Assembly: GCF_000764305.2 (NCBI RefSeq)
Contig: NW_025940926.1
Location: 62,001-126,000 of the forward strand
Direction of reading: 5' to 3'
DNA: 64,000 nucleotides
Origin: Hyalella azteca
Lineage: Eukaryota; Arthropoda; Malacostraca; Amphipoda; Hyalellidae
The notes under the pieces are model-generated. The model was not told the DNA's origin, did not search any database, and was given only the letters and a program-made list of their open reading frames with translations. This document shows positions 1 to 64,000 of this stretch, one piece after another. Position numbers and translations under genes: made by a program. Every line of letters starts with the position of its first letter. Within the stretch, counting starts at the first letter, position 1.

Positions 1-625
1 CTGAGTTATATTTTTTAGATTTTTGCATAGTTTGGATTCAAAAATTTAGTTACATCGCATCAGTACACTACTGTCGCCTTCGCCGTGGTCTTAATATCCC
101 TTTAGTTACATCGCATCAGTACATTACTATCGTCCTCGTCATGGTCTTAATGTCCCTTTAGTTACATCGTATCAGTACACTACTGTCGCCTTCGCCGTGG
201 TCTTAATATCCCTTTAGTTACATCGCATCAGTACATTACTATCGTCCTCGTCATGGTCTTAATATCCCTTTCGTTACATCGCATCAGTACACTACTGTCG
301 CCTTCGCCGTGGTCTTAATATCCCTTTAGTTACATCGCATCAGTACACTACTATCGCCTTCGCCATGGTCTTAATATCCCTTTAGTTACAGCGCATCAGT
401 ACATTACTATCGCCCTAGTCACGGTCTTAATAACCCTTTAGTTACATCGCATCAGTACATTACTATCGCCTTCGCCATGGTCTTCATACCTCATTAGTTA
501 CATCGCCTCAGTACACTACTATCGCCTTCGGCATGGTCTTAATATCCCTTGAGTCACATCGCACGTTCATCAGTACATTACTATCGGCCGCCTTCGTCAT
601 GACATTAATATTCCTTCAAGCTGAG
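1..625. repeat. Minisatellite, about 56-bp unit, at left edge
   Basis: From about 45 to 625 a unit of about 56 bp is repeated roughly ten times, each containing TTAGTTACATCGCATCAGTA and ending in a GGTCTTAATATCCC-like stretch. Two variants alternate in the first copies (one with CTGTCGCCTTCGCCGTGG, the other with CTATCGTCCTCGTCATGG), giving a 112-bp higher-order period; the last copies are more diverged. The first 25 bases resemble the end of the dispersed repeat seen at 31252-31400. Confidence 0.9.
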
Positions 626-1490
626 TGATGAGGAAGAGAGGTGTACTGAGACTTGGTCTCAGCAAACCTGCTTCTCTTCAAATTAAAATATCAGCTAAAG
701 AAGAAGAAAATTCTACTAAGAATGAACCTTCTCCAGTTGCTCTAGACGGTTAACAAATTTTCCAACTACACTAAACCTTGATTTTATTTTGGTATGCTGA
801 ATGGAATTTTGAGCTTCATCTAGACGGCATTTTGTTGTTTCAACATGCAGTCGTGGCGTTAGAAACTGAAATAAGTTGAAAATAAGATCACTTGATTGCT
901 TGAATCGCAAGTTTATCAAGAATTAGAAAGCAATGAAGGCAGGCATAATATTCACAATTTTTTATGCGAGAAAACGTTTCATAGTCCAGCTCCATCGTCA
1001 GTTCAAAACTTAAAACACAAGAACAAACAATTAGCAAAGTAAAATTCACATTGACCCATAAATTGTCAAATGAAAACAAATAAGATTGAGGTGAACATGA
1101 GCAGACAAACCTATCTTTTTACAATTTTCAGGGGATATGGACTGTAGGCGGTATGTAGACTAGGTTTTTTTAATATACTGGGATTCAGGGACTCTAAAAT
1201 TCGCAGGTCAGAAACCCCGGTTGTGGAGGCTAAAACTCTAAAATCCCTATCGGACACCGGACGTTGCATTGCTCGGCATGAACGCGTTCTGCTGAATGAG
1301 AAGGATGCGCAAGTATGTTTCTTGCTCTAAAATTTCGTCCTTCATGCTCCGCCAGCTTAGTGTAAAAATTACGATAAGTTATAGCGACACACGCAGATGC
1401 GCACTGGGCACAACTATACTGTTAAATTAGGGACGATCGTATAACAACAGGGAGTGTATCTTTATACATGAAAGAATAACTGTTTCTAAA
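626..1490. other. Unassigned non-coding DNA
   Basis: No open frame longer than about 60 codons, no recognisable protein motif and no clear repeat structure was seen here. Confidence 0.5.
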
Positions 1491-1495
1491 ATTAT

Positions 1496-1873
1496 TCACC
1501 AGTAATATATGAATTTTCGCATTTGGAGGTTTTCAGAAAACAAAACTTTCAAGGCGTTAGCCATAGTTTCCGAAGCGGGACCAAAGTAAGGAAATGAAAA
1601 ATAAACAGCTTTCCTATTGTCGAGTTCGGAAACAACCTCAGAATATTGTTTAGACAACAATTTTTTAATTTTAGAATACACCAATTACGACGAAAACCCA
1701 TTTAGTGAAAGGGTATTGCTTAAAAATTCAAATTCTGAGTGCATAGCATGAAATGTAGAAAACAAAACTTTCAAAGCGTTAACCATAGTTTCCGAAGCGG
1801 AACCAAAGTAAGGAAATGAAAAATAAACAGCATTCCTATTGTCGAGTTGGAGTCGGTTTTCTATGAATTTCAC
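1496..1873 (-). mobile_element. Penelope-like element fragments, two tandem pieces
   Basis: Two adjacent minus-strand open stretches encode near-identical peptides with VYFSFPYFGPASETM followed by NALKVLFS. A conserved PYFG...S segment after the reverse-transcriptase core and before the GIY-YIG endonuclease is typical of Penelope-like retroelements. The second copy continues into an EFEFLSNT-like stretch, also as in that family. The two copies lie about 200 bp apart, so the element was internally duplicated or inserted twice. Both are short and separated by stops, so this is a dead remnant. The family assignment is by motif memory and not by a search. Confidence 0.55.
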
Positions 1874-2482
1874 GTTTTCTATTAATTTTCCGAAAAAATC
1901 ATACGAACAAAATCTGCTTGTATTTCGGTTTCACATAAATGTGTGGAATTTCAGAAAGATCCGTTCGTAAATGTGGAAGTTGTTCTGGAGGGTAGACGCC
2001 CCCCATAAGAGGAGCTTCTGGGTGGTCAAAAAAATTTTTATTTATGGACGGATCACTTTGAAACTTGGTTCACCTATGTAAAACAGAATTCTAAGACTTT
2101 TTTGTTCGTGTAAATTTTTCGGAAAAATGAAAGAAAACGTGGAATTCTTAGAAAACGGCAAAAAAGGGGTACTATAGAATTCTATCTCCTCCTAGGATTT
2201 TGAAGCTACAACATCAAGACGCATATCGTTCAATGCGTAAGGACCATATCTATCTATTCTTCTTCGTTTCTTTCGAATTTTTGTGGATGGAGGAGCATTT
2301 TTTGCAAAATTTTCGAAAATTTTTCAATTTTCCCCCTTTTCCCCCGTTTTTTTCAGAATATTTTCAAAACTATAACGAAATTGAAAAAACGCATAGACCA
2401 ATCTCTAGATATTTTAATTGCAAATCGAATGGTGTATGTTTCATCGCTGTAGCTTCAAAACTCTAGGAGGAGTACTAGGTTC
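1871..2482. repeat. Two nested/adjacent foldback (inverted) repeats
   Basis: Inner pair: 1871-1977 is imperfectly complementary to 2038-2145 around a short loop near 2008 (for example TCCGAAAAAATCATACGAAC against TGTTCGTGTAAATTTTTCGG). Outer pair: 2186-2245 is complementary to 2420-2480 (CTCCTCCTAGGATTTTGAAG against CTTCAAAACTCTAGGAGGAG). No transposase lies between the arms. They look like foldback or MITE-type non-autonomous elements. Confidence 0.65.
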
Positions 2483-3373
2483 CAGTAACAATAAGTGCGA
2501 TTGTTCAGGTCCGGGACGCCTCGAAATCGGCATTCACGGTTGCAAGGATGCAAGACCAGACGATACTGGAGCTAAATCTCTGTCATGGATGGTGGGAGCG
2601 ACAGAGCGAGAACAATTCCTAACGACTGTTGCAGGGTTACTGGATCGGAGAGTGTGAAGACTAGCTATTTAAAGTGCACTGATGCATTTACTCCCTATGT
2701 TAAATGTTAAAGAACTCCACCAACCCTTATTCTTTCTCGATCTGTCGTTAACGCATAAATCAACGTACGGAGATGATTTTGGTATCGTTGGATAGGTCAG
2801 AATATCAGCTTTAAGATGAGATGAAAAACCGGAAAAGCCAAAATTATCGATTTTGGACCCAGACGCTCCCCTTAAGGGGACCTACTGGCTAAAAATCGAA
2901 AAATTTCATTTTTTTTTATTAATGCTTTCTAAAGCTGACTTTTAGACGCGTCTAACGATGTAATCGGCATGTGTGTGCGTGCGTTAGTTTTTTTTTATTG
3001 ATTTTAGTACGATTGGTTGATCTAGCCCACGTGGCTCAGACGGGCCAATTGCGCTACTCAGCTGTTGCGTCATTGCAGACCAATCGAGCTGGCATTTTTC
3101 AACGCCTTGCTTCAGCGGCCAATGAGAGATATCAGGGAGGAGCTCTGATTTTTTCGCATCCAATGGTGTAACAGCATGCCTGTGTGTGTGTTAGTTTGTA
3201 CGTAATCTGGGTTTTACTACGACGCGATCATTGGCCGCCGCGCCGAAGCATTGCTTCCTAGCCTCGCACCGGTCTCCGATATCGATCTGCAAGCGTCAGT
3301 TTCTTTTGAACTGTGCTGAGTGAAGGTGCTGCGAGTGTTTCTTTGTTTACAATTTAGATTCCTATAAGGTAAG
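2483..3373. other. Region upstream of the Mutator-like ORF
   Basis: Contains no recognisable gene. A short palindrome CCCCTTAAGGGG lies near 2874. 2820-2900 resembles 24770-24830 (a GAAAAGCCAAA stretch followed by a CCCCTTAA motif), so it probably belongs to a dispersed repeat. A 79-codon plus-strand frame ending at 2657 has no recognised similarity. Confidence 0.4.
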
Positions 3374-4271
3374 ATGCCGAAGAGGAAGAGGTGGAACTAC
3401 GGGTTTGGTGGGATTGTTCAATCTCGTGGAGGTGAACGAGAGCTGCCTGTTGAGCCGCCTGTAGAGCCGATCGTCAATTCCCTTGCACGTCGGCAACAAA
3501 TACTTGCCATTGCTCCAAGCATGCAGGATGCCGGTGTAAGTCAGGATAAGAAGGCCGGTCAAATGGTGCTACTTCCTATTGACTTCGTGGAGAAGATTTT
3601 GAGCTCCAAGTTGAAATGTTCCAAATGTGACAGCGTTTGTGTTGTTACCGTGAACGCAATTCAAGCGGAAGCTTCTTCGATTTCCACCAAATGCCAGGTT
3701 TGCGATGCGAAGCAACAATTGTATGAGGCTGAACATGCGAAGCAAATTGACGGTAGTGTGTCTCAATTCACTCTTCGCAATGTTTGCCTTGTATACTATT
3801 CACTAATGAATAGTGATGGCTTAGCCGGGTGCAGTCGGATCTGTGGTGCTCTGGCAACCGCTGGCTTCTCAAGCTATGCCTTCTCTGGGCATTGTGCCTT
3901 TCTCTTTAGAGAAATGGATAAGTTCTTTGCAATGAAGCAGACTGAGATGATATCTGCTCTGAAGCGAACTTATTCTGAGAATGGGACTTACAAGGAAGGC
4001 GACGAATTTCTCGACGTGGATGTAAGCTTTGACGGCACGTGGATGACACGTGGCCACAAGTCACACGTAGGTATCGGTTGTGTAATTGAACTTGAAACCG
4101 GCTTTGTGCTTGACTTTGAGGTCCTGTCAAACTTCTGCCAGAAATGCTTCTTGAAAGAGAAAGCCCTGTCCCCGGAGGAGTTTGCTTGCTGGAAGGAGAC
4201 GCATGTCAAGTGTAATAAAAACTTCGATGGCAAGGCTGGTGCTATGGAGCAGGAAGCTGCTACGAGACTTT
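3374..4271 (+). pseudogene. Mutator-like transposase-domain ORF, cut by assembly gap
   Basis: An open frame of about 299 codons starts at ATG 3374 with a basic MPKRKRWNYGFGG N-terminus and runs into the N at 4272. Two CxxC pairs (near residues 78-81 and 107-110) look like a zinc-binding knuckle. Further on, VDVSFDGTWMTRGHKSHVG followed by a VLDFEVLSNFCQKC stretch matches the invertebrate protein family annotated with a Mutator-like transposase domain: a DGTW catalytic-aspartate region, then the D(F/Y)EVLS..C..C motif. The C-terminal half of the transposase is absent, and across the N the sequence changes to an unrelated antisense Penelope fragment. It is either a truncated transposon or an assembly join. 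Terminal inverted repeats were not found. Confidence 0.6.
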
Positions 4272-4272
4272 N
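4272..4272. other. Assembly gap mark (single N)
   Basis: A single N interrupts the transposase ORF. The sequence on its two sides belongs to different element families, so the true distance and even adjacency are uncertain. Confidence 0.9.
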
Positions 4273-4274
4273 CT

Positions 4275-4580
4275 ATTATTGTATTTAATATAATTAACCA
4301 CCATGGTAAGTTTGCTGGACATGTGTTGGACATTAATGTAATAAAAGAAAAGGCCTGCATGAGAGGGATGCTTGAAAATTAAGAAAGTGTCATCGACATA
4401 TCGGTTGTAGAATAGTGGCTTAAAATCAAGAGGACAATTGGCCAGCCATGTAGCCTCTTGAAAGCACATGAAAATGTTATCAAACGTAGGGCTGAGAGGA
4501 AGACCCATTCCCAAAACCATCAATTTGTCTATAAAACATGCCAGCAAATACAAAAAAGAGAGGAACATTTGAAGATTGAC
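4275..4580 (-). mobile_element. Penelope-like reverse transcriptase fragment
   Basis: The minus strand encodes MGLPLSPTFDNIFMCF, then a TWL..CPLDFKPLFYNRYVDDTFLIF stretch and PSHAGLFFYYIN. This is the core of a Penelope-like reverse transcriptase, including the YVDD catalytic motif that carries the two metal-binding aspartates. About 100 codons survive before the reading frame meets the N at 4272. The upstream fingers domain and the downstream GIY-YIG endonuclease are missing, so it is a 5'- and 3'-truncated fragment. Confidence 0.75.
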
Positions 4581-4629
4581 GATTAAGTTAATAATTTCGT
4601 ATGAAACTGAAATTACAGAGATTTGCGGG

Positions 4630-5453
4630 TAATATTGGTCAGTAAAATATGAGAAACATAGGAAAAATAAATTAAGGAGATGAATCTTCTTGCGATGGAT
4701 AGTATAAGAAATATTTCGAAAGACGACTAAACTCTTCGGGGGACGCCTGTCGGTGGCCACCACTGCCGTGCATCGAATGGACTACCATGATCCCATCCCT
4801 CAAGAACGTAGCCTATAATACTTTTTGACTGTAACATTATCAGCCGCAGGCCACCAGACAGATCACATTCGTTGAATTAGATCAATCAGCTCTCAAGAAA
4901 ATAGCCTGACGTAGAATGGCCCAGCGTCGTCCGCCAATATAAAACGCGCAAAATTTTACACCACTCTGATGGAGCGCGCCGGAGCCGTCCGTATCTGTCC
5001 CGTGTGTCAAATCATCCTCCGGTCAAATGGGCGCAGCCGCAGGCCACAAATTTTACTCTTAAATGAACCCTGGGGCCAACGCCTATCTTCACCATGCATT
5101 AACTTTACTCAGCCTCGGAACTAGAAACCGCAGTCTACGCTTGAACTCCGTAATCCAGACAAGCGACACACTGCCGATAGACAATAGCGCCGGAGGTCTG
5201 CAGCCAATGCATAAGCAGTCTCGCTCATAAGCAGGCAGTTCCCCATCCGGCTGTACCTACTCCGGCCTAATCTCTTCTGGCCTAACCAATTCACGCTGTC
5301 CCGGTTCACAACCTTCATGCAACCAATGACTGGCTCTACCAGCACACTTGGACCGCCTTTCTGTCTTCTTGCAGCCAATGAGGTTAGGTTAGGTCCGCTC
5401 AGGTTTGTTTTGGGTGGAGAAAGGTTGCAGCTCGTATAGGTTAGGCCTGAAGA
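4630..5453. other. Unassigned sequence before gap
   Basis: No gene recognised. Some short frames exist on the minus strand but lack identifiable motifs. It ends at the N at 5454. Confidence 0.4.
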
Positions 5454-5454
5454 N
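5454..5454. other. Assembly gap mark (single N)
   Basis: Immediately to its right begins a 302-bp stretch that is an exact copy of 7573-7874. Confidence 0.9.
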
Positions 5455-5756
5455 TGTGCTTAACCACCCGGCCTCCTCGCCGATTCTGACCAGAAACTGA
5501 TGCACTGAGCTGGGATTGAACCCGCACCTCTCTGCGCCAATCCTGATACTCTGAACTTTAACCACTAGGCCACCCTGCCTAATTGCCTAATTGGGGGTGC
5601 ATGCAATGATGCAATTTGAAGGCCTTCCGAGAGTGCTATTTGTTAATGATGTGGCACTTACTGTGACTTAGTAGCCTACTTCATAAGGCAATGCCAGTTA
5701 TTGGGCTGCTGGAACACTTTAATGCACTCTTCAGTGAAGTTCAGTCTCTTGTAACT
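5455..5756. repeat. Exact 302-bp duplicate of 7573-7874, likely assembly artefact
   Basis: By eye every base from 5455 to 5756 matches 7573-7874. The copy begins directly after an N and ends directly at a mate-pair adapter, so redundancy introduced by gap filling is a better explanation than a recent genomic duplication. It includes the 5' two-thirds of the tRNA-derived SINE (minus strand, up to about 5579) and part of the 1-kb dispersed repeat. Confidence 0.85.
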
Positions 5757-5794
5757 CTGTCTCTTATACACATCTAGATGTGTATAAGAGACAG
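5757..5794. other. Nextera mate-pair junction adapter (contaminant)
   Basis: A perfect 38-bp palindrome made of CTGTCTCTTATACACATCT followed by its reverse complement AGATGTGTATAAGAGACAG. This is the Tn5 mosaic-end junction adapter used to circularise mate-pair libraries. It is not biological sequence; bases on its two sides were probably kilobases apart. Confidence 0.97.
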
Positions 5795-7047
5795 CCACCA
5801 GGCCGCGGATCAAATCCGACTTCCGGGCATCGTTAAATTACGTAATTTTACGTTCACCGCATCTGAGGTTAGGTTTCAGATAGCATAGTTCTGTTCCAAT
5901 ATTTATCGTTCTTCGACAAGTGGCTGTTCGACCGAGGGCTAGTTCGACCCACGGCCTAGATACGGACGGCTTGAAGTGTTGAAGGCTACGTTCCGGAAGG
6001 CAGGAAATTTCATGATGGTCCATTACATTTACATCCAGGGCAGTGGGCGTCTTCGGCAGGGGACCCCTATGAGCTAAAAGTTACGTAATTTAGCAAAGCT
6101 GCGGAAGTCACTCGTCGGACGATTGATTTTGGAACAGAACTATGCTTTCAGAAAGCTAACCCCGGATTTTGTGAGCTAAAAGTAACCGTCTGGTTACTGT
6201 CCTGTCTGGTAGTGCACAGCAGTATGGAGTATGCATGCAGTTCCACTGGCGAGCTGGGCTTGTTGGTCGCAGTCCGCAAGTTGCAGTATGAATTGCTAAA
6301 GTCTGGGTAGCCTATGATGGGCATGAACTTTATGAAGTGATGATTCGATGCAAGTCATGCAACAACGTTCAGTGGTGTTCCGATGACCGGTGGATAACCA
6401 TTCCACTCAGGGCTATTCGCTTCAGAATATGGTGTCGTAAAGCTCCTAATATATAAAGCAAGATGATGTCATGATGGGCTGGTTACCAACTTCAGGTTTA
6501 ATACGCGGCTGATTGGTGCCTGGTGAGGCTGGTGGCAGGCTGGAATTCTAAGAATGGAAGTTCACTTATTAAAAAGCTTTCCACCCAAGCTGAAAAGCTT
6601 TCCAGTTCCCACAGTGCTCTTCCAGGTGAATGACTAAAGTGACTATAAATGAAAAAGTGGATCAAAAGTGGACTATGGACAAAATGTTTCAATTTTATAC
6701 TAGTACATTAAATTTGAAAAAGAATTATTTAGATATCACTAGTTTGATAGATATTTTTTATTTGTCTTTTATTTAATGGATTTTTTAAAATTTTCCAGGC
6801 CTTTTGTTTGTAATGATCAAGTTTCAGTCAAGTATTTAGTTAACTAGTACTAGAGTACATATACGTACCATACTTGGGGGCATGGTGGCAATCCATAGGT
6901 TATTCAAAAGAACCTGTTCTTTTGTCATTTTGAACCGATCAACGCTTTTTTACGGACCGATCGTAAAACACACCTTCTGTGACCTTCACCGGCAAAAGCT
7001 TTTGCACTTCTGAAGAAAGTCAGCTGACAGCTACACTGGCCGTGGGG
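5795..7047. repeat. Copy 1 of ~1-kb dispersed repeat, between two adapters
   Basis: 6215-6535 is colinear with 18590-18945: shared landmarks are GCATGCAGTTCCACTGGCGA, CAACGTTCAGTGGTGTTCCG and AATATGGTGTCGTAAAGCTC. 5868-5905 is an inverted copy of 6128-6165 (GGAACAGAACTATGCT motif), and 5930-6000 matches 18520-18580 on the opposite strand. The piece is bounded by mate-pair adapters on both sides, so its placement is doubtful. Nothing coding was recognised. Confidence 0.6.
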
Positions 7048-7084
7048 CTGTCTCTTATACACATCTAGATGTGTATAAGAGACA
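7048..7084. other. Second Nextera mate-pair junction adapter (contaminant)
   Basis: 37 of the 38 adapter bases are present (CTGTCTCTTATACACATCT plus AGATGTGTATAAGAGACA); only the final G is lost. With the first copy it brackets 5795-7047. Confidence 0.96.
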
Positions 7085-7426
7085 CCTATCAACCAATCAC
7101 AGCTAGAAAGCAGATAACATTACAATTCCATTATCCAACCACAGCTGGAAAGCTGAAAGGGGCTAAAATCACAATCCCAGCAACCAATCACAGCTGGAAT
7201 TCTGAAAAGGGATAGGATATGTAAATAATGGACTGAAAGTGTAAAGTTCCTGGTCTTTCCAAGCTTTCAGGTCCTGCTTTCCAATATGCTATGTGTACTA
7301 GTTCATTTATTATCCCTCTAGAATTCCACACTGGCTGGTGGTCTTCCGGAAATATGCTACTGCTAGTAGGCGTTCCTTTCAGTTTCAGGGGCCGGCCTGC
7401 CAGGGCTAATTGGTGCAAAATTTTAG
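7085..7426. repeat. Dispersed-repeat segment with short internal copies
   Basis: Three copies of a short motif around CCAATCACAGCTGGAA lie at 7090-7205. From about 7340 the sequence is again colinear with copy 2 at 18950-19030 (GGTCTTCCGGAAATATGCTA against GGTCTTCTGGAAATATGCTA). It ends at the SINE insertion point. Confidence 0.6.
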
Positions 7427-7430
7427 TAAT

Positions 7431-7697
7431 AATAATATAATAATAATAATATAATAGCGGTTTCAGCGTTTATTAGGCCGTAGGCCTGTCGCCGATTCTT
7501 AACATCGCAGAAACATTCACAGCATTTTGCGGTCTCGAACTCGCAACTCACTGCTACAATTCTGCTGTGCACTGTGCTTAACCACCCGGCCTCCTCGCCG
7601 ATTCTGACCAGAAACTGATGCACTGAGCTGGGATTGAACCCGCACCTCTCTGCGCCAATCCTGATACTCTGAACTTTAACCACTAGGCCACCCTGCC
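7431..7697 (-). mobile_element. Dimeric tRNA-derived SINE, full copy
   Basis: On the minus strand the element starts near 7697 with GGCAGGGTGGCCTAGTGGTT, a tRNA-like A box, followed about 50 nt later by a B box (GGGTTCAATCCC). A second tRNA-like unit follows, with GGCCGGGTGGTTAAGCACAG and GCGAGTTCGAGACC. After it comes a unique stretch (GACAGGCCTACGGCCTAATA) and a (TAA)n-type tail at 7431-7460. Two successive Pol III head units make it a dimeric SINE. The related locus at 19020 lacks it and shows the uninterrupted target, with TAAT duplicated on both sides here. Confidence 0.85.
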
Positions 7698-8010
7698 TAA
7701 TTGCCTAATTGGGGGTGCATGCAATGATGCAATTTGAAGGCCTTCCGAGAGTGCTATTTGTTAATGATGTGGCACTTACTGTGACTTAGTAGCCTACTTC
7801 ATAAGGCAATGCCAGTTATTGGGCTGCTGGAACACTTTAATGCACTCTTCAGTGAAGTTCAGTCTCTTGTAACTTGTAAGTTCAACTAAGTTGTAAGCAA
7901 TCCCACTCCTTTGAGGCTATTGGAGGTTTGGACTTTGGAGCACAACAAGCGGGCTGTTGGCCTGTTGCTTCTGCTGGCGGCTGGCCTGCTCTCATTATGG
8001 CAGCGGCCAT
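7698..8010. repeat. Dispersed-repeat segment, right part
   Basis: Colinear with 19035-19215 (landmarks GAGAGTGCTATTTGTTAA and CATAAGGCAATGCCAGTTAT). The first 177 bases are also present in the exact duplicate ending at 5756. Beyond about 7900 the two copies diverge. Confidence 0.75.
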
Positions 8011-8622
8011 TGGCATTTGGCCTACCGTAGCATACCTTTATATTGGCCATTCACGCCATTGCGATCCTATTGCAACAAGCATGCATTCCTAATTACTAAT
8101 TAGGCCACCATGCTCCCAAATTACTTAGATATAGATACATGGTCATAGGTCATTTATTATGCATAGAGAATGCCACCATTTAGGTAGGTATGCCATTTAT
8201 TTATGGAACACTAATTTATAAAATATTAAATTATGAACAAGATGCAACAACTAGTAGGCTAGATGAAACTCTCAACACTGTGAAACTTTTATTGAAAGTT
8301 TAAAATGTAGGAGCTCAATCATTCACATATAAAATAAAGGTAAAGAAGCATAAGTAAAATATTTCATGCACCTATCCTATTTAATGGAAAAAAAATATTT
8401 CAAAAGAGTCATGACTTAATTGACTTTGACTGGAAATCCTTACTTCAAAGTTCAAACAACAATGAACAAATAAACATGAACTATAAACAGTGATAATTAT
8501 GTAATTTAATGCACATTCCACTTATTTATTATATGCATGTTTCAAGAATTAAAAAAAGCCTTATTCACAAGTGTTACAGGTTTTCCATAGATAATCAGAA
8601 CAAATTCAACTTTGAGCCAATA
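8011..8622. other. AT-rich flank upstream of RED
   Basis: No ORF or repeat recognised. It should contain the RED promoter and 5' UTR, but no core promoter motif could be assigned with confidence. Confidence 0.4.
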
Positions 8623-11600
8623 ATGCCATCTCAAGGTGAGTGAAAAATTAATGTCTTATCAAGTTACCATCCTTTTTATGCTTGAGTTAAACTGCTTTTG
8701 TAAGAAAATTGCTATAAATTCTTTATATCATTGGCAAATATTCATAATTCATATTAAGTTCAAAATTTCAGTCTTTATGCTAATTAATAGGTTTGTGTTC
8801 TTCTGCGTGGGGTATTACTGATTTTTTATCAAAATTCTCATATATATGTCATTTAGTGCACAAATAATTTATTTGGAAAATTTAAAGCATTCTCGGCCTA
8901 TGTAGGTATTTATTCTTCGTTACTATTTAATTTTCAATGTGTACCTACTTATTTAGGTACATGTTTCCTAACAATTATTTCAATGGTCATAAAATCCATT
9001 CAGAGCTTCTGATGTATAAATACCTATGCACAACTGGAAATTTTCTCTTTTAGGAGAGTTTACCTGCATGTTTGAAGATATCATTTTTTGTTTGCCCATT
9101 ATCCTCAGCATACTAACATTTTCCAAGAACACTGAAGAAAAGCCTTATGTTTCTTGACCCATTTGTTTCCCTTTTTCAGATGAAAATTTCAGCAACCCTG
9201 TGGCTCCTCCTGGAGAAAGTCTGCCAGAGGAGGCAAGGTAATATCTCAAATTTGTTTACATTGAGCTATTTTAAATACAGGTGTCAGGTGTGGAAAATGG
9301 AAATCATATTTTCTTCAATCCCTGTAATTTATTTAAACAATTTTGTTATGTGTAGTAATGTCAAGTATAATTAAGATGTAATATATATTATAAGATGTCT
9401 GCCTGGAATATGGTAATCCATTTAGAGTGTAATTTTTGAGGAATATTAAATAACAGAAATCTTAAACAGATTCACATTGTTTGTTACAAATAATAGAAAA
9501 CCAGCAGTCCCATGTGACTATATATATGCCCTAATGCCATATTACTAAAAGTATTTTTCAAGTTTGTAACTATATCAGCCAATCACTAACAGCTTTTCAA
9601 AGCTAAACCCTCAATCATGGATGGGAAATTGGCAGCCATGTCTACTTATTATGCTTCATTTACGTACATAAGCAAGTATTCTGAGTCAAGATCTGGTTTT
9701 GGAGCAATCCAATCAAAGTCTTCCTTTGAAAAATGATAATAATATAAATTCAAATTTTTTCTGTAGCCTCATTTGCTGATATGTCCTCATTTGGGTACAG
9801 TTTATTTTGCTAGTTCTTAGGATCTATAAATCCTCACATGGGTGATGAAAATTAAATTTTCAATATGGTGGTGTACTTGTTGCAAAATTTAGTCAACAAA
9901 TGTACGTAAGTTGAAAATTTTGCCAGTTAATAAATGTTGCAATTTAATAAAATATTGTGCTCAAGGGTATAGCTTGATGACAGTTAATTAATAATATTGA
10001 AAAAATAATTTGTAAATTACAAATATCTTTCAAAATTACAAACTTGTAAATATTTCTGTAAAACAGCAAAAAATATCTCAAAATTTTCACTACCCATTTG
10101 TACAAATTATTAGACACAAGGAAAAATTGAACTCCAAAGAAGATATGAATATGAATACAAATGTGGTTCTATTAATTGAAAAAATGCTTAATAGTTAAAA
10201 AAATTCCCTATACTTCAGGGGGTCCAATAAGCTGACAAATGCTGACTTCCGCCGGCTGATGATGACGCCACGGGCGCCAGCCTTGTCCAAGGATGCCACA
10301 GAGACTAGCAAGACACCTGCAGGGGGCGAGGACTCCAAGTTGGCTGCTGCTCAGCGACGGGATCCTAAGGAGGAAGCCCGAGCCAATGAACGCAAGAAAA
10401 GGAAGAGGTGCTCTCTCACTTTTCTCTTTTTTCTCATTTTTTCTCATTTGTAATTTCTAATCTTACATGTGGTTTAATGCTGCTAATGTAATTAATGACT
10501 ACTCTTTCTATTCTACAAATGTTTTTTTTTAAACATCCAATGAAGGAAGCTTGAGCCAGTCAATACAAGATAAGAATGAAGCTCTCCATTTGTGGCTTTT
10601 GTAAGATCTGATTTTATCATAGAAATACACTGCCAATGTGGCAGTGTACCGGTATTGTAATACACTACATAAGAAATATAGTAGATGTATTCCATTATTA
10701 TACGTACTTTCCTAATGTTGAATGTTTCTTGAGTTATTATTTATGACTATTTTCCTGCTCCTTATTTTGTTCTTATTGCAATTGACTGCATTTAATTTTT
10801 AGTAGACGTTCTGTATAACTGGAGTAATTGTTCAGTATAATTAAATTATATAAATTGCCCTTAATTTTTTTAAGTTTGGTTGACTTTTGTCAGCAACTAT
10901 CCCTGCCTGAAGAAGGAGGATAAGCTACTAATCATGCTGTATTGCTGGAGTCTTTTTCCTATATACTTAGAAATATAAATTTTCAAATTACACTATATAT
11001 CACTGTAGAAATTACCCTATATTTCAAAATAAGAATTTCACTATATTTAATGACTAACGGTTTACTTTCTGCAGTTACTACGCCCGTCTGAAGAAGGAAG
11101 ACGAGCTACTAATCATGCTGTATTACTGGAGTCTTTTTCCAATATACTTAGAAATATAAATTTTCAAATTACATTATATATCACTGTAGAAATTGCACTA
11201 TATTTCATGACTAATGGTTTACTTTCTGCAGCTACTACGCCCGTCTGAAGAAGGAAGACGAGCTACTAATCATGCTGTATTACTGGAGTCTTTTTCCTAT
11301 ATACTTAGAAATATAAATTTTCAAATTACATTATATATCACTGTAGAAATTGCACTATATTTCATGACTAATGGTGTACTTTGTGCAGCTACTACGCCCG
11401 TCTGAAGAAGGAAGACGAGCAGAAGATGGCAGAGCTGGCAGAGAAATACCGCGACCGCGCGCTGGAGCGGCGCGACGGTGTCAACCCTGACTACCACGTC
11501 GAGGACGCGTCTGCTGAAGGACAGGGTGCCTACAGGGCCGTCGCTCCCGACCTCAAATCGTGAGCTGGACAACCTATACGAGTCGTGATTTATTGCGTGT

Positions 11601-14600
11601 TGGGATCTCTCAGTGTTGTCATCTTTATTGCATTTTGTGCTGGTCAAGTCAAGTAGCTCCTTCATCTTCATTGCGTGTAGTGCTCGCCAGTCTACCTAGT
11701 ACCTTTATCGATTACTTTTATGCAAACCCAGCTTATTTCTTACCAGTTTATTGACTACCACTTGAAGGTCCTTTTCATATTGTCACGATGTACCATCAGG
11801 TACCCGTTGTTAACCACCAACTAATTCTAAGTAATAAATAGATTATAGTTGTATTTTATTCTGTGTAAAGCACTGAAAAGTAGTGAATTAATTGAACATA
11901 TTGATTGAATTTAATAGTGGGTAACGTACTTGGGTCTAGATGAGGGAGCAAAGAGCAGCTGTTACAAATTGCTACCATATTGTGTTAATCAGTTAACACT
12001 TTTGTGACGTGTAAAGTAACTAACCAAGTTTCCCTCATACTTGGTAAATGTTCAGGTTCAATTTGGAATGACGTCGCTTATCACGAGTGATACCTGTGCT
12101 ACAGTTAGGTTACTATATTGATGTGTATATAATAAGGTCATGTATTATTCTCAATTGGGAAATAGTCGAGTGTATGCTATGAGATTAGGTTGAATATACA
12201 AGAGTCAAGTAGACACTGCGCTACAAAAATCAAGTTGAAAGCACAAGAGTTGAGTAGAGAGCGCGCAAGAGTTGAGTAGAGAGCGCGCAAGAGTTAAGTA
12301 GAGAGCGCGCAAGAGTTGAGTAGAGAGCGCGCAAGAGTCAAGTAGAGAGTGCACAAGAGTTAAGTAGAGAGCGCGCAAGAGTTAAGTAGAGAGTGCCCAA
12401 AGTCAAGTAGAGTGTGCAGTAAAAGCTCAAGCATAAAAGTGCAACTGTGAGTTGTTGTGCAGAGGCTTGGATGCTGCTGAGCGCCGTAAGCAGATGATCC
12501 AGGAGTCCAAGTTCTTGGGAGGCGACATGGAGCACACACACTTGGTCAAGGGGCTGGACTACGCCTTGCTGCAGAAGGTTGCTATTTTAATAGTACTAAG
12601 AATATTTATTTTTAAACTAATTAATGACGGGGCAATGCCCTGCTGCAGAAGGTTGCTATTTTAATATTAATATAATTATTTATTTTTAAATTAATTAGTG
12701 ACGCGGTTATGCCCTGCTGCAGAAGGTTGCAATTTTAATATTAATATAGTAATTTGTTTTTAAATTAATTAATGACGCGACTATGCCCTGCTACAGAAGG
12801 TTGCGATTGTAATAAGTATAATATATGGCGCCATTTTTTATAAAATTATCACGTTATGAATGAACCCAAAAAATGTGTAATTTATCAATGATTCAAGGTA
12901 TTCACGTTTTGTCATACAACAGAAAATAATTATGATTTTTGGCACGTACAGTACTAGAAACAATAAATTAACTTAAGATAGGAGTTCGTGGCCGATACTG
13001 GCTATAATCTGCTGTTCATTTGTTTTTTCCTTGTACCCGAGATATCACAATAGAACCATATTGTTGTGCATGATGTGTAGATGTGCATATAATGTTTCAT
13101 ATGGCAAACCAATCACAAATAATTTATATTAATGTCTACAAAATTAAATAAAGTTGATATGAATGTGGAAATAATCACGTCTACTTAATATTAATGCCGA
13201 CACAATCGTGAATAGTTGTTATGTATTTCCACACAATCACGAATACAAGAAATGAATGTCCTCTACTGCAAATCTGACAAATTCCTTGCCCCTGGAGCCA
13301 AAGAAACCATAATCTTAAAATATATTTATTGTAATAACGTTACCATGAACAGGACTGCAATATATTTTGTAGAAACTACGCTATTCAGAGATTTAAAGAT
13401 ATTTTAAATGTTGAGGTTCTGAAATTTTACCTTCATCTTTTAGACAAAATTTTGTATCATTTGAGTTGTTTTTCTGGTCTTAATAATAAAGCTTGTTTTT
13501 ATATAAAGTTTTTAATTGTATTTTTCTCTCAAGGTTCGGAGTGAAATTCTGGCAAAGGAGGCTGCGGAGACAGAGGGGGATGGTGGCGATGGTGATGCTG
13601 GCAGTGGTGATGAAGCATCAAAAGATGATGATAAGCCTGCTTTCAAGTGAGTTAATTCTGGCACTTTTTGTCACATTGAATCAAAAATTTTGACCAACGT
13701 CAACTGACGCGGTGCACCAGGCAGTATGTATTTTTTTCATGTGCATTTTAACATCAAAGTATTGGCCAATTTTATGTTATTTGTGTGGGTGCATTAGGAG
13801 TGTGGATTTTTTTAATTGCATTGTTTGACTTGACTGGTCAATACTAAAACACCGGTCCATTTTTTTCGCAAAAATGCTAAAATTACATAGATGGTTTGAT
13901 GTGAATAGAGGATGAACAAGTTAGCTGGCCCCTGTTTTGCATTAATCTAAGCTATCTTCATTATCAGCCAATCAGGCAGTCGTCAGTTGGAAACCACTAT
14001 AATCAAACATGTTTGGTTTAATTGGCCACTACTTGCTGTTGCCCTACCAAGCAGCCAGTACCCGTCTATACGAGGCCACCAGCCCGATAATTAGGGACGG
14101 TAAATTTTTGCCAGTCATGGGGGCTACCACAACTGGCTATGTGTAAACGAACCTGTATATATATTTGTCCTGGGCTAGTGTGTGTTCAACACTGATATCG
14201 GCGCATGTTCCGAGTTCAACTTATGATTTGGCGGAGATAAATATTATTGAACTGTGCAGAACTGCGCTGGGCCGACGCGTATTCAACGTTGTGATGTCGG
14301 CACGTGGAGGTCCTGAGTTCAACGACCTTTTCCTGCCGGGGCGCATGGCGTACAGCATCGACCTGGAGGCGGACGACGAAATCCCAACCACCGTCATTAG
14401 ATCCAAGGCTGACCTCCAGGGCATCGAGGTCTGGGCATTGGAACTGCTTAGTGTAATATACTGACCTCCAGGGCATCGAGGTCTGGGCATAGAACTGCTT
14501 AGTGTAATATACTGACCTCCAGGGCATCGAGGTCTACATCGAGGTCTGGGCATAGGAACTGCTTAGTGTAATATACTGACCTCCAGGGCATCGAGGTCTG

Positions 14601-17600
14601 GGCATAGGAACTGCTTGGTGTAATATACTGAACTCCAGGGCATCGAGGTCTGGGCATAGGAACTGCTTGGTGTAATATGTCTGCTAACATGACCTCTTAG
14701 TTGCCAGAACATGCATCTCCTGGTGTATATATATGCCTGTTAACATGACCCTTTTAACAGATCATGAAGATCATAGTATAAACTCTGGCTAACATGTCAT
14801 AGTATATACCTCGGCTAACATGTCATAATATATATACCACGGCTAACATGTCTTAGTATAATATAATAATTTTTGAGTATATAATATACTCCGGCTAACT
14901 TGTCATAGTATGTACCCTGGCTAACACGTAATGTTTGTCGGCAGAACATGCAAGCGACGTTCACCAGTAACGACCTGGTCATCCAGAAGCTGTCACAGAT
15001 TCTCTCGTATCTGCGCACCGGACGCACGTCTAAGAAGATAAAGAAGAAGGAGCTCAAGAAACCTGATGTGAGTGTAAGACACCTGGATAAAAATAAGGCC
15101 TTATTGTTATACTGCCATTCGTATTTTATTATCTGCTCTTTGTTTTGTTTAAGTAGCGTCAGAATGATTCAGATGTCTTGCATCTCTGCCAAAATGAGAT
15201 TTCGCAACTTCAATATTATCTTCATTGTAATCTTTGTTTTGTCTAGGCAGCTCCTCCAGAAACCTGATGCAAGTGTCATGCACCTGAACAAAATAAATCT
15301 TTTCTTGAATAAATACATATTGTTTGTGAGTAATGTTAGGATCCAATCCAGAATCCACTATCCGAGTAGAAGGATATATTATGCTATATCTATATTCTAT
15401 ATTATTCATATTATAGGGTAAGGCGGCCGCTGACGATAGCATCTACGGCGACATCGGCGCCTACGCGCCTTCTTATAAGGGTGGCCCCAAGGACGTCCCG
15501 CGCCGGGACAGGGAGCGGGACTCCCGCAGGGACCGGGACAGGTGAGAGGAGCGGGACCCCCGCAGGGACCGGGACAGGTGGGAGAGGGAGCGAGGTTCCC
15601 GCAGGGACCGGGACAGGTGGGAGAGGGAGCGGGACTCCCGCAGGGACCGGTACAGGTGAGCGAGGGACCGGGACAGGTGAGAGAGAGGGAGCGGGACTCC
15701 CGCAGGGACCGGGACAGGTGAGAGAGGGAGCAAGACTCTCGCAGGGACCGGGACAGGTGGGAGAGGGAGCGGGACTCCCGCAGGGACCGGGACAGGTGAG
15801 AGAGGGAGCGGGACTCCCGCAGGGACCGGGACAGGTGAAGGGCGGGGGAGTGCGTGGCCGCAGGGAGGGCTGGGGGAGGCCAGGGAGGACCAGGCCTCCA
15901 GGGCAGCCAAGGAGGCCATCAGTGAATTCCGTGTGCCGGCCACTGACCATTCCGGCGGCACGGCGCTCTTGCCCGCCAAGAAAAGGTAATTACGTGGACT
16001 TAAATTTGAGAAAAATGTATGGGTATGTTGTCCAAAATGTGACGCACAGTCTTGCCCAGCGCATGAACATAGAGGTGGCGTAGCAATGATATGTGCATTT
16101 ACCGATCGAACTAGGTCAGGATGACCCACACCAGGGCAAAAAGTGCATTGCTGTTCGGACATACTCTTGTGTCCATTGATTTTTATCTACTCAGATGTTC
16201 CTTTCCTCTTATCAAAGTAGGTGCCCATTACCATGGACCACTTGTTCATAAACGCCCATTAATCATCGTTACGATTATTTAGATGTTAGTATCCCTGCTG
16301 GCATAACTGCATTTCATTAAACTTTCTTTAAAATTTGTAGCAAACTCATGGAAGAAAACTTCTACACGGAATGCTACCCCGATATGGCAGAGATGCACGA
16401 TGCTATTGATGATTCTGATGATGAGGCTGACTACACTAAGATGGACTTGGTGAGTAATTTGACTCTATTGCTAATCATTGATTTTGAGATTAATTTATGT
16501 ATACAGGTTCCGATAATATGTTGTAATCTCTTTGTATATTTAACATGCTGATTTATTCATGCATTTCCCGTTATGAAGAGCCAATCGTTATGTAGCCAAG
16601 ATGAATTTTTCATGCCGACTTGAGCGTACAAAATTCGGTGACAAATCTGACTGAAATTTTCAGCATATAGAATGCTTAAATAAGAACAGAAAGTAATGTT
16701 TATTTGTAATTATAGTGGATCATTGCTTAACATGAAGATTCAGTCACGTTTTTTTTCAAGATTTCCTGACATTTTTCCTTAAGCTTTTTCTACTCAATTG
16801 AAAATGCCTATTTTATAGTCTACAGTTTTATCACTTCATCTTTGGTTAAAATTTTTTGTCTGGTTTGATAATCACGTCAACTAGCGAGGACAGATACGTT
16901 AACAATTTTTCTTTAGTCTAATGATCAGGACAACTGTAAAGTAGCCATACGTTTACATTTTGTCTTGTTTTATGATCAGGGCAACAAGAAAGGTCCCATA
17001 GGGCGGTGGGACTTCGACACGACGGAGGAATACAGTGACTACATGAACCAGAAAGAAGCTCTCCCTAAAGCGGCTTTCCAGTATGGCGTCAAAATGGCTG
17101 ATGGCCGGAAAACTAGAAGAATACCAGGTAGGTATCATTATTAATACACATAATATGTATTATTTAAATATGTAACAATATTTATTTATGTATTATGTAT
17201 ATGTATTGTCATAACAACGTGTTCGCGCAGGGTCGCGCGAGAAAGACCGGAACGCTGAGCTGAGCCGCGAGTGGCAGCAGATACAAGCCATCCTACAGAA
17301 GCGGAAGGGAGAGGCGGACCTCGGGCCCCCGTGAGTGAAGGAGGCGTGTGGGGACATTAGCGACATGTAGGGACGTGTGGTGACATATAGAGGCGTATGG
17401 AGACGTGTGGTGACATGTAGGGGCGTATTGAGACAGGTGACATGTAGGGGCGCTTGGAGACTGGTGACATGTAGGAGCGTATGGTGACGTGTGGCAAAAT
17501 TGTGCTTTATTTTATTCGTATCGGTACGTATAACTATGTCCAGTATTGGCACTCGATTGTTTTTCTCGAAGTCCGTGGGTTTTTCCACTAATTCGTATTT

Positions 17601-17778
17601 TGGTGACTGACTTCAAAATATTATTTACTTTGGAAGATCATCGTCCTTAATCGATCTTCTTCATACTACTACTAGTTAATATTAATACGTTAATTTACAA
17701 ATCATTATCTTGCTATATTTACGTGTAATCATGTTAATTATTTGTTTTGTTTTCAGAGAAAAGCGGTCCAAATATTGA
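8623..17778 (+). CDS. IK: RED (IK) spliceosomal protein, 14 exons
   Basis: Encodes protein RED (IK cytokine), a nuclear partner of SMU1 in the spliceosomal B complex. Exons: 8623-8635, 9180-9237, 10219-10407, 11389-11559, 12463-12577, 13534-13646, 14260-14428, 14945-15067, 15417-15541, 15884-15985, 16341-16449, 16980-17127, 17231-17330, 17757-17778; all junctions GT-AG and in phase, giving 518 codons (human RED 557). Family landmarks in order: NFSNPVAP start, LTNADFRRLMMTPRAP, YRDRALERRDGVN, QESKFLGGDMEHTHLVKGLD, LFLPGRMAYSIDL, IPTTVIRSKADL, QILSYLRTGR, an IYGDIGAYAPS stretch, a short RDRERDSRRDRD repeat, YTECYPDM, GRWDFDT, EALPKAAFQYG, and the terminal KRSKY (family KRPKY). The 9/10 exon join is the least certain, since exon 9 is followed by nine donor copies; using the first donor and the acceptor at 15883 restores the frame. 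Several exons have duplicated splice-site pieces in the flanking introns. Confidence 0.93.
10862..11388 (+). repeat. Tandem copies of RED exon 4 acceptor (157-bp unit)
   Basis: Copies of the 3' splice site plus the start of exon 4 (CAG followed by CTACTACGCCCGTCTGAAGA) lie at 11075 and 11232, exactly 157 bp apart and 157 bp before the true exon at 11389; a more diverged copy begins at 10894. Each copy leaves the exon sequence after about 30 bp (GAGCTACTAATCATGCTGTA) and has no donor. Confidence 0.9.
12236..12416 (+). repeat. 22-bp minisatellite in RED intron 4
   Basis: About eight copies of an AAGAGTTGAGTAGAGAGCGC-like unit lie just upstream of RED exon 5. No clear relation to the exon's own splice site could be seen. 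Confidence 0.9.
12578..12825 (+). repeat. Tandem copies of RED exon 5 donor (74-bp unit)
   Basis: The end of exon 5 with its donor (CTGCTGCAGAAG followed by GTTGCTATTTTAAT) recurs with junctions at 12651/12652, 12725/12726 and 12799/12800, each 74 bp from the last. The copies become progressively more diverged. Confidence 0.9.
14412..14675 (+). repeat. Tandem copies of RED exon 7 donor (about 52-bp unit)
   Basis: GACCTCCAGGGCATCGAG followed by GTCTGGGCAT, which is the end of exon 7 and its donor, recurs with junctions at 14480, 14543, 14595 and 14647, plus a partial copy at 14531. The units are nearly identical. Confidence 0.92.
14690..14940 (+). repeat. Degenerate repeats before RED exon 8
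   Basis: Several units around GGCTAACATGTCATAGTATA precede the true exon 8 acceptor (GTCGGCAG then AACATGCAAG). One copy near 14703 still reads GCCAGAACATGCAT, so the array looks like decayed copies of that acceptor. Confidence 0.6.
15068..15300 (+). repeat. Decayed copies of RED exon 8 donor
   Basis: 15250-15300 resembles the exon 8 end plus donor: AGAAACCTGATGCAAGTGTC against AAGAAACCTGATGTGAGTGT, with the donor GT now GC. A weaker copy lies near 15145-15190. Confidence 0.6.
15542..15842 (+). repeat. 39-bp repeats of RED exon 9 end with nine tandem donors
   Basis: The exon 9 end (CGGGACTCCCGCAGGGACCG then GGACAG and GTGAG) is repeated. GACAG/GT junctions lie after 15541, 15577, 15616, 15655, 15676, 15717, 15756, 15795 and 15834, mostly 39 bp (13 codons) apart. 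Read through in the RED frame, units with GTGGG stay open, but those with GTGAG put a TGA stop in frame. Only the first donor therefore gives an intact protein, and the array acts as intron. Confidence 0.85.
17335..17490 (+). repeat. About 25-bp minisatellite after RED exon 13 donor
   Basis: Copies of GTGACATGTAGGGGCGTATG-like units begin within ten bases of the exon 13 donor. Confidence 0.8.
17495..17605 (-). mobile_element. Penelope-like fragment in RED intron 13
   Basis: The minus strand encodes EKPTDFEKNNRVPILDIVIR followed by TDTNKIK. This matches the Penelope-like reverse-transcriptase segment just after the YVDD core (NxxxxFLDVxI). It is a short truncated remnant, antisense to RED. 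Confidence 0.5.
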
Positions 17779-17978
17779 GGACTTCGAGGACGAAAACCAG
17801 CTATGCCGAACCACAATTTATTTCTGTTGTACAGATACGGAACTCCTCCTGAAATACTATTCACAGTATAATCTTACATCGAAAAAGATATTTCGTTTTT
17901 GTATAATTTCAGTAGCCATTAAGATTATTATTTAATAGGAACGAGAGTCTTTGTATTTATTTATCCTCGCTGTTTCTT

Positions 17979-17984
17979 AATAAA
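17979..17984 (+). terminator. Likely RED poly(A) signal
   Basis: AATAAA about 200 nt after the RED stop codon, the first canonical signal downstream. Confidence 0.5.
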
Positions 17985-18045
17985 TCCGAGCCTTGAAATT
18001 AGCGATAATGTTTGAGCCTAGAAAACGATTTTATAAGCAAATACG

Positions 18046-18183
18046 ACACTTGCAGGTGCAGTAAGAAGCTATCAGAAAATTAGCGAAAATTACCAACTTC
18101 TTCACGAACTTAAAAAGAAGGGTAACCAATGGGGCAAAATTAATGCATACGTCAATAAGCAGTTGCTGTATCTGAAGATCTAA
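18046..18183 (+). other. Small orphan open frame downstream of RED
   Basis: A 45-codon open stretch following an in-frame stop ends at a TAA at 18181-18183 and contains SYQKISENYQLLHELKKKG and NQWGKINAYVNKQ. Its composition looks coding and it has an acceptor-like TTGCAG just upstream, but it has no start codon and I do not recognise the protein. It could be a final exon of another transcript or a gene fragment. Confidence 0.3.
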
Positions 18184-18514
18184 GCCTTCAATATGCGTAA
18201 CACATTGCTATAAGTACCATCTATGTGGATGAAGGGTGACTCATTTGAAGTTGATCATTTAAATTTACATCGCATAGAATTTTCCCAAGCATTCGGAAGG
18301 CAGTGTGAAATATGAAGAAACAATTCATCGTTCATTATGCCTGTTGAGCTGATGATTCAATACGGCGGCTGGCAATCAAATTGGACGCCCTTCCGGCAAC
18401 TCCTGCAGTCAAGTTGGCTAAATACGCAACAGTTCATCACATTAGGTACAGTCGGAACGATCAAGTGTGAGATCCTGTTGTTTGGGTAGTGCAAGATACT
18501 CGTACTTTTGACCA

Positions 18515-19330
18515 GAGAACGTCGCCTTCATCACTTGAAGCCGTCCGTATCCAGGCCGTAGATCGAACCAGCCCATGTGCACGGCTGTGCTCCCATGCAG
18601 TTCCACTGGCGAGATGGGCTGGTTGGTACTTGGTCGCAGTACGAGCTAAAGTCTGGGTATGAAGTGATGGTTCCTGTCATGGGGCCACATTGGACTGGTC
18701 TTCAGAGGCTCCCGCAAATCTGAAATGAAACGAAGTGATGGTTGGATGCAACAACGTTCAGTGGTGTTCCGGTGGACAATCATTACACTCAGGGCTATTC
18801 ACTTCAGAATATGGTGTCGTAAAGCTCCTAATATTAATATATAAAGCAAGATGATCATCATCTGATGATGTCATGGGCAGATAGGCTGGTTGCCAACTTC
18901 AGGGTTAATACGTGGCTCATTGGTGCCTGGTGCCTGTCACTGCCTGGTGGTCTTCTGGAAATATGCTAGGCGAGTAGGCGTTCTTTTCAGGGGCCAGCCT
19001 GCCAGGGCTAATTAGTGCAAAATTTTAGTAATTGCCTAATTGTTGGTGCATGCAATTTGAAGGCCTTCTGAAGTTCTGAGAGTGCTATTTGTTAAGGATG
19101 TGGCACTTACTGTGACTTAGTAGCCTACTTCATAAGGCAATGCCAGTTATTGGGCTGCTGGAATGCTTTAATACACTCTTCACAGTCTCTTGTAAGTTGT
19201 AACTTGTAAGCTGTTCCACTCCTTTGAGGCTATTGGAGAGCAACAAGCAAGCTGTTGCTGGATTTGGATTTGGATTTGGGGCGTGGTGAGTGGTGACTCT
19301 GAGAAAAAGAATTTCAGGGTCAGGCCTTTG
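18515..19330. repeat. Copy 2 of ~1-kb dispersed repeat (SINE-free)
   Basis: Colinear with pieces of 6215-6535, 7340-7430 and 7698-7890. At 19020-19035 the sequence runs GCAAAATTTTAGTAATTGCC without interruption, exactly where copy 1 carries the SINE. Non-coding in all frames; no terminal repeats were identified. Confidence 0.75.
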
Positions 19331-19391
19331 CAACGGCCATCAGCCACGCATCACATTTTCATTTGTTAGTAAGAAGAAGAAAAGGGAGACC

Positions 19392-19392
19392 N
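19392..19392. other. Assembly gap mark (single N)
   Basis: A single N in a region without genes. The sequence to its right up to about 19800 was not recognised. Confidence 0.9.
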
Positions 19393-19806
19393 CACTTGCA
19401 TGTCAGCTGAAGCGTGTGCACGATGTGAACCGGCCTGTCTAATGACCACATCATTGCAGACGTTCGAAAGACCGTAATGGCACATCGCAGACATAATTTG
19501 CGTAAAATGCAGCCAATACCCTCATGCCAGAGTTAGATTAGCGAGCCGCTCGGGAGTCGAGACGCTATCATCAGGAAGTTCGATGTACGAAGACAACTGG
19601 TGTGCAACCATTGTCTTGCGAGATGGACGGATGATACATCCTCGCTGTTTGGTGCCTGCCACTCGGTCAACTGATATTTTTTACGTTTCGTTCTGATAAT
19701 TACCACGTTTTTCTTAGCTCGCTTTCGTGTCTGTGATGATCAAATCTTGCAATCGATATTTCACCAACTTTCCCGCTAGCTAGCGCTTTGAAACTTTTAA
19801 GGAAGC

Positions 19807-20394
19807 TCAGCTCCCGATAACAATACAGTTATCAATAATTTGTTGCACGTTTCCAGGCGTATAAACTCTAAAGGATGTAAAATATTTTAACTGAAATACA
19901 AAAGACCAAGAGAATGAAAGCAAACAGAGATCAGTAGCTGCCAAAAAATTATTTTCTACTTTTGAGTCCACATGAAAAACGTGGTCTTTAAAAATTTTTT
20001 TATACATTTTATTTATATCATGCGTGCTAGTGATTAATTTAGACTTCCGTCTAACCCTTTCATTTAACGTAAATATTACTCCTATCTGGAAATATAAGTG
20101 ATCTAGAAAATTACGACGCTGCAATAATAAAACTCCGATAATATCAGAGATATTTTTGGCGATGGCCAACGCATGGTCACTTGGGAAATTCTTCTTCACA
20201 GAATGTAGTCCTAACTTTTATGTTTGGTCTAAGTAGGTAAAATTATAAATTGAACCCATTAATAAACTCCAGAATTTTCGATCAAAATCATGATGCAACC
20301 CCTTAAAAACATGATTGGATGACAAAAAGGAAATTGTACGTAAGTCGGGTAGAGAATTCATAGCATAAATGAAGACGGAATTATCATGAATCAA
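19807..20394 (-). pseudogene. Unrecognised open frame with one internal stop
   Basis: The minus strand is open for 130 codons (20199 to 19810). It can be extended upstream in the same frame by about 65 codons past a single stop near 20219. The protein contains SDHALAIAKNISDIIGVLLL and LCLLSFSWSFVFQLKYF, two possible hydrophobic segments. I do not recognise the family. A decayed receptor-like or element-derived protein is possible but unsupported. Confidence 0.3.
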
Positions 20395-20419
20395 AAGTGA
20401 TCATGCATGATGAATGCAC

Positions 20420-21072
20420 GTGTTGTATCATTTATGTCATTTTTTAATTTGAAATAACATTAGTTTTAGCCATGGCCTGATTTCTTCAGTGCCGACATCT
20501 TTATTCTATTCTATACAACCTACCTACGTTGATAACTGTAGCAAATGTTTTGTTACCTTTTCAGTTGGCGATATTTTTTTGTAAACTTGTAAGAAAGATT
20601 AAAATTACACTGTTTAATAATTGATGACGTCCTCACTTTTCAGCTTATTTCCGATTGCGAATTTTCCCTTCTATTTAAAAAGAGTTCAAGAAAGAGATTA
20701 AACTTGAAGTTTGCCTCGTTTCCAATCTTCTCAATCAATCTGTCAACTACATGGCAGTATTTGGCATCTAAGCGGTTATGGTGAGGCTGAGTGAACGCGG
20801 GAAAACTTGTAGAAAGAAACAGAATTAATCGCTTCTAAGCCAGTCTTGAGCGATACTTGCTAAGGTGAGGAGCGGCCGTTGACGTTGAGTGACATGGGAC
20901 GTGGAAATCCGTGATTTTAAAATTCGTTCCACCGATGCCAATATTTGGAAGTATTTTTAAATAGAACTACTGGATATCTAAACTGTTTGCCGCCACCAAT
21001 ATTTTAATTAATCGCCTTTCGACACCTGCCCGTAGTCTGTGTCTCCGATTCGTTGTAACAAGCGTAGGGAAA
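20420..21072 (+). promoter_or_regulatory. Upstream flank and probable promoter of TOP2
   Basis: The interval before the TOP2 start has a locally GC-richer patch near 20865-20915 with TTGACGTTGAGTGACATG, which includes a TGACGT core. The role is inferred from position only; no TATA box or initiator could be fixed. Confidence 0.3.
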
Positions 21073-24000
21073 ATGCCGGCCGTAAACGGCAAAATTACGG
21101 TAAGCATTGACGTGTGGAATTGAAATCTTCGGTTCTAATCTTTTCTTTTTATTATTCATTCACGATTATTAAATAAAAATTTGTAGCTTTGTTGTTGGTG
21201 TTTGTGGTGCTACTTTATGCTCGAATGACCTGTGGATATTGTAATGCCTTTGTGAATTGTGACTGGCGATGCATGTTGGACTTGAAACTTTTTTAGCACT
21301 CGTCGGTAAAACATCATGTGTTTTACTTCTGAAATAAGGTGTTTTTTTGCGGGTTTCAAATTCTAGTTGGCTTAGGACTTAGGTTGCACTACCTAACCTA
21401 TATTGCATCATTAATTTCTGCAAATTGAGGCGTTGGTAAGCACTACCGGAGCATCACGTTGACGTATTCACAATCGCGTTTTTTTTCATCGTGGCAGAAA
21501 ACTGCATTCAGTACTCAATAACTATAATAGATCTCCGGCCCCACAATCTAAGCTAGCCCTATTGTAGTTGAATAATATTTCGATGCAAAATGATATAAAT
21601 TAATATTTATTGATGACCCAAATTAAATTATAATGCTTTTACTCTATTCTATTTCCTTTGCTGTTTGCGATGGAGGCATGTTGCCCAGCTGCAGCGATGG
21701 CCGTTTCTTGTGGTCACGTGACCAAGCGGGAGCCTGTATTTATGAAAATTGCGCTTTGGCTACAATCCGCTACATAACTGTAAATTACCACCAAAAAAGC
21801 TCTGGCCTAAAATAAATGTACATAAATCAATCATTGATTATTTCCATCATTCATTTTGTGTATTTGTTGTTGATGAAACTGGATTAAATATGTTAGTTTT
21901 TATAGCGTGAACACAGTTCGATGCGTTTACGCGAAACCTTTCCGAGTTGCCACAAACCACTGGAATTCAAATTCTAGCGGGAAATGATCAAGGATGCAAC
22001 TCATAAAGCTTTTAATTTGTTTTTAAAAGCACTTAGGCTTACCTAGAAAAGACGTGTATTTGTATTGTTTGTATTAAATTTTTAAAAGACCCTTCTAATG
22101 ACGTAACTGTGCTTGATCAATTAATGTTTTACATTAAGATTTTTCTGCCAATCACTTCAATTTTATTTTTCATTATTTAATGTTGAAGCCTCCTAAATCT
22201 AGCCTGCTGCTCGAACTTGAGAATGAATTTATTTTCTTCTTTTGTCCTGGTAATGCCGGTATGGGTAGTTGGGTATAATTCTTGTAGAAGTGGTGGTTTA
22301 GGAATTGAATAAATTTAAATTTTAAAAATTCAGATAGATTCTGGATTAATACAAATGTGAAGATTTATTAATATGTTGAATGAGCATTTTTTAACCTTTC
22401 AAAATTGAAATTTTTTTCTGGAACTTCCACAGGCTACAGTTCAGTTGTAACAAAAATTTTTTTTTAATTCTATCATTTACAATTAACAATTATAGAAATG
22501 TCTCCTGGGGCTGAAAATCTGAAATAATCTGTTACTGCTCCGCCTGACATACCGGACTGCGGGAATGATCAAAGCACATCCTATTTATGAAAAATAATAT
22601 TTTAACATTTAGCATCTGACCCGTACTTTGTAGTTGCTCATTTTTTTTTTTTTTTTTTTTTGAAATCTTAGTTCAAATGGTGCCGCACTGGCGCTGACTG
22701 CCAGCAATCCATTATTTGCGGGTTTTAGTAAATTATTTAGCTCCTAAATGATGTATTTAATTCATTTAATAATATAATTTGCAATCAAAGACAAACAGTC
22801 AGCTTGAATTTTCTTATTAAATGTAAAATTAACTTCAAATAAATAATATAAATTTAATTTTTTTGTAATTTGATATTTAGAATGAATATAATTTGACTGT
22901 CTTTATAAGTGTCAATGTCAAAGTATCGGAGCCTGCTGAGCAAGTTGCCATTTTAAAGGCTTTGCCCAGCCACCATTGGAACATGCTCTAGACTCTAGAA
23001 GACTAGAATGTCTAGAATGGAAGGCAGGAGCCAGCAATTTATGGTGAGTGAAGCTAGAGTATAGACCTGTATTTTGCATGTTTCAATTCAAGTTTAATTT
23101 AGCTAGTAAGAAAATGACATCATTTATAAGAAAAAAAGTGGTCTAAGTTACCCCATTTTACGGTACCAGACTTATTCTTGTTGAGTTTAACGCAAATAAT
23201 AAACTATAAATGAGACTTTATCATATTTATATATTATAGAACAGTGGTTCCCAAACTTTTCCAGGCTGGTGCCCCCTTTGACTCCCTAGTGAATTTCTAG
23301 CGCCCCCCACAGACACATATAAAAGCATATGGTGATTTTTAGCTTGTAAACATTTTTCGATTTTACCTTCTTTGCAAGTTTTTTTTTTCACCATCATTTT
23401 TGATTTCACACTTCCTTCTATTGGGCCTGTATCGCTGAGTAATTTGTCACTTAAATTTGCGGCGATCAAAAAATTTCTTCTAAACTACTGAACAGATTTC
23501 TACAAAACTTTGCATATAAATACCAAACCTCCCAACAGTGATGTTTAACTCATGACAATTTTTCAATTTTGCTTTTTTTGTGAGTTATACAGATACCGTA
23601 CAGGAGAAACATCTGGCTTTTCTACCAGCCGGTTTAACCAAGAGCCATTTACGTATAGCCGTATAACCCGCAAACAAAGGCAAAATTGAAAAAAAAATGT
23701 AACGAGCTAAACATCACCGTTGCTGAGGTTAGATATTTAAATACTGAGTTTTGTTCAAATCTGTTCAGTAGTTTGGAAGAAATTTATTGACTACTGCAAA
23801 TTTAAGCATGTATTGCTGTTTAAATCACAAATGAAGGTGTAATGGAGAAAAAACTTGCAAACCAAGGCACTATCAAAAAAAATTTCGCAAGCTAAACATT
23901 ACCGTTTGGTAGTTAGACTGTAGATTCAAAATTTTCTTCAAATCTACTTAGTAATTACTTGATCACTGTGAATTTTGGCCTGTATTGCCATATAACTGTG

Positions 24001-27000
24001 GCAAAAATAAATGAAGGCAAAATTCAAAAAAATTCACAAGCTAAACATTACCGTTAGTAAGACGTAAACCCAGGAGGTTAAAGAAACAGATCTGAGCAAA
24101 AAAAAACCATCACTGGGAGTCATGTGCTGCACATGTTGTGTATAAATCATCAAACGGACATTTGAACTTCTGACTTTCACTTCGGACTGCTGCCCCCCTT
24201 TACTGCTCCCCTTCTGCCCTTTTTCATTGCCCCCCAAAATCTTTCCAACACCTTTAGGGGGCAATATTGCCCACTTTAGGAACCACTGTTATAAAATGTT
24301 CATTTTATATAAGTTCAAAACTGCATAACTCGATAATTATTGCATGTACATATGTGATATTTGCTTTATTGAATGCACGTTGTTTGTAGCTTTCAAACAA
24401 GTGCAAACACTTTGCAATTGATGCAAGTAATGATCCATAAATAGCATTTTGAAATAAAATTTGTAAATATTGTTATAAAATGGTCATTTATAAAAGTTGG
24501 AAACTGCATCACGCAGAAAATATTTCATGTACATCCATTGCAGTAGCTTTGTTGAATGCATCTTGTTTGTATCTTTCTAACGAGTGGTAACACTTTGAAA
24601 TTAATGAGAGTAAGGAACTATATATACAGATTTGTTTTAAAAAAATCTTTATACATGTTGTTAAAAAATGTTAATTTTATACATTTTTAAAATTGCTTTG
24701 CGCACAAACTAGAGCATGCACATACATGCGGTTATTATGTTAGATGCACCTTTTTAGCAGCTATGAAATGAGCCAAGAAAATGGAAAAGCCAAATATTCA
24801 ATTTTTCACCCGGCTGGTCCCCTTAATTCGTAGTAAATGTTTTAAGATTGAATAATTAATACTTGTTATTGTTGAACATCAACAAATAAGATAGTGACAG
24901 AGTAATTTTGTTCTATATTAATTTTCTCATATGGCTGTAACAAATAGAAAACTTTCCACAAATAGACTTGGTTGCAGACTAGTGATGGAGGAATTCACGT
25001 GATGCGAGTTTTCACACTTTTCTTGAAAATTCTCATTCCAGGCAATGAATATCACTTGTAGCAACACATATCTAGTACTTGACTTTAGCAATCAATGTCA
25101 AGTGACTTCTGTAAACCATGCATTTGATTGGACCAATTGGTCTGACAACAATTTTGAGTGACCTGTATTAGACAAATTATAATTTATTTAACAATTATCA
25201 TAAGTAAGCACAAAATAAATCTAATGAATAGGACCATCTGCCACTGATTGAAATTCAAATTGCATTTATTTTTTTGCATGTGCACAGCAAATGTGGAGAA
25301 ATGCACTATTTAAATTTCTGAAAACAGCATAAAAAGTATGAACAATTATTAGACCACTATTGAAAGTAACCTCTACACTAAACATATAATAATTCAAATT
25401 CATCTCTCAAATATAAAAGGGAACCATCTCTATCTAACATGAACCCCATTCTACTTCATCAAGTTACCTTAAGTAGTTGAATAGATATGGCTACTTCCAT
25501 CTTTTAAAAAAATGCAGTAGAGTGTAAACTTTGTTGTCTGTGTCAAAACTTTCATTTGATTGCTCAAATATAAATTTCTTTATCCTTGCCAAGACCTGAA
25601 GGCAATGCAATGCATGGAAAAATGATTAGATGGATAGTGGTTGACAGAGGTATGATAATGCAGCCTTGAACACAAACCTGGGATGCACTGAATATCATTG
25701 GAAGGAGATTTTAGGCAACCATAGATATATCGTAATATACCCACCAAAGAGTTAACCTGTATTTACTACCTCGAGGTGCTAACCTTTCATTTAAACTCAT
25801 TCTCATGCAAATCCCTTGAAAGAAACTTATCATGCTTCACAATAATATGGACTTCTTTGTGCAGGCAAGGAATAGAGGGCAAAATTTTATACCGGTATGT
25901 AGTTGGTTAACTTATTAAAGCATATTTTTATCATCAAAAATATTAATTGTATAAACAGACTGCTTCCAAAGTTCACAGGTGCTGGCAGCCAAGTTAGAGA
26001 TAGAAATAGAGTTCTGCAATCTGTCCTTACTTTACATTTGTTAAAGTAAAACTTTGAGCTCAAGTGTTTGAAAGAAAAGAAAAAGTATTGCCAAAAACTC
26101 GAGTCTGCAGTCAGTAAAACATTACATAGATGAAGAACAGAGATTTCCATGTATGTATTTGGAATTGAAATTTTTGTTTACAATGTAAATAAGATAAAAC
26201 ATTTATCAATTTCAGTATAATACAGCTAATATACCAAGTACAACGGATGATAGAGGAATAGCATAGCAGCACCCACAGCATGCTTGTTAGACAAATTTGA
26301 CAACTCTACTTCTACCCCTATCTTATAGCAATTCAGGTAGAAATTACTTAGATTTTACAAAGAAAATTTAGAAACCATGTCATTGCATGGTTTCCACATG
26401 CAATGACAGGTTAAAAAACTATGTTTAGATTTTAATTTGTTTTATTTTTCCAGGATATGCTCATGCCAAAGGTAGACAAGCCTGCCAGCGATGACTCATC
26501 GAATGCAGTTCAAGCTGCAGAACCTGCAGGAAAGAAGAGGACTGTGGAAAAGACATACCAAAAGAAGACCCAGCTTGAACATATCATCCTCCGCCCTGAT
26601 ACCTACATTGGTGTGTGAACTCTTGAGCCAAGTCAAACGTATTCTAAATACTTACATATTAATTTAATATTACTTTCTACTGAACTTTTGTTCTATTATT
26701 GTGTTGCAACTATTTCTAGTTATTTTCTCATGGCTACACTCTCCTTTCTTGAAATATTATTTATACAAATCAAGTATTCCATCTATGAATCAGCTGATTT
26801 TTGCTATGTATGCAATGACAATGATTACTTTCTACTTTTTGCAGGATCTGTGGAAAAGGTGACAGAGCAGATGTGGGTTTTTGACACAGCTGATGAGAAG
26901 TTTGTGCAGCGGGAGATCACTTATGTTCCTGGTCTCTACAAGATATTTGATGAAATCCTTGTCAATGCTGCTGATAATAAGCAAAGAGATCCAAAAATGG

Positions 27001-30000
27001 ATACCATCAAGATAGAAATTGATGCGTGAGTTATACATTTCTTTTGTAAAGGTCACTTAATTAGTCATATGCTGGATTTAAAATGCTTTATAAATTTAAT
27101 GATAATAATGTCATGAATGCCTTCTAATGTGTTGGGGAAAAAAATCTGCACCTATGAGTTGGATATTGTGCTATTCCAGCATTTGTTTACATTAGCAAAA
27201 GAAGTTTCATTTTAATGTTGAATTGTTGACTGGTCTCTAGCTGTGAATAAAATATTCGCGATCATAAATACATGCATTGTGCTCACAATCTGGGAGTTGT
27301 TCAGACCACTCCTCATTACAAATGTAAGAGATCAGATGCATGGTAATGTAAATGACTTTTTAAAGTGGAATTTCAAAAGATATAATGAACATTAATTCTT
27401 AATAACTTAATTAATTTTCCAATGTGAGTGTAATTTATCTCTCACTCACATGCATAATATTCAAATTTAATGTCAAAACCATTTTTTGAGCTACAGTTTT
27501 CCTCTTGTATATATGTATCTGAATTCGAGCCTCATTCCAGGGAGAACAACGTGATCTCTGTCTATAACAACGGTCATGGCATTCCTGTGGTGATGCACAA
27601 GGACGAAAAAATGTTTGTTCCTACAATGATCTTCGGCCACCTGCTCACTTCTTCCAACTACAACGACGATGAGAAGAAAGTCACGGGTGGTCGTAATGGC
27701 TTCGGGGCTAAACTCTGCAACATCTTCAGCACCAAGTTCACCGTTGAGACAGCAAATAAGGAGTACAAAAAGAACTTCAAGCAGGTGTGCACTGTCATCT
27801 TTAAATTTTGTTACACCTGCTTCCATATTCAACAAAATTACCAACAATGTCTTTTTTTTTAAATAGAATTCCTTTTACATTTTTACTCAATATGTCTAAT
27901 AACTGCTGTTGATAAATGTTCTAATTATCAGCTTTTGTTTGTGGGGTTCAATCTACTTGTCCAAGTGTCTATGCTTCAAAACCCGCCGATTTTGTTTAAA
28001 AAAAACTAAATCACTTTTTAAATATTTAACGGACCATGAATTATTGAAAATTTACAAATATTGTGTGTCCATACATAAACAAAGTTTCAACATTAGTTAA
28101 ACCATTAAAAGCAATAAATTAACAGAAACGAGAATTTTCTCCATTTTAGCTCATATATGGCATGCAGTGAAAGAAATTGAAGTATAGGTACAAGCGTACA
28201 ACATTTAATATAAAATATGTACATATTTTCCATAGCTGCAAGTTTGACCCTTTTACTTGAATTCATTTCTAAACAGACTTGGGCGGTGAACATGTCCAAA
28301 GCTTCAGATCCCAAGATCAAAGACTTCACTGGAGAGGAGTACACGAAGATAACATTCTCGCCCGACCTGGCCAAGTTCGGCATGGACTGTCTGGACCGAG
28401 ACACGGTCGATCTTCTCAGCCGACGAGCGTACGACGTTGCTGCGTCTTCTACGGGGGTTAAAGTCTATCTCAATGGGAAACGAGTGCCGGTATGTTTCGA
28501 TCTTGAATATTTCCTAAAGCTTTATTTTCCCTAACGCCTTGATCATTTTTCATTCACGGGGGTTAAAGTCTTTCTCAATGGGAAACGAGTGCCGGTATGT
28601 TTCCATCTTGAACCTTTATCATTTTTTTCTTTTCATGCCATTATCATTGCTCTGTTTCATGCATCACTGCCTTTTTTTTGCTTTTCCCGTTAATTAATAT
28701 GAATTGTTTTATGTGCACCGTAGTAATGAGTGCCTTATAATTTTCAACCTGAATTTGAAGGTTCCTGGTTGAGGCTTGTGATTAAATAAATTTGATGTAT
28801 TCCGTAGTTTCTTTTTGCCAAGGGGAGTTGTGACAAAGAAAAAGAGCAAGTATTTTTCTGATGAGAGTTTAGTTTATAATAAAATGTTTCTGCCCTTTAT
28901 CTGTAATGCATTTTAAACGCTTACTAAGTTATTTGCATCTCATTGCCTTCTAATATTGTGTTTTTTTTTTTTTTTTTTTTGCCTGATCCTCCTGAAGTAA
29001 TTTCTGTCTTAAATTTTAGTCCTTAGAAAAATATTTTTATGACGTATTTATTATTTCTGCAGGTGAAGTCGTTCAAAGACTATGTTGAACTGTACATCAA
29101 GGATCGCACCGACGATGCCGGTGCTCCTCTCAAAGTTGTGTATGAGAAGCCCGGACCTCGCTGGGAGGTGGCGGTCACCATATCAGAGAAAGGCTTCCAG
29201 CACATGTCTTTCGTCAACAGCATTGCCACAACAAAGGTAATCATTTACACTTATCATTATGCACCCTAAGCTTACTATATTTCAAACGCTAAATTACACA
29301 CTCCCACAAACCCAGCCAAGTTGATCCCGTTAAAAATTTGTAGTGTGATCTTGGTAATTTCATAGAAAACCACGAAACGGCGAGAAAGTCTCGATCTTTG
29401 CTGGTCTTTTAAAGAATTCTCAAGCGTATTGTAACATTCACCAGATTTTGATCATTGTATCTACTTCTTGCCAACAGCTTATTCAATTATTCCCTATTTT
29501 CTCATCACAGGGAGGTCGCCATGTGGATTATATTACGAACATGATTGTGAACAGTCTCACAGAGACTCTTTCCAAGAAGAACAAGAGCGGAGTTCAAATC
29601 AAGAATTTCCAGGTAAGCCAAGTTTCTATCTTTCTGAACTGACTTACCTTGCAAATTTCTAAATCTTGATCAATATGTTCCCCTCTCTGAAGAGCCAAGA
29701 ACTTGTTATACTATGTTTACTATTGCCCATGATTTGTACCTATATAGGGCATGCCAACATTATATATTATTTGCATATCTTCTCTGAGCATTTCTTCTTA
29801 TGAAATTTGCAAGATGCTGCTTTGTAAATTTTCTTGCGTTTCCTACAGATCAAGAACCATCTATGGGTTTTTGTCAATGCTCTCATTGAAAATCCTACAT
29901 TCGACTCGCAAACAAAGGAAAACATGACACTGCAACAGAAAAGCTTTGGCTCAAAGTGTACTCTGTCTGACAAATTTGTTGCTGCTGTGGTTAAATCTGG

Positions 30001-33000
30001 CATCGTCGAGACCGTTATGGCTTGGGCTAAGTTCAAGCAGCAAGCTCAGCTCGAAAAGAAGTGTGCTGGTAAGAAAACCTCGAAGCTTAAGGGGATTCCC
30101 AAGCTTGAGGACGCCAACGATGCAGGCACGCGTTCTTCGTCGGAATGCACGTTGATCTTGACTGAGGGAGATTCAGCCAAGACTCTTGCAGTGGCAGGCC
30201 TTGGTGTTGTCGGGCGCGATAAGTACGGAGTCTTTCCCCTAAGGGGTAAGGTGCTCAACACGCGTGAAGCAACCGTCAAACAAATGATGGAGAACGCCGA
30301 GATCAATCACATCATCCAAATCGTGGGACTTCAGTACAAGAAAAAGTACGAAACCGTGGATGATCTGAAAACGCTTCGCTACGGGAAGCTCATGATCATG
30401 ACTGATCAAGATCAGGACGGTTCTCACATTAAAGGTTTGATCATAAACTTCATTCACCATAACTGGCCTTCTCTGCTGCGCTTGAATTTTCTGGAGGAAT
30501 TCATTACGCCGATCGTGAAAGCCACGAAAGGGAAAGAAGAGATAAGCTTCTATTCCCTCCCCGAATACGAAGAATGGAAGTCAAATAAAGATAACTGGCA
30601 CACCTACAAGATAAAGTACTACAAAGGTATTTCATTCATGCATTGTTGTTGCTCTTTGACGGGCCTTGACTCTCGCTTCCTGCAGCATATTTCTATACTG
30701 ATGTCGCTATCATCCTTTCAGTGCTGATATGCTATTTGTCTAACTGAGCATCACTTAGCTTGATCGGCTTTAGTTTACTTTGAAATGCGTGTTATCTTAA
30801 TTATTCGTATAGATTGGTTCAACGATCATTTGGCATGTGATCCTAAATTAGGTGTGATTTGCTTATGACGACAACCAAGAACGAGCCATTTAACCTGGAT
30901 AATAATTACGATTTCTTGTTCTACAGGTTTGGGTACTTCTACGTCAAAAGAAGCCAAGGAGTATTTCTCTGACATGGTCCGTCACAGAATCAAGTTCAAA
31001 TATGAAGGTGACCAAGACGACCGCAGCATCCAGATGGTGAGAAGAATTCACTAGCGAGTGAAGTGTCTGCTACTCGTATTTTACTTTGAGCATATTAAAT
31101 TTTTCCATCTGTTTCTGTAGTTTGCTTCAATAATTGCCCTTCTTATTTTCTTGCATAGTTTCATTTGAAAAAACTTATTAACTATTTTTTTTTATTGTAA
31201 TATTCTTGATCCTGTAGAGTACAAAAATTATGGTTCCTAGTCGCTATTTTTAGCTCATTTTCTCATTTATGGGAAAAAAGGCGCTATTGTGCTCACCATG
31301 TCCGTCTGCTGTCTTTCTGTCCGTCCGTGACTTCACGTTTTCGTCGACGAGAAAATGCGCTCTCTGTCACTCACTGCAGTGATTACTGAGTTATATTTTT
31401 TTTTTTACAGGCGTTCAGCAAGAAAGCAGCTGATCAGCGCAAAGAGTGGCTTACTGCCTGGATGCTGGAGTGCAAGCGGCGCCGTGAGTTGGGGCTTCCT
31501 GAGATCTACCTCTACGAGAAGAACACTCACTCTGTGAACTACTCGGACTTTGTGAACAAGGAGCTGGTGTTGTTCTCTAACGCCGATAACGAGCGTAGCA
31601 TCCCATCGCTCGTGGACGGCTTCAAACCTGGACAAAGAAAGGTACTCAGTGCGAATAGTTTGGGGGTGATCTTTACCTTATTTGTTTTTATTCTGTAGAA
31701 GAAGCGGAGGTTTAGTTGCAAATCTTTGCTGACGAGTTCCTTAAATGCTTTCATACTTTGTTGAAAAAAAGCAACAAACGATTATTCTATGTATCTTAAT
31801 TCAAGTAAACTTCACATTATATTGTGACCTTCTAAGATAATTTGCCAAATTTGATCTTTGAAATTCCAATTACTGTCGTTTGCAGGTGATGTTCACATGC
31901 ATCAAACGTAACGACAAACGCGAAGTGAAGGTGGCGCAACTTGCGGGCAGCATCGCCGAGCACACGGCCTACCACCACGGCGAGGTGTCGCTCATGTCTA
32001 CCATAATAAACTTGGCTCAAAACTTCGTGGGTTCTAACAACATTAACCTTTTGGAGCCCATCGGTCAGTTCGGCACCCGCCTCATGGGCGGAAAAGATGC
32101 AGCCAGCCCTCGTTATATCTTCACTAAACTGTCACCGCTTGCCAGGGCTTTGATCCACCCTCATGACGACCCCCTGCTCAAGTATCTCCAGGAGGACAAC
32201 CAGAAGATTGAGCCTGAATGGTACATGCCTATCATCCCACTCGTGCTCGTGAATGGAGCTGAAGGTATCGGCACTGGCTGGAGCACCAAAATCCCGAATT
32301 ACAACCCCAGAGAAATAGTCGATAATATCAGAAAGATGATCCGAGGAGAAGAGCCCAAAGATATGGTTAGTTTGCTATATAAGGTTAAGTTTATTGTAAT
32401 TGATCTGATTTAGTTACAATTAATAAAAATAATAGTTAACAACAAATTAAATCTATCAAAATTTATTTGATCGATTCCATTTATATTTTTATTATTGTTT
32501 TGCTTCCTTGCTAATCGAGGTATGTTAGATTTCCCGACTACATCAGCGTGCAAGGTATTGTTTTTCTAACAGCATTTTATTTCCTCAGCTTCCTTGGTTC
32601 AAGAACTTCAGAGGCACCGTGGAACAGCTTGATGCCACACGCTACCTGTGCAGTGGGGAGGTGGCGCGTCTCGAGGACAACCAATACGAGATCAGTGAAC
32701 TGCCCATCCGTACCTGGACTCAATCCTACAAGGAAAACGTCCTCGAGATCCTTCAAGGAAACGACAAAATCCCCCCCATTATCAGGTGGGCTTTCTATTC
32801 TACCATGTGTATTATGGGCGTTCTATCGAGCCATTTTCTTTCAATCTCCATGTGAACAATATCTGGCTGTCAATTCACCAATGCATTTTGTGCAAAATGT
32901 TTAGACTGTGTTGTTTTCTTGAACTGTAATTGACTGTCGAGAAACGACTAACTATTCATTTCCATTTCCATGGTACACATCCTAAGGGAAAATTTTTAAC

Positions 33001-36000
33001 TATGAAATTGCAGAATGGGCGCAATTGCAAAAAAAAACATGGGAGAAGTGAGCTTGTCTATAATTGTATGCATTAAAGGCAGTTAACCTATAGAGTTTTT
33101 TTTTTTTTAATTTAGAATTTGGCTTACTTTGAACGTAGATAAATAAGAATTGTGACTCGATTTTTCAGTGACTACCGCGAGTACAACACCGACACTACCG
33201 TTCGCTTCGTCCTGAATGTGCTGGACAACCAAGTTAGGCACGTCGAAGCTGAAGGACCTCATAAGATCTTCAAGCTTCAGTCCAGCATGTCCATCAACAC
33301 AATGGTGAGACGATCAACTATATATTTCATCAGGCATCTTCCCTCCTCATCATTGCTATCCGCAATGCTATCAGATGTAGAATACAGTGATTCATTTGTG
33401 GGTGTTGATATTGGTGAAAAAAAAATCATGCAAGTTGAGACTGACAAAGCTCTTCTGTTTATTATTTATGCCTTGTTGGTTTTTATCTTAACCCGTCCAC
33501 TAATTCACATTCGTATACCCGTCCACTCATTCTCATTAGCGGAAACCTTGGTCTTTCACGAAATTCTAGTATTGTCACAGGTGTCAGCTGCATTGGTCGT
33601 CCGCTAACATAACCACGGCCTCACTCTCAGAGGCAACCTATACGCCGTTAGCTTTACTCAAGTCTATGACTATAGTTATTGGCTACGCAGCTAAATTATT
33701 CAACTATTATTTCCCTAAAGAATCTCGCGGTGTAGCCGGTGAGGAGATACTCGTAGGGGATGAATATCTTTTGATTCATCGTTGTTTTTATGTCTGTTGA
33801 GAATGAACTGGTGCTTGCTGCTTTCAGTGCTGTATAAGCAAAAAATTTTCTCATCCTAGCAAAATTAGTACGGCTAGCATGCTAGTTCAAAAATTAATTA
33901 ATAAATAAAAATTAAGATAATTTTGAAATGAAGTTGAAGTAACGTCATGGAGGTATATAAGGGAACAGTCTAATGCGATTAAGAAATTTGCTTACCTTGC
34001 ACGGTCTTTTGAATTTGTTATCTAATCACTCGGGTTTCGTGGTTCCCTTGTAGAGATCTTGAACTGTTCTCAAAAAATTGTAAATGGTGTGTGGTAAGAT
34101 TCCTATTTGGGTATTTGCTGGTATTTTCATTCTTATTCCGTGTATGTCAACGGAAGTAAGGAACAGGCTATAAAATAAAATGTGTAAACGGGTTGATGCT
34201 TTTTATATATCCTATGTTCATACAACTATTATTTTTTATTTGTATTGAATGTCCTTTTCATGCATTTTTTACTGATGCACTCCGCGTTTCCTAATCCAAA
34301 ATTGACACCAGGTTCTTTTCGATGCGAACGGTGTGTTGAAACGCTACAACAGCGTCATGGATGTACTGCAAGAGTTCTACGAGCTGCGTTTGAAGTTCTA
34401 CGAAAAGAGGAAGCTATACATGGTCGGCATGCTCAAAGCTGAAGCCAACAAGCTATCTAATCAGGTGAGTATTTCAGCTTCCCCTTTTATAGTTCAGACT
34501 ACAATAGCACGAATCAAATTTTATCTCCTGGGCTCAATACCCTAAAGATGTATGAGCAGAAAAATCTTTCAGTAGTTTGTCATAACCAACTTTTTTAACT
34601 TTACTTTGTTGTTCTCAGGCTCGTTTCATCAAAGAGAAATGTGAAGGCAAGCTGGTAGTGGAGAACAAGAAGCGTAAGGACATGATCAACGAGCTCATCA
34701 CTAAGGGGTACGAGAGCGATCCTGTCAAGGCGTGGAAAAAGTCGCAGAGCAGAGAGGCTGCCGTTGTGAGTTATGACCAGGGTTCATTGACGCTAACAAC
34801 TAAGCTCATGAATGAAATTCCCATACATATTGCAATGAAAAAGTTCCAGTGTTGACCAAGAGAGAATGTTGATCAACAACTTGAACTCTTAAACCCAGAC
34901 TCAATTTGACTCGGAAACCCTTTCGATGGTGTAAAATATCTCACTTCATTTGACTTGAATGTATATGTGGTTCCATGCTTAGTTGCTTATAATATCAAAA
35001 GTTGTGAAAAATAATCTAGATTCTAGTCACACATTGAAAATTATATAGAATTACTCTTTGGGCTGTAGAAGTGAGATTACAATTCACTTCTATTCCTTAA
35101 TATTATTCGGTTGACTACATACAAATCTGTGCAAGTCCTCTCATTGAATTATAAATACCGTCTTCTGACGCTTCTTTCATCATAATTACCTCTGCAATTG
35201 AATACCAATACGCAATTTGGCTCCGCTATCTCAATTTCATTAAAAGAGAAAACAGATTGGCTATTATAAAAGGATGATTAATCCCCCGTAACTGGGAAAC
35301 TGGAACCAATGAGCGAAAGTGGGCTGTCATTTCTTATTCTAATTTGTATTGACACTGGAACTTATGAGCGAGAGTGGGATGTCGTCTCTCATTCTAATTT
35401 GTATTGACACTGGAACTTATGAGCGAGAGTGGGATGTCATCTCTTATTTTAATTTGTATTGACACTGGAATCTATGAGCGAGAGTGGGATGTCATCTCTT
35501 ATTCTAATTTGTGTTGACACTGGAATCTATGAGCGAGAGTGGGATGTCATCTCTTATTCTAATTTGTATTGACACTGGAATCTATGAGCGAGAGTGGGAT
35601 GTCATCTCTTATTATAATTTGTGTTGACAGGAAGATGAAGCCGCTGAAGAGTCCGACGCCGAGGAAGAACAGACGGACGATGCAGCAGACTTTGACTACC
35701 TGCTCGGGATGCCGATGTGGAGCCTCACAAAGGAGAGGAAGGAGGACCTCCTCAAAAAAGAGCAAGAGAAAAAACACGAGCTTGAAACCCTGCAAGCTAA
35801 AAGCGAGTCGGATCTTTGGAATCATGACTTGGATGTTTTCATTGAAGAGGTTTGTAAATGTTTGCATGCTGTACAAAAAGTTGTTTTAGTTCTATCAAAT
35901 GATACTCTAATTTTAAACTATTGATACTTCAATTTTCATCTCTTTATGACTTGTAGCTCTGGAAATGAAATGGAATATATAACTTCAGATGATTGTATTC

Positions 36001-39000
36001 CATCTGTTCTCTTCTAAAGAATTTGTGAATTCATTTCTGAACTCGAGCATTGTTTTTAGAATTTATTGCCATTTCAATGAATTGATTCTGCTTGCGCAGC
36101 TTGACAAAGTGGAAGCGAAGGAGCGGGAGGAGGAGAGAGTGGCGAAGGAAAACCTGGCTTCAAAGGACAAGAAAGCTGGTGGCAAGAAGAAGAAGGTGAG
36201 CTCGTGCTTCTCTTGTATCGATATTTTCTCTGTGCAGCTCGTTAATTTCTCCTAGACTGAGAAAAATATATTGCATAGTAGCGTAGCACACTTATTTAGA
36301 ACTCCTCAGGGAATCTAGGTCAATGATTCGTTCATCTTTTCTTGACTCAGGTTCTAGACCTGGTTTGCGGCTCACTTTCATAGGGCCTATATAAATCCGC
36401 CAAATTTGAAAGAATTTCAATTTATTCAATTTTGAGCAAAATGTTTTCGGCAGGTCAACTTGATCCTTTGTCTACGTCTTCTTTACTGAGCTTATTCAGT
36501 GATCATTCTTTAAATTTACTATTATGGCTGAGATCTTTTATAATAATTTTCTATAATCATTTTTACTTGTGATACAAATATTCAGGCGTCTCTGTCACCT
36601 TAGTAACTTAGGATATCAATGTGTCGTTATAATGTCTAAGATATATCTTCCTGTATTCTGCAGAAATACGTGGATGATGTGAGTTTAATGTTATTTCTCA
36701 TTCATATCATGCTTTTCATTCGTGTCATGCCGTAATGTTTTTCATGTCATGGACTGGCATTAATTTTTGTCGTTACAATCATTTTGCATTCTTATCTTTT
36801 TTATATACTTGGATAGAATTTTCAATGATGAACATAACTTATTTTATTACTTTTGATAGCATGTTTATTAGGAAGTGTGTTGCCGATTTTATTCAAGAGC
36901 ATCAGTTCTAATGTGGAAAATATATCTTTAAGATGTCCTTTTTATATATATACAAGTAATTTTGTTTAATTTACCTTATTTACTCTTTAATTCATCTGGG
37001 CATGGTTTAATGCATGTCATAATATGTTGCTTATGATCAGACGGTGTGTGACTCGCTAATGATAACGCTTCATGTGCTAGATTTGAATGATCATTATTCT
37101 TTAATAAAATCATTATTACTTTGCCCTCTCATTTTTCATTCATTGGCATGTGTAAAGTGATCGAGGCAGTTCATTTAGCTCGGGAACTGTTTTAGTTCCA
37201 GCATTTCTTAATCTTCTGCCCAATCCTGAAAGAAACTCCATTGTTGGCGAATTTAACCGGTTTTCCTGTGTGAAAAATTTCACCAAGTTCATGAGGAAGA
37301 CTTCTTATTGCTGCGCAGATCTGGGAATTAATTTGTATTAAACTCCAATATAAAAATTTGTTTAAATATATAAAAAATGTTGAAATTTTTTCGCTAAGAG
37401 CATATTGCAAGAGCTCAACTCTTGTTGAGCATATTGTAATGGTCAATTAAGTTAATTTTATGACAATTTGGCCGATTTTAGGATTATTGGACTATTTTTT
37501 TTTTTTCAGGCGTTGCTGGAAGTGATGCCGTCGCCGATGGGCGAGCGCATCCAGCCGCGCATCGACGCAGAAATGAGGAAGAAAGCAGAGAAGTCGGCAG
37601 CCGCTGGCGCCGCCAAGGCTGGCAGACCTGTAAGTTTAAACCACTGCACACGCGCAGAGTTTTATGGTTCGGCAGCTGCAAGTGCCGCTAAAGGTGGCAG
37701 ACCTGTAAGTTTATATAACTGCACACGCGCAGAGTTTTATGGTTCGGCAGCTACAAGTGCCGCTAAAGGTGGCAAACCTGTTAGTTATATAACGACTCTC
37801 AATATGAGGTATATAATGACTCGAATATTCAGAGATAATTTTTATTGTTTGGCTACTACAAAAATCTGACCGCTGTTGACTCCCACTCCAGAAAGGTTTT
37901 TGGTCGATCGTTAGATAATTTATTAAGAAAGATACGTGATACTAATGCTAAGATATTTAAACATTTCTTCTTGACAAAGCATCCTGATAATGATTTGGAC
38001 AGCTTAGTTGGACAGCTAATAGTTGATTGTTATTTAATAGGAATAATACTAGTGCATAAACTTCAATGGATTAATATCTAGTTACCAAGTATTTAAATGA
38101 TGCTCGCATGGGACTATAATGCCTTTAACCTACGCAGGAAAAAGAGGGATAACACAAATGTTGACTGGAAATGGTTGATTTTATCATGAGTTATAGAATA
38201 ATGCTCGCATGTAGTCATATATAATGCTTTTTCTACCCACGCAGAAAAAGAGGGATAACCCTGACGACGACCACGATGATCTCTGGTTACAAATGTTGAC
38301 TGGAAATAATTAACTTTATCATGAGTTATAGAATAATGCTCGCATGCTGCCATATATAATGCTTTTTTTACCCACACAGAAAAAGAGGGATAACCCTGAC
38401 GACGACCACGACGATCTCTGGTTACAAATGTTGACTTGAAATAATTAACTTTATCATGAGTTATAGAATAATGCTCGCATGTTGCCATATATAATGCTTT
38501 TTTTACCCACACAGAAAAAGAGGGATAACCCTGACGACGACCACGACGATCTGGACGACCTTGTGAGCGCCAACACCGGCAAGTCGCTGGCGTCGCGCCT
38601 CGGCACGTCCCCAGACCTCGTCAAGAAACGCAAGGCAGGGCGCCCCACCAAGAAAAACGGCGATGGACTCAAGCAAACTAAAATAAATTTCCCCAAGAAG
38701 GTTCGCGGCAGAACTTTACCAGTCTTCCATCTCTGTCTTGCCAAATTTTCTGCTTCCTTAACCTTTTTTCATTCTTGATAACTTGATCTGTTTTTCTTAT
38801 TGGGATCACTAAACCAGATCAAGTAGAAAGTATTGAAACTTGGAATCACTCCAGTAGAAAGTATTGAATACTTCGTGTTTTTATTGATAGTTCACTCTTT
38901 TATCCAGATTAAATGAATTATAAAATTATATTGTTGTAGGTTGGCTCCAAGTCATATCTCTTCAGCTTTCTATGTTGAGTGTAATGCCAAGGCACAGGTA

Positions 39001-42000
39001 AATACCTAGATTAAAAAATTTTTTTATCGTAATAGTAAGTTGTCAGCAAAGGAAAAAACAAATTTTTTCATGCCCGAGAAAAACGGTTGGGACCATATTA
39101 TTAACGCATTTTTTAATATCGTCGAATTGATTTGCCTCTGATAATATTCTGTCAAGTGTGTTATCTGAGAAAAGTGTTGCTAATAATCATCCATTTTAAT
39201 ACTTACCTTTGCCGCGATGAATTTTTTTCAAATGCAATTTAAAATTAATTAACCAATTTAATTTATTCATATCTATTAAATTATACTTTTGTATTGAATT
39301 CGTATCGCTAGAAAAATGGACACCACTTCTGCCAACGAACTTCTCATATTTATAGAAAAATCATGTTTGCTTCATTATGTACCTACCGATAAGTTCTGGT
39401 TTACATCAATAATAGGAAAGCAGATCTGGTAAGTACACATCCCAGTAACTCCTTTGATGAATTAAAATAATTGTGTATGATTTATTGATAACTTTGGAAT
39501 AATTTGAACAGGGCAAAAATCCGTGGTCAAGTGATAGCGACGCTGATGGCGGCAACAGCGACAGCGACTTGAGCACCACCAATATTGAGACGGTGCCCAG
39601 GAGCCGCGCTGTCGAGGGCAAAAGAGCGGCAGGTGAGAGTCTCTTCCGAACATTTTGTTTGGCACTACAGCTTAGACTACTGAGCATTTCATGTGGCACT
39701 GCAGCAGCTGAGCCTACTATGTGGTGCTGCAGCAGCTGAGCCTACCATGTGGTGCTTCAGCAGCTGAGCCTACCATGTGGTAGCCTACCATGTGGTGCTG
39801 CAGCAGCTGAGCCTACCTACGGTGGTATCAGAGGAACGATACCCTACTCGTTCACAGTGTTTTCACAACTACAATACAAGAATAACATGCGGAGTCGTGT
39901 AAATTGTAATTTACAAATGCCATTTCCAATTGAATTAAATGGATTATTGGCATGCCGCCTTTCTGAATGCCAAACTTCAAATTTACTACTAAAAAGTCTT
40001 TCGTTGATTATGTTTGTGTTGCAAATTTTATTTTTCAATTGTATAATAATTGGTTTGACTTGCAGCGGCCAAGGCAAAGTACAACTTCAGTGACGATGAC
40101 GAAGACGACGACGACGACATCGAGTCGTTGCACAGCAATGACGGCGTCGACGAGCGTCACGTCGGCCCTGAGAAGCTGTCTTTCCTTGACCAGACGGAGG
40201 ACAACGCAGCGCCTGACGCTCCATCCCCGCCTAAACCTGGTATCTCTTCCATTCAATTTGTATCCATTTATCTGTTTTTTCTTTAATTTAGAAAAAATAC
40301 AAAAAATGAAATTTGGTTCACGCTAGAAAAAATTCAAACCAAGAAACCTGAATTAGTTCGATATTTTTTTACGTCATGGTTATAAGAAAAGATAACATAG
40401 GTTATAAGAAAAGATAACATATGAAACTTATACGTTGATACATAATTGATTGCTTACAGCAATCACTAAGCCTTTTATATTTGGTAAGATAAAATTTTAG
40501 TGGCAAAAAAAGTACTACCCTAAATTACTACATTTATTACCTAATGTTGATTATGTACCAATGGTGTAATGTGGATGGTTTGTACTAATTTTCATGGTGA
40601 GAAGAACCGATTTTTTATGTCCTCGTCACTATATTGTTTTTAAGTATACCTAAAATATATGCAGAAGCTAAACGCTTGATCGCTCTGATCAATAGGAATA
40701 TTTCTGTGACTTTAGGAGCGATCGTAGCTAATAGACGGTGTTGGCCAAATATTTCGTTTATCATCTCTTAAAATATCTTTCACAATTCGTCAAGTGGTAT
40801 TATTCTCGTGACGACGAGATGATGAGGACGTTCTCATTTATTTTCAGCAGCCAAGAAGAGCAATGCCCCAAAGCCAAAAAAAGCTAACGCTCACTCAGAC
40901 GAAGATATCGTCATCAGTGATACCGACTCAGAGTTCGGCGACTTCCAGCAGAAGAAGAAGAAGCCCAGCGCAGCAGCCTCTACCAAGCAGGCTGCTTCTA
41001 CAGGTAAAATATCAAACCCCTTCAAATATATATTTTAAAACTAAGTTATGAATTTTGGGTAGAGTTTGATCATCTTATTTAGTAAGTTATGAACGTAAAA
41101 TTAAAAATGTTGAAGTATATCAGACAGTCAACCTTCAGTACTTTATCCGCTTACATTAAGTAACGTATAACTTTTGCTATCATATAGTATTTCATTTGGC
41201 CTAGGTTTAATTTGCACCCATTCTAGGTGTATTTCCCCTGACAGATACTTATTTATTTAATAATATTAACTAAATTGATTATGAACTGAACGTCTCATCT
41301 GAAAATCATATTAACTAGTAGTGGTTTAACCATTTGATGTCTGAAGTATTCATACGGAAATGATTTTATCAATAATTGTAGTCAACCGAACCCCATAGCG
41401 ATGAATTATTTATCAGTAATTACCCCCGCTTATAGTGTTAACACGTTTTCAATTTTTGTTAATGGCTTCTCTTTAATTTTCTAAGCTGATGGTTCCAACG
41501 CATCCGATTTGTTCGACTCACTCATTAGCGGTTCGCCCCCTGTCGCTGCAACTGCAGGTATTTTAAAATCTTCATGCTCCTTTCTAATCTGAAATAGTTG
41601 GGTTATTTCAGCCTAAATTATCTTCGTTATAAGGAAACGTAAAAAATGTCTAGAAAGTTTTATTGGTCCTGCTATTGATTCCCTTTTAACATGTTTGGAA
41701 CGAAATGATAATGAACAATTTGTATGTCAAATGTAATGAAGTACCGGTACTGAATGAAAAACTCGTACTGCACATAATTTTGACACGAAGTGCCTCAAGA
41801 TTAGCGACGCATTTTGTGCATCTCCTTTATTATTCTACTTAATTTTGTACAAAAGCATGTAAACGTTCATCATGGTAAAAGTGCTATCTATGTCTTAGTA
41901 AAAACTTAGTAATGAAGTATTTCGTAATATTCCTGAAATGATTCTTTATAAAATGCTCGCTAACAACCTTTGTGTGTAGACCAGTAAATCTTAATTCTCT

Positions 42001-42598
42001 TCTTGCCGCTGAAAGCCTGTCATTATTTCCAGTAACTAAAAAACGGACCATTTCGAGCGATTCTGACGTGTCCGAGTCCCCGAAGCCTGCGCCTAAGAAG
42101 AAGAACCAAGCTGAGCCTAAGAAAAAGCCAGCCGCCAAGAGGAAGGCTTTCTCTGATTCCGATTCTGATGAAGACGTTGGAGCGAGCAAAAAAGCTCCAA
42201 CAAAGAAGGTATCAAAACCACTCAAGAAACCAACCCAGTCCAAGAAAAAGCGCACCAATGAAGACTCGTACAATTTCAGTGATGATGAAATTGAGGAGGT
42301 AAGTTTGTCGAGAAATAATTCTATTTATAGTCGGAATAATTCATTTTCAAGAATATTAATTATTATAATTAATTATTTAGATGTAATACACGATATTCAA
42401 ATGTCATGTTATCTATTGTTGTTTAACCCTTTGAAAGTTATGCTTTCATTTGCCGTGTAGTGAAGCTTTATTAAAATTTGTCTATTTGTGGCACAGATTG
42501 CGGCTCCTGCCGTGTCGCGTACTACGACGGGCCGGGCACGCAAGCCAGTCAAGTACGCACTGCAGGACTCCGACGACAACGATGACAGCGACTACTGA
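21073..42598 (+). CDS. TOP2: DNA topoisomerase II, 26 exons
   Basis: ATP-dependent type IIA topoisomerase, passing one duplex through a double-strand break in the nucleus. Exons: 21073-21099, 26454-26610, 26845-27025, 27541-27784, 28277-28489, 29063-29236, 29511-29612, 29849-30626, 30927-31036, 31411-31641, 31886-32365, 32589-32785, 33169-33304, 34312-34464, 34619-34765, 35631-35849, 36100-36195, 36664-36678, 37510-37629, 38515-38700, 39512-39632, 40066-40239, 40848-41003, 41486-41557, 42033-42298, 42497-42598. Phases agree throughout; 1618 codons (human isoforms about 1530 and 1625). ATPase domain: HIILRPDTYIGSVE, EILVNAADN, NNGHGIPV, GGRNGFGAKLCN, and the QTK loop (SQTKENM). TOPRIM: LTEGDSAKTL and MTDQDQDGSHIKG. 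The catalytic tyrosine is in AASPRYIFT, about residue 816. From exon 16 the C-terminus is acidic, basic and Ser-rich, with KNPWSSDSD. The 15-nt exon 18 is the least certain. Intron 1 is 5.35 kb. Confidence 0.95.
23242..24288. mobile_element. Non-autonomous hAT-like element in TOP2 intron 1
   Basis: The left end CAGTGGTTCCCAAACTTTTC and right end TTTAGGAACCACTG form an imperfect terminal inverted repeat of hAT type. Flanking 8-mers TTATAGAA and TTATAAAA match at 7 of 8, as expected for the 8-bp hAT target duplication. No transposase is encoded. The interior has further inverted repeats (about 23440-23575 against 23690-23815) with a recurring AGCTAAACATxACCGTT motif. Confidence 0.8.
24289..24760. 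repeat. Three diverged ~185-bp tandem units
   Basis: Units starting near 24289, 24473 and 24659 share TTATAAAATGxTCATTTTATA-like starts and an internal TGAATGCAxxTTGTTTGTAxCTTTC. The hAT element sits at the edge of the first unit, so it probably inserted into this array. Confidence 0.7.
28555..28600 (+). repeat. Second copy of TOP2 exon 5 donor junction
   Basis: GGGTTAAAGTCTTTCTCAAT followed by GGGAAACGAGTGCCG and GTATGTTTCC duplicates the last 30 bases of exon 5 and its donor (28489/28490), with one exon change (TAT to TTT) 69 bp downstream of the real exon end. Confidence 0.9.
31252..31400 (+). repeat. Dispersed repeat D, copy 1, abutting TOP2 exon 10
   Basis: A stretch of about 148 bp containing CACCATGTCCGTCTGCTGTC, CGTCCGTGACTTCACGTTTT and TCGTCGACGAGAAAATGCGC, ending in CTGCAGTGATTACTGAGTTA and a T-run. 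The T-run serves as the polypyrimidine tract of the exon 10 acceptor at 31410. A second copy, on the other strand, is at 46885-47034. Confidence 0.85.
35300..35630 (+). repeat. About 56-bp repeats leading into TOP2 exon 16
   Basis: Six units with GAGCGAGAGTGGGATGTC begin at 35308, 35365, 35421, 35476, 35531 and 35586. Each ends in an AATTTGTATTGACAC-like stretch; the last reads TTGTGTTGACAG and is the true exon 16 acceptor. The earlier copies have AC in place of AG. Confidence 0.9.
37630..37800 (+). repeat. Tandem copies of TOP2 exon 19 end and donor (75-bp unit)
   Basis: GGCAGACCT followed by GTAAGTTTA recurs with junctions at 37629, 37704 and (as GGCAAACCT then GTTAGT) 37779. The spacing is 75 bp, or 25 codons, and the reading frame of exon 19 stays open through all copies until 37869. 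Confidence 0.92.
38128..38514 (+). repeat. Tandem copies of TOP2 exon 20 acceptor (135-bp unit)
   Basis: CAG followed by AAAAAGAGGGATAACCCTGA begins at 38245 and 38380, each exactly 135 bp before the next and before the true exon 20 at 38515; a shorter copy is at 38138. Each decoy carries about 40 exon bases, then CTCTGGTTACAAATGTTGAC and an in-frame stop, and has no donor. Confidence 0.93.
39650..39830 (+). repeat. Short tandem repeats after TOP2 exon 21
   Basis: About five copies of GCAGCAGCTGAGCCTACCAT with TGTGGTGCT follow the exon 21 donor. The unit resembles the junction GCGGCAG/GTGAGAGT with the donor GT changed to CT; that relation is weak. Confidence 0.75.
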
Positions 42599-42970
42599 GT
42601 ATTGCGAACATTGCAGTGCTTCAGTTCGTGTGGGAAGACTGCTGAGAATTACGATTACTACAGTTCATTTAGAATGCCTGTTATTATGGCAAATATCTGC
42701 AGTGCTTTACTTTGTGTGAATTGACTGCTGAGGAGAATTGCGAATATCTGTCATGTTACAGTTCATTTGGAATACATGTAATTATGGCAAATATCTGCAG
42801 TGCTTCAGTTTATGTGAATTGGCTGCTGAGGAGAATTGCGAATATCTACAATGGTTTAGTTCCTTTGGAATAACTCAGCATTGCGATTATCTGCCTTGCT
42901 TAAGTTCATTTGGAATAATTGTTACCATTGCAAATATCTGCACTTCTTCATTCATCGTATTAGAATGGGG
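42591..42970 (+). repeat. Repeats containing the TOP2 stop-codon region
   Basis: After the stop at 42596-42598 there are four or five degenerate units, each beginning GACTGCTGAGGAGAATTGCG or similar and containing TATCTGCAGTGCTTCAGTT. The first bases match the end of the last exon (GACTACTGAGTATTGCG), so the array includes copies of the end of the reading frame. Confidence 0.75.
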
Positions 42971-44374
42971 CGATTATTTTGAGTTGCGCTTAAGATGTCA
43001 ACAGCATTTACGTATATATTCCATTTCTAAGTTGTTCAGCTTTCTCTGTATGATGCGGACGGTTGTGAAGTGTTCGTCATGGGTATGAACAAATTATGGC
43101 TCACTGGGATGAAAACGGCCGCAAACGTGTGGAATGAATCAAAGGAATCGAGGCATCAATATTTTATTTCATTCTTTTGTTTGTCTGTTTAATTCAAGTG
43201 TATCCACTGAGCTGGGTTTTCTCCATTTTCGAATACTTGACGGAATTTTATTGGTATATCGTACTATCGGCATCTGATATTTTTAAGCCGTAGATGTATT
43301 ATAAATGACTCTGGCTAAGTTATTTTATTAGTGAAGGAACATGAACTTTTTACTCTCGCGGATCAGTAAATAATAGTGATAGTCTGACCCGTTTTCATCA
43401 TTTTTTTATCACTAAACCTCGTTCCTAATGTTTTTGGAAACATTTTATGGTTGTCTCTAAAGTAGGAGTATGATAGATTAAAGAAGATCAGTTATAAGTT
43501 TTGAGAATAAGTTTCCGTTGGTTTACTTAGACTGGGCTTTACATTTTTAACCTTATCAGGTATTCGTATTGCTCAACAACGTGTTAATTTTTTTATGCTT
43601 GGTTTTTACCATTCACTGTTTGGGAGCGAGAGTTATTAAGCAAGCTGAGGTGGAGTTAAAAAAATCTCAATCTATCATTGCGGCATATTGTATTTTGAAT
43701 CAAGTTTCCAGAATCTCTTTCAATACTTATTTATACTCGCTTCAGGAATTTGAAATGGATTCCATAAATCCAATTCTGTGTTTCATTTTAAACAGTCTTC
43801 GAATACGGCCTGACATTGTTTTATTAAAAAAAATGTGTAAGGTTAAACCTTGTGCTTTATTTTCGTGTATCTTAGATCGATTTCTTAACGGCTTGCCACC
43901 ATGCTCAAAATTTCTAGGAGCACAAACTGAGGAAAACGTGTTTCACCAAGGACAGCGTTATTCTTTAGCAAGTTTGATAACGTTTCATCACAACGGGATT
44001 GTAAATCATTCTTTATTAATTCATGTATCTTTCGGAAAATATTGAAATGTGCATCTGCTAAAACTTATCGATGCTGCCTCTTTTTCACAGTGAAAACTTG
44101 TTGTGGCTCTAATCTCCGAACTAAGATGAGATTGTTCTAGTACGTACAACATTTGCTATCTTCCGTTTACCTTGTTTCTGTCCAGATGTAAGTCTTCGCT
44201 TAGTATTATCTTTTTTTTAGACTTGCGACCTGCTCTTTTTTGTATTGGTTTGAGTGGCCTTGGGCCTAATGTACATAATGGAAGTGGACAAATCACTCGT
44301 GTTATTAAAGTGTTTCCTTCGATATCAATTTCTTTCATTTTATCAAAAAAGTCTCCCCTTCAACCGGCCAACCG
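42971..44374. other. TOP2 3' flank, intergenic
   Basis: No gene recognised. A 158-codon plus-strand frame at 43569-44045 has no family motif and sits in AT-rich DNA. The 3' ends of TOP2 (+) and the methyltransferase (-) converge here. Confidence 0.4.
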
Positions 44375-44380
44375 TTTATT
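44375..44380 (-). terminator. Likely methyltransferase poly(A) signal
   Basis: TTTATT on the plus strand, which is AATAAA on the minus strand, about 240 nt after the methyltransferase stop. Confidence 0.4.
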
Positions 44381-44619
44381 GAATTTAAAGAGGCGTTAAC
44401 ACGATTTTCTTGGGACTTCTTCTAAGAGTTTGCGGATGAGGCAAAAGCTGAAAATCCGTACAATGTGTAGTAGAAAAATTTTGTTATCAATACATTAGAA
44501 CCCATTAATTACTGAATGCTTGACTGACATTTCTGGGTTATTTGTAGCGACAACGGGAAAAACAACGGCAATTAGAGCGAAACTACATACAGCTATCTAC
44601 CAAATCTTCTCGACCATTG

Positions 44620-47600
44620 CTAGCTTTCTGCCCGAGTAAAGTTGGTCGACCTCTTGAGAATTTCTGCACCATGTTCCTGCCAATATTTGTCGCTTACAAA
44701 CACGTAGTCAGTTATTCCTTCGTTGTCTGTCTGGTAGTCGAACACTCGGAAGCCCTTGTCAGTGATGAAGTTCAGGAAGCCCTCATCGCGAGAGCTTGAC
44801 TCGCCATGATGCTCCACGAGCATCACTGACACCGTCAACTGCGACCATGGAAGGGACCGCAAGATGTCTGGTTCGCCGCCCTCAACATCGAGCGACAGCA
44901 GGTCGATCTGACGAGTTCATCAAATTTGTGAATATTCGGTGACAGGCCTACGGCCTAATAAACGCTGAAACAGCTATTAATATTATAAGAGCAGGCTTCA
45001 TTCAAACCTAAACATCGGCGGGTGACCGAGTGGTTTACCCTCTACCGCCGTATGTCACTCTCCGGGAACATAACTTTCAACTCAAGTTATACGTACACTA
45101 TTGAGTGTAGCAATCTGAAGACGTTTGTACGCAACAGAAAACATTTTAAAGTTGTACGTGGCGGCAACCATCAGTGCAAGTCATTTGCGCTCACTAAAAC
45201 GTATCCTTTTTGGGAATTAGGCTTGTGACAAATATTTCTCCGGCTGCCTATGTCAGGCGGTTGAGGGTTAAGATGACGAAGACTGGAGCAACGAGTTATG
45301 GGTTCAAGACCTGCAGCCAACGGTGGAAGGCGCGGTCGAAATCGGCGATGTGGCTGGACGGTTTAAAGCACAGCAAGATATGAGCCGCGAGTTACGTGTT
45401 CGACACCAGCAGCAAGCTGTACAAATTCTGTGATATTCAGAACCGGCGATGGGCAAGATCTTCAACGCTGGTACTGCTATGCTATATTATTATTTATTAT
45501 TATCATTAACACCTACGTGGGTGACGTTGAGCGCCAAGAGCATCGTGGCGAGAGGGAAGCACTGCACCCGAGCGTAGGTTGTGTGGAACTGCGTCTGAAT
45601 AATTTCCTGATCGCCTCCTGCAGTCTCCTGGCGCGTAAATAAATATACTGTGGTTATGCATCCTCAGTTTATATTACTATTATTATAGATATGATGTCAC
45701 ATTTATTGGATCGATTTCTACATTAAATATAGGGTAACTGGTTTTAATGTTATCATTATTATTCATGAACTCCATCTAATTTTGAGATATGAAACCAAAC
45801 TATAGTGCGAAAAGTTTGACTTCGGTGTTTTCGCATAGTATTATACACGATTCCTATTTCATGATGATCCATGAAACGTTGTTAGACTTCCTTTTAATAA
45901 TAATTGCGGCATTAATTGTTATTAATTTTATAATAATTTATTTTTAATAATAATCCTAGGCATTAATTTTATGACCATGCTTCGTCCCGATCATAATGAC
46001 GATAAATGTTAATCAAAATTAGTGCTTGCTCACTTCGAGGTGCGAACTGCCTCTTGCGATCCAAGGATAGTCGTAGCTGCTTCTTGCATTCATCATTTCC
46101 ATCATGTTTAAAATCATTTCCTGTTATTGAAATCAACACAAATTAGCATTAATTGAGGTCTAAATCAGAAATTACCGCCCGCCCACTCTCACACGCCCGC
46201 CCACTCGCCCATGGGCCTATTTCTTCAGCGCCGACACTTCTATTCTATTACGGAGTCACCAGTGAATACGGTTCATACACTCAGAAAAATAAGCACGACT
46301 GGGTCCAAATAGCGAAGCACTTGTTGATTTTTACGCTAATTATACTGACCCAATTTGGCCTATAGTATAAGGGTGTATCACGGTTACGTTCTGAAATCGC
46401 CATTATTTGAGCAATTCTACCCACAAATTTGTCTCAATGTACTCCTCGTACAAATCGGACTGAGGTTAATTGATGATAGTAGAGTTAAGGTTATGACACA
46501 ATTGGTGTACTTCAATTGTTATTTTTGAGATGAGATCAATCTAAGGTGAATTTTCATTAAAAGTGAGTAAAGTGACCTTCAATTCAGTTCGTTTATGAGT
46601 ATATTAATGTATAATTGCATTTGAAGTCTTTAAATAAAAATGATCGTATTTAATTATACTTGATAATAGGATTTGAAACTGATGCTTACTTGTACAGTTA
46701 TCATCTACTACATAAATTAATATGGACATTATTAACAAGACTCGTGCGTCACCTGAGGAAATTTGGCTGGTGACAGGCATGCAGGAGACAGCCAGGCTTT
46801 CCTGTTCTTGGTTAACATCTTCTGGTAGGAGCGCGGGTTCGCTTCGACCAGGAGGCCGGTCCATTGCAGCTCCTGCGGTAATTGAAAAAACTATAACTCA
46901 GTACTCACTGCAGTGAGTGACAGAGAGCGCATTTTCTCGTCGACGAAAACGTGAAGTCACGGACGGACGGACAGACAGACAGACGGACATGGCGAGCACA
47001 ATAGTGCATTTTTTTATAAAGAGAAAATGCGCTTAAAACGGTGATAACGTTAAATAGGCCGTTAAACCGTCGCTGACGCTGAACATCGCAGAATTTTCAC
47101 AGCTTGTTGCAGTCTTGCACTCAAAGTTCACTGCTCCAATTTTTGCTGTGCTCAACCGCCCGGCGACCTCGCCAATTAGACCATATAGGCTAACTGTCGC
47201 AGTGAGCTGGGAGCGAACCCGCAGCTCACCAGAGCTCTAAGTACTCTGAACTGTTACCACTGTACCACCCCGGCCTCCAGGAGCTCTAGCACGTTACTAA
47301 AACGAATTTAAATGTATAGTATTGCAATATATTGTGTAACACAAAACCTTATATTTGCGTACATAATTCAGATAAGTTTACAACTAATAGATATTCTCAC
47401 CCGTTCAAGAGGAAGGGAGTTAGATAAATACTGCCCGTCCAAGGCGCCGGCCTCTACGAAGAAGCCTCGTGCGGTTCTCCCCAGCACGGCCTTCACGCGA
47501 CTCCTCAGGAAGATCCACGAGTTCAGCGTCTCGTGGGAGAACATGGAATAATTTCTTCATTGTTTTTTAACATTCTAAAACATTTTTCATACATCTTTAA

Positions 47601-48369
47601 GACATTTCAGAAGACATTATTTCTCGTACCGTAATGGTTTAACTCTTCATTTATTGTGACTTTTACTGACTCTCATAATTGATCCTTAAAATGTAAACCA
47701 TATATGATTGGTGCTTAAATATGTTAAAATAATAATTTTCACGCATTTTTATGGATTTCATGCATGACCAAAACATGTACAGCTTACCATGTATTCAATA
47801 TATTTCGCAGACGTTTCCAGCCTGTATTCTTGTGTTGAAGGCGGCACTAAATATTCATCTCTAAACACATTAATTATGTACTCGTCGTCGTAGAGTAAAG
47901 GTCCTTTTAATCTTTGTCTCTTGATAAATTTTTCATCACATAGGGAGAATTTGACTTCGTCATCAGTAAGATGTTGACTACCCAGACCGATATGAAACTG
48001 ATCGTCTTCGTCTGTTGTTGTGTGCACTCCTCGCGTTGCGATGAACAACGCTCCCTGTGGGGGCACATAAAATGTTACAGTTCATTTAAATTTATATAGC
48101 TCATCATATATTTTATATCAGAGTAGTTTATGCGGTAGACTAAAGGATATGAATAATAAGTATATAACTATTATTAATGATGAATAATGATGAGGAAGGC
48201 TGTCAGCTTATGCGGTAGATTAAAGAATTTAAATAATATGAAGATATAAATCCCGATTAAAGAATTCTATGGCTCATCGCGATGCAATTCTTACCAGCAA
48301 CAATGCGATGATGAGGAAGGCTGTCAGCTTATACGCACAGGAGCCCAAGCGCTTAACGCTGTACCACAT
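44620..48369 (-). CDS. FkbM-family (Star-like) methyltransferase, membrane-anchored
   Basis: Exons, 5' to 3' on the minus strand: 48369-48295, 48054-47788, 47529-47401, 46872-46753, 45627-45517, 44907-44620. All introns are phase 0 with GT-AG ends, giving 329 codons. Exon 1 with the start of exon 2 encodes a type II signal anchor (KLTAFLIIALLL then GALFIA). The family core follows: LVPPSTQEY, GFFVEAGALDGQYLSNSLPL (SAM-binding loop), WTGLLVEANPRSYQKML (the E of VEANP should bind the SAM ribose), VQCFPLATMLLALNVTH, IDLLSLDVEGGEPDIL, and a C-terminal FDYQTDNEG..DYVFVSDKY stretch. The gene belongs to the arthropod FkbM-domain proteins related to Drosophila Star; the substrate is unknown. The start is at 48369; an overlapping 9-codon upstream frame begins at 48382. 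Introns carry SINEs and repeat D. The exon 3 acceptor was chosen for phase and is the least sure boundary. Confidence 0.85.
44927..45000 (+). mobile_element. SINE tail fragment beside a methyltransferase acceptor
   Basis: TCGGTGACAGGCCTACGGCC followed by TAATAAACGCTGAAAC and an AT-rich tail matches the 3' unique region of the SINE at 7431-7697. It lies only about 20 nt upstream (on the minus strand) of the last methyltransferase exon. Confidence 0.75.
45018..45450 (+). mobile_element. Diverged tRNA-derived SINE units
   Basis: 45018-45060 has a tRNA-like 5' half (GGTGACCGAGTGGTTTACCC). From 45240 a diverged dimer follows: GTCAGGCGGTTGAGGGTTA and GGGTTCAAGACC, then GGCTGGACGGTTTAAAGCAC and GTGTTCGACACC. 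The paired A and B boxes repeat the architecture of the 7431-7697 element. Confidence 0.6.
46885..47034 (-). repeat. Dispersed repeat D, copy 2, abutting a methyltransferase exon
   Basis: The reverse complement carries AAGCGCATTTTCTC, CGCCATGTCCGTCTGTCTGT, CGTGACTTCACGTTTTCGTC and GACGAGAAAATGCGCTCTCT. It ends CTGCAGTGAGTACTGAGTTA plus a T-run, 10-20 nt before the acceptor of methyltransferase exon 4 (46872). GCGCATTTTCTC and GAGAAAATGCGC form an internal inverted repeat. Confidence 0.85.
47050..47280 (-). mobile_element. Dimeric tRNA-derived SINE, diverged copy
   Basis: On the minus strand it reads GGCCGGGGTGGTACAGTGGT, then a B box (GCGGGTTCGCTCCC), then a second head GGTCGCCGGGCGGTTGAGCA with GAGTGCAAGACTGC, and a 3' part ending GACGGTTTAACGGCC. 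It is the same dimer as 7431-7697 but older. It lies within the intron between methyltransferase exons 3 and 4. Confidence 0.8.
48115..48225 (-). repeat. Copies of methyltransferase exon 1 end
   Basis: On the minus strand CATAAGCTGACAGCCTTCCT followed by CATCAT, from the end of exon 1, is repeated at 48187-48222, with a shorter copy near 48128-48145. The copies lie inside intron 1, downstream of the true donor at 48294. Confidence 0.8.
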
Positions 48370-48384
48370 CTGCCAGCTCCATCT

Positions 48385-50960
48385 TCTGTAACTTAATTTA
48401 TATTGCATTGCTCTCAATGTAATTTAGAATGTAATTAATCTCAATTAAATAAATTATTCATTAATTAGTTTCCATACGACTTGTACGAAGTACTTATTTC
48501 GCATTAACGCTACACCCTAATTTATCGACAATGTTCATGTTATGATAGCTTTTAAGATTTTTTGAGCTAATTTGTGCCTTTATTCTGTCTTTTTGGCCCT
48601 TTCTAAGCCAGAGAAATTACGGTCAAACTTTCATTGCTACTGTACAAAAGACATGATAGAAATAAGAACAGAGAATAAAAAATTAGATTGTTTCTTTAAT
48701 AAAGAAGTGGAAGGACATTTGTATTTGTGCACGTCATGTCATCTAGAAAAGATTATATATTTCAAGAAGGCGCAAGCCCCCCTTATGCGAGCGGAGGCCA
48801 ATAGATAATAGAATATACTGGGAAAAAATTGAAAAGTAATTCATATTTTTATCTAACAATGAGCAAAAGTTAAATTAAGTTTTGAATTATTATTAAGAAC
48901 ACAAATTTCGGCATTTCCTATGTGAAGGATAACACTGTTCTGAACCCTATTGAAAACACGAAAGACACGGTTTCGAAAAACGAAAGTTCATAAAAAGGTC
49001 CATGTGAGAAAGCTGATCACTCGCAGTGCTTGCTTATATAACTTTGCACTTTGTAATTAGAATAAAACTGAATTTTGTTCTGGTGCATCTTTTGCGCTGT
49101 TTCCCTCCTTTTCTGCTGTGGCAGTACTTGAACGACTCGATTGATGTGTAATCAGAATTTTTCAAACACAGTCTTTAGGTTGAACACTATTAATATTAGA
49201 GACATTACTTTCTTTTTTTACTATTACACTATTTCATCGACAAAAATGAATCGGCTTAAACTTTCATATGATCAAAGGAGTTCTGGCCACCCAAGCATCT
49301 CGCACCGCTTCTTGCGTTTTAAAATGAGTCAGTCTAACAAATGTTTGATTACCTGTTCCCAAGATTTTGATTAACTTCGCATTCTAGTGGTACCATTTTA
49401 TAATTTTACATCGATCATTTTTACATCAACGTAGAAGATTGAATTACAGCCTCCTCGCCGTATGAGCTTAGATATGGTACTGAATTTCGACCCATTCTTT
49501 CCTAGAAATTGTAATTTTTCTTCCTGGTAACTGGAGCAACTGCACTGTCCGAAAAAATGCATACATAAAAAACTATTGTTTCAGTGACCTTCCTTGTAAT
49601 ACGTGAAATAATACGGTACATCGCTGTTTCTTTGATCGAAAGGAAAAATTAAACTACATTAGCAGCGAGACTATATGAATACAAGCTACACAGACTTTGA
49701 CACAACGTTGGACAAGAGGTGAAATAAAAAAGTTTACGCGCGCTTGTACGCGAACGCAGGAAATTCTAGATACACTGACACGCTATCATCTGGTGATTTG
49801 ATCGCACATTCTTACTAATGTGCTGTGAGTATGTGACCGCATCAAATGATCAATCCGCTGAATATTAGAAGATTAAGTTATAAAACTCGCTTAGCGACCC
49901 GCAGTCAGCTGTAAAAATTCCACGATCGTCAAAATCGTCCTGCTGGCCTAATTTTCAAAGCTGAGCCTGGTATACGTGGTATAGTACTACAATTCCGTCT
50001 GTAGCATCTGCTCCATATAGACTACCATATGATGAGACTAACTGTTGTTTTATAGAATCAATTTTGGATTATAGTAGAATTATTCGATTACCATCAGAGA
50101 GATTTGTGTGGACTGTTTACTTTAGCCACACCGTACTGGCGTACTCTGCAAGACGGGCTTCTTAGTGATGCATATCCCGATCTGAGCTCAAAATAGAGCA
50201 TATATAAAAAGTACCAGCTGACGAAAAAAGCCGGTTCCGCAATGCAGCCACAATTGCACGAAGAACCCATCGGATTTCTTCTTTTTTATTATTTACGATG
50301 GTTTGCGAATGAAACTGCGTTTTGAAATTTTTCGACGGCATGTGTAATTTATTTTTTGTTTGGGCAATATGAGTGCAACAGCACGTATTTTCCATTTCTT
50401 GACCAAGATCAAGACATTTTCATATCATACATTCATTTCAAGATCAAGAAGTTTCGAGAAATTCTGGATGTTTCTGCTGCATCCGTACCCTTGGTTAGTG
50501 CGACGTTTCAACTTTCAACGGCAATACGGCATTGTTGGCCAGATGAGAGTACTGACAGTGTCGCATAATCGTAAGCGGTATTTTCACAACTAAGCATAGT
50601 GGTCAAATATTGCTACCTGCTGTAAGAAAAGGTTTGATCCGTAGTCATTTCAACGATGCGCAAATTAAATTTTCAATCCTATGGCTATCCTTGTATATCG
50701 CTACCCGGTAGTTTCAAGTCACCGAAGATTTGAAGAGCCACAAGAGAGATCATGTTGGGCCGTTGACGGGTGGCGTTGTATTTGATGAAGACGTGTGCAG
50801 TATTTGATCGACCTAAACCGAAGCCTGTAATTAAACATTGTTTGATATAACCTCGGATCTCACTAACCGCCAGAGAATTTTATTTTTAATCGATGGTCAG
50901 TCATAATACTAGTAAGCAGTAAGCACACAGACGACGCCGATTTATGAAGCGATCACTGAT
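48385..50960. other. Intergenic sequence
   Basis: No gene, known mobile element or obvious repeat recognised. Short frames up to 78 codons have no family motifs. Confidence 0.4.
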
Positions 50961-50964
50961 TAGC

Positions 50965-51015
50965 GATCAGACGCCGGCCGGCGGGCCGGGCCGCCGCCCG
51001 CCGAGACGCGTCAAT
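50965..51015. promoter_or_regulatory. CpG-rich patch, possible promoter
   Basis: About 45 bases of almost pure G and C (CGCCGGCCGGCGGGCCGG and following) stand out in AT-rich surroundings, between the divergent methyltransferase and FKBP genes. A promoter or 5' UTR role is inference from position and composition. Confidence 0.3.
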
Positions 51016-54000
51016 TGAACTTGGTGGCGAGTGATGAGTTGACAATCGTGCAAGCGTGCATTCACGGATTCAGTTAAAATTCTTAACTGAAAATTTTGTT
51101 AATTTTTGATATGAAAATTTTCAAGTAAACTTTGAATATGTGGCCTTGCCTTGTAGAAGTGTTGACACTTGACATTCTAGTAAAAAGCTTGATGTTTTCA
51201 TTCTTACTATTCTCAAGTTGTAATATTGCACAATTATTGAAATATTTTTTTGGTTTTCTCATGATCTCTTCTACCTACCAGTAGGCAGTAGACTTCTAAA
51301 TAATAGTAAATTACCTAGTCCTGGTCCTGGATAACTCCTCTAGGGCAGGCTGAAGGCTCTAGCCTCTAGGCTCTAACCTCTTTACTCCTGTTTACCTTTA
51401 ACTAAACTACTAAAGGTACTCTTAGTACTCTTACTAGTTACTACTATAGCATAGGAACATATTTAGGTATTGAGTGAAATAATTTTATTACCATAGTCCA
51501 AAAATCATTATCTTGTTACCTATTACTATTAGTTTGTGATTTTGTGTTAGTGGCTGTAGTTATTTAGGTATTGACTTTTATTGGCAATTGTACAACTTGT
51601 ATATCCGTCATTTGAAGAAAGTCTAAAGTTTGGACATGGAGTTCCGTATTAATATGATAACAGTGTCACTGTGTGGGTGGGATATATATAGGCTACTTGG
51701 CAAGTTGCGACTGAATTTTTTGATCCGTTGTTTTATGGATTTGCCAGCCGTCAGCCGTGATTCCAGTTCTTTAAGCTTTGAGTTGTGATTCAATTTTTTT
51801 TTTTGAGCCATGAATTCCATATTTTGGCCATGAAAAGCCATTTACAAGCCACATATTTATTTACAAAGTACATGCATGTGTTGTCCCAACTCCCAAATCT
51901 CTAATTTTGCCCTAAAACAGTCAAATGGCAACAATAACATTTGTCTTTACTGTAAGCTGAACATGCATTAATGCAGTCTGACTGCTCCAACGTGACTGCA
52001 ACTATGCGCAAAAGTGCAATTCTCATTGAAATGTTTAGGTTGACTTGTCATCATTACAATGATTACGTTCTGCTAATCAACTTCTGCATCTGCAGGATAT
52101 TTTTATGGGTAGGCCTATGGTAAAGTAATGTGGATTGCTGAAGTTGCAAATTTTATGAAATGACACGTTTGCAAAGTGCAAACTGCAATTTTTTCAATCG
52201 AACAAAAATACATGACAGTAGAGCTGCAACCTGTAAGATTTCATACCTACTGGATATAGGTATATGATGTTAGAGCCACAATATTTCAGAAAATAGTAGG
52301 ACTTTTCCTGACCTGTATGATAATAGTAATATGCAATCTTGCTCTAGCTCATTAGCTGACCATAACCTGCAATCCTGCACAAACCATCATAATCATTCAA
52401 GCCCAATTTGGAATAATTCAGACAGAAATTTCCTAAATTTGCTGGTAAAAACTATCATTTTTAAATTCACAAATGATTTTAAAAAAATACTGGGACCTTT
52501 GTAAGAATAGGTGGTTTTTCTTATTATTAATGTAGAATTTGGGAGAAGGCATAGCCCATATAGGAATGGCTAAAATTTGCCAGACTCACAGTCACAGGCA
52601 TTTTTGTCCGATTCTATCCAATTTTCCAGTTAGGATTCAAGCCAATTGGGTAAAAGCCACCTGTAAATATAACAAAAGCATCATGCTTGTAGTTGTCAGT
52701 TTAACCCATCTGTGTGGCTTTTATTTGTTTCAAAAAAAAAAAAGAGAGAAAAAATACATTTTGCCAGCAATTTTTTAAAAGGCCTTGTAAGGTGCAATTT
52801 TGGAAAATTTTGCCTGATTGAGCCATGGTCTCTTAAAAGTGATGGAATTGCTAGATTTTAAATAGTGTAACCTGTGCATGCTGCTCACCTATGCTATTGA
52901 TATACTTATATTTTGATAATTAGCTTGGCTGGTTTGGCCATTTGGGACATAGGGTGGGTTAGTTTACCTTTACCATCCACTAAGTACATTTTATGGACAA
53001 ATTACATCCAGTAATTATTATGCATTTCTTGTTTTGCCAATGTAAATTTGCAAATGCAGCTATAATTAGTGAAAGATGATCAAAGATCAAATTTTTTTAC
53101 AGTTGAAGAAATTTCTCTGCTACTTGAATGTAAAAAATATTTTTGTAATAAAAGACAATTGCCAGATATGCAATTTAATATGCCAACTGTGTTGGTTAAA
53201 GGATAGACAATGGTAATTCTGAAAGAAAAAAAACTTTTTACAAATGCCACCTATGCTATTCTCACTGAAGTTGGGTCATGTTTCATGGTTTTATTTTATA
53301 TTTAATTACTTTTTAAATACTAAACTAAATCTGATTTGGTAGGGGTTATTATATGTAGTAATATATGTTTATAAATGAAGCCATATTTAAATAATATAAT
53401 AGTATTAATAGTGTTGAAACCACCAGGTCATATCTGCTGCTCTGTATAAAATTTATTTAGAATCCTATCATTATTTGTGCCTTAAAATGGTGCCTTGTCA
53501 TATTTTGGGTATGGTACCTGCCATATCAATGTGGCATGTTGTGTCAGGGTAACCTGATACACAAGCCGCCACTTGCTAACCATGGTTGACCTGCCACATT
53601 GGATAGACATATAGTGCTAAGTTGGGTGCAACTTGGCATATGCAGCCTCCTAAGCAATGCAGCAGCTTACTCCATTACTTAATTAGTATTTTCATATTGA
53701 ATGAATATATCACAGTTTTGCAGCTTGAAAGTTTATTGTTGATATCAACTTACATGCAGCCAGTGCCATTTGATGTTGCAGGCTCACTCTGGAAATTACT
53801 GCAAGACATTGATCAAGACCCTGCCCTGGGCTGCACCTAGTAACAAAAAATGTAGAGAAAAATCCTTGTTTTAAGTCAGTGCCATTTTATATTGGTATAT
53901 AATAATTCTTAATGTAATGTTACCAATAGTTTAGGACATTTCTACTTTAAAGAAGGTATTAGTCATTAACTTGGGTCTTGGTATGATTTGTATGTATGGG

Positions 54001-54113
54001 CACTTAATTCTTCAATAAAAGCAGCACAATTTAAATTCTGTCTACTTATGACTTTCATCACATCATTTCAGTATTTATTTATTAATATTGCATTAAATTC
54101 ATTTCAACAAATA
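51016..54113 (+). other. FKBP upstream region, probably including a 5' UTR intron
   Basis: No coding sequence recognised. A good acceptor (CATCACATCATTTCAG) ends at 54071, about 40 nt before the FKBP start codon, so the 5' UTR is probably spliced. The donor exon was not identified. Confidence 0.35.
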
Positions 54114-56706
54114 ATGGCCGAAGATGGTACTGAATCAAGTCATGTTACTAGTATAGCTCCAGAAGATCCACCTGGTGTTGACATCACCCCTGACAAGGAC
54201 GGCGGTATTCTGAAGACGGTAAGACATACCTCATGGCTTCAATTATGTATTTCCTCTTAACCTTTATTTATAAGGAAACCAAGTTTTTCCAAGATTCATT
54301 TTATTGTAATTAATGTAGAACCATTATAAATGTCATGTTACCTGTGTAATATTTGTCAGACTTGAAACCATTTATTTTGTTTAAACATCACTTATTAGTT
54401 GAGGTCCTTCTAATTTGATAGACTGTGTTAAATTTTTATTATGAATAGCCGTTTACATTTCATCTGTTCAATTAGACTGAAAACTGTGTTTTCCTAGCCT
54501 TAATATTATTGAACACTGGATTTCTAAAATATAGAAAACTTAGGTTGCTTTTGTCAACTAACACAATGATAAGTTTTATGAAGAATAACTGTTTTATGGA
54601 GTTTTATGGAGTGGTGTACAAATTTTTCTTGCTACTTAATTAATCATAATTATTTTACTGACACTAACTATTGACATTCAGATAATTAAAGAGGGCACTG
54701 CTGATGAAAGTCCATACATTGGCAACCAAGTATTTGTCCACTATGTCGGCACTCTGGAATCTGATGGCAGCAAGTTTGACTCCAGTCGTGACCGAGAAGA
54801 ACCCTTTGATTTTCAACTTGGACAAGGTAAGTCTAACCTAGAGATAAATTGCTAATTGTGAATATGACAGTGAATTATTCTAGGACTTACTTTGAGAATA
54901 TCCTACTAAACACTTTTAACTATCATTTTTATTTGTGGTAAAAGTATTTTTATTGAAGTGATTGATTGATCTATCAAAATTTTCAATGCTTTGTTCTCAT
55001 AACTGGGACGAAAATTTTATCTCCGACTGTTGAAAGTGTGCAGTAGTATCGTGATTGAAATAATTATGACTATTTTTCCAGGCCAGGTTATCAAAGCTTG
55101 GGATATTGGCTTGGCGACCATGAAGAAGGGCGAGATTTGCCAGTTGAGATGTCGCGCGGACTACGCATATGGCAAGGTTGGCTCTCCTCCCAAGATCCCC
55201 CCGAATGCGACGCTTCTGTTTGAAATTGAGCTGCTGTGGTGGCAGGGTGAAGATCTAACTGACCCAGATCGCAAGGACAGAGGCATCGTGCGGTCCATCG
55301 TGACTCCTGGTGATAATGGAGCATCTCCAAATCAATATGCTTTTGTCAAAACCAAGATCGTTGGTGAGCACGAAGGCAGGATTTTTGATGAGCGGACGGT
55401 AGAGTTTAATTTAGCTGAGGGAGGTGCGCTGGATATCCCCGTGGGCATTGATACAGCTCTCAAAAAATTCAAGAAGAACGAGACCAGTATTTTGGAACTG
55501 GCTCCATTATATGGCTTTGGAGAAGCGGGTTGCGATAAATTCAAAATACCTCCTGATGCTCATCTAAAATATACCGTTACTCTACTTGACTTTGAGAAAG
55601 CTAAAGAAGACTGGGAGATGAGTCAAGAAGAGAAAATAGATCAAGCTAAGATCATCAAAGATAAAGGTACTGAATATTTCAAGGCGGGTAATTACCATTT
55701 GGCTTGTTTGCAATATGAGCGTGTAGCGTCGCTCATGAGCTATGACTCTGGCTTATCCGAGGAGAAGAAAAAAGAAAATAATGCACTAAAGCTGGCCGGT
55801 GAACTCAACCTGGCTGCCGCGAAGCTAAAGTTGCGACGCTTTGCTCAAGCCAAGGAGCACGCGAGCAATGCTCTCGAACAGGATCCTGACAACCTTAAGG
55901 CTCTCTATAGAAGAGGACAGGTAAGCTAATTTATTACCTTTAACTATTTTACTAGCTCTTCTAAATATTCAGCCTGCTGCAAGGGTGGACTTTTCTATTC
56001 CGGGCGCATGACATTCGCGTCTTCACGGTCGTTTTGCATGCGTATTTGAAATTTTTAAGCTAAGAGAATACGGGGTCCTTACACACACTCGTCTTCTCTT
56101 AGTTACACTCCTTACACACAATATTTCTAGCAGTGGACAAGCATGGTTAAGCTGAATTACTACTACTAACGTTGGCATCTGGATGTTTTAGTGGGTCTTG
56201 AAAATGCATTGGAATATTCTATTCATTTAGGGTAAGTTTGTGCAAATTTGTCATTTTTTAAATTCAACTCACTCGTTTTCAATGGCTTGATCAACAAATT
56301 TAGCATGACCCATCTATTTATCAAAGGACTGTATTAAACTTATGTTACATCTGCCCAGGCGTTTATGGAATTGGGTGAGCTCGAGGAGGCCGCAGCCGAC
56401 CTGGAGAAGTGCGTGAGACTCGATCCCTCGAACGCCGCTGCCAAGAAGCTGCTGGTTTGTGTTCATAAGAAAATCAAAGAACACAAAATTAAAGAGAAGC
56501 AAATATACGCGGGAATGTTCGACAAATTCGTCAAATCTGACGCCAATCGCGCCGCCGAAGCGCGCAAAGCCGGCGTCTTGAAAGACGGCGTTGGTGAATG
56601 GCAGGACAAGGTTGAGACTGGGAAAAATGACGAGGATTTGAGCGAAGTGAAGCTCATCAGCAGCGATGATCAAATAAAAGGGGACGAGTTCATGAACAGC
56701 ACTTGA
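54114..56706 (+). CDS. FKBP59: FKBP52/FKBP59-type peptidyl-prolyl isomerase with TPR domain
   Basis: A large immunophilin that catalyses prolyl cis-trans isomerisation and binds Hsp90 through its TPR domain. Exons 54114-54218, 54682-54826, 55082-55920 and 56359-56706, phases consistent, 478 codons (Drosophila FKBP59 and human FKBP4 about 440-460). FK1 at about residues 48-138 has [39 protein letters not shown] and [20 protein letters not shown], so the usual active-site residues of this family are present. FK2 at about 150-260 is diverged ([22 protein letters not shown]). TPR repeats run from about 265 to 430 ([72 protein letters not shown]). The tail is charged. ATG at 54114 is preceded by AAATA and starts MAEDGTES. 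Introns are free of the junction repeats seen elsewhere. Confidence 0.94.
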
Positions 56707-59240
56707 GAATCCCATCATCCAAGAGACTAGGTATCGCTACAATCATCCCTCAAAACCATAACATTTTCCCACCTTTCAACTTATGTGACCTTATTTCGAG
56801 AAGTTCTACAAGACTGTAACTGCCGTGATATTTTTTACAGCCTCTTGCTCCAACTGGACGCACAGAAGTAGAGAAAGTGTCTTTTCACCGTAGCCTTCTA
56901 GTTTAAATTTCACTTTTGCTTTAGAAGATAGAATTAGGATAATTTTTGTATTGTACGGATTCATTGTGTTCCTGGATTTCAAATCCTGAAAGAATGAAGT
57001 GTTCCTTGATTCGAGTGACGTTCAAGCACGAAAATTCGATTATATTTACTAATCTTTATTCTATATTAATCTAGGTTTTTAAACTATTATAAAAATTTTG
57101 TGAATCTGAAGGAGAGCAATTGATTAGAAATTTTGTGAATCTGAAGGAGAGCAATTGATTTGTTAACATTCGTTTCTTTGGTGTTATGCTGCAAAGCAAG
57201 CTTTTTTTCAATATTTATAGAATAGAAATACACAAGTCGTTGACTTTTTTGGCGGGCTATTTATCTTCAGTTATAACTCGTTAGAAAGCAGCGCGATAAA
57301 ATAGTAAGCTGTTGTAATATCAATTCCAAGATCGCTCTCCTTTAATTAAGTCCTGTGTCTATTTTAGTATTGCTCACATTCATCAGTCTCATCGCCGATC
57401 CCTCTTCGTGCAGTTTGCACTTTTCTGTGGTTATGTGTAGGTCGCTGATGAATCATTCCACTAGTCACAGCGTTTTTTGATCTCAATCATAAGGTCGGAA
57501 TTTTCGCGTAATTTCTCAACATTTATCGGTGGTAGGTAAAAAATTCGGTAACGTATGATACATCCCCATGTGTCAAATCTAAATAAATTGGAATACCCGA
57601 TTTCTTTCATATCTACATTCCCCGAGGCCGTCGTTCTAGAAATTTTTATCTTAGTATTCCAGTTCACTTGCAGCTGGAAATAAATTCGGTAGGTAGCTGA
57701 ATTAATCAAATGAACTTATTTTTCGTTGCGTTTCATTTGTTTTCAATGGTCTAAGGCTTTAAAATGTAATAAAATGAGAATCGCAGAAACTATAGGTTCC
57801 TTCAACACGTTGTCGTAGGATAAGAACATTCGAGCATTCATCCACGTCGCACGCGATTATATCACGGTCACTAGACTCGAATTTTTTATCTGTGCAACTA
57901 AAGTTCACGGGAATGTTACATTGTATAGTTTGATCAAGCAGGAACAAAGCGTAAACAGAACATTTTAATACTTTTAATCCATTGCATCAGCGGCAGCCAT
58001 CATGCAACGGTAGGATATAATGCAACCATGTTATTGGTAGGATCAATCCATGTCCTTTTTTGAGTTGAGGCAAGTAGCACATTTTAATCAGCCTCCTGGA
58101 AGGATGTGTATGAAACTACGCTATGATCGCCAATAACTGAATTGCACGACTATATTCTAACATGTGCAAACTTCAAAAAGAGGAAAAAAATTCATCGGTA
58201 TGATTCTCGCTTCATTTCTACGTTCAGCATCAGCTAAATACGAAATAATTCCAAGCACGAGGATAAATCCGATTGTCGATAAATTATGATCCATCAATTG
58301 AAGCTATAATGTAAATCATTTCTTGCATCTAAATTAGATACCTGATGAGGTACATAGAGCATGTTGCAGCATGAAAATCACGAAACCTGGTGAAAAGAGC
58401 ATGTTATAAGTGAAATGATCAACGCTCCAATTTGTTTGTAGAAGCAACTGAACAAAATGTAACGAATTGAGCTTATATTAAGCTCGTATCCTCCCTCCTA
58501 GCGACCCGCATGGCAACGCAACACTTCGGTAACACTACTGGCAAGATATCACACTCGTACATAAATCGACACACCAAAAAGATCAAAAACAGACCAAAAA
58601 TGAAAACACGAGAACAATATTTGAAATCACTCGCAATCAAACATATTTACAGTCTTCACACAGATTGCCATATTTTTTTCGTCAGCATTAGAAATAAAAT
58701 TCTTAAATTATTATTGCGAAAGACAACTGAAAAGTTTTCCATTGGCAGCAAATTTGGTACAGTAATATCAAGGTAATTGTAGAATAAATTCGTTAATTTA
58801 GACACCAAATTAGTGTTCATGGCCATATTACGGCTTTTGGAACCCATTACTCGGTTATTACAGAGAAGCAAAGTACTGTTAAATTGTTTGGTATTCTTCC
58901 TCTCTTAAGCCAACGAAACGTTAACAAGCAATTCAACATAGAAAATAGGAGGAAGATTGTTTTCACAGCCTTGTAAACGCAATTGGGCGGAAAAAGTATA
59001 CCTTAAGAAGTATGTAGGCATTTTGCGGGAATACTTGCGTCCTGCTGGAATGATAGCATCGCTGGTATCACAAATACCCTCCTTAAGATCCCCACAGGTA
59101 AGTACCCAGTTTGCTTAGGGACACTAACCCAGGGCCATGCTGCAAGCACCACCTTTTTGACGGCAACCAAGCGCCGCTCACCAGCGGTAAAGAGAAATAA
59201 TAATGAACCGAGGTTCTAACTTACGGCTGGCTCCTCTCAA
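56707..59240. other. FKBP 3' UTR and intergenic DNA
   Basis: 57085-57160 contains a 34-bp direct duplication (TTTTGTGAATCTGAAGGAGA core). Minus-strand frames at 57461-57709 and 57759-57947 have no recognised family. No other gene was seen. Confidence 0.4.
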
Positions 59241-59246
59241 CTCGAC

Positions 59247-59540
59247 GCCGCCATCACTGCGCTACAGTGGCGCTAACCACTGCGCTACAGTGCGCTAACC
59301 ACTGCGCTACAGTGGCGCTAACCACTGCGTGTACAGTGGCGCTAAGCACTGCGATAGTGGCACTAACCTCTGCACTACAGTGGCACTTACCACTGCGCTA
59401 CAGTGGCGCTAACCACTGCGCTACAGTGGCGCTAAGACTGCGCTACAGTGGCACTAACCACTGCGCTACAGTGGCGCTAACCACTGCGCTACAGTGGCGC
59501 TAACCACTGCGCTACCATGGCGCTAAGCACTGAGCTACTG
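59247..59540 (-). repeat. 23-bp minisatellite resembling a tRNA A box
   Basis: About twelve units; on the minus strand each reads GTAGCGCAGTGGTTAGCGCC. TAGCGCAGTGG fits the Pol III A-box consensus and the tRNA D arm, so the unit may descend from a tRNA or SINE head. No B box lies nearby. Confidence 0.85.
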
Positions 59541-60045
59541 ACACTCGCTCCAAAGATCTGCTCGTCTACTTCCCCCAGTCACCTCATCTCCTGGGAATGG
59601 CTTAACTAGAAACAATAAAAACAAACACAAATGCAACGCAGGCATGCTCAGTGTCGCTAAGAAATAACACATGCACATCAAGTATCATCAATATTGGTAG
59701 TATTTTAAGACTATCAAGACCCAATTGCATGTTCGCAGGTCAAGCAAAGGAAAAGTTTGAAATTAAGTGAAAATAAGAAACGGATTGTGCAAATTTGAGC
59801 AAGTTCAGTTTCGAACAACTGCTTCTAAATAGAATCGCGATTGAAAGGATCGAAGAAAACAAATATAAAAAAAGGCCGAAAAACGCAAAAAAAAATCATT
59901 TACAAATAGGAATGATATTTCCCGCAGATTGTTTCTAGACCAACAATTGTTCGGTAGTGGCGGTCAGATAGAAATACTCACAGGTTAACAATCTCCTGTT
60001 GCATTAATAAATTAGTATTTCATCCGTGTGTTATTCCTTAAATCG
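59541..60045. other. Intergenic sequence
   Basis: Nothing recognised between the 23-bp minisatellite and the ALG5 3' end. Confidence 0.4.
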
Positions 60046-60051
60046 TTTATT
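60046..60051 (-). terminator. Likely ALG5 poly(A) signal
   Basis: AATAAA on the minus strand about 240 nt after the ALG5 stop. Confidence 0.4.
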
Positions 60052-60287
60052 GAAGTTCCATTGATCTAATGAGTTCTGCTGAGTGATCATTATAATAAAA
60101 AATATATGCTTTACAGAATACATTAGAATAAAATGATGATATGGTCCCTTCTAAATCAACGTTATTTCCAATTTAAAACCTTCAACACCTCTGTCTCTAA
60201 CTTACTGAGATTATTTAACAAAATTTCATCATAATTCTAGTCATCTCAGAAGAAGTAATACAACAAAATAATTTGCTGGCAGCAGAG

Positions 60288-63200
60288 TTATTGGAGCGAC
60301 GGGTTTATCCGCCAGGCACCTATCCTGTAGCGCAGCCAGATGAGCACCAAGTCAATGCCCATCTCCAGCCAACTCAGCACCGGCGTCACTTTGGAACCTG
60401 CACAACACGTACAATATATAACTAGTGCAAACATGCACACTTTAGAGCCTGCACAACACGCACACTTTAAGAGCCTGCGCAACACGCACACTTTTGAGCC
60501 TGCACAACACGCACACTTTTGAGCCTGCACAACACGCACACTTTAGACTTTAGAGCCTGCACAACACGCACACTTTTGAGCCTGCACAACACGCACACTT
60601 TAGAGCCTGCGCAACACGCACACTTTTGAGCCTGCACAACACGCACACTTTAGACTTTAGAGCCTGCACAACACGCACACTTTTGAGCCTGCACAACACG
60701 CACACTTTAGAGCCTGCGCAACACGCACACTTTAGAGCCTGCGCAACACGCACACTTTAGAGCCTGCACAACACGCACACTTTAGAGCCTGCACAACACG
60801 CACACTTTAGAGCCTGCACAACATGCACACTTTAGAGCCTGCATAAACACGCGCACACATTTTATGAGCTAGCACAAACGCACACTTTGAGACGTGAGCG
60901 TCAGCAACAAACAGGCTATTGATTTTATACAATCAGACTATTGATTTTTATACTACTATTATTATTGATTTTTTTAAACAGATTATTGATTTTTATACTA
61001 TCTAGACGCAATATAGAATTCTGGTATACGTTAAGTTTTGTAAGCTTTTGATAAGGTCATGTAGACCTGTTGCTGATTCCAACCAAATTTTCGCATTAGT
61101 TGAGGGTTTTGAGCCCCAACTCGCTGCTTCAATCTTATTGATCTTCACCATTTGATCACTCCAAACTTCACACAAAAAAACACTAAGTTGCTTGGCGGTC
61201 AAAAAAGGTGATCATTCTGTATTCTTCCTAGGTTTCAAATACCAACAAGTAAATAAGAACCACACATGATGTCCAGATCTGTTGTTACTTTCAAGATGGC
61301 ATACTACATAATAAGGTTCACATAGAACTAAAAACAAATAAATACCAGCTTTATTAGTGATTGAAGAGACTCCAGTATCCATTATCCTACTTAATTATAA
61401 CTTATACTCTAAAACTTACGCCATTTAAGAAGTTTAATGAATAATAGCACAATAAGAAGCACCGACCGTCAATTTCTGTCCACCGCACAGCCACCTCCGA
61501 GATCGGAATGCCAAGCTTCTGAGCAATCACCAACATCTCGACGTCAAATGCCCTGGCAAACAAAATAACCATCAAATTCTACCAATACTTATAAATAATT
61601 CTATGAACAGATATAAAACAGTAATTGAAATGATTTAGCATAGCTAAAATTATGGTTTAAGAAGATATCTCCTTTATGATATCTGACAAAACAAACATTC
61701 TTTTCATTAAATAAAAAACGAAGCCCCCATTTCAAAACAATTTCAACAGAAAACCATTAATGATATGATTGGCTATAACCTATATATCCCTCTAAAATGA
61801 TTCCTGGACGTACGAGGCAACGAGTGGATCAACCAGCGCTTTCATCAATCTGCTGCACTGCTATGAAAGATAACGTTGCACGCAGTTCAAATTTTTCCCA
61901 GTGTATGACTCACCATCTTTCAATGTGTAGGTTCTGGAAGATGATTCTAGCAGCTCTTCTAGTGAGGAGCTTGAAGCCACACTGGGTATCTCTGACGTCC
62001 CTGACGGTGAAGAGCCACACGAGGCTGTGGAAGCCGTACATGAGCAGCGTTCTAAACAGAGATCTGTGGGCCACAGAATCCTTCTCGAGGTGAGCGCGAG
62101 AGCCGCACACCACCGCAACGCTGGCGCCGAGATCCACCACGCCTTTGGGGAGCAGGGGTATTAGGGAACACCAATACTCCTGCCTTTACCGCTATACTAA
62201 TAATCACAAACACTTGGAGCTGTAATGCAGCCTGTTTTGAAGGAGCAATAGTGCTCAAATCGTCATTATGTCGAGGAGCTTATACTTCAGGGTGCTCCAT
62301 GTTTTGACGTCTGCACAAGTACGAATCATAGATCCGACACGCCTTTGGGGAGGAGGGGCATTAAAGCTCAATTTCTAAATGTCTGTCTTGAGAGATCATT
62401 AGTGCCCGAGACGATATTATGTCGGGCAGTCTATGCTGAAGTAGCATTAGGGCTCAATGTCTTGACGTCTGCACAGTGAGGTTATGAGAGCCATGCTAAT
62501 GACTTCAATCCCATGATTGCTTGACAAGTCAGCACTTATGTACTCAATGCTTGTTTTTGTAAGAAAAATCACGGCAAAATCCTTCCGTTGAGCTTGAAAA
62601 AAAGATTCCCAAAGATCAACTTGATATTCTCAAAAATAACTTCTAAATTCAAGAAGATATCAATGATGATGATTATTATTACAGATTCGATTCATTTTTG
62701 ACGAAATAAAGAGACTCATACTTACGAATGTAAACTATGTGTCAATCATAGAACAAAGCCACTCAGATTTACGCATGTAAACCCTCTCCATTGTATAATA
62801 AAGACACTCTGCTTCATGCATAAAATCCATACCAACACTTCACGCAATAATAGTATACACGCGAGTAAATTACCACAATAACTATACACGCGTATAATTG
62901 TGATAATTACACGCGTGTGCCTCATCACAGGTCGCGCGTAAGTTACCCACCGGGGCAGAGTTGGGCGATCGAGGCCTCGAGCTTGGCGAGGTCAGGGAAC
63001 TTGGTGGCACCATCGGCGTCTGCGAAGAGGATGAGCGAGCCCCGGGCACGCAACACGCCCTGACAGGTCAATGAGTATAGCAGCTTAATAGGTCAATAGT
63101 TACATGGAATCTCAGCATAACTGAGCAATAGAGTTACATAATATCCCAGCGTAACAGAGCAATAGAGTTACATAGCATACCAGCGCAACAAGGCAATAAA

Positions 63201-63889
63201 GTTACATAATATACCAGCATAACAGTTACATAATATACCAGCACTCGTTGGACTGGACCGCGACTGGCACGTGCCTGGCAGTATGGTGTGAACAAAGCCT
63301 AACTGAGTAAAACAGAGCAATAGATATACATAGCATCCCACCATAACAAGGCTCAATAACCTCAATAGCATAGGTGGTCAACAAAGTTAATTTTTTAATT
63401 TTTAAAATGTTGTTATAAGTTTGTTAAGTTATTCCAGTTCTAAATTAATAGGTTGAGCAAGCCAAGACAAATCAGAAGCGGTCCATGTTTAGATAACAAA
63501 ATATGTTTTACAAGCTTCAGGAACAGAACTTAGGGCAGTTTAAGACCATCTCTCTGGTGGCAAAGAACAGCTCACAAACCTACAGACTACAGACCAAGAA
63601 CAACACATAGATAACATATTAGAAACAACAATAAACTAGAAACAACAATAAACGAGCCTATTGCCCAGAAGTTCACTCACCATCCTGACGGCACCGCCCT
63701 TGCCACGGTTACGTGAGAGCTTGAGACACCGCACAGTGTCGGCGCCGTAGCGCTGCGTGTAGCGCGCGACCACATCACACGTCGCGTCTGTGCTGCCGTC
63801 GTCCACGACGATCACTTCGAAGCTGAACTTGTGGTCGCCATCACGACGCTCCGTCAGGTACTCCAGGCACTCGTCCAGCATTTCAGGCA
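60288..63889 (-). CDS. ALG5: Dolichyl-phosphate beta-glucosyltransferase, 3' five exons
   Basis: ER-membrane GT2 enzyme that transfers glucose from UDP-glucose to dolichyl phosphate, the donor for glucosylating the N-glycan precursor. Exons, 5' to 3' on the minus strand: 63889-63681, 63059-62951, 62142-61914, 61552-61467, 60397-60288; phases agree, about 247 codons visible. The N-terminal anchor and first GT2 strand (about 75 residues in human, 324 aa) lie beyond the right edge. Landmarks in order: EVIVVDDGSTDATCDV, LSRNRGKGGAVRM, LILFADADGATKF (metal-binding DAD), CGSRAHLEKDS, LMYGFHSLVWLFTVRDVRDT, QCGFKLLTRRAAR, HIERWAFDVEMLV, VRWTEIDGSKVTP, WLRYRIGAWR, stop. Three of its acceptors are preceded by tandem copies of themselves. 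Confidence 0.93.
60398..60895 (-). repeat. 25-bp minisatellite built on the ALG5 last-exon acceptor
   Basis: About 18 units; on the minus strand each is GTGTTGTGCAG then GCTCTAAAGTGTGC. The true junction reads GTGTTGTGCAG then GTTCCAAAGTGACG, so each unit is a copy of the 3' splice site plus about ten exon bases. A 10-bp insertion (AGACTTTAG) recurs at two places, indicating later block duplication. Confidence 0.92.
62128..62480 (-). repeat. Duplication including the ALG5 acceptor at 62142
   Basis: GATCCACCACGCCTTTGGGG at the exon edge is repeated as GATCCGACACGCCTTTGGGG at 62328, about 190 bp further. The following intron sequence (ATTATGTCG, then TTTTGACGTCTGCACA-like) is repeated too. Confidence 0.8.
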
Positions 63890-64000
63890 CTGGTGGCAGG
63901 GCAGTGTTTTAATTCAGGCACTCATACAGCATTACGGGCACTGGTGGCAGGGCAGTATTTTTGTTCGGGCACTCATACAGCATTACAGGCACTGGTGGCA
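63885..64000 (-). repeat. Tandem copies of the ALG5 acceptor at 63889, cut by window edge
   Basis: On the minus strand CTGCCACCAG followed by TGCCTGAAATGCTGGACGAG (true junction) is preceded by two or more 57-bp units reading CTGCCACCAG then TGCCCGTAATGCTGTATGAG. The array continues off the right edge. Confidence 0.88.

Follow-up and report, generated by a model that had tools for sequence, protein, structure and literature searches.

Why should tandem repeats in introns so often hold a copy of the intron's own splice site together with part of the adjoining exon? The question is raised by a 64,000-nt stretch of Hyalella azteca DNA (contig NW_025940926.1, positions 62,001 to 126,000), referred to here as the window. 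A sequence-only reading had listed 14 such junctions in four of its five genes. Eleven of the 14 are enclosed by a tandem duplication that covers 8 nt or more on either side of the junction, namely the acceptor of RED exon 4, the donors of RED exons 5, 7, 8 and 9, the donors of TOP2 exons 5 and 19, the acceptor of TOP2 exon 20, and the ALG5 acceptors at 63889, 62142 and 60397. The other three are not, and the clear cases belong to three genes rather than four.

Genes and junction arrays in the window

The window is animal DNA, and its RED protein is closest to that of the amphipod Trinorchestia. The gene models of RED (14 exons, 518 aa), TOP2 (26 exons, 1618 aa), the FKBP-TPR gene (4 exons) and, in part, ALG5 (5 exons) all have GT-AG introns and a single continuous frame. 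With the outermost splice sites in use, RED and TOP2 both have an unbroken coding frame. The exon edges of the methyltransferase-like gene are those of a gene-finder model, and this gene was left out of the event counts. An overview of the arrays is given in Table 1.

Table 1. Tandem duplications at or near exon-intron junctions (coordinates within the window)
Feature	Position	Strand	Basis
RED exon 4 acceptor array	10894..11420	+	TRF 11034-11420, 157-bp unit
RED intron 4 ordinary array, no junction touched	12199..12412	+	TRF, 22-bp unit
RED exon 5 donor array	12559..12814	+	TRF, 74-bp unit, 3.5 copies
RED exon 7 donor array	14409..14678	+	TRF, 52-bp unit, about 5 copies
RED exon 8 donor duplication, two copies 201 bp apart	15053..15293	+	HSP score 22.4
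RED exon 9 donor array	15505..15849	+	TRF, 39-bp unit, AGGT at donors
RED exon 12 acceptor, decayed array	16854..17000	+	TRF, 53-bp unit, 67% matches
TOP2 exon 5 donor duplication, two copies, offset 105 bp	28451..28617	+	HSP score 53.2
TOP2 intron 15 array adjoining exon 16 acceptor	35299..35629	+	TRF, 55-bp unit x6
TOP2 exon 19 donor array	37594..37793	+	TRF, 75-bp unit, 2.7 copies
TOP2 exon 20 acceptor array	38154..38552	+	TRF, 135-bp unit, 3 copies
Methyltransferase-like exon 1 (48295-48369, gene finder), partial copy	48187..48335	-	Alignment
ALG5 last-exon acceptor (60397) array	60387..60888	-	TRF, 25-bp unit
ALG5 acceptor 62142 duplication, offset 200 bp	62130..62475	-	HSP score 25.2
ALG5 acceptor 63889 array	63859..64000	-	TRF, 51-bp unit

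In RED, the unit of the exon 4 array consists of the 3' intron end and the first ~32 nt of exon 4. It is present in 2.5 close copies and a decayed copy at 10894. The acceptors at 10894, 11075, 11232 and 11389 all have AG (PWM 7.3, 8.4, 11.0 and 10.1), and the last in the series is the real acceptor of exon 4 (11389-11559). At exon 5 the real donor (12577/12578) is the first of four, at 12577, 12651, 12725 and 12799, and at exon 7 (real donor 14428/14429) there are five; GT is found in all of them. The copy of the exon 8 donor (15268) has GC in place of GT. The exon 9 array holds nine donors in all, each with GT (PWM 5.0-13.0), and fills intron 9 (15542-15883) almost entirely. The acceptor of exon 10 (15884) lies downstream of this array in the model used; a comparison with Trinorchestia by eye does not fix where exon 10 begins.

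In TOP2, the tail of exon 5 and its donor are similar at 28489 and 28594. The intron between exons 19 and 20 is copied at both ends, with donors at 37629, 37704 and 37779 and acceptors at 38245, 38380 and 38515. In ALG5, the acceptor at 60397 is accompanied by 13 AG-bearing decoys with at most 2/11 mismatches, which score 8.9-11.8 in PWM against 11.9 for the real site. AG is present in the copy of the 62142 acceptor. The array with the copied 63889 acceptor runs past the window to contig position 126025.

The three listed junctions that fell away are of different kinds. The array in TOP2 intron 15 ends at 35629 and exon 16 starts at 35631, so that it only adjoins the acceptor, and none of its units was found to repeat the start of the exon with an AG. 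At exon 1 of the methyltransferase-like gene, 28 exonic bases (48308-48335) are copied 121 bp away and the donor is absent from the aligned copy. The acceptor of RED exon 8 has a single weak match at 14708, with AG kept, that is too decayed (6/15 mismatches) to be accepted. RED exon 12 had been overlooked: a copy of its real acceptor (16979/16980) at 16929 has AG and 7/21 mismatches. It was not scored as spanning in the event test described below.

Splice signals in the copies

Unit sizes at the junction arrays of the window range from 25 to 157 bp (TRF), and in two duplications the copies are offset by about 200 bp. When the window is taken together with 18 replication loci, 42 of the 369 junctions examined (about one in nine) are spanned by a duplication, about equally on the donor (22) and acceptor (20) side. 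Affected genes include RED, TOP2, ALG5, a cubilin-like gene, myosins and a kinesin; in one myosin gene an exon start is present at least 22 times in series. The splice dinucleotides are mostly kept (GT in 57/75 donor copies, AG in 48/51 acceptor copies). Decoys that equal or exceed the real site or come within 1 bit of it make up 46/75 donor and 33/51 acceptor copies. The median PWM score of the copies is below that of the real sites, with 5.0 vs 7.1 for donors and 8.4 vs 10.1 for acceptors.

Excess of duplications at exon edges

In a per-position test with 30-nt windows, a local copy (≥23/30) was found at 10/90 junctions, 331/2709 intron positions (12%) and 7/723 exon positions. By itself this test gives no junction preference. 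Because multi-copy arrays inflate the intron figure, it was replaced by event counting, in which each array is collapsed to one unit. The repeat offset was taken as unit length, which is more conservative than the aligned length of earlier event tests (window, 11 vs 2.8-3.1 expected; first batch of loci, 17/93 vs 7.7). The null was uniform tolerated placement, from which placements containing a whole exon were dropped. Duplications wholly within exons and the outer ends of terminal exons were excluded before counting, as were predicted exons with too little coding signal outside arrays (19/53 in the cubilin-like gene).

In the window, 11/25 duplications span a junction against 4.7 expected (P 0.0016), a post hoc figure from the discovery window. 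The claim that exon edges are hit more often than under random placement is supported, and the excess recurs in the 18 replication loci, which were not chosen for repeats: 31/132 duplications span a junction against 16.4 expected (1.9-fold, P 0.0002). These P values take events as independent; when whole loci are resampled, the observed/expected ratio is 1.21-2.77 under uniform placement and 0.89-2.06 with unit-GC weights. Sample size was not fixed in advance, as a second batch of loci was added once the first had been analysed. A bias of calling was looked for with planted duplications and none was found, and one Markov-shuffled RED gene gave no junction-spanning duplications.

All exon edges of the replication loci come from a small gene finder of our own, trained on the window genes, with an exon penalty tuned on genes that were also used for checking. 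A looser setting was dropped for its many false micro-exons. The gene finder was preferred to homology in the cubilin-like gene, where homologues are only about 25% identical and of no use for exact exon edges.

Longer detectability of conserved exon copies was considered as the main cause and rejected. It predicts an excess among old arrays, and the excess sits in the more similar classes (below 85% identity, 3/35 spanning vs 4.5 expected; 85-93%, 18/57 vs 7.9; above 93%, 10/40 vs 4.0; replication loci). This is a simple form of the suggestion that purifying selection on exons confines the copies; taken together with the arrays' GC bias, such confinement can account for much of the pattern.

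Repeat load and base composition

Tandem arrays (period ≥10) occupy 14.4% of 264 kb of the contig (183 merged arrays). In a 135-kb stretch with little coding signal, which may hold genes, duplication events cover 12.9% (73 arrays). The arrays of this stretch lie in GC-rich surroundings (flank GC 0.405 vs 0.368 at random places, P 1e-5) and at stronger GC steps (contrast 0.098 vs 0.073, P 0.002). Exon GC is 0.48-0.60 and intron GC 0.31-0.42 in 15 loci. Non-spanning intron arrays are weakly GC-richer than random intron (0.387 vs 0.361; 94 events, Wilcoxon P 0.10, KS P 0.04).

When flank GC is built into the null, 24.9 spanning events are expected in the replication loci for the 31 observed (1.24-fold, P 0.09), and 28.2 at the upper end of the confidence range (P 0.30). 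If unit GC is the only weight, the expectation is 22.4-22.5 (P 0.024-0.027). With unit-GC weights, the first 11 loci are without excess (17 vs 15.7, P 0.39) and the last 7 carry it (14 vs 6.7, P 0.002). With the window pooled in, 42/157 events are spanning vs 32.1 expected from flank GC (P 0.026) and 33.8 from flank and unit GC (P 0.056). A wider edge association, in which an array spans or touches an edge or lies within 20 nt of it, holds for 66/132 events vs 44.7 under the GC model (P<0.0001) and vs 51.2 with the steepest GC slope (P 0.004).

Origin of the junction copies

The arrays are probably minisatellites of the type called mirages in amphioxus, gathered at exon edges by a high, GC-biased rate of birth and by exclusion from exon interiors. 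A local tandem duplication of genomic DNA would happen to take in an exon-intron boundary, and slippage or unequal exchange would then expand the array. In a genome with a very heavy minisatellite load and arrays that prefer GC-rich surroundings, arrays arising within exons would be purged by selection. As exons are GC-rich and introns AT-rich, the survivors would collect at the edges, both over the junction itself and right next to it. Of the sites in a series, the outermost (first donor or last acceptor) would be the one used, with the inner copies left as decoy sites inside the intron. A junction copy would be tolerated because the outermost site still gives a normal mRNA.

No splicing-based mechanism is needed for the junction copies. 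That splicing itself makes them, whether spliced or lariat RNA is reinserted or splicing runs in reverse, would fit their co-occurrence with splice junctions, and little else. The units hold contiguous exon and intron from both sides of the junction, as spliced RNA would not, and pass from one into the other uninterrupted; they are therefore copies of unspliced sequence, and the reinsertion of spliced RNA put forward in the sequence-only reading is not supported. Such arrays are also common away from recognised exons, as the 73 in 135 kb demonstrate, and an origin in splicing itself is very improbable. Hardly more probable are assembly artefacts. Two places in the window resemble what we take to be untrimmed mate-pair junction adapter, and at the RED exon 9 array the protein lacks a segment that RED has in other malacostracans. 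Against this, substitutions and small indels distinguish the copies of an array, and such copies recur across contigs. In the related T. longiramus, moreover, tandem repeats are given as the largest repeat class of the assembly, at 6.18%, in the available part of its report (PMC7062882).

Intron ends could also be a mutational hot spot over and above what base composition explains; co-transcriptional DNA structures, nucleosome edges or stalled replication at the exon-intron GC step would be examples of a cause. The edge association above the GC model points this way, as do the stronger GC steps at arrays of the low-coding stretch and the position of non-spanning intronic arrays, 25/94 of which lie within 20 nt of an edge vs 7.3 expected under uniform placement and 14.3 from flank GC; planted arrays gave no such crowding (5.8% of 517 vs 6.3% expected). 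However, spanning events alone are within error of the flank-GC model in the replication loci, and arrays beside junctions may have begun as junction arrays and aged until the copy anchored in the exon could no longer be aligned, with TOP2 exon 16 as a candidate. A hot spot of this kind is regarded as rather unlikely. Less likely still is that certain arrays represent stages of intron gain or serve regulated alternative splicing, and are kept through decoy use. The many decoys that match the real site to within 1 bit or outscore it would suit this, as would the AGGT donors in the RED exon 9 array and the models of intron gain from mirages and from junction-crossing duplication in the accessible text of PMC3087553 and PMC4974935. 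The lower median scores of the copies argue against it, and the 342 nt of RED intron 9, a length that hinges on where exon 10 begins, do not make up a whole number of 39-bp units. In the window, AGGT donors are clear in the RED exon 9 units only, and in the model used that intron does not have the form expected. Some of the arrays are possible intermediates of intron gain.

Relation to known systems and implications

Mirage minisatellites were named in amphioxus, where the accessible parts of two reports describe them gene by gene for the globins BflGb6 and BflGb9, Adh3, troponin C and PGBD5, with units of 10 to about 160 bp, globin copies 81-100% alike, normal splicing and length instability (PMC3087553, PMC3902484). 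As portrayed there, they resemble the amphipod arrays, being boundary-spanning tandem duplications on the donor or acceptor side with many AG or GT copies. The minisatellite-like duplication, the boundary spanned on either side and the many kept splice signals are all found here. The amphipod case, taken from one assembly, differs from those descriptions in that it concerns an arthropod and affects many genes at once (42/369 junctions) with a measured excess. A literature search partly aimed at this point, with most subscription papers outside it, found no report of mirages in a crustacean or other arthropod.

In the AGGT model of Rogers and the intron gain of potato RdRp, as outlined in PMC4974935, a boundary-crossing duplication likewise supplies splice signals, and a duplicated exonic segment with AGGT is found in the RED exon 9 units. 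The amphipod copies counted here, in contrast, lie inside modelled introns, and a new intron is no more than possible. Introns within tandem repeats of human UBC and other genes are spliced via dual-specific sites, to go by the consulted part of PMC10809524. RED exon 9 also repeats AGGT, but its intron is no unit multiple in the model used and gives no sign of one site acting as donor and acceptor. In human paralogues with internal tandem repeats, minisatellite expansion touches gene structure too; there, according to the portion available, variable repeats alter the structure of young duplicates (PMC2812944), whereas the frame is kept here, except perhaps at RED exon 9.

The occurrence in an amphipod suggests that junction-copying minisatellites go with a heavy minisatellite load and are no chordate peculiarity. 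It also calls for caution, since base composition should be taken into account before repeats enriched at exon edges are put down to splicing. With 2 to about 16 similar splice sites in series, such natural arrays offer a direct test of spliceosome choice and a place to seek intron gain by tandem duplication. It is conceivable, if doubtful, that intron ends in the amphipod lineage are a true duplication hot spot, and that the decoy copies at about one junction in nine have this cause. If so, intron gain, splice-site choice and the decay of decoys would be directly observable between populations.

Copied splice junctions in the window

In the gene models of the window, the introns are GT-AG, RED, TOP2 and FKBP-TPR each give a single continuous frame after splicing, and the ALG5 portion comprises five exons. 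Among the best 120 of 1670 matches, the RED protein is nearest to that of Trinorchestia longiramus (80% identity over the full length), and the next named matches are other crustaceans.

A tandem-repeat finder (TRF) returned 45 rows in the window. An ungapped search for local duplications (score ≥19, offset 20-300) in RED, TOP2, FKBP and ALG5 yielded 25 events, 11 of which span a splice junction, reaching 8 nt or more beyond it in both directions. All 11 are among the 14 junctions that the sequence-only reading had named as copied into their own introns. The other three did not hold: the array at TOP2 exon 16 adjoins the acceptor and an AG-bearing copy is absent, the duplication at methyltransferase exon 1 comprises 28 exonic bases with the splice site outside the copy, and the match at the RED exon 8 acceptor is weak. 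The sequence-only reading had missed a decayed array at the acceptor of RED exon 12. RED exon 9 has a series of nine GT donors, 13 upstream acceptors of one ALG5 exon score 8.9-11.8 (11.9 for the real one), and TOP2 intron 19 carries an array at each end. Both ends are copied in 4 and one end in 33 of the 184 introns examined.

The dispersed repeat copies listed below probably form a transposable element family. The Tn5 mosaic-end pairs, which we take to be Nextera mate-pair junction adapter, were apparently left untrimmed in the assembly, and the joins near them are therefore suspect.

Coordinates of features in the H. azteca assembly (G000; 518,993,365 bases, 4890 contigs)
Feature	Location	Observation
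Window	G000:C2954:62001-126000	
Open reading frame	window, about 3374-4275	Long; transposase-like gene part by eye; ends near N at 4272
Dispersed repeat	window 5580-8050, 18900-19300	Similar copies adjoining tRNA-like segment (by eye)
Tn5 mosaic ends	window 5757-5794, 7048-7084	Inverted pairs
RED, surroundings of exon 9 donor array	window 15417-15985	Array occupies place of SYF segment
ALG5 acceptor with upstream series	window 60397	
Upstream stretch	G000:C2954:2001-62000	Tandem arrays seemingly denser than in window, across cubilin-like and neighbouring genes
CUB-domain exon, two copies	G000:C2954:9958-10086, 11779-11907	About 1.8 kb apart; identical translation; minisatellites nearby
Myosin exon start (L032)	G000:C4758, reverse strand 1877-2566	Serial copies
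Myosin donors (L032)	3358, 4246	Two of the six copied junctions; exact site uncertain because arrays extend into predicted exon
Myosin exon (locus L029)	6691-6816, 8683-8904 (reverse strand)	Full copy and, about 2 kb upstream, a partial duplicate with 5' part in common
Myosin exon	G000:C3480:70706-73952	Five tandem versions (profile positions 376-436)

Junction copying outside the window

Because the window had been chosen for the pattern, an independent set of 18 loci (278 junctions) was sought. Two are genes further along contig C2954, one a cubilin-like CUB-repeat gene and the other multi-exon and sulfotransferase-like by eye; coding signal revealed them after the arrays of the contig had already been listed. 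The others lie on different contigs and were chosen from Pfam exon hits, blind to repeats: 14 are myosin and two are kinesin loci, drawn from listed exon hits that numbered 90 for myosin and 141 for kinesin. Exon edges were predicted with a small gene finder for which the window genes served as training set. With the chosen setting, leave-one-gene-out trials recovered 72 of 82 known splice sites, and 72 of 98 predicted sites were known; these trials also served to tune the exon penalty of the finder. Motor-domain motifs are visible by eye in the predicted myosin exons. With the finder's own gene models taken as truth, 384 of 400 planted random duplications were detected, 9.6% being called spanning versus 9.4% truly spanning.

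For the null expectation, each array was reduced to a single unit, and a segment equal to it in unit length (taken as the repeat offset) was placed anywhere in the gene with equal probability, except where it would lie in an exon or contain a whole one. In the window, selected for the pattern, 11/25 events span a junction versus 4.7 expected (P 0.0016). The favouring of exon edges beyond chance, as originally claimed, recurs under this null in the replication loci, where 31 of 132 duplications are spanning (16 donors, 15 acceptors) versus 16.4 expected (ratio 1.89, P 0.0002; 1.21-2.77 on locus resampling). The first batch of 11 loci gave 17/93 versus 11.4 expected (P 0.046) and the second batch of seven 14/39 versus 5.1 (P 0.0001). 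The ratio stays at 1.7-2.1 across the score and overlap thresholds tried. Counting the window as well, 42 of 369 junctions have copies; junction copying is a real and recurrent feature of this genome.

A myosin locus on contig C4758 (L032) stands out most: 6/10 of its junctions are copied. The series formed by one of its exon starts has at least 22 members, 16 with AG (including the real one) and six copies with AA instead. The five-version myosin exon on contig C3480 resembles the arrangement of genes with mutually exclusive exons.

Base composition at exon edges

Crowding at exon edges is also seen among non-spanning arrays: 25 of 94 are no more than 20 nt from an edge, versus 7.3 expected and 5.8% of planted arrays. 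What is preferred is therefore the intron end rather than the splice site itself. The 73 arrays of a 135-kb stretch in which coding signal is scarce occupy 12.9% of its bases, their flanking GC is 0.405 versus 0.368 at random places (P 1e-5), and the logistic GC slope is 9.97 (6.19-13.61), well above zero. Across the 15 loci measured, GC is 0.48-0.60 in exons and 0.31-0.42 in introns. Applied to the replication genes, this slope lifts the spanning expectation to 24.9/132 (ratio 1.24, P 0.09) and its upper value to 28.2/132 (P 0.30).

Several results speak against this account. Unit GC alone expects 22.4-22.5 spanning duplications and the excess persists (P 0.024-0.027), located in the second batch of loci; with the window pooled in, the flank GC model expects 32.1 versus 42/157 observed (P 0.026). 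Compared with random intron, non-spanning arrays in introns are only slightly richer in GC, and edge-associated arrays number 66, versus 44.7 expected (P<0.0001) or, if the upper slope is applied, 51.2 (P 0.004). Base composition, together with the loss of arrays inside exons, is taken as the main cause. The remaining edge excess may reflect a genuine hot spot, junction arrays that have aged, or a GC effect that is steeper at the GC level of exons.

Splice signals and coding sequence

The units run through the junction and are therefore derived from unspliced sequence. Splice dinucleotides are mostly retained (donors 57/75, acceptors 48/51), and 79 of 126 copies outscore the real site or fall short of it by no more than one bit, but median scores are lower for copies than for real sites (donors 5.0 vs 7.1, acceptors 8.4 vs 10.1). 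To keep the protein frame of the window genes, the first donor or last acceptor is needed; judged from these frames, the cell would use these sites.

The 39-bp array of RED exon 9 lies within the coding region of an arginine-aspartate repeat. The alignment includes four further malacostracan RED proteins, all with an SYF-containing segment that the window model does not encode. Immediately upstream of RED exon 10, a different frame looks similar by eye to the Trinorchestia sequence. Either the coding sequence was eroded by the array, or the exon 10 start or the assembly is wrong there. At 342 nt, intron 9 of the model is no multiple of the 39-bp unit and is therefore not a dual-specific-site intron as described in PMC10809524.

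Relation to amphioxus mirages

Tandem repeats over intron-exon boundaries are known as mirages from the globin, Adh and troponin C genes of amphioxus, with a further case noted in PGBD5, and an intron-gain model has been published for them (PMC3087553, PMC3902484). The amphipod arrays share the defining features examined; undisturbed splicing and length instability are further features of the amphioxus mirages. No report of mirage-type arrays in arthropods was found in the literature searched, whose coverage leaves out most subscription journals. Tandem repeats are the largest repeat class of the T. longiramus genome (6.18%), according to PMC7062882, and the high tandem-repeat content of the genome studied here fits this lineage. 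The junction-specific interpretation of the arrays is only partly supported; the eye-catching feature of this genome is a known kind, the mirage, in a new lineage.
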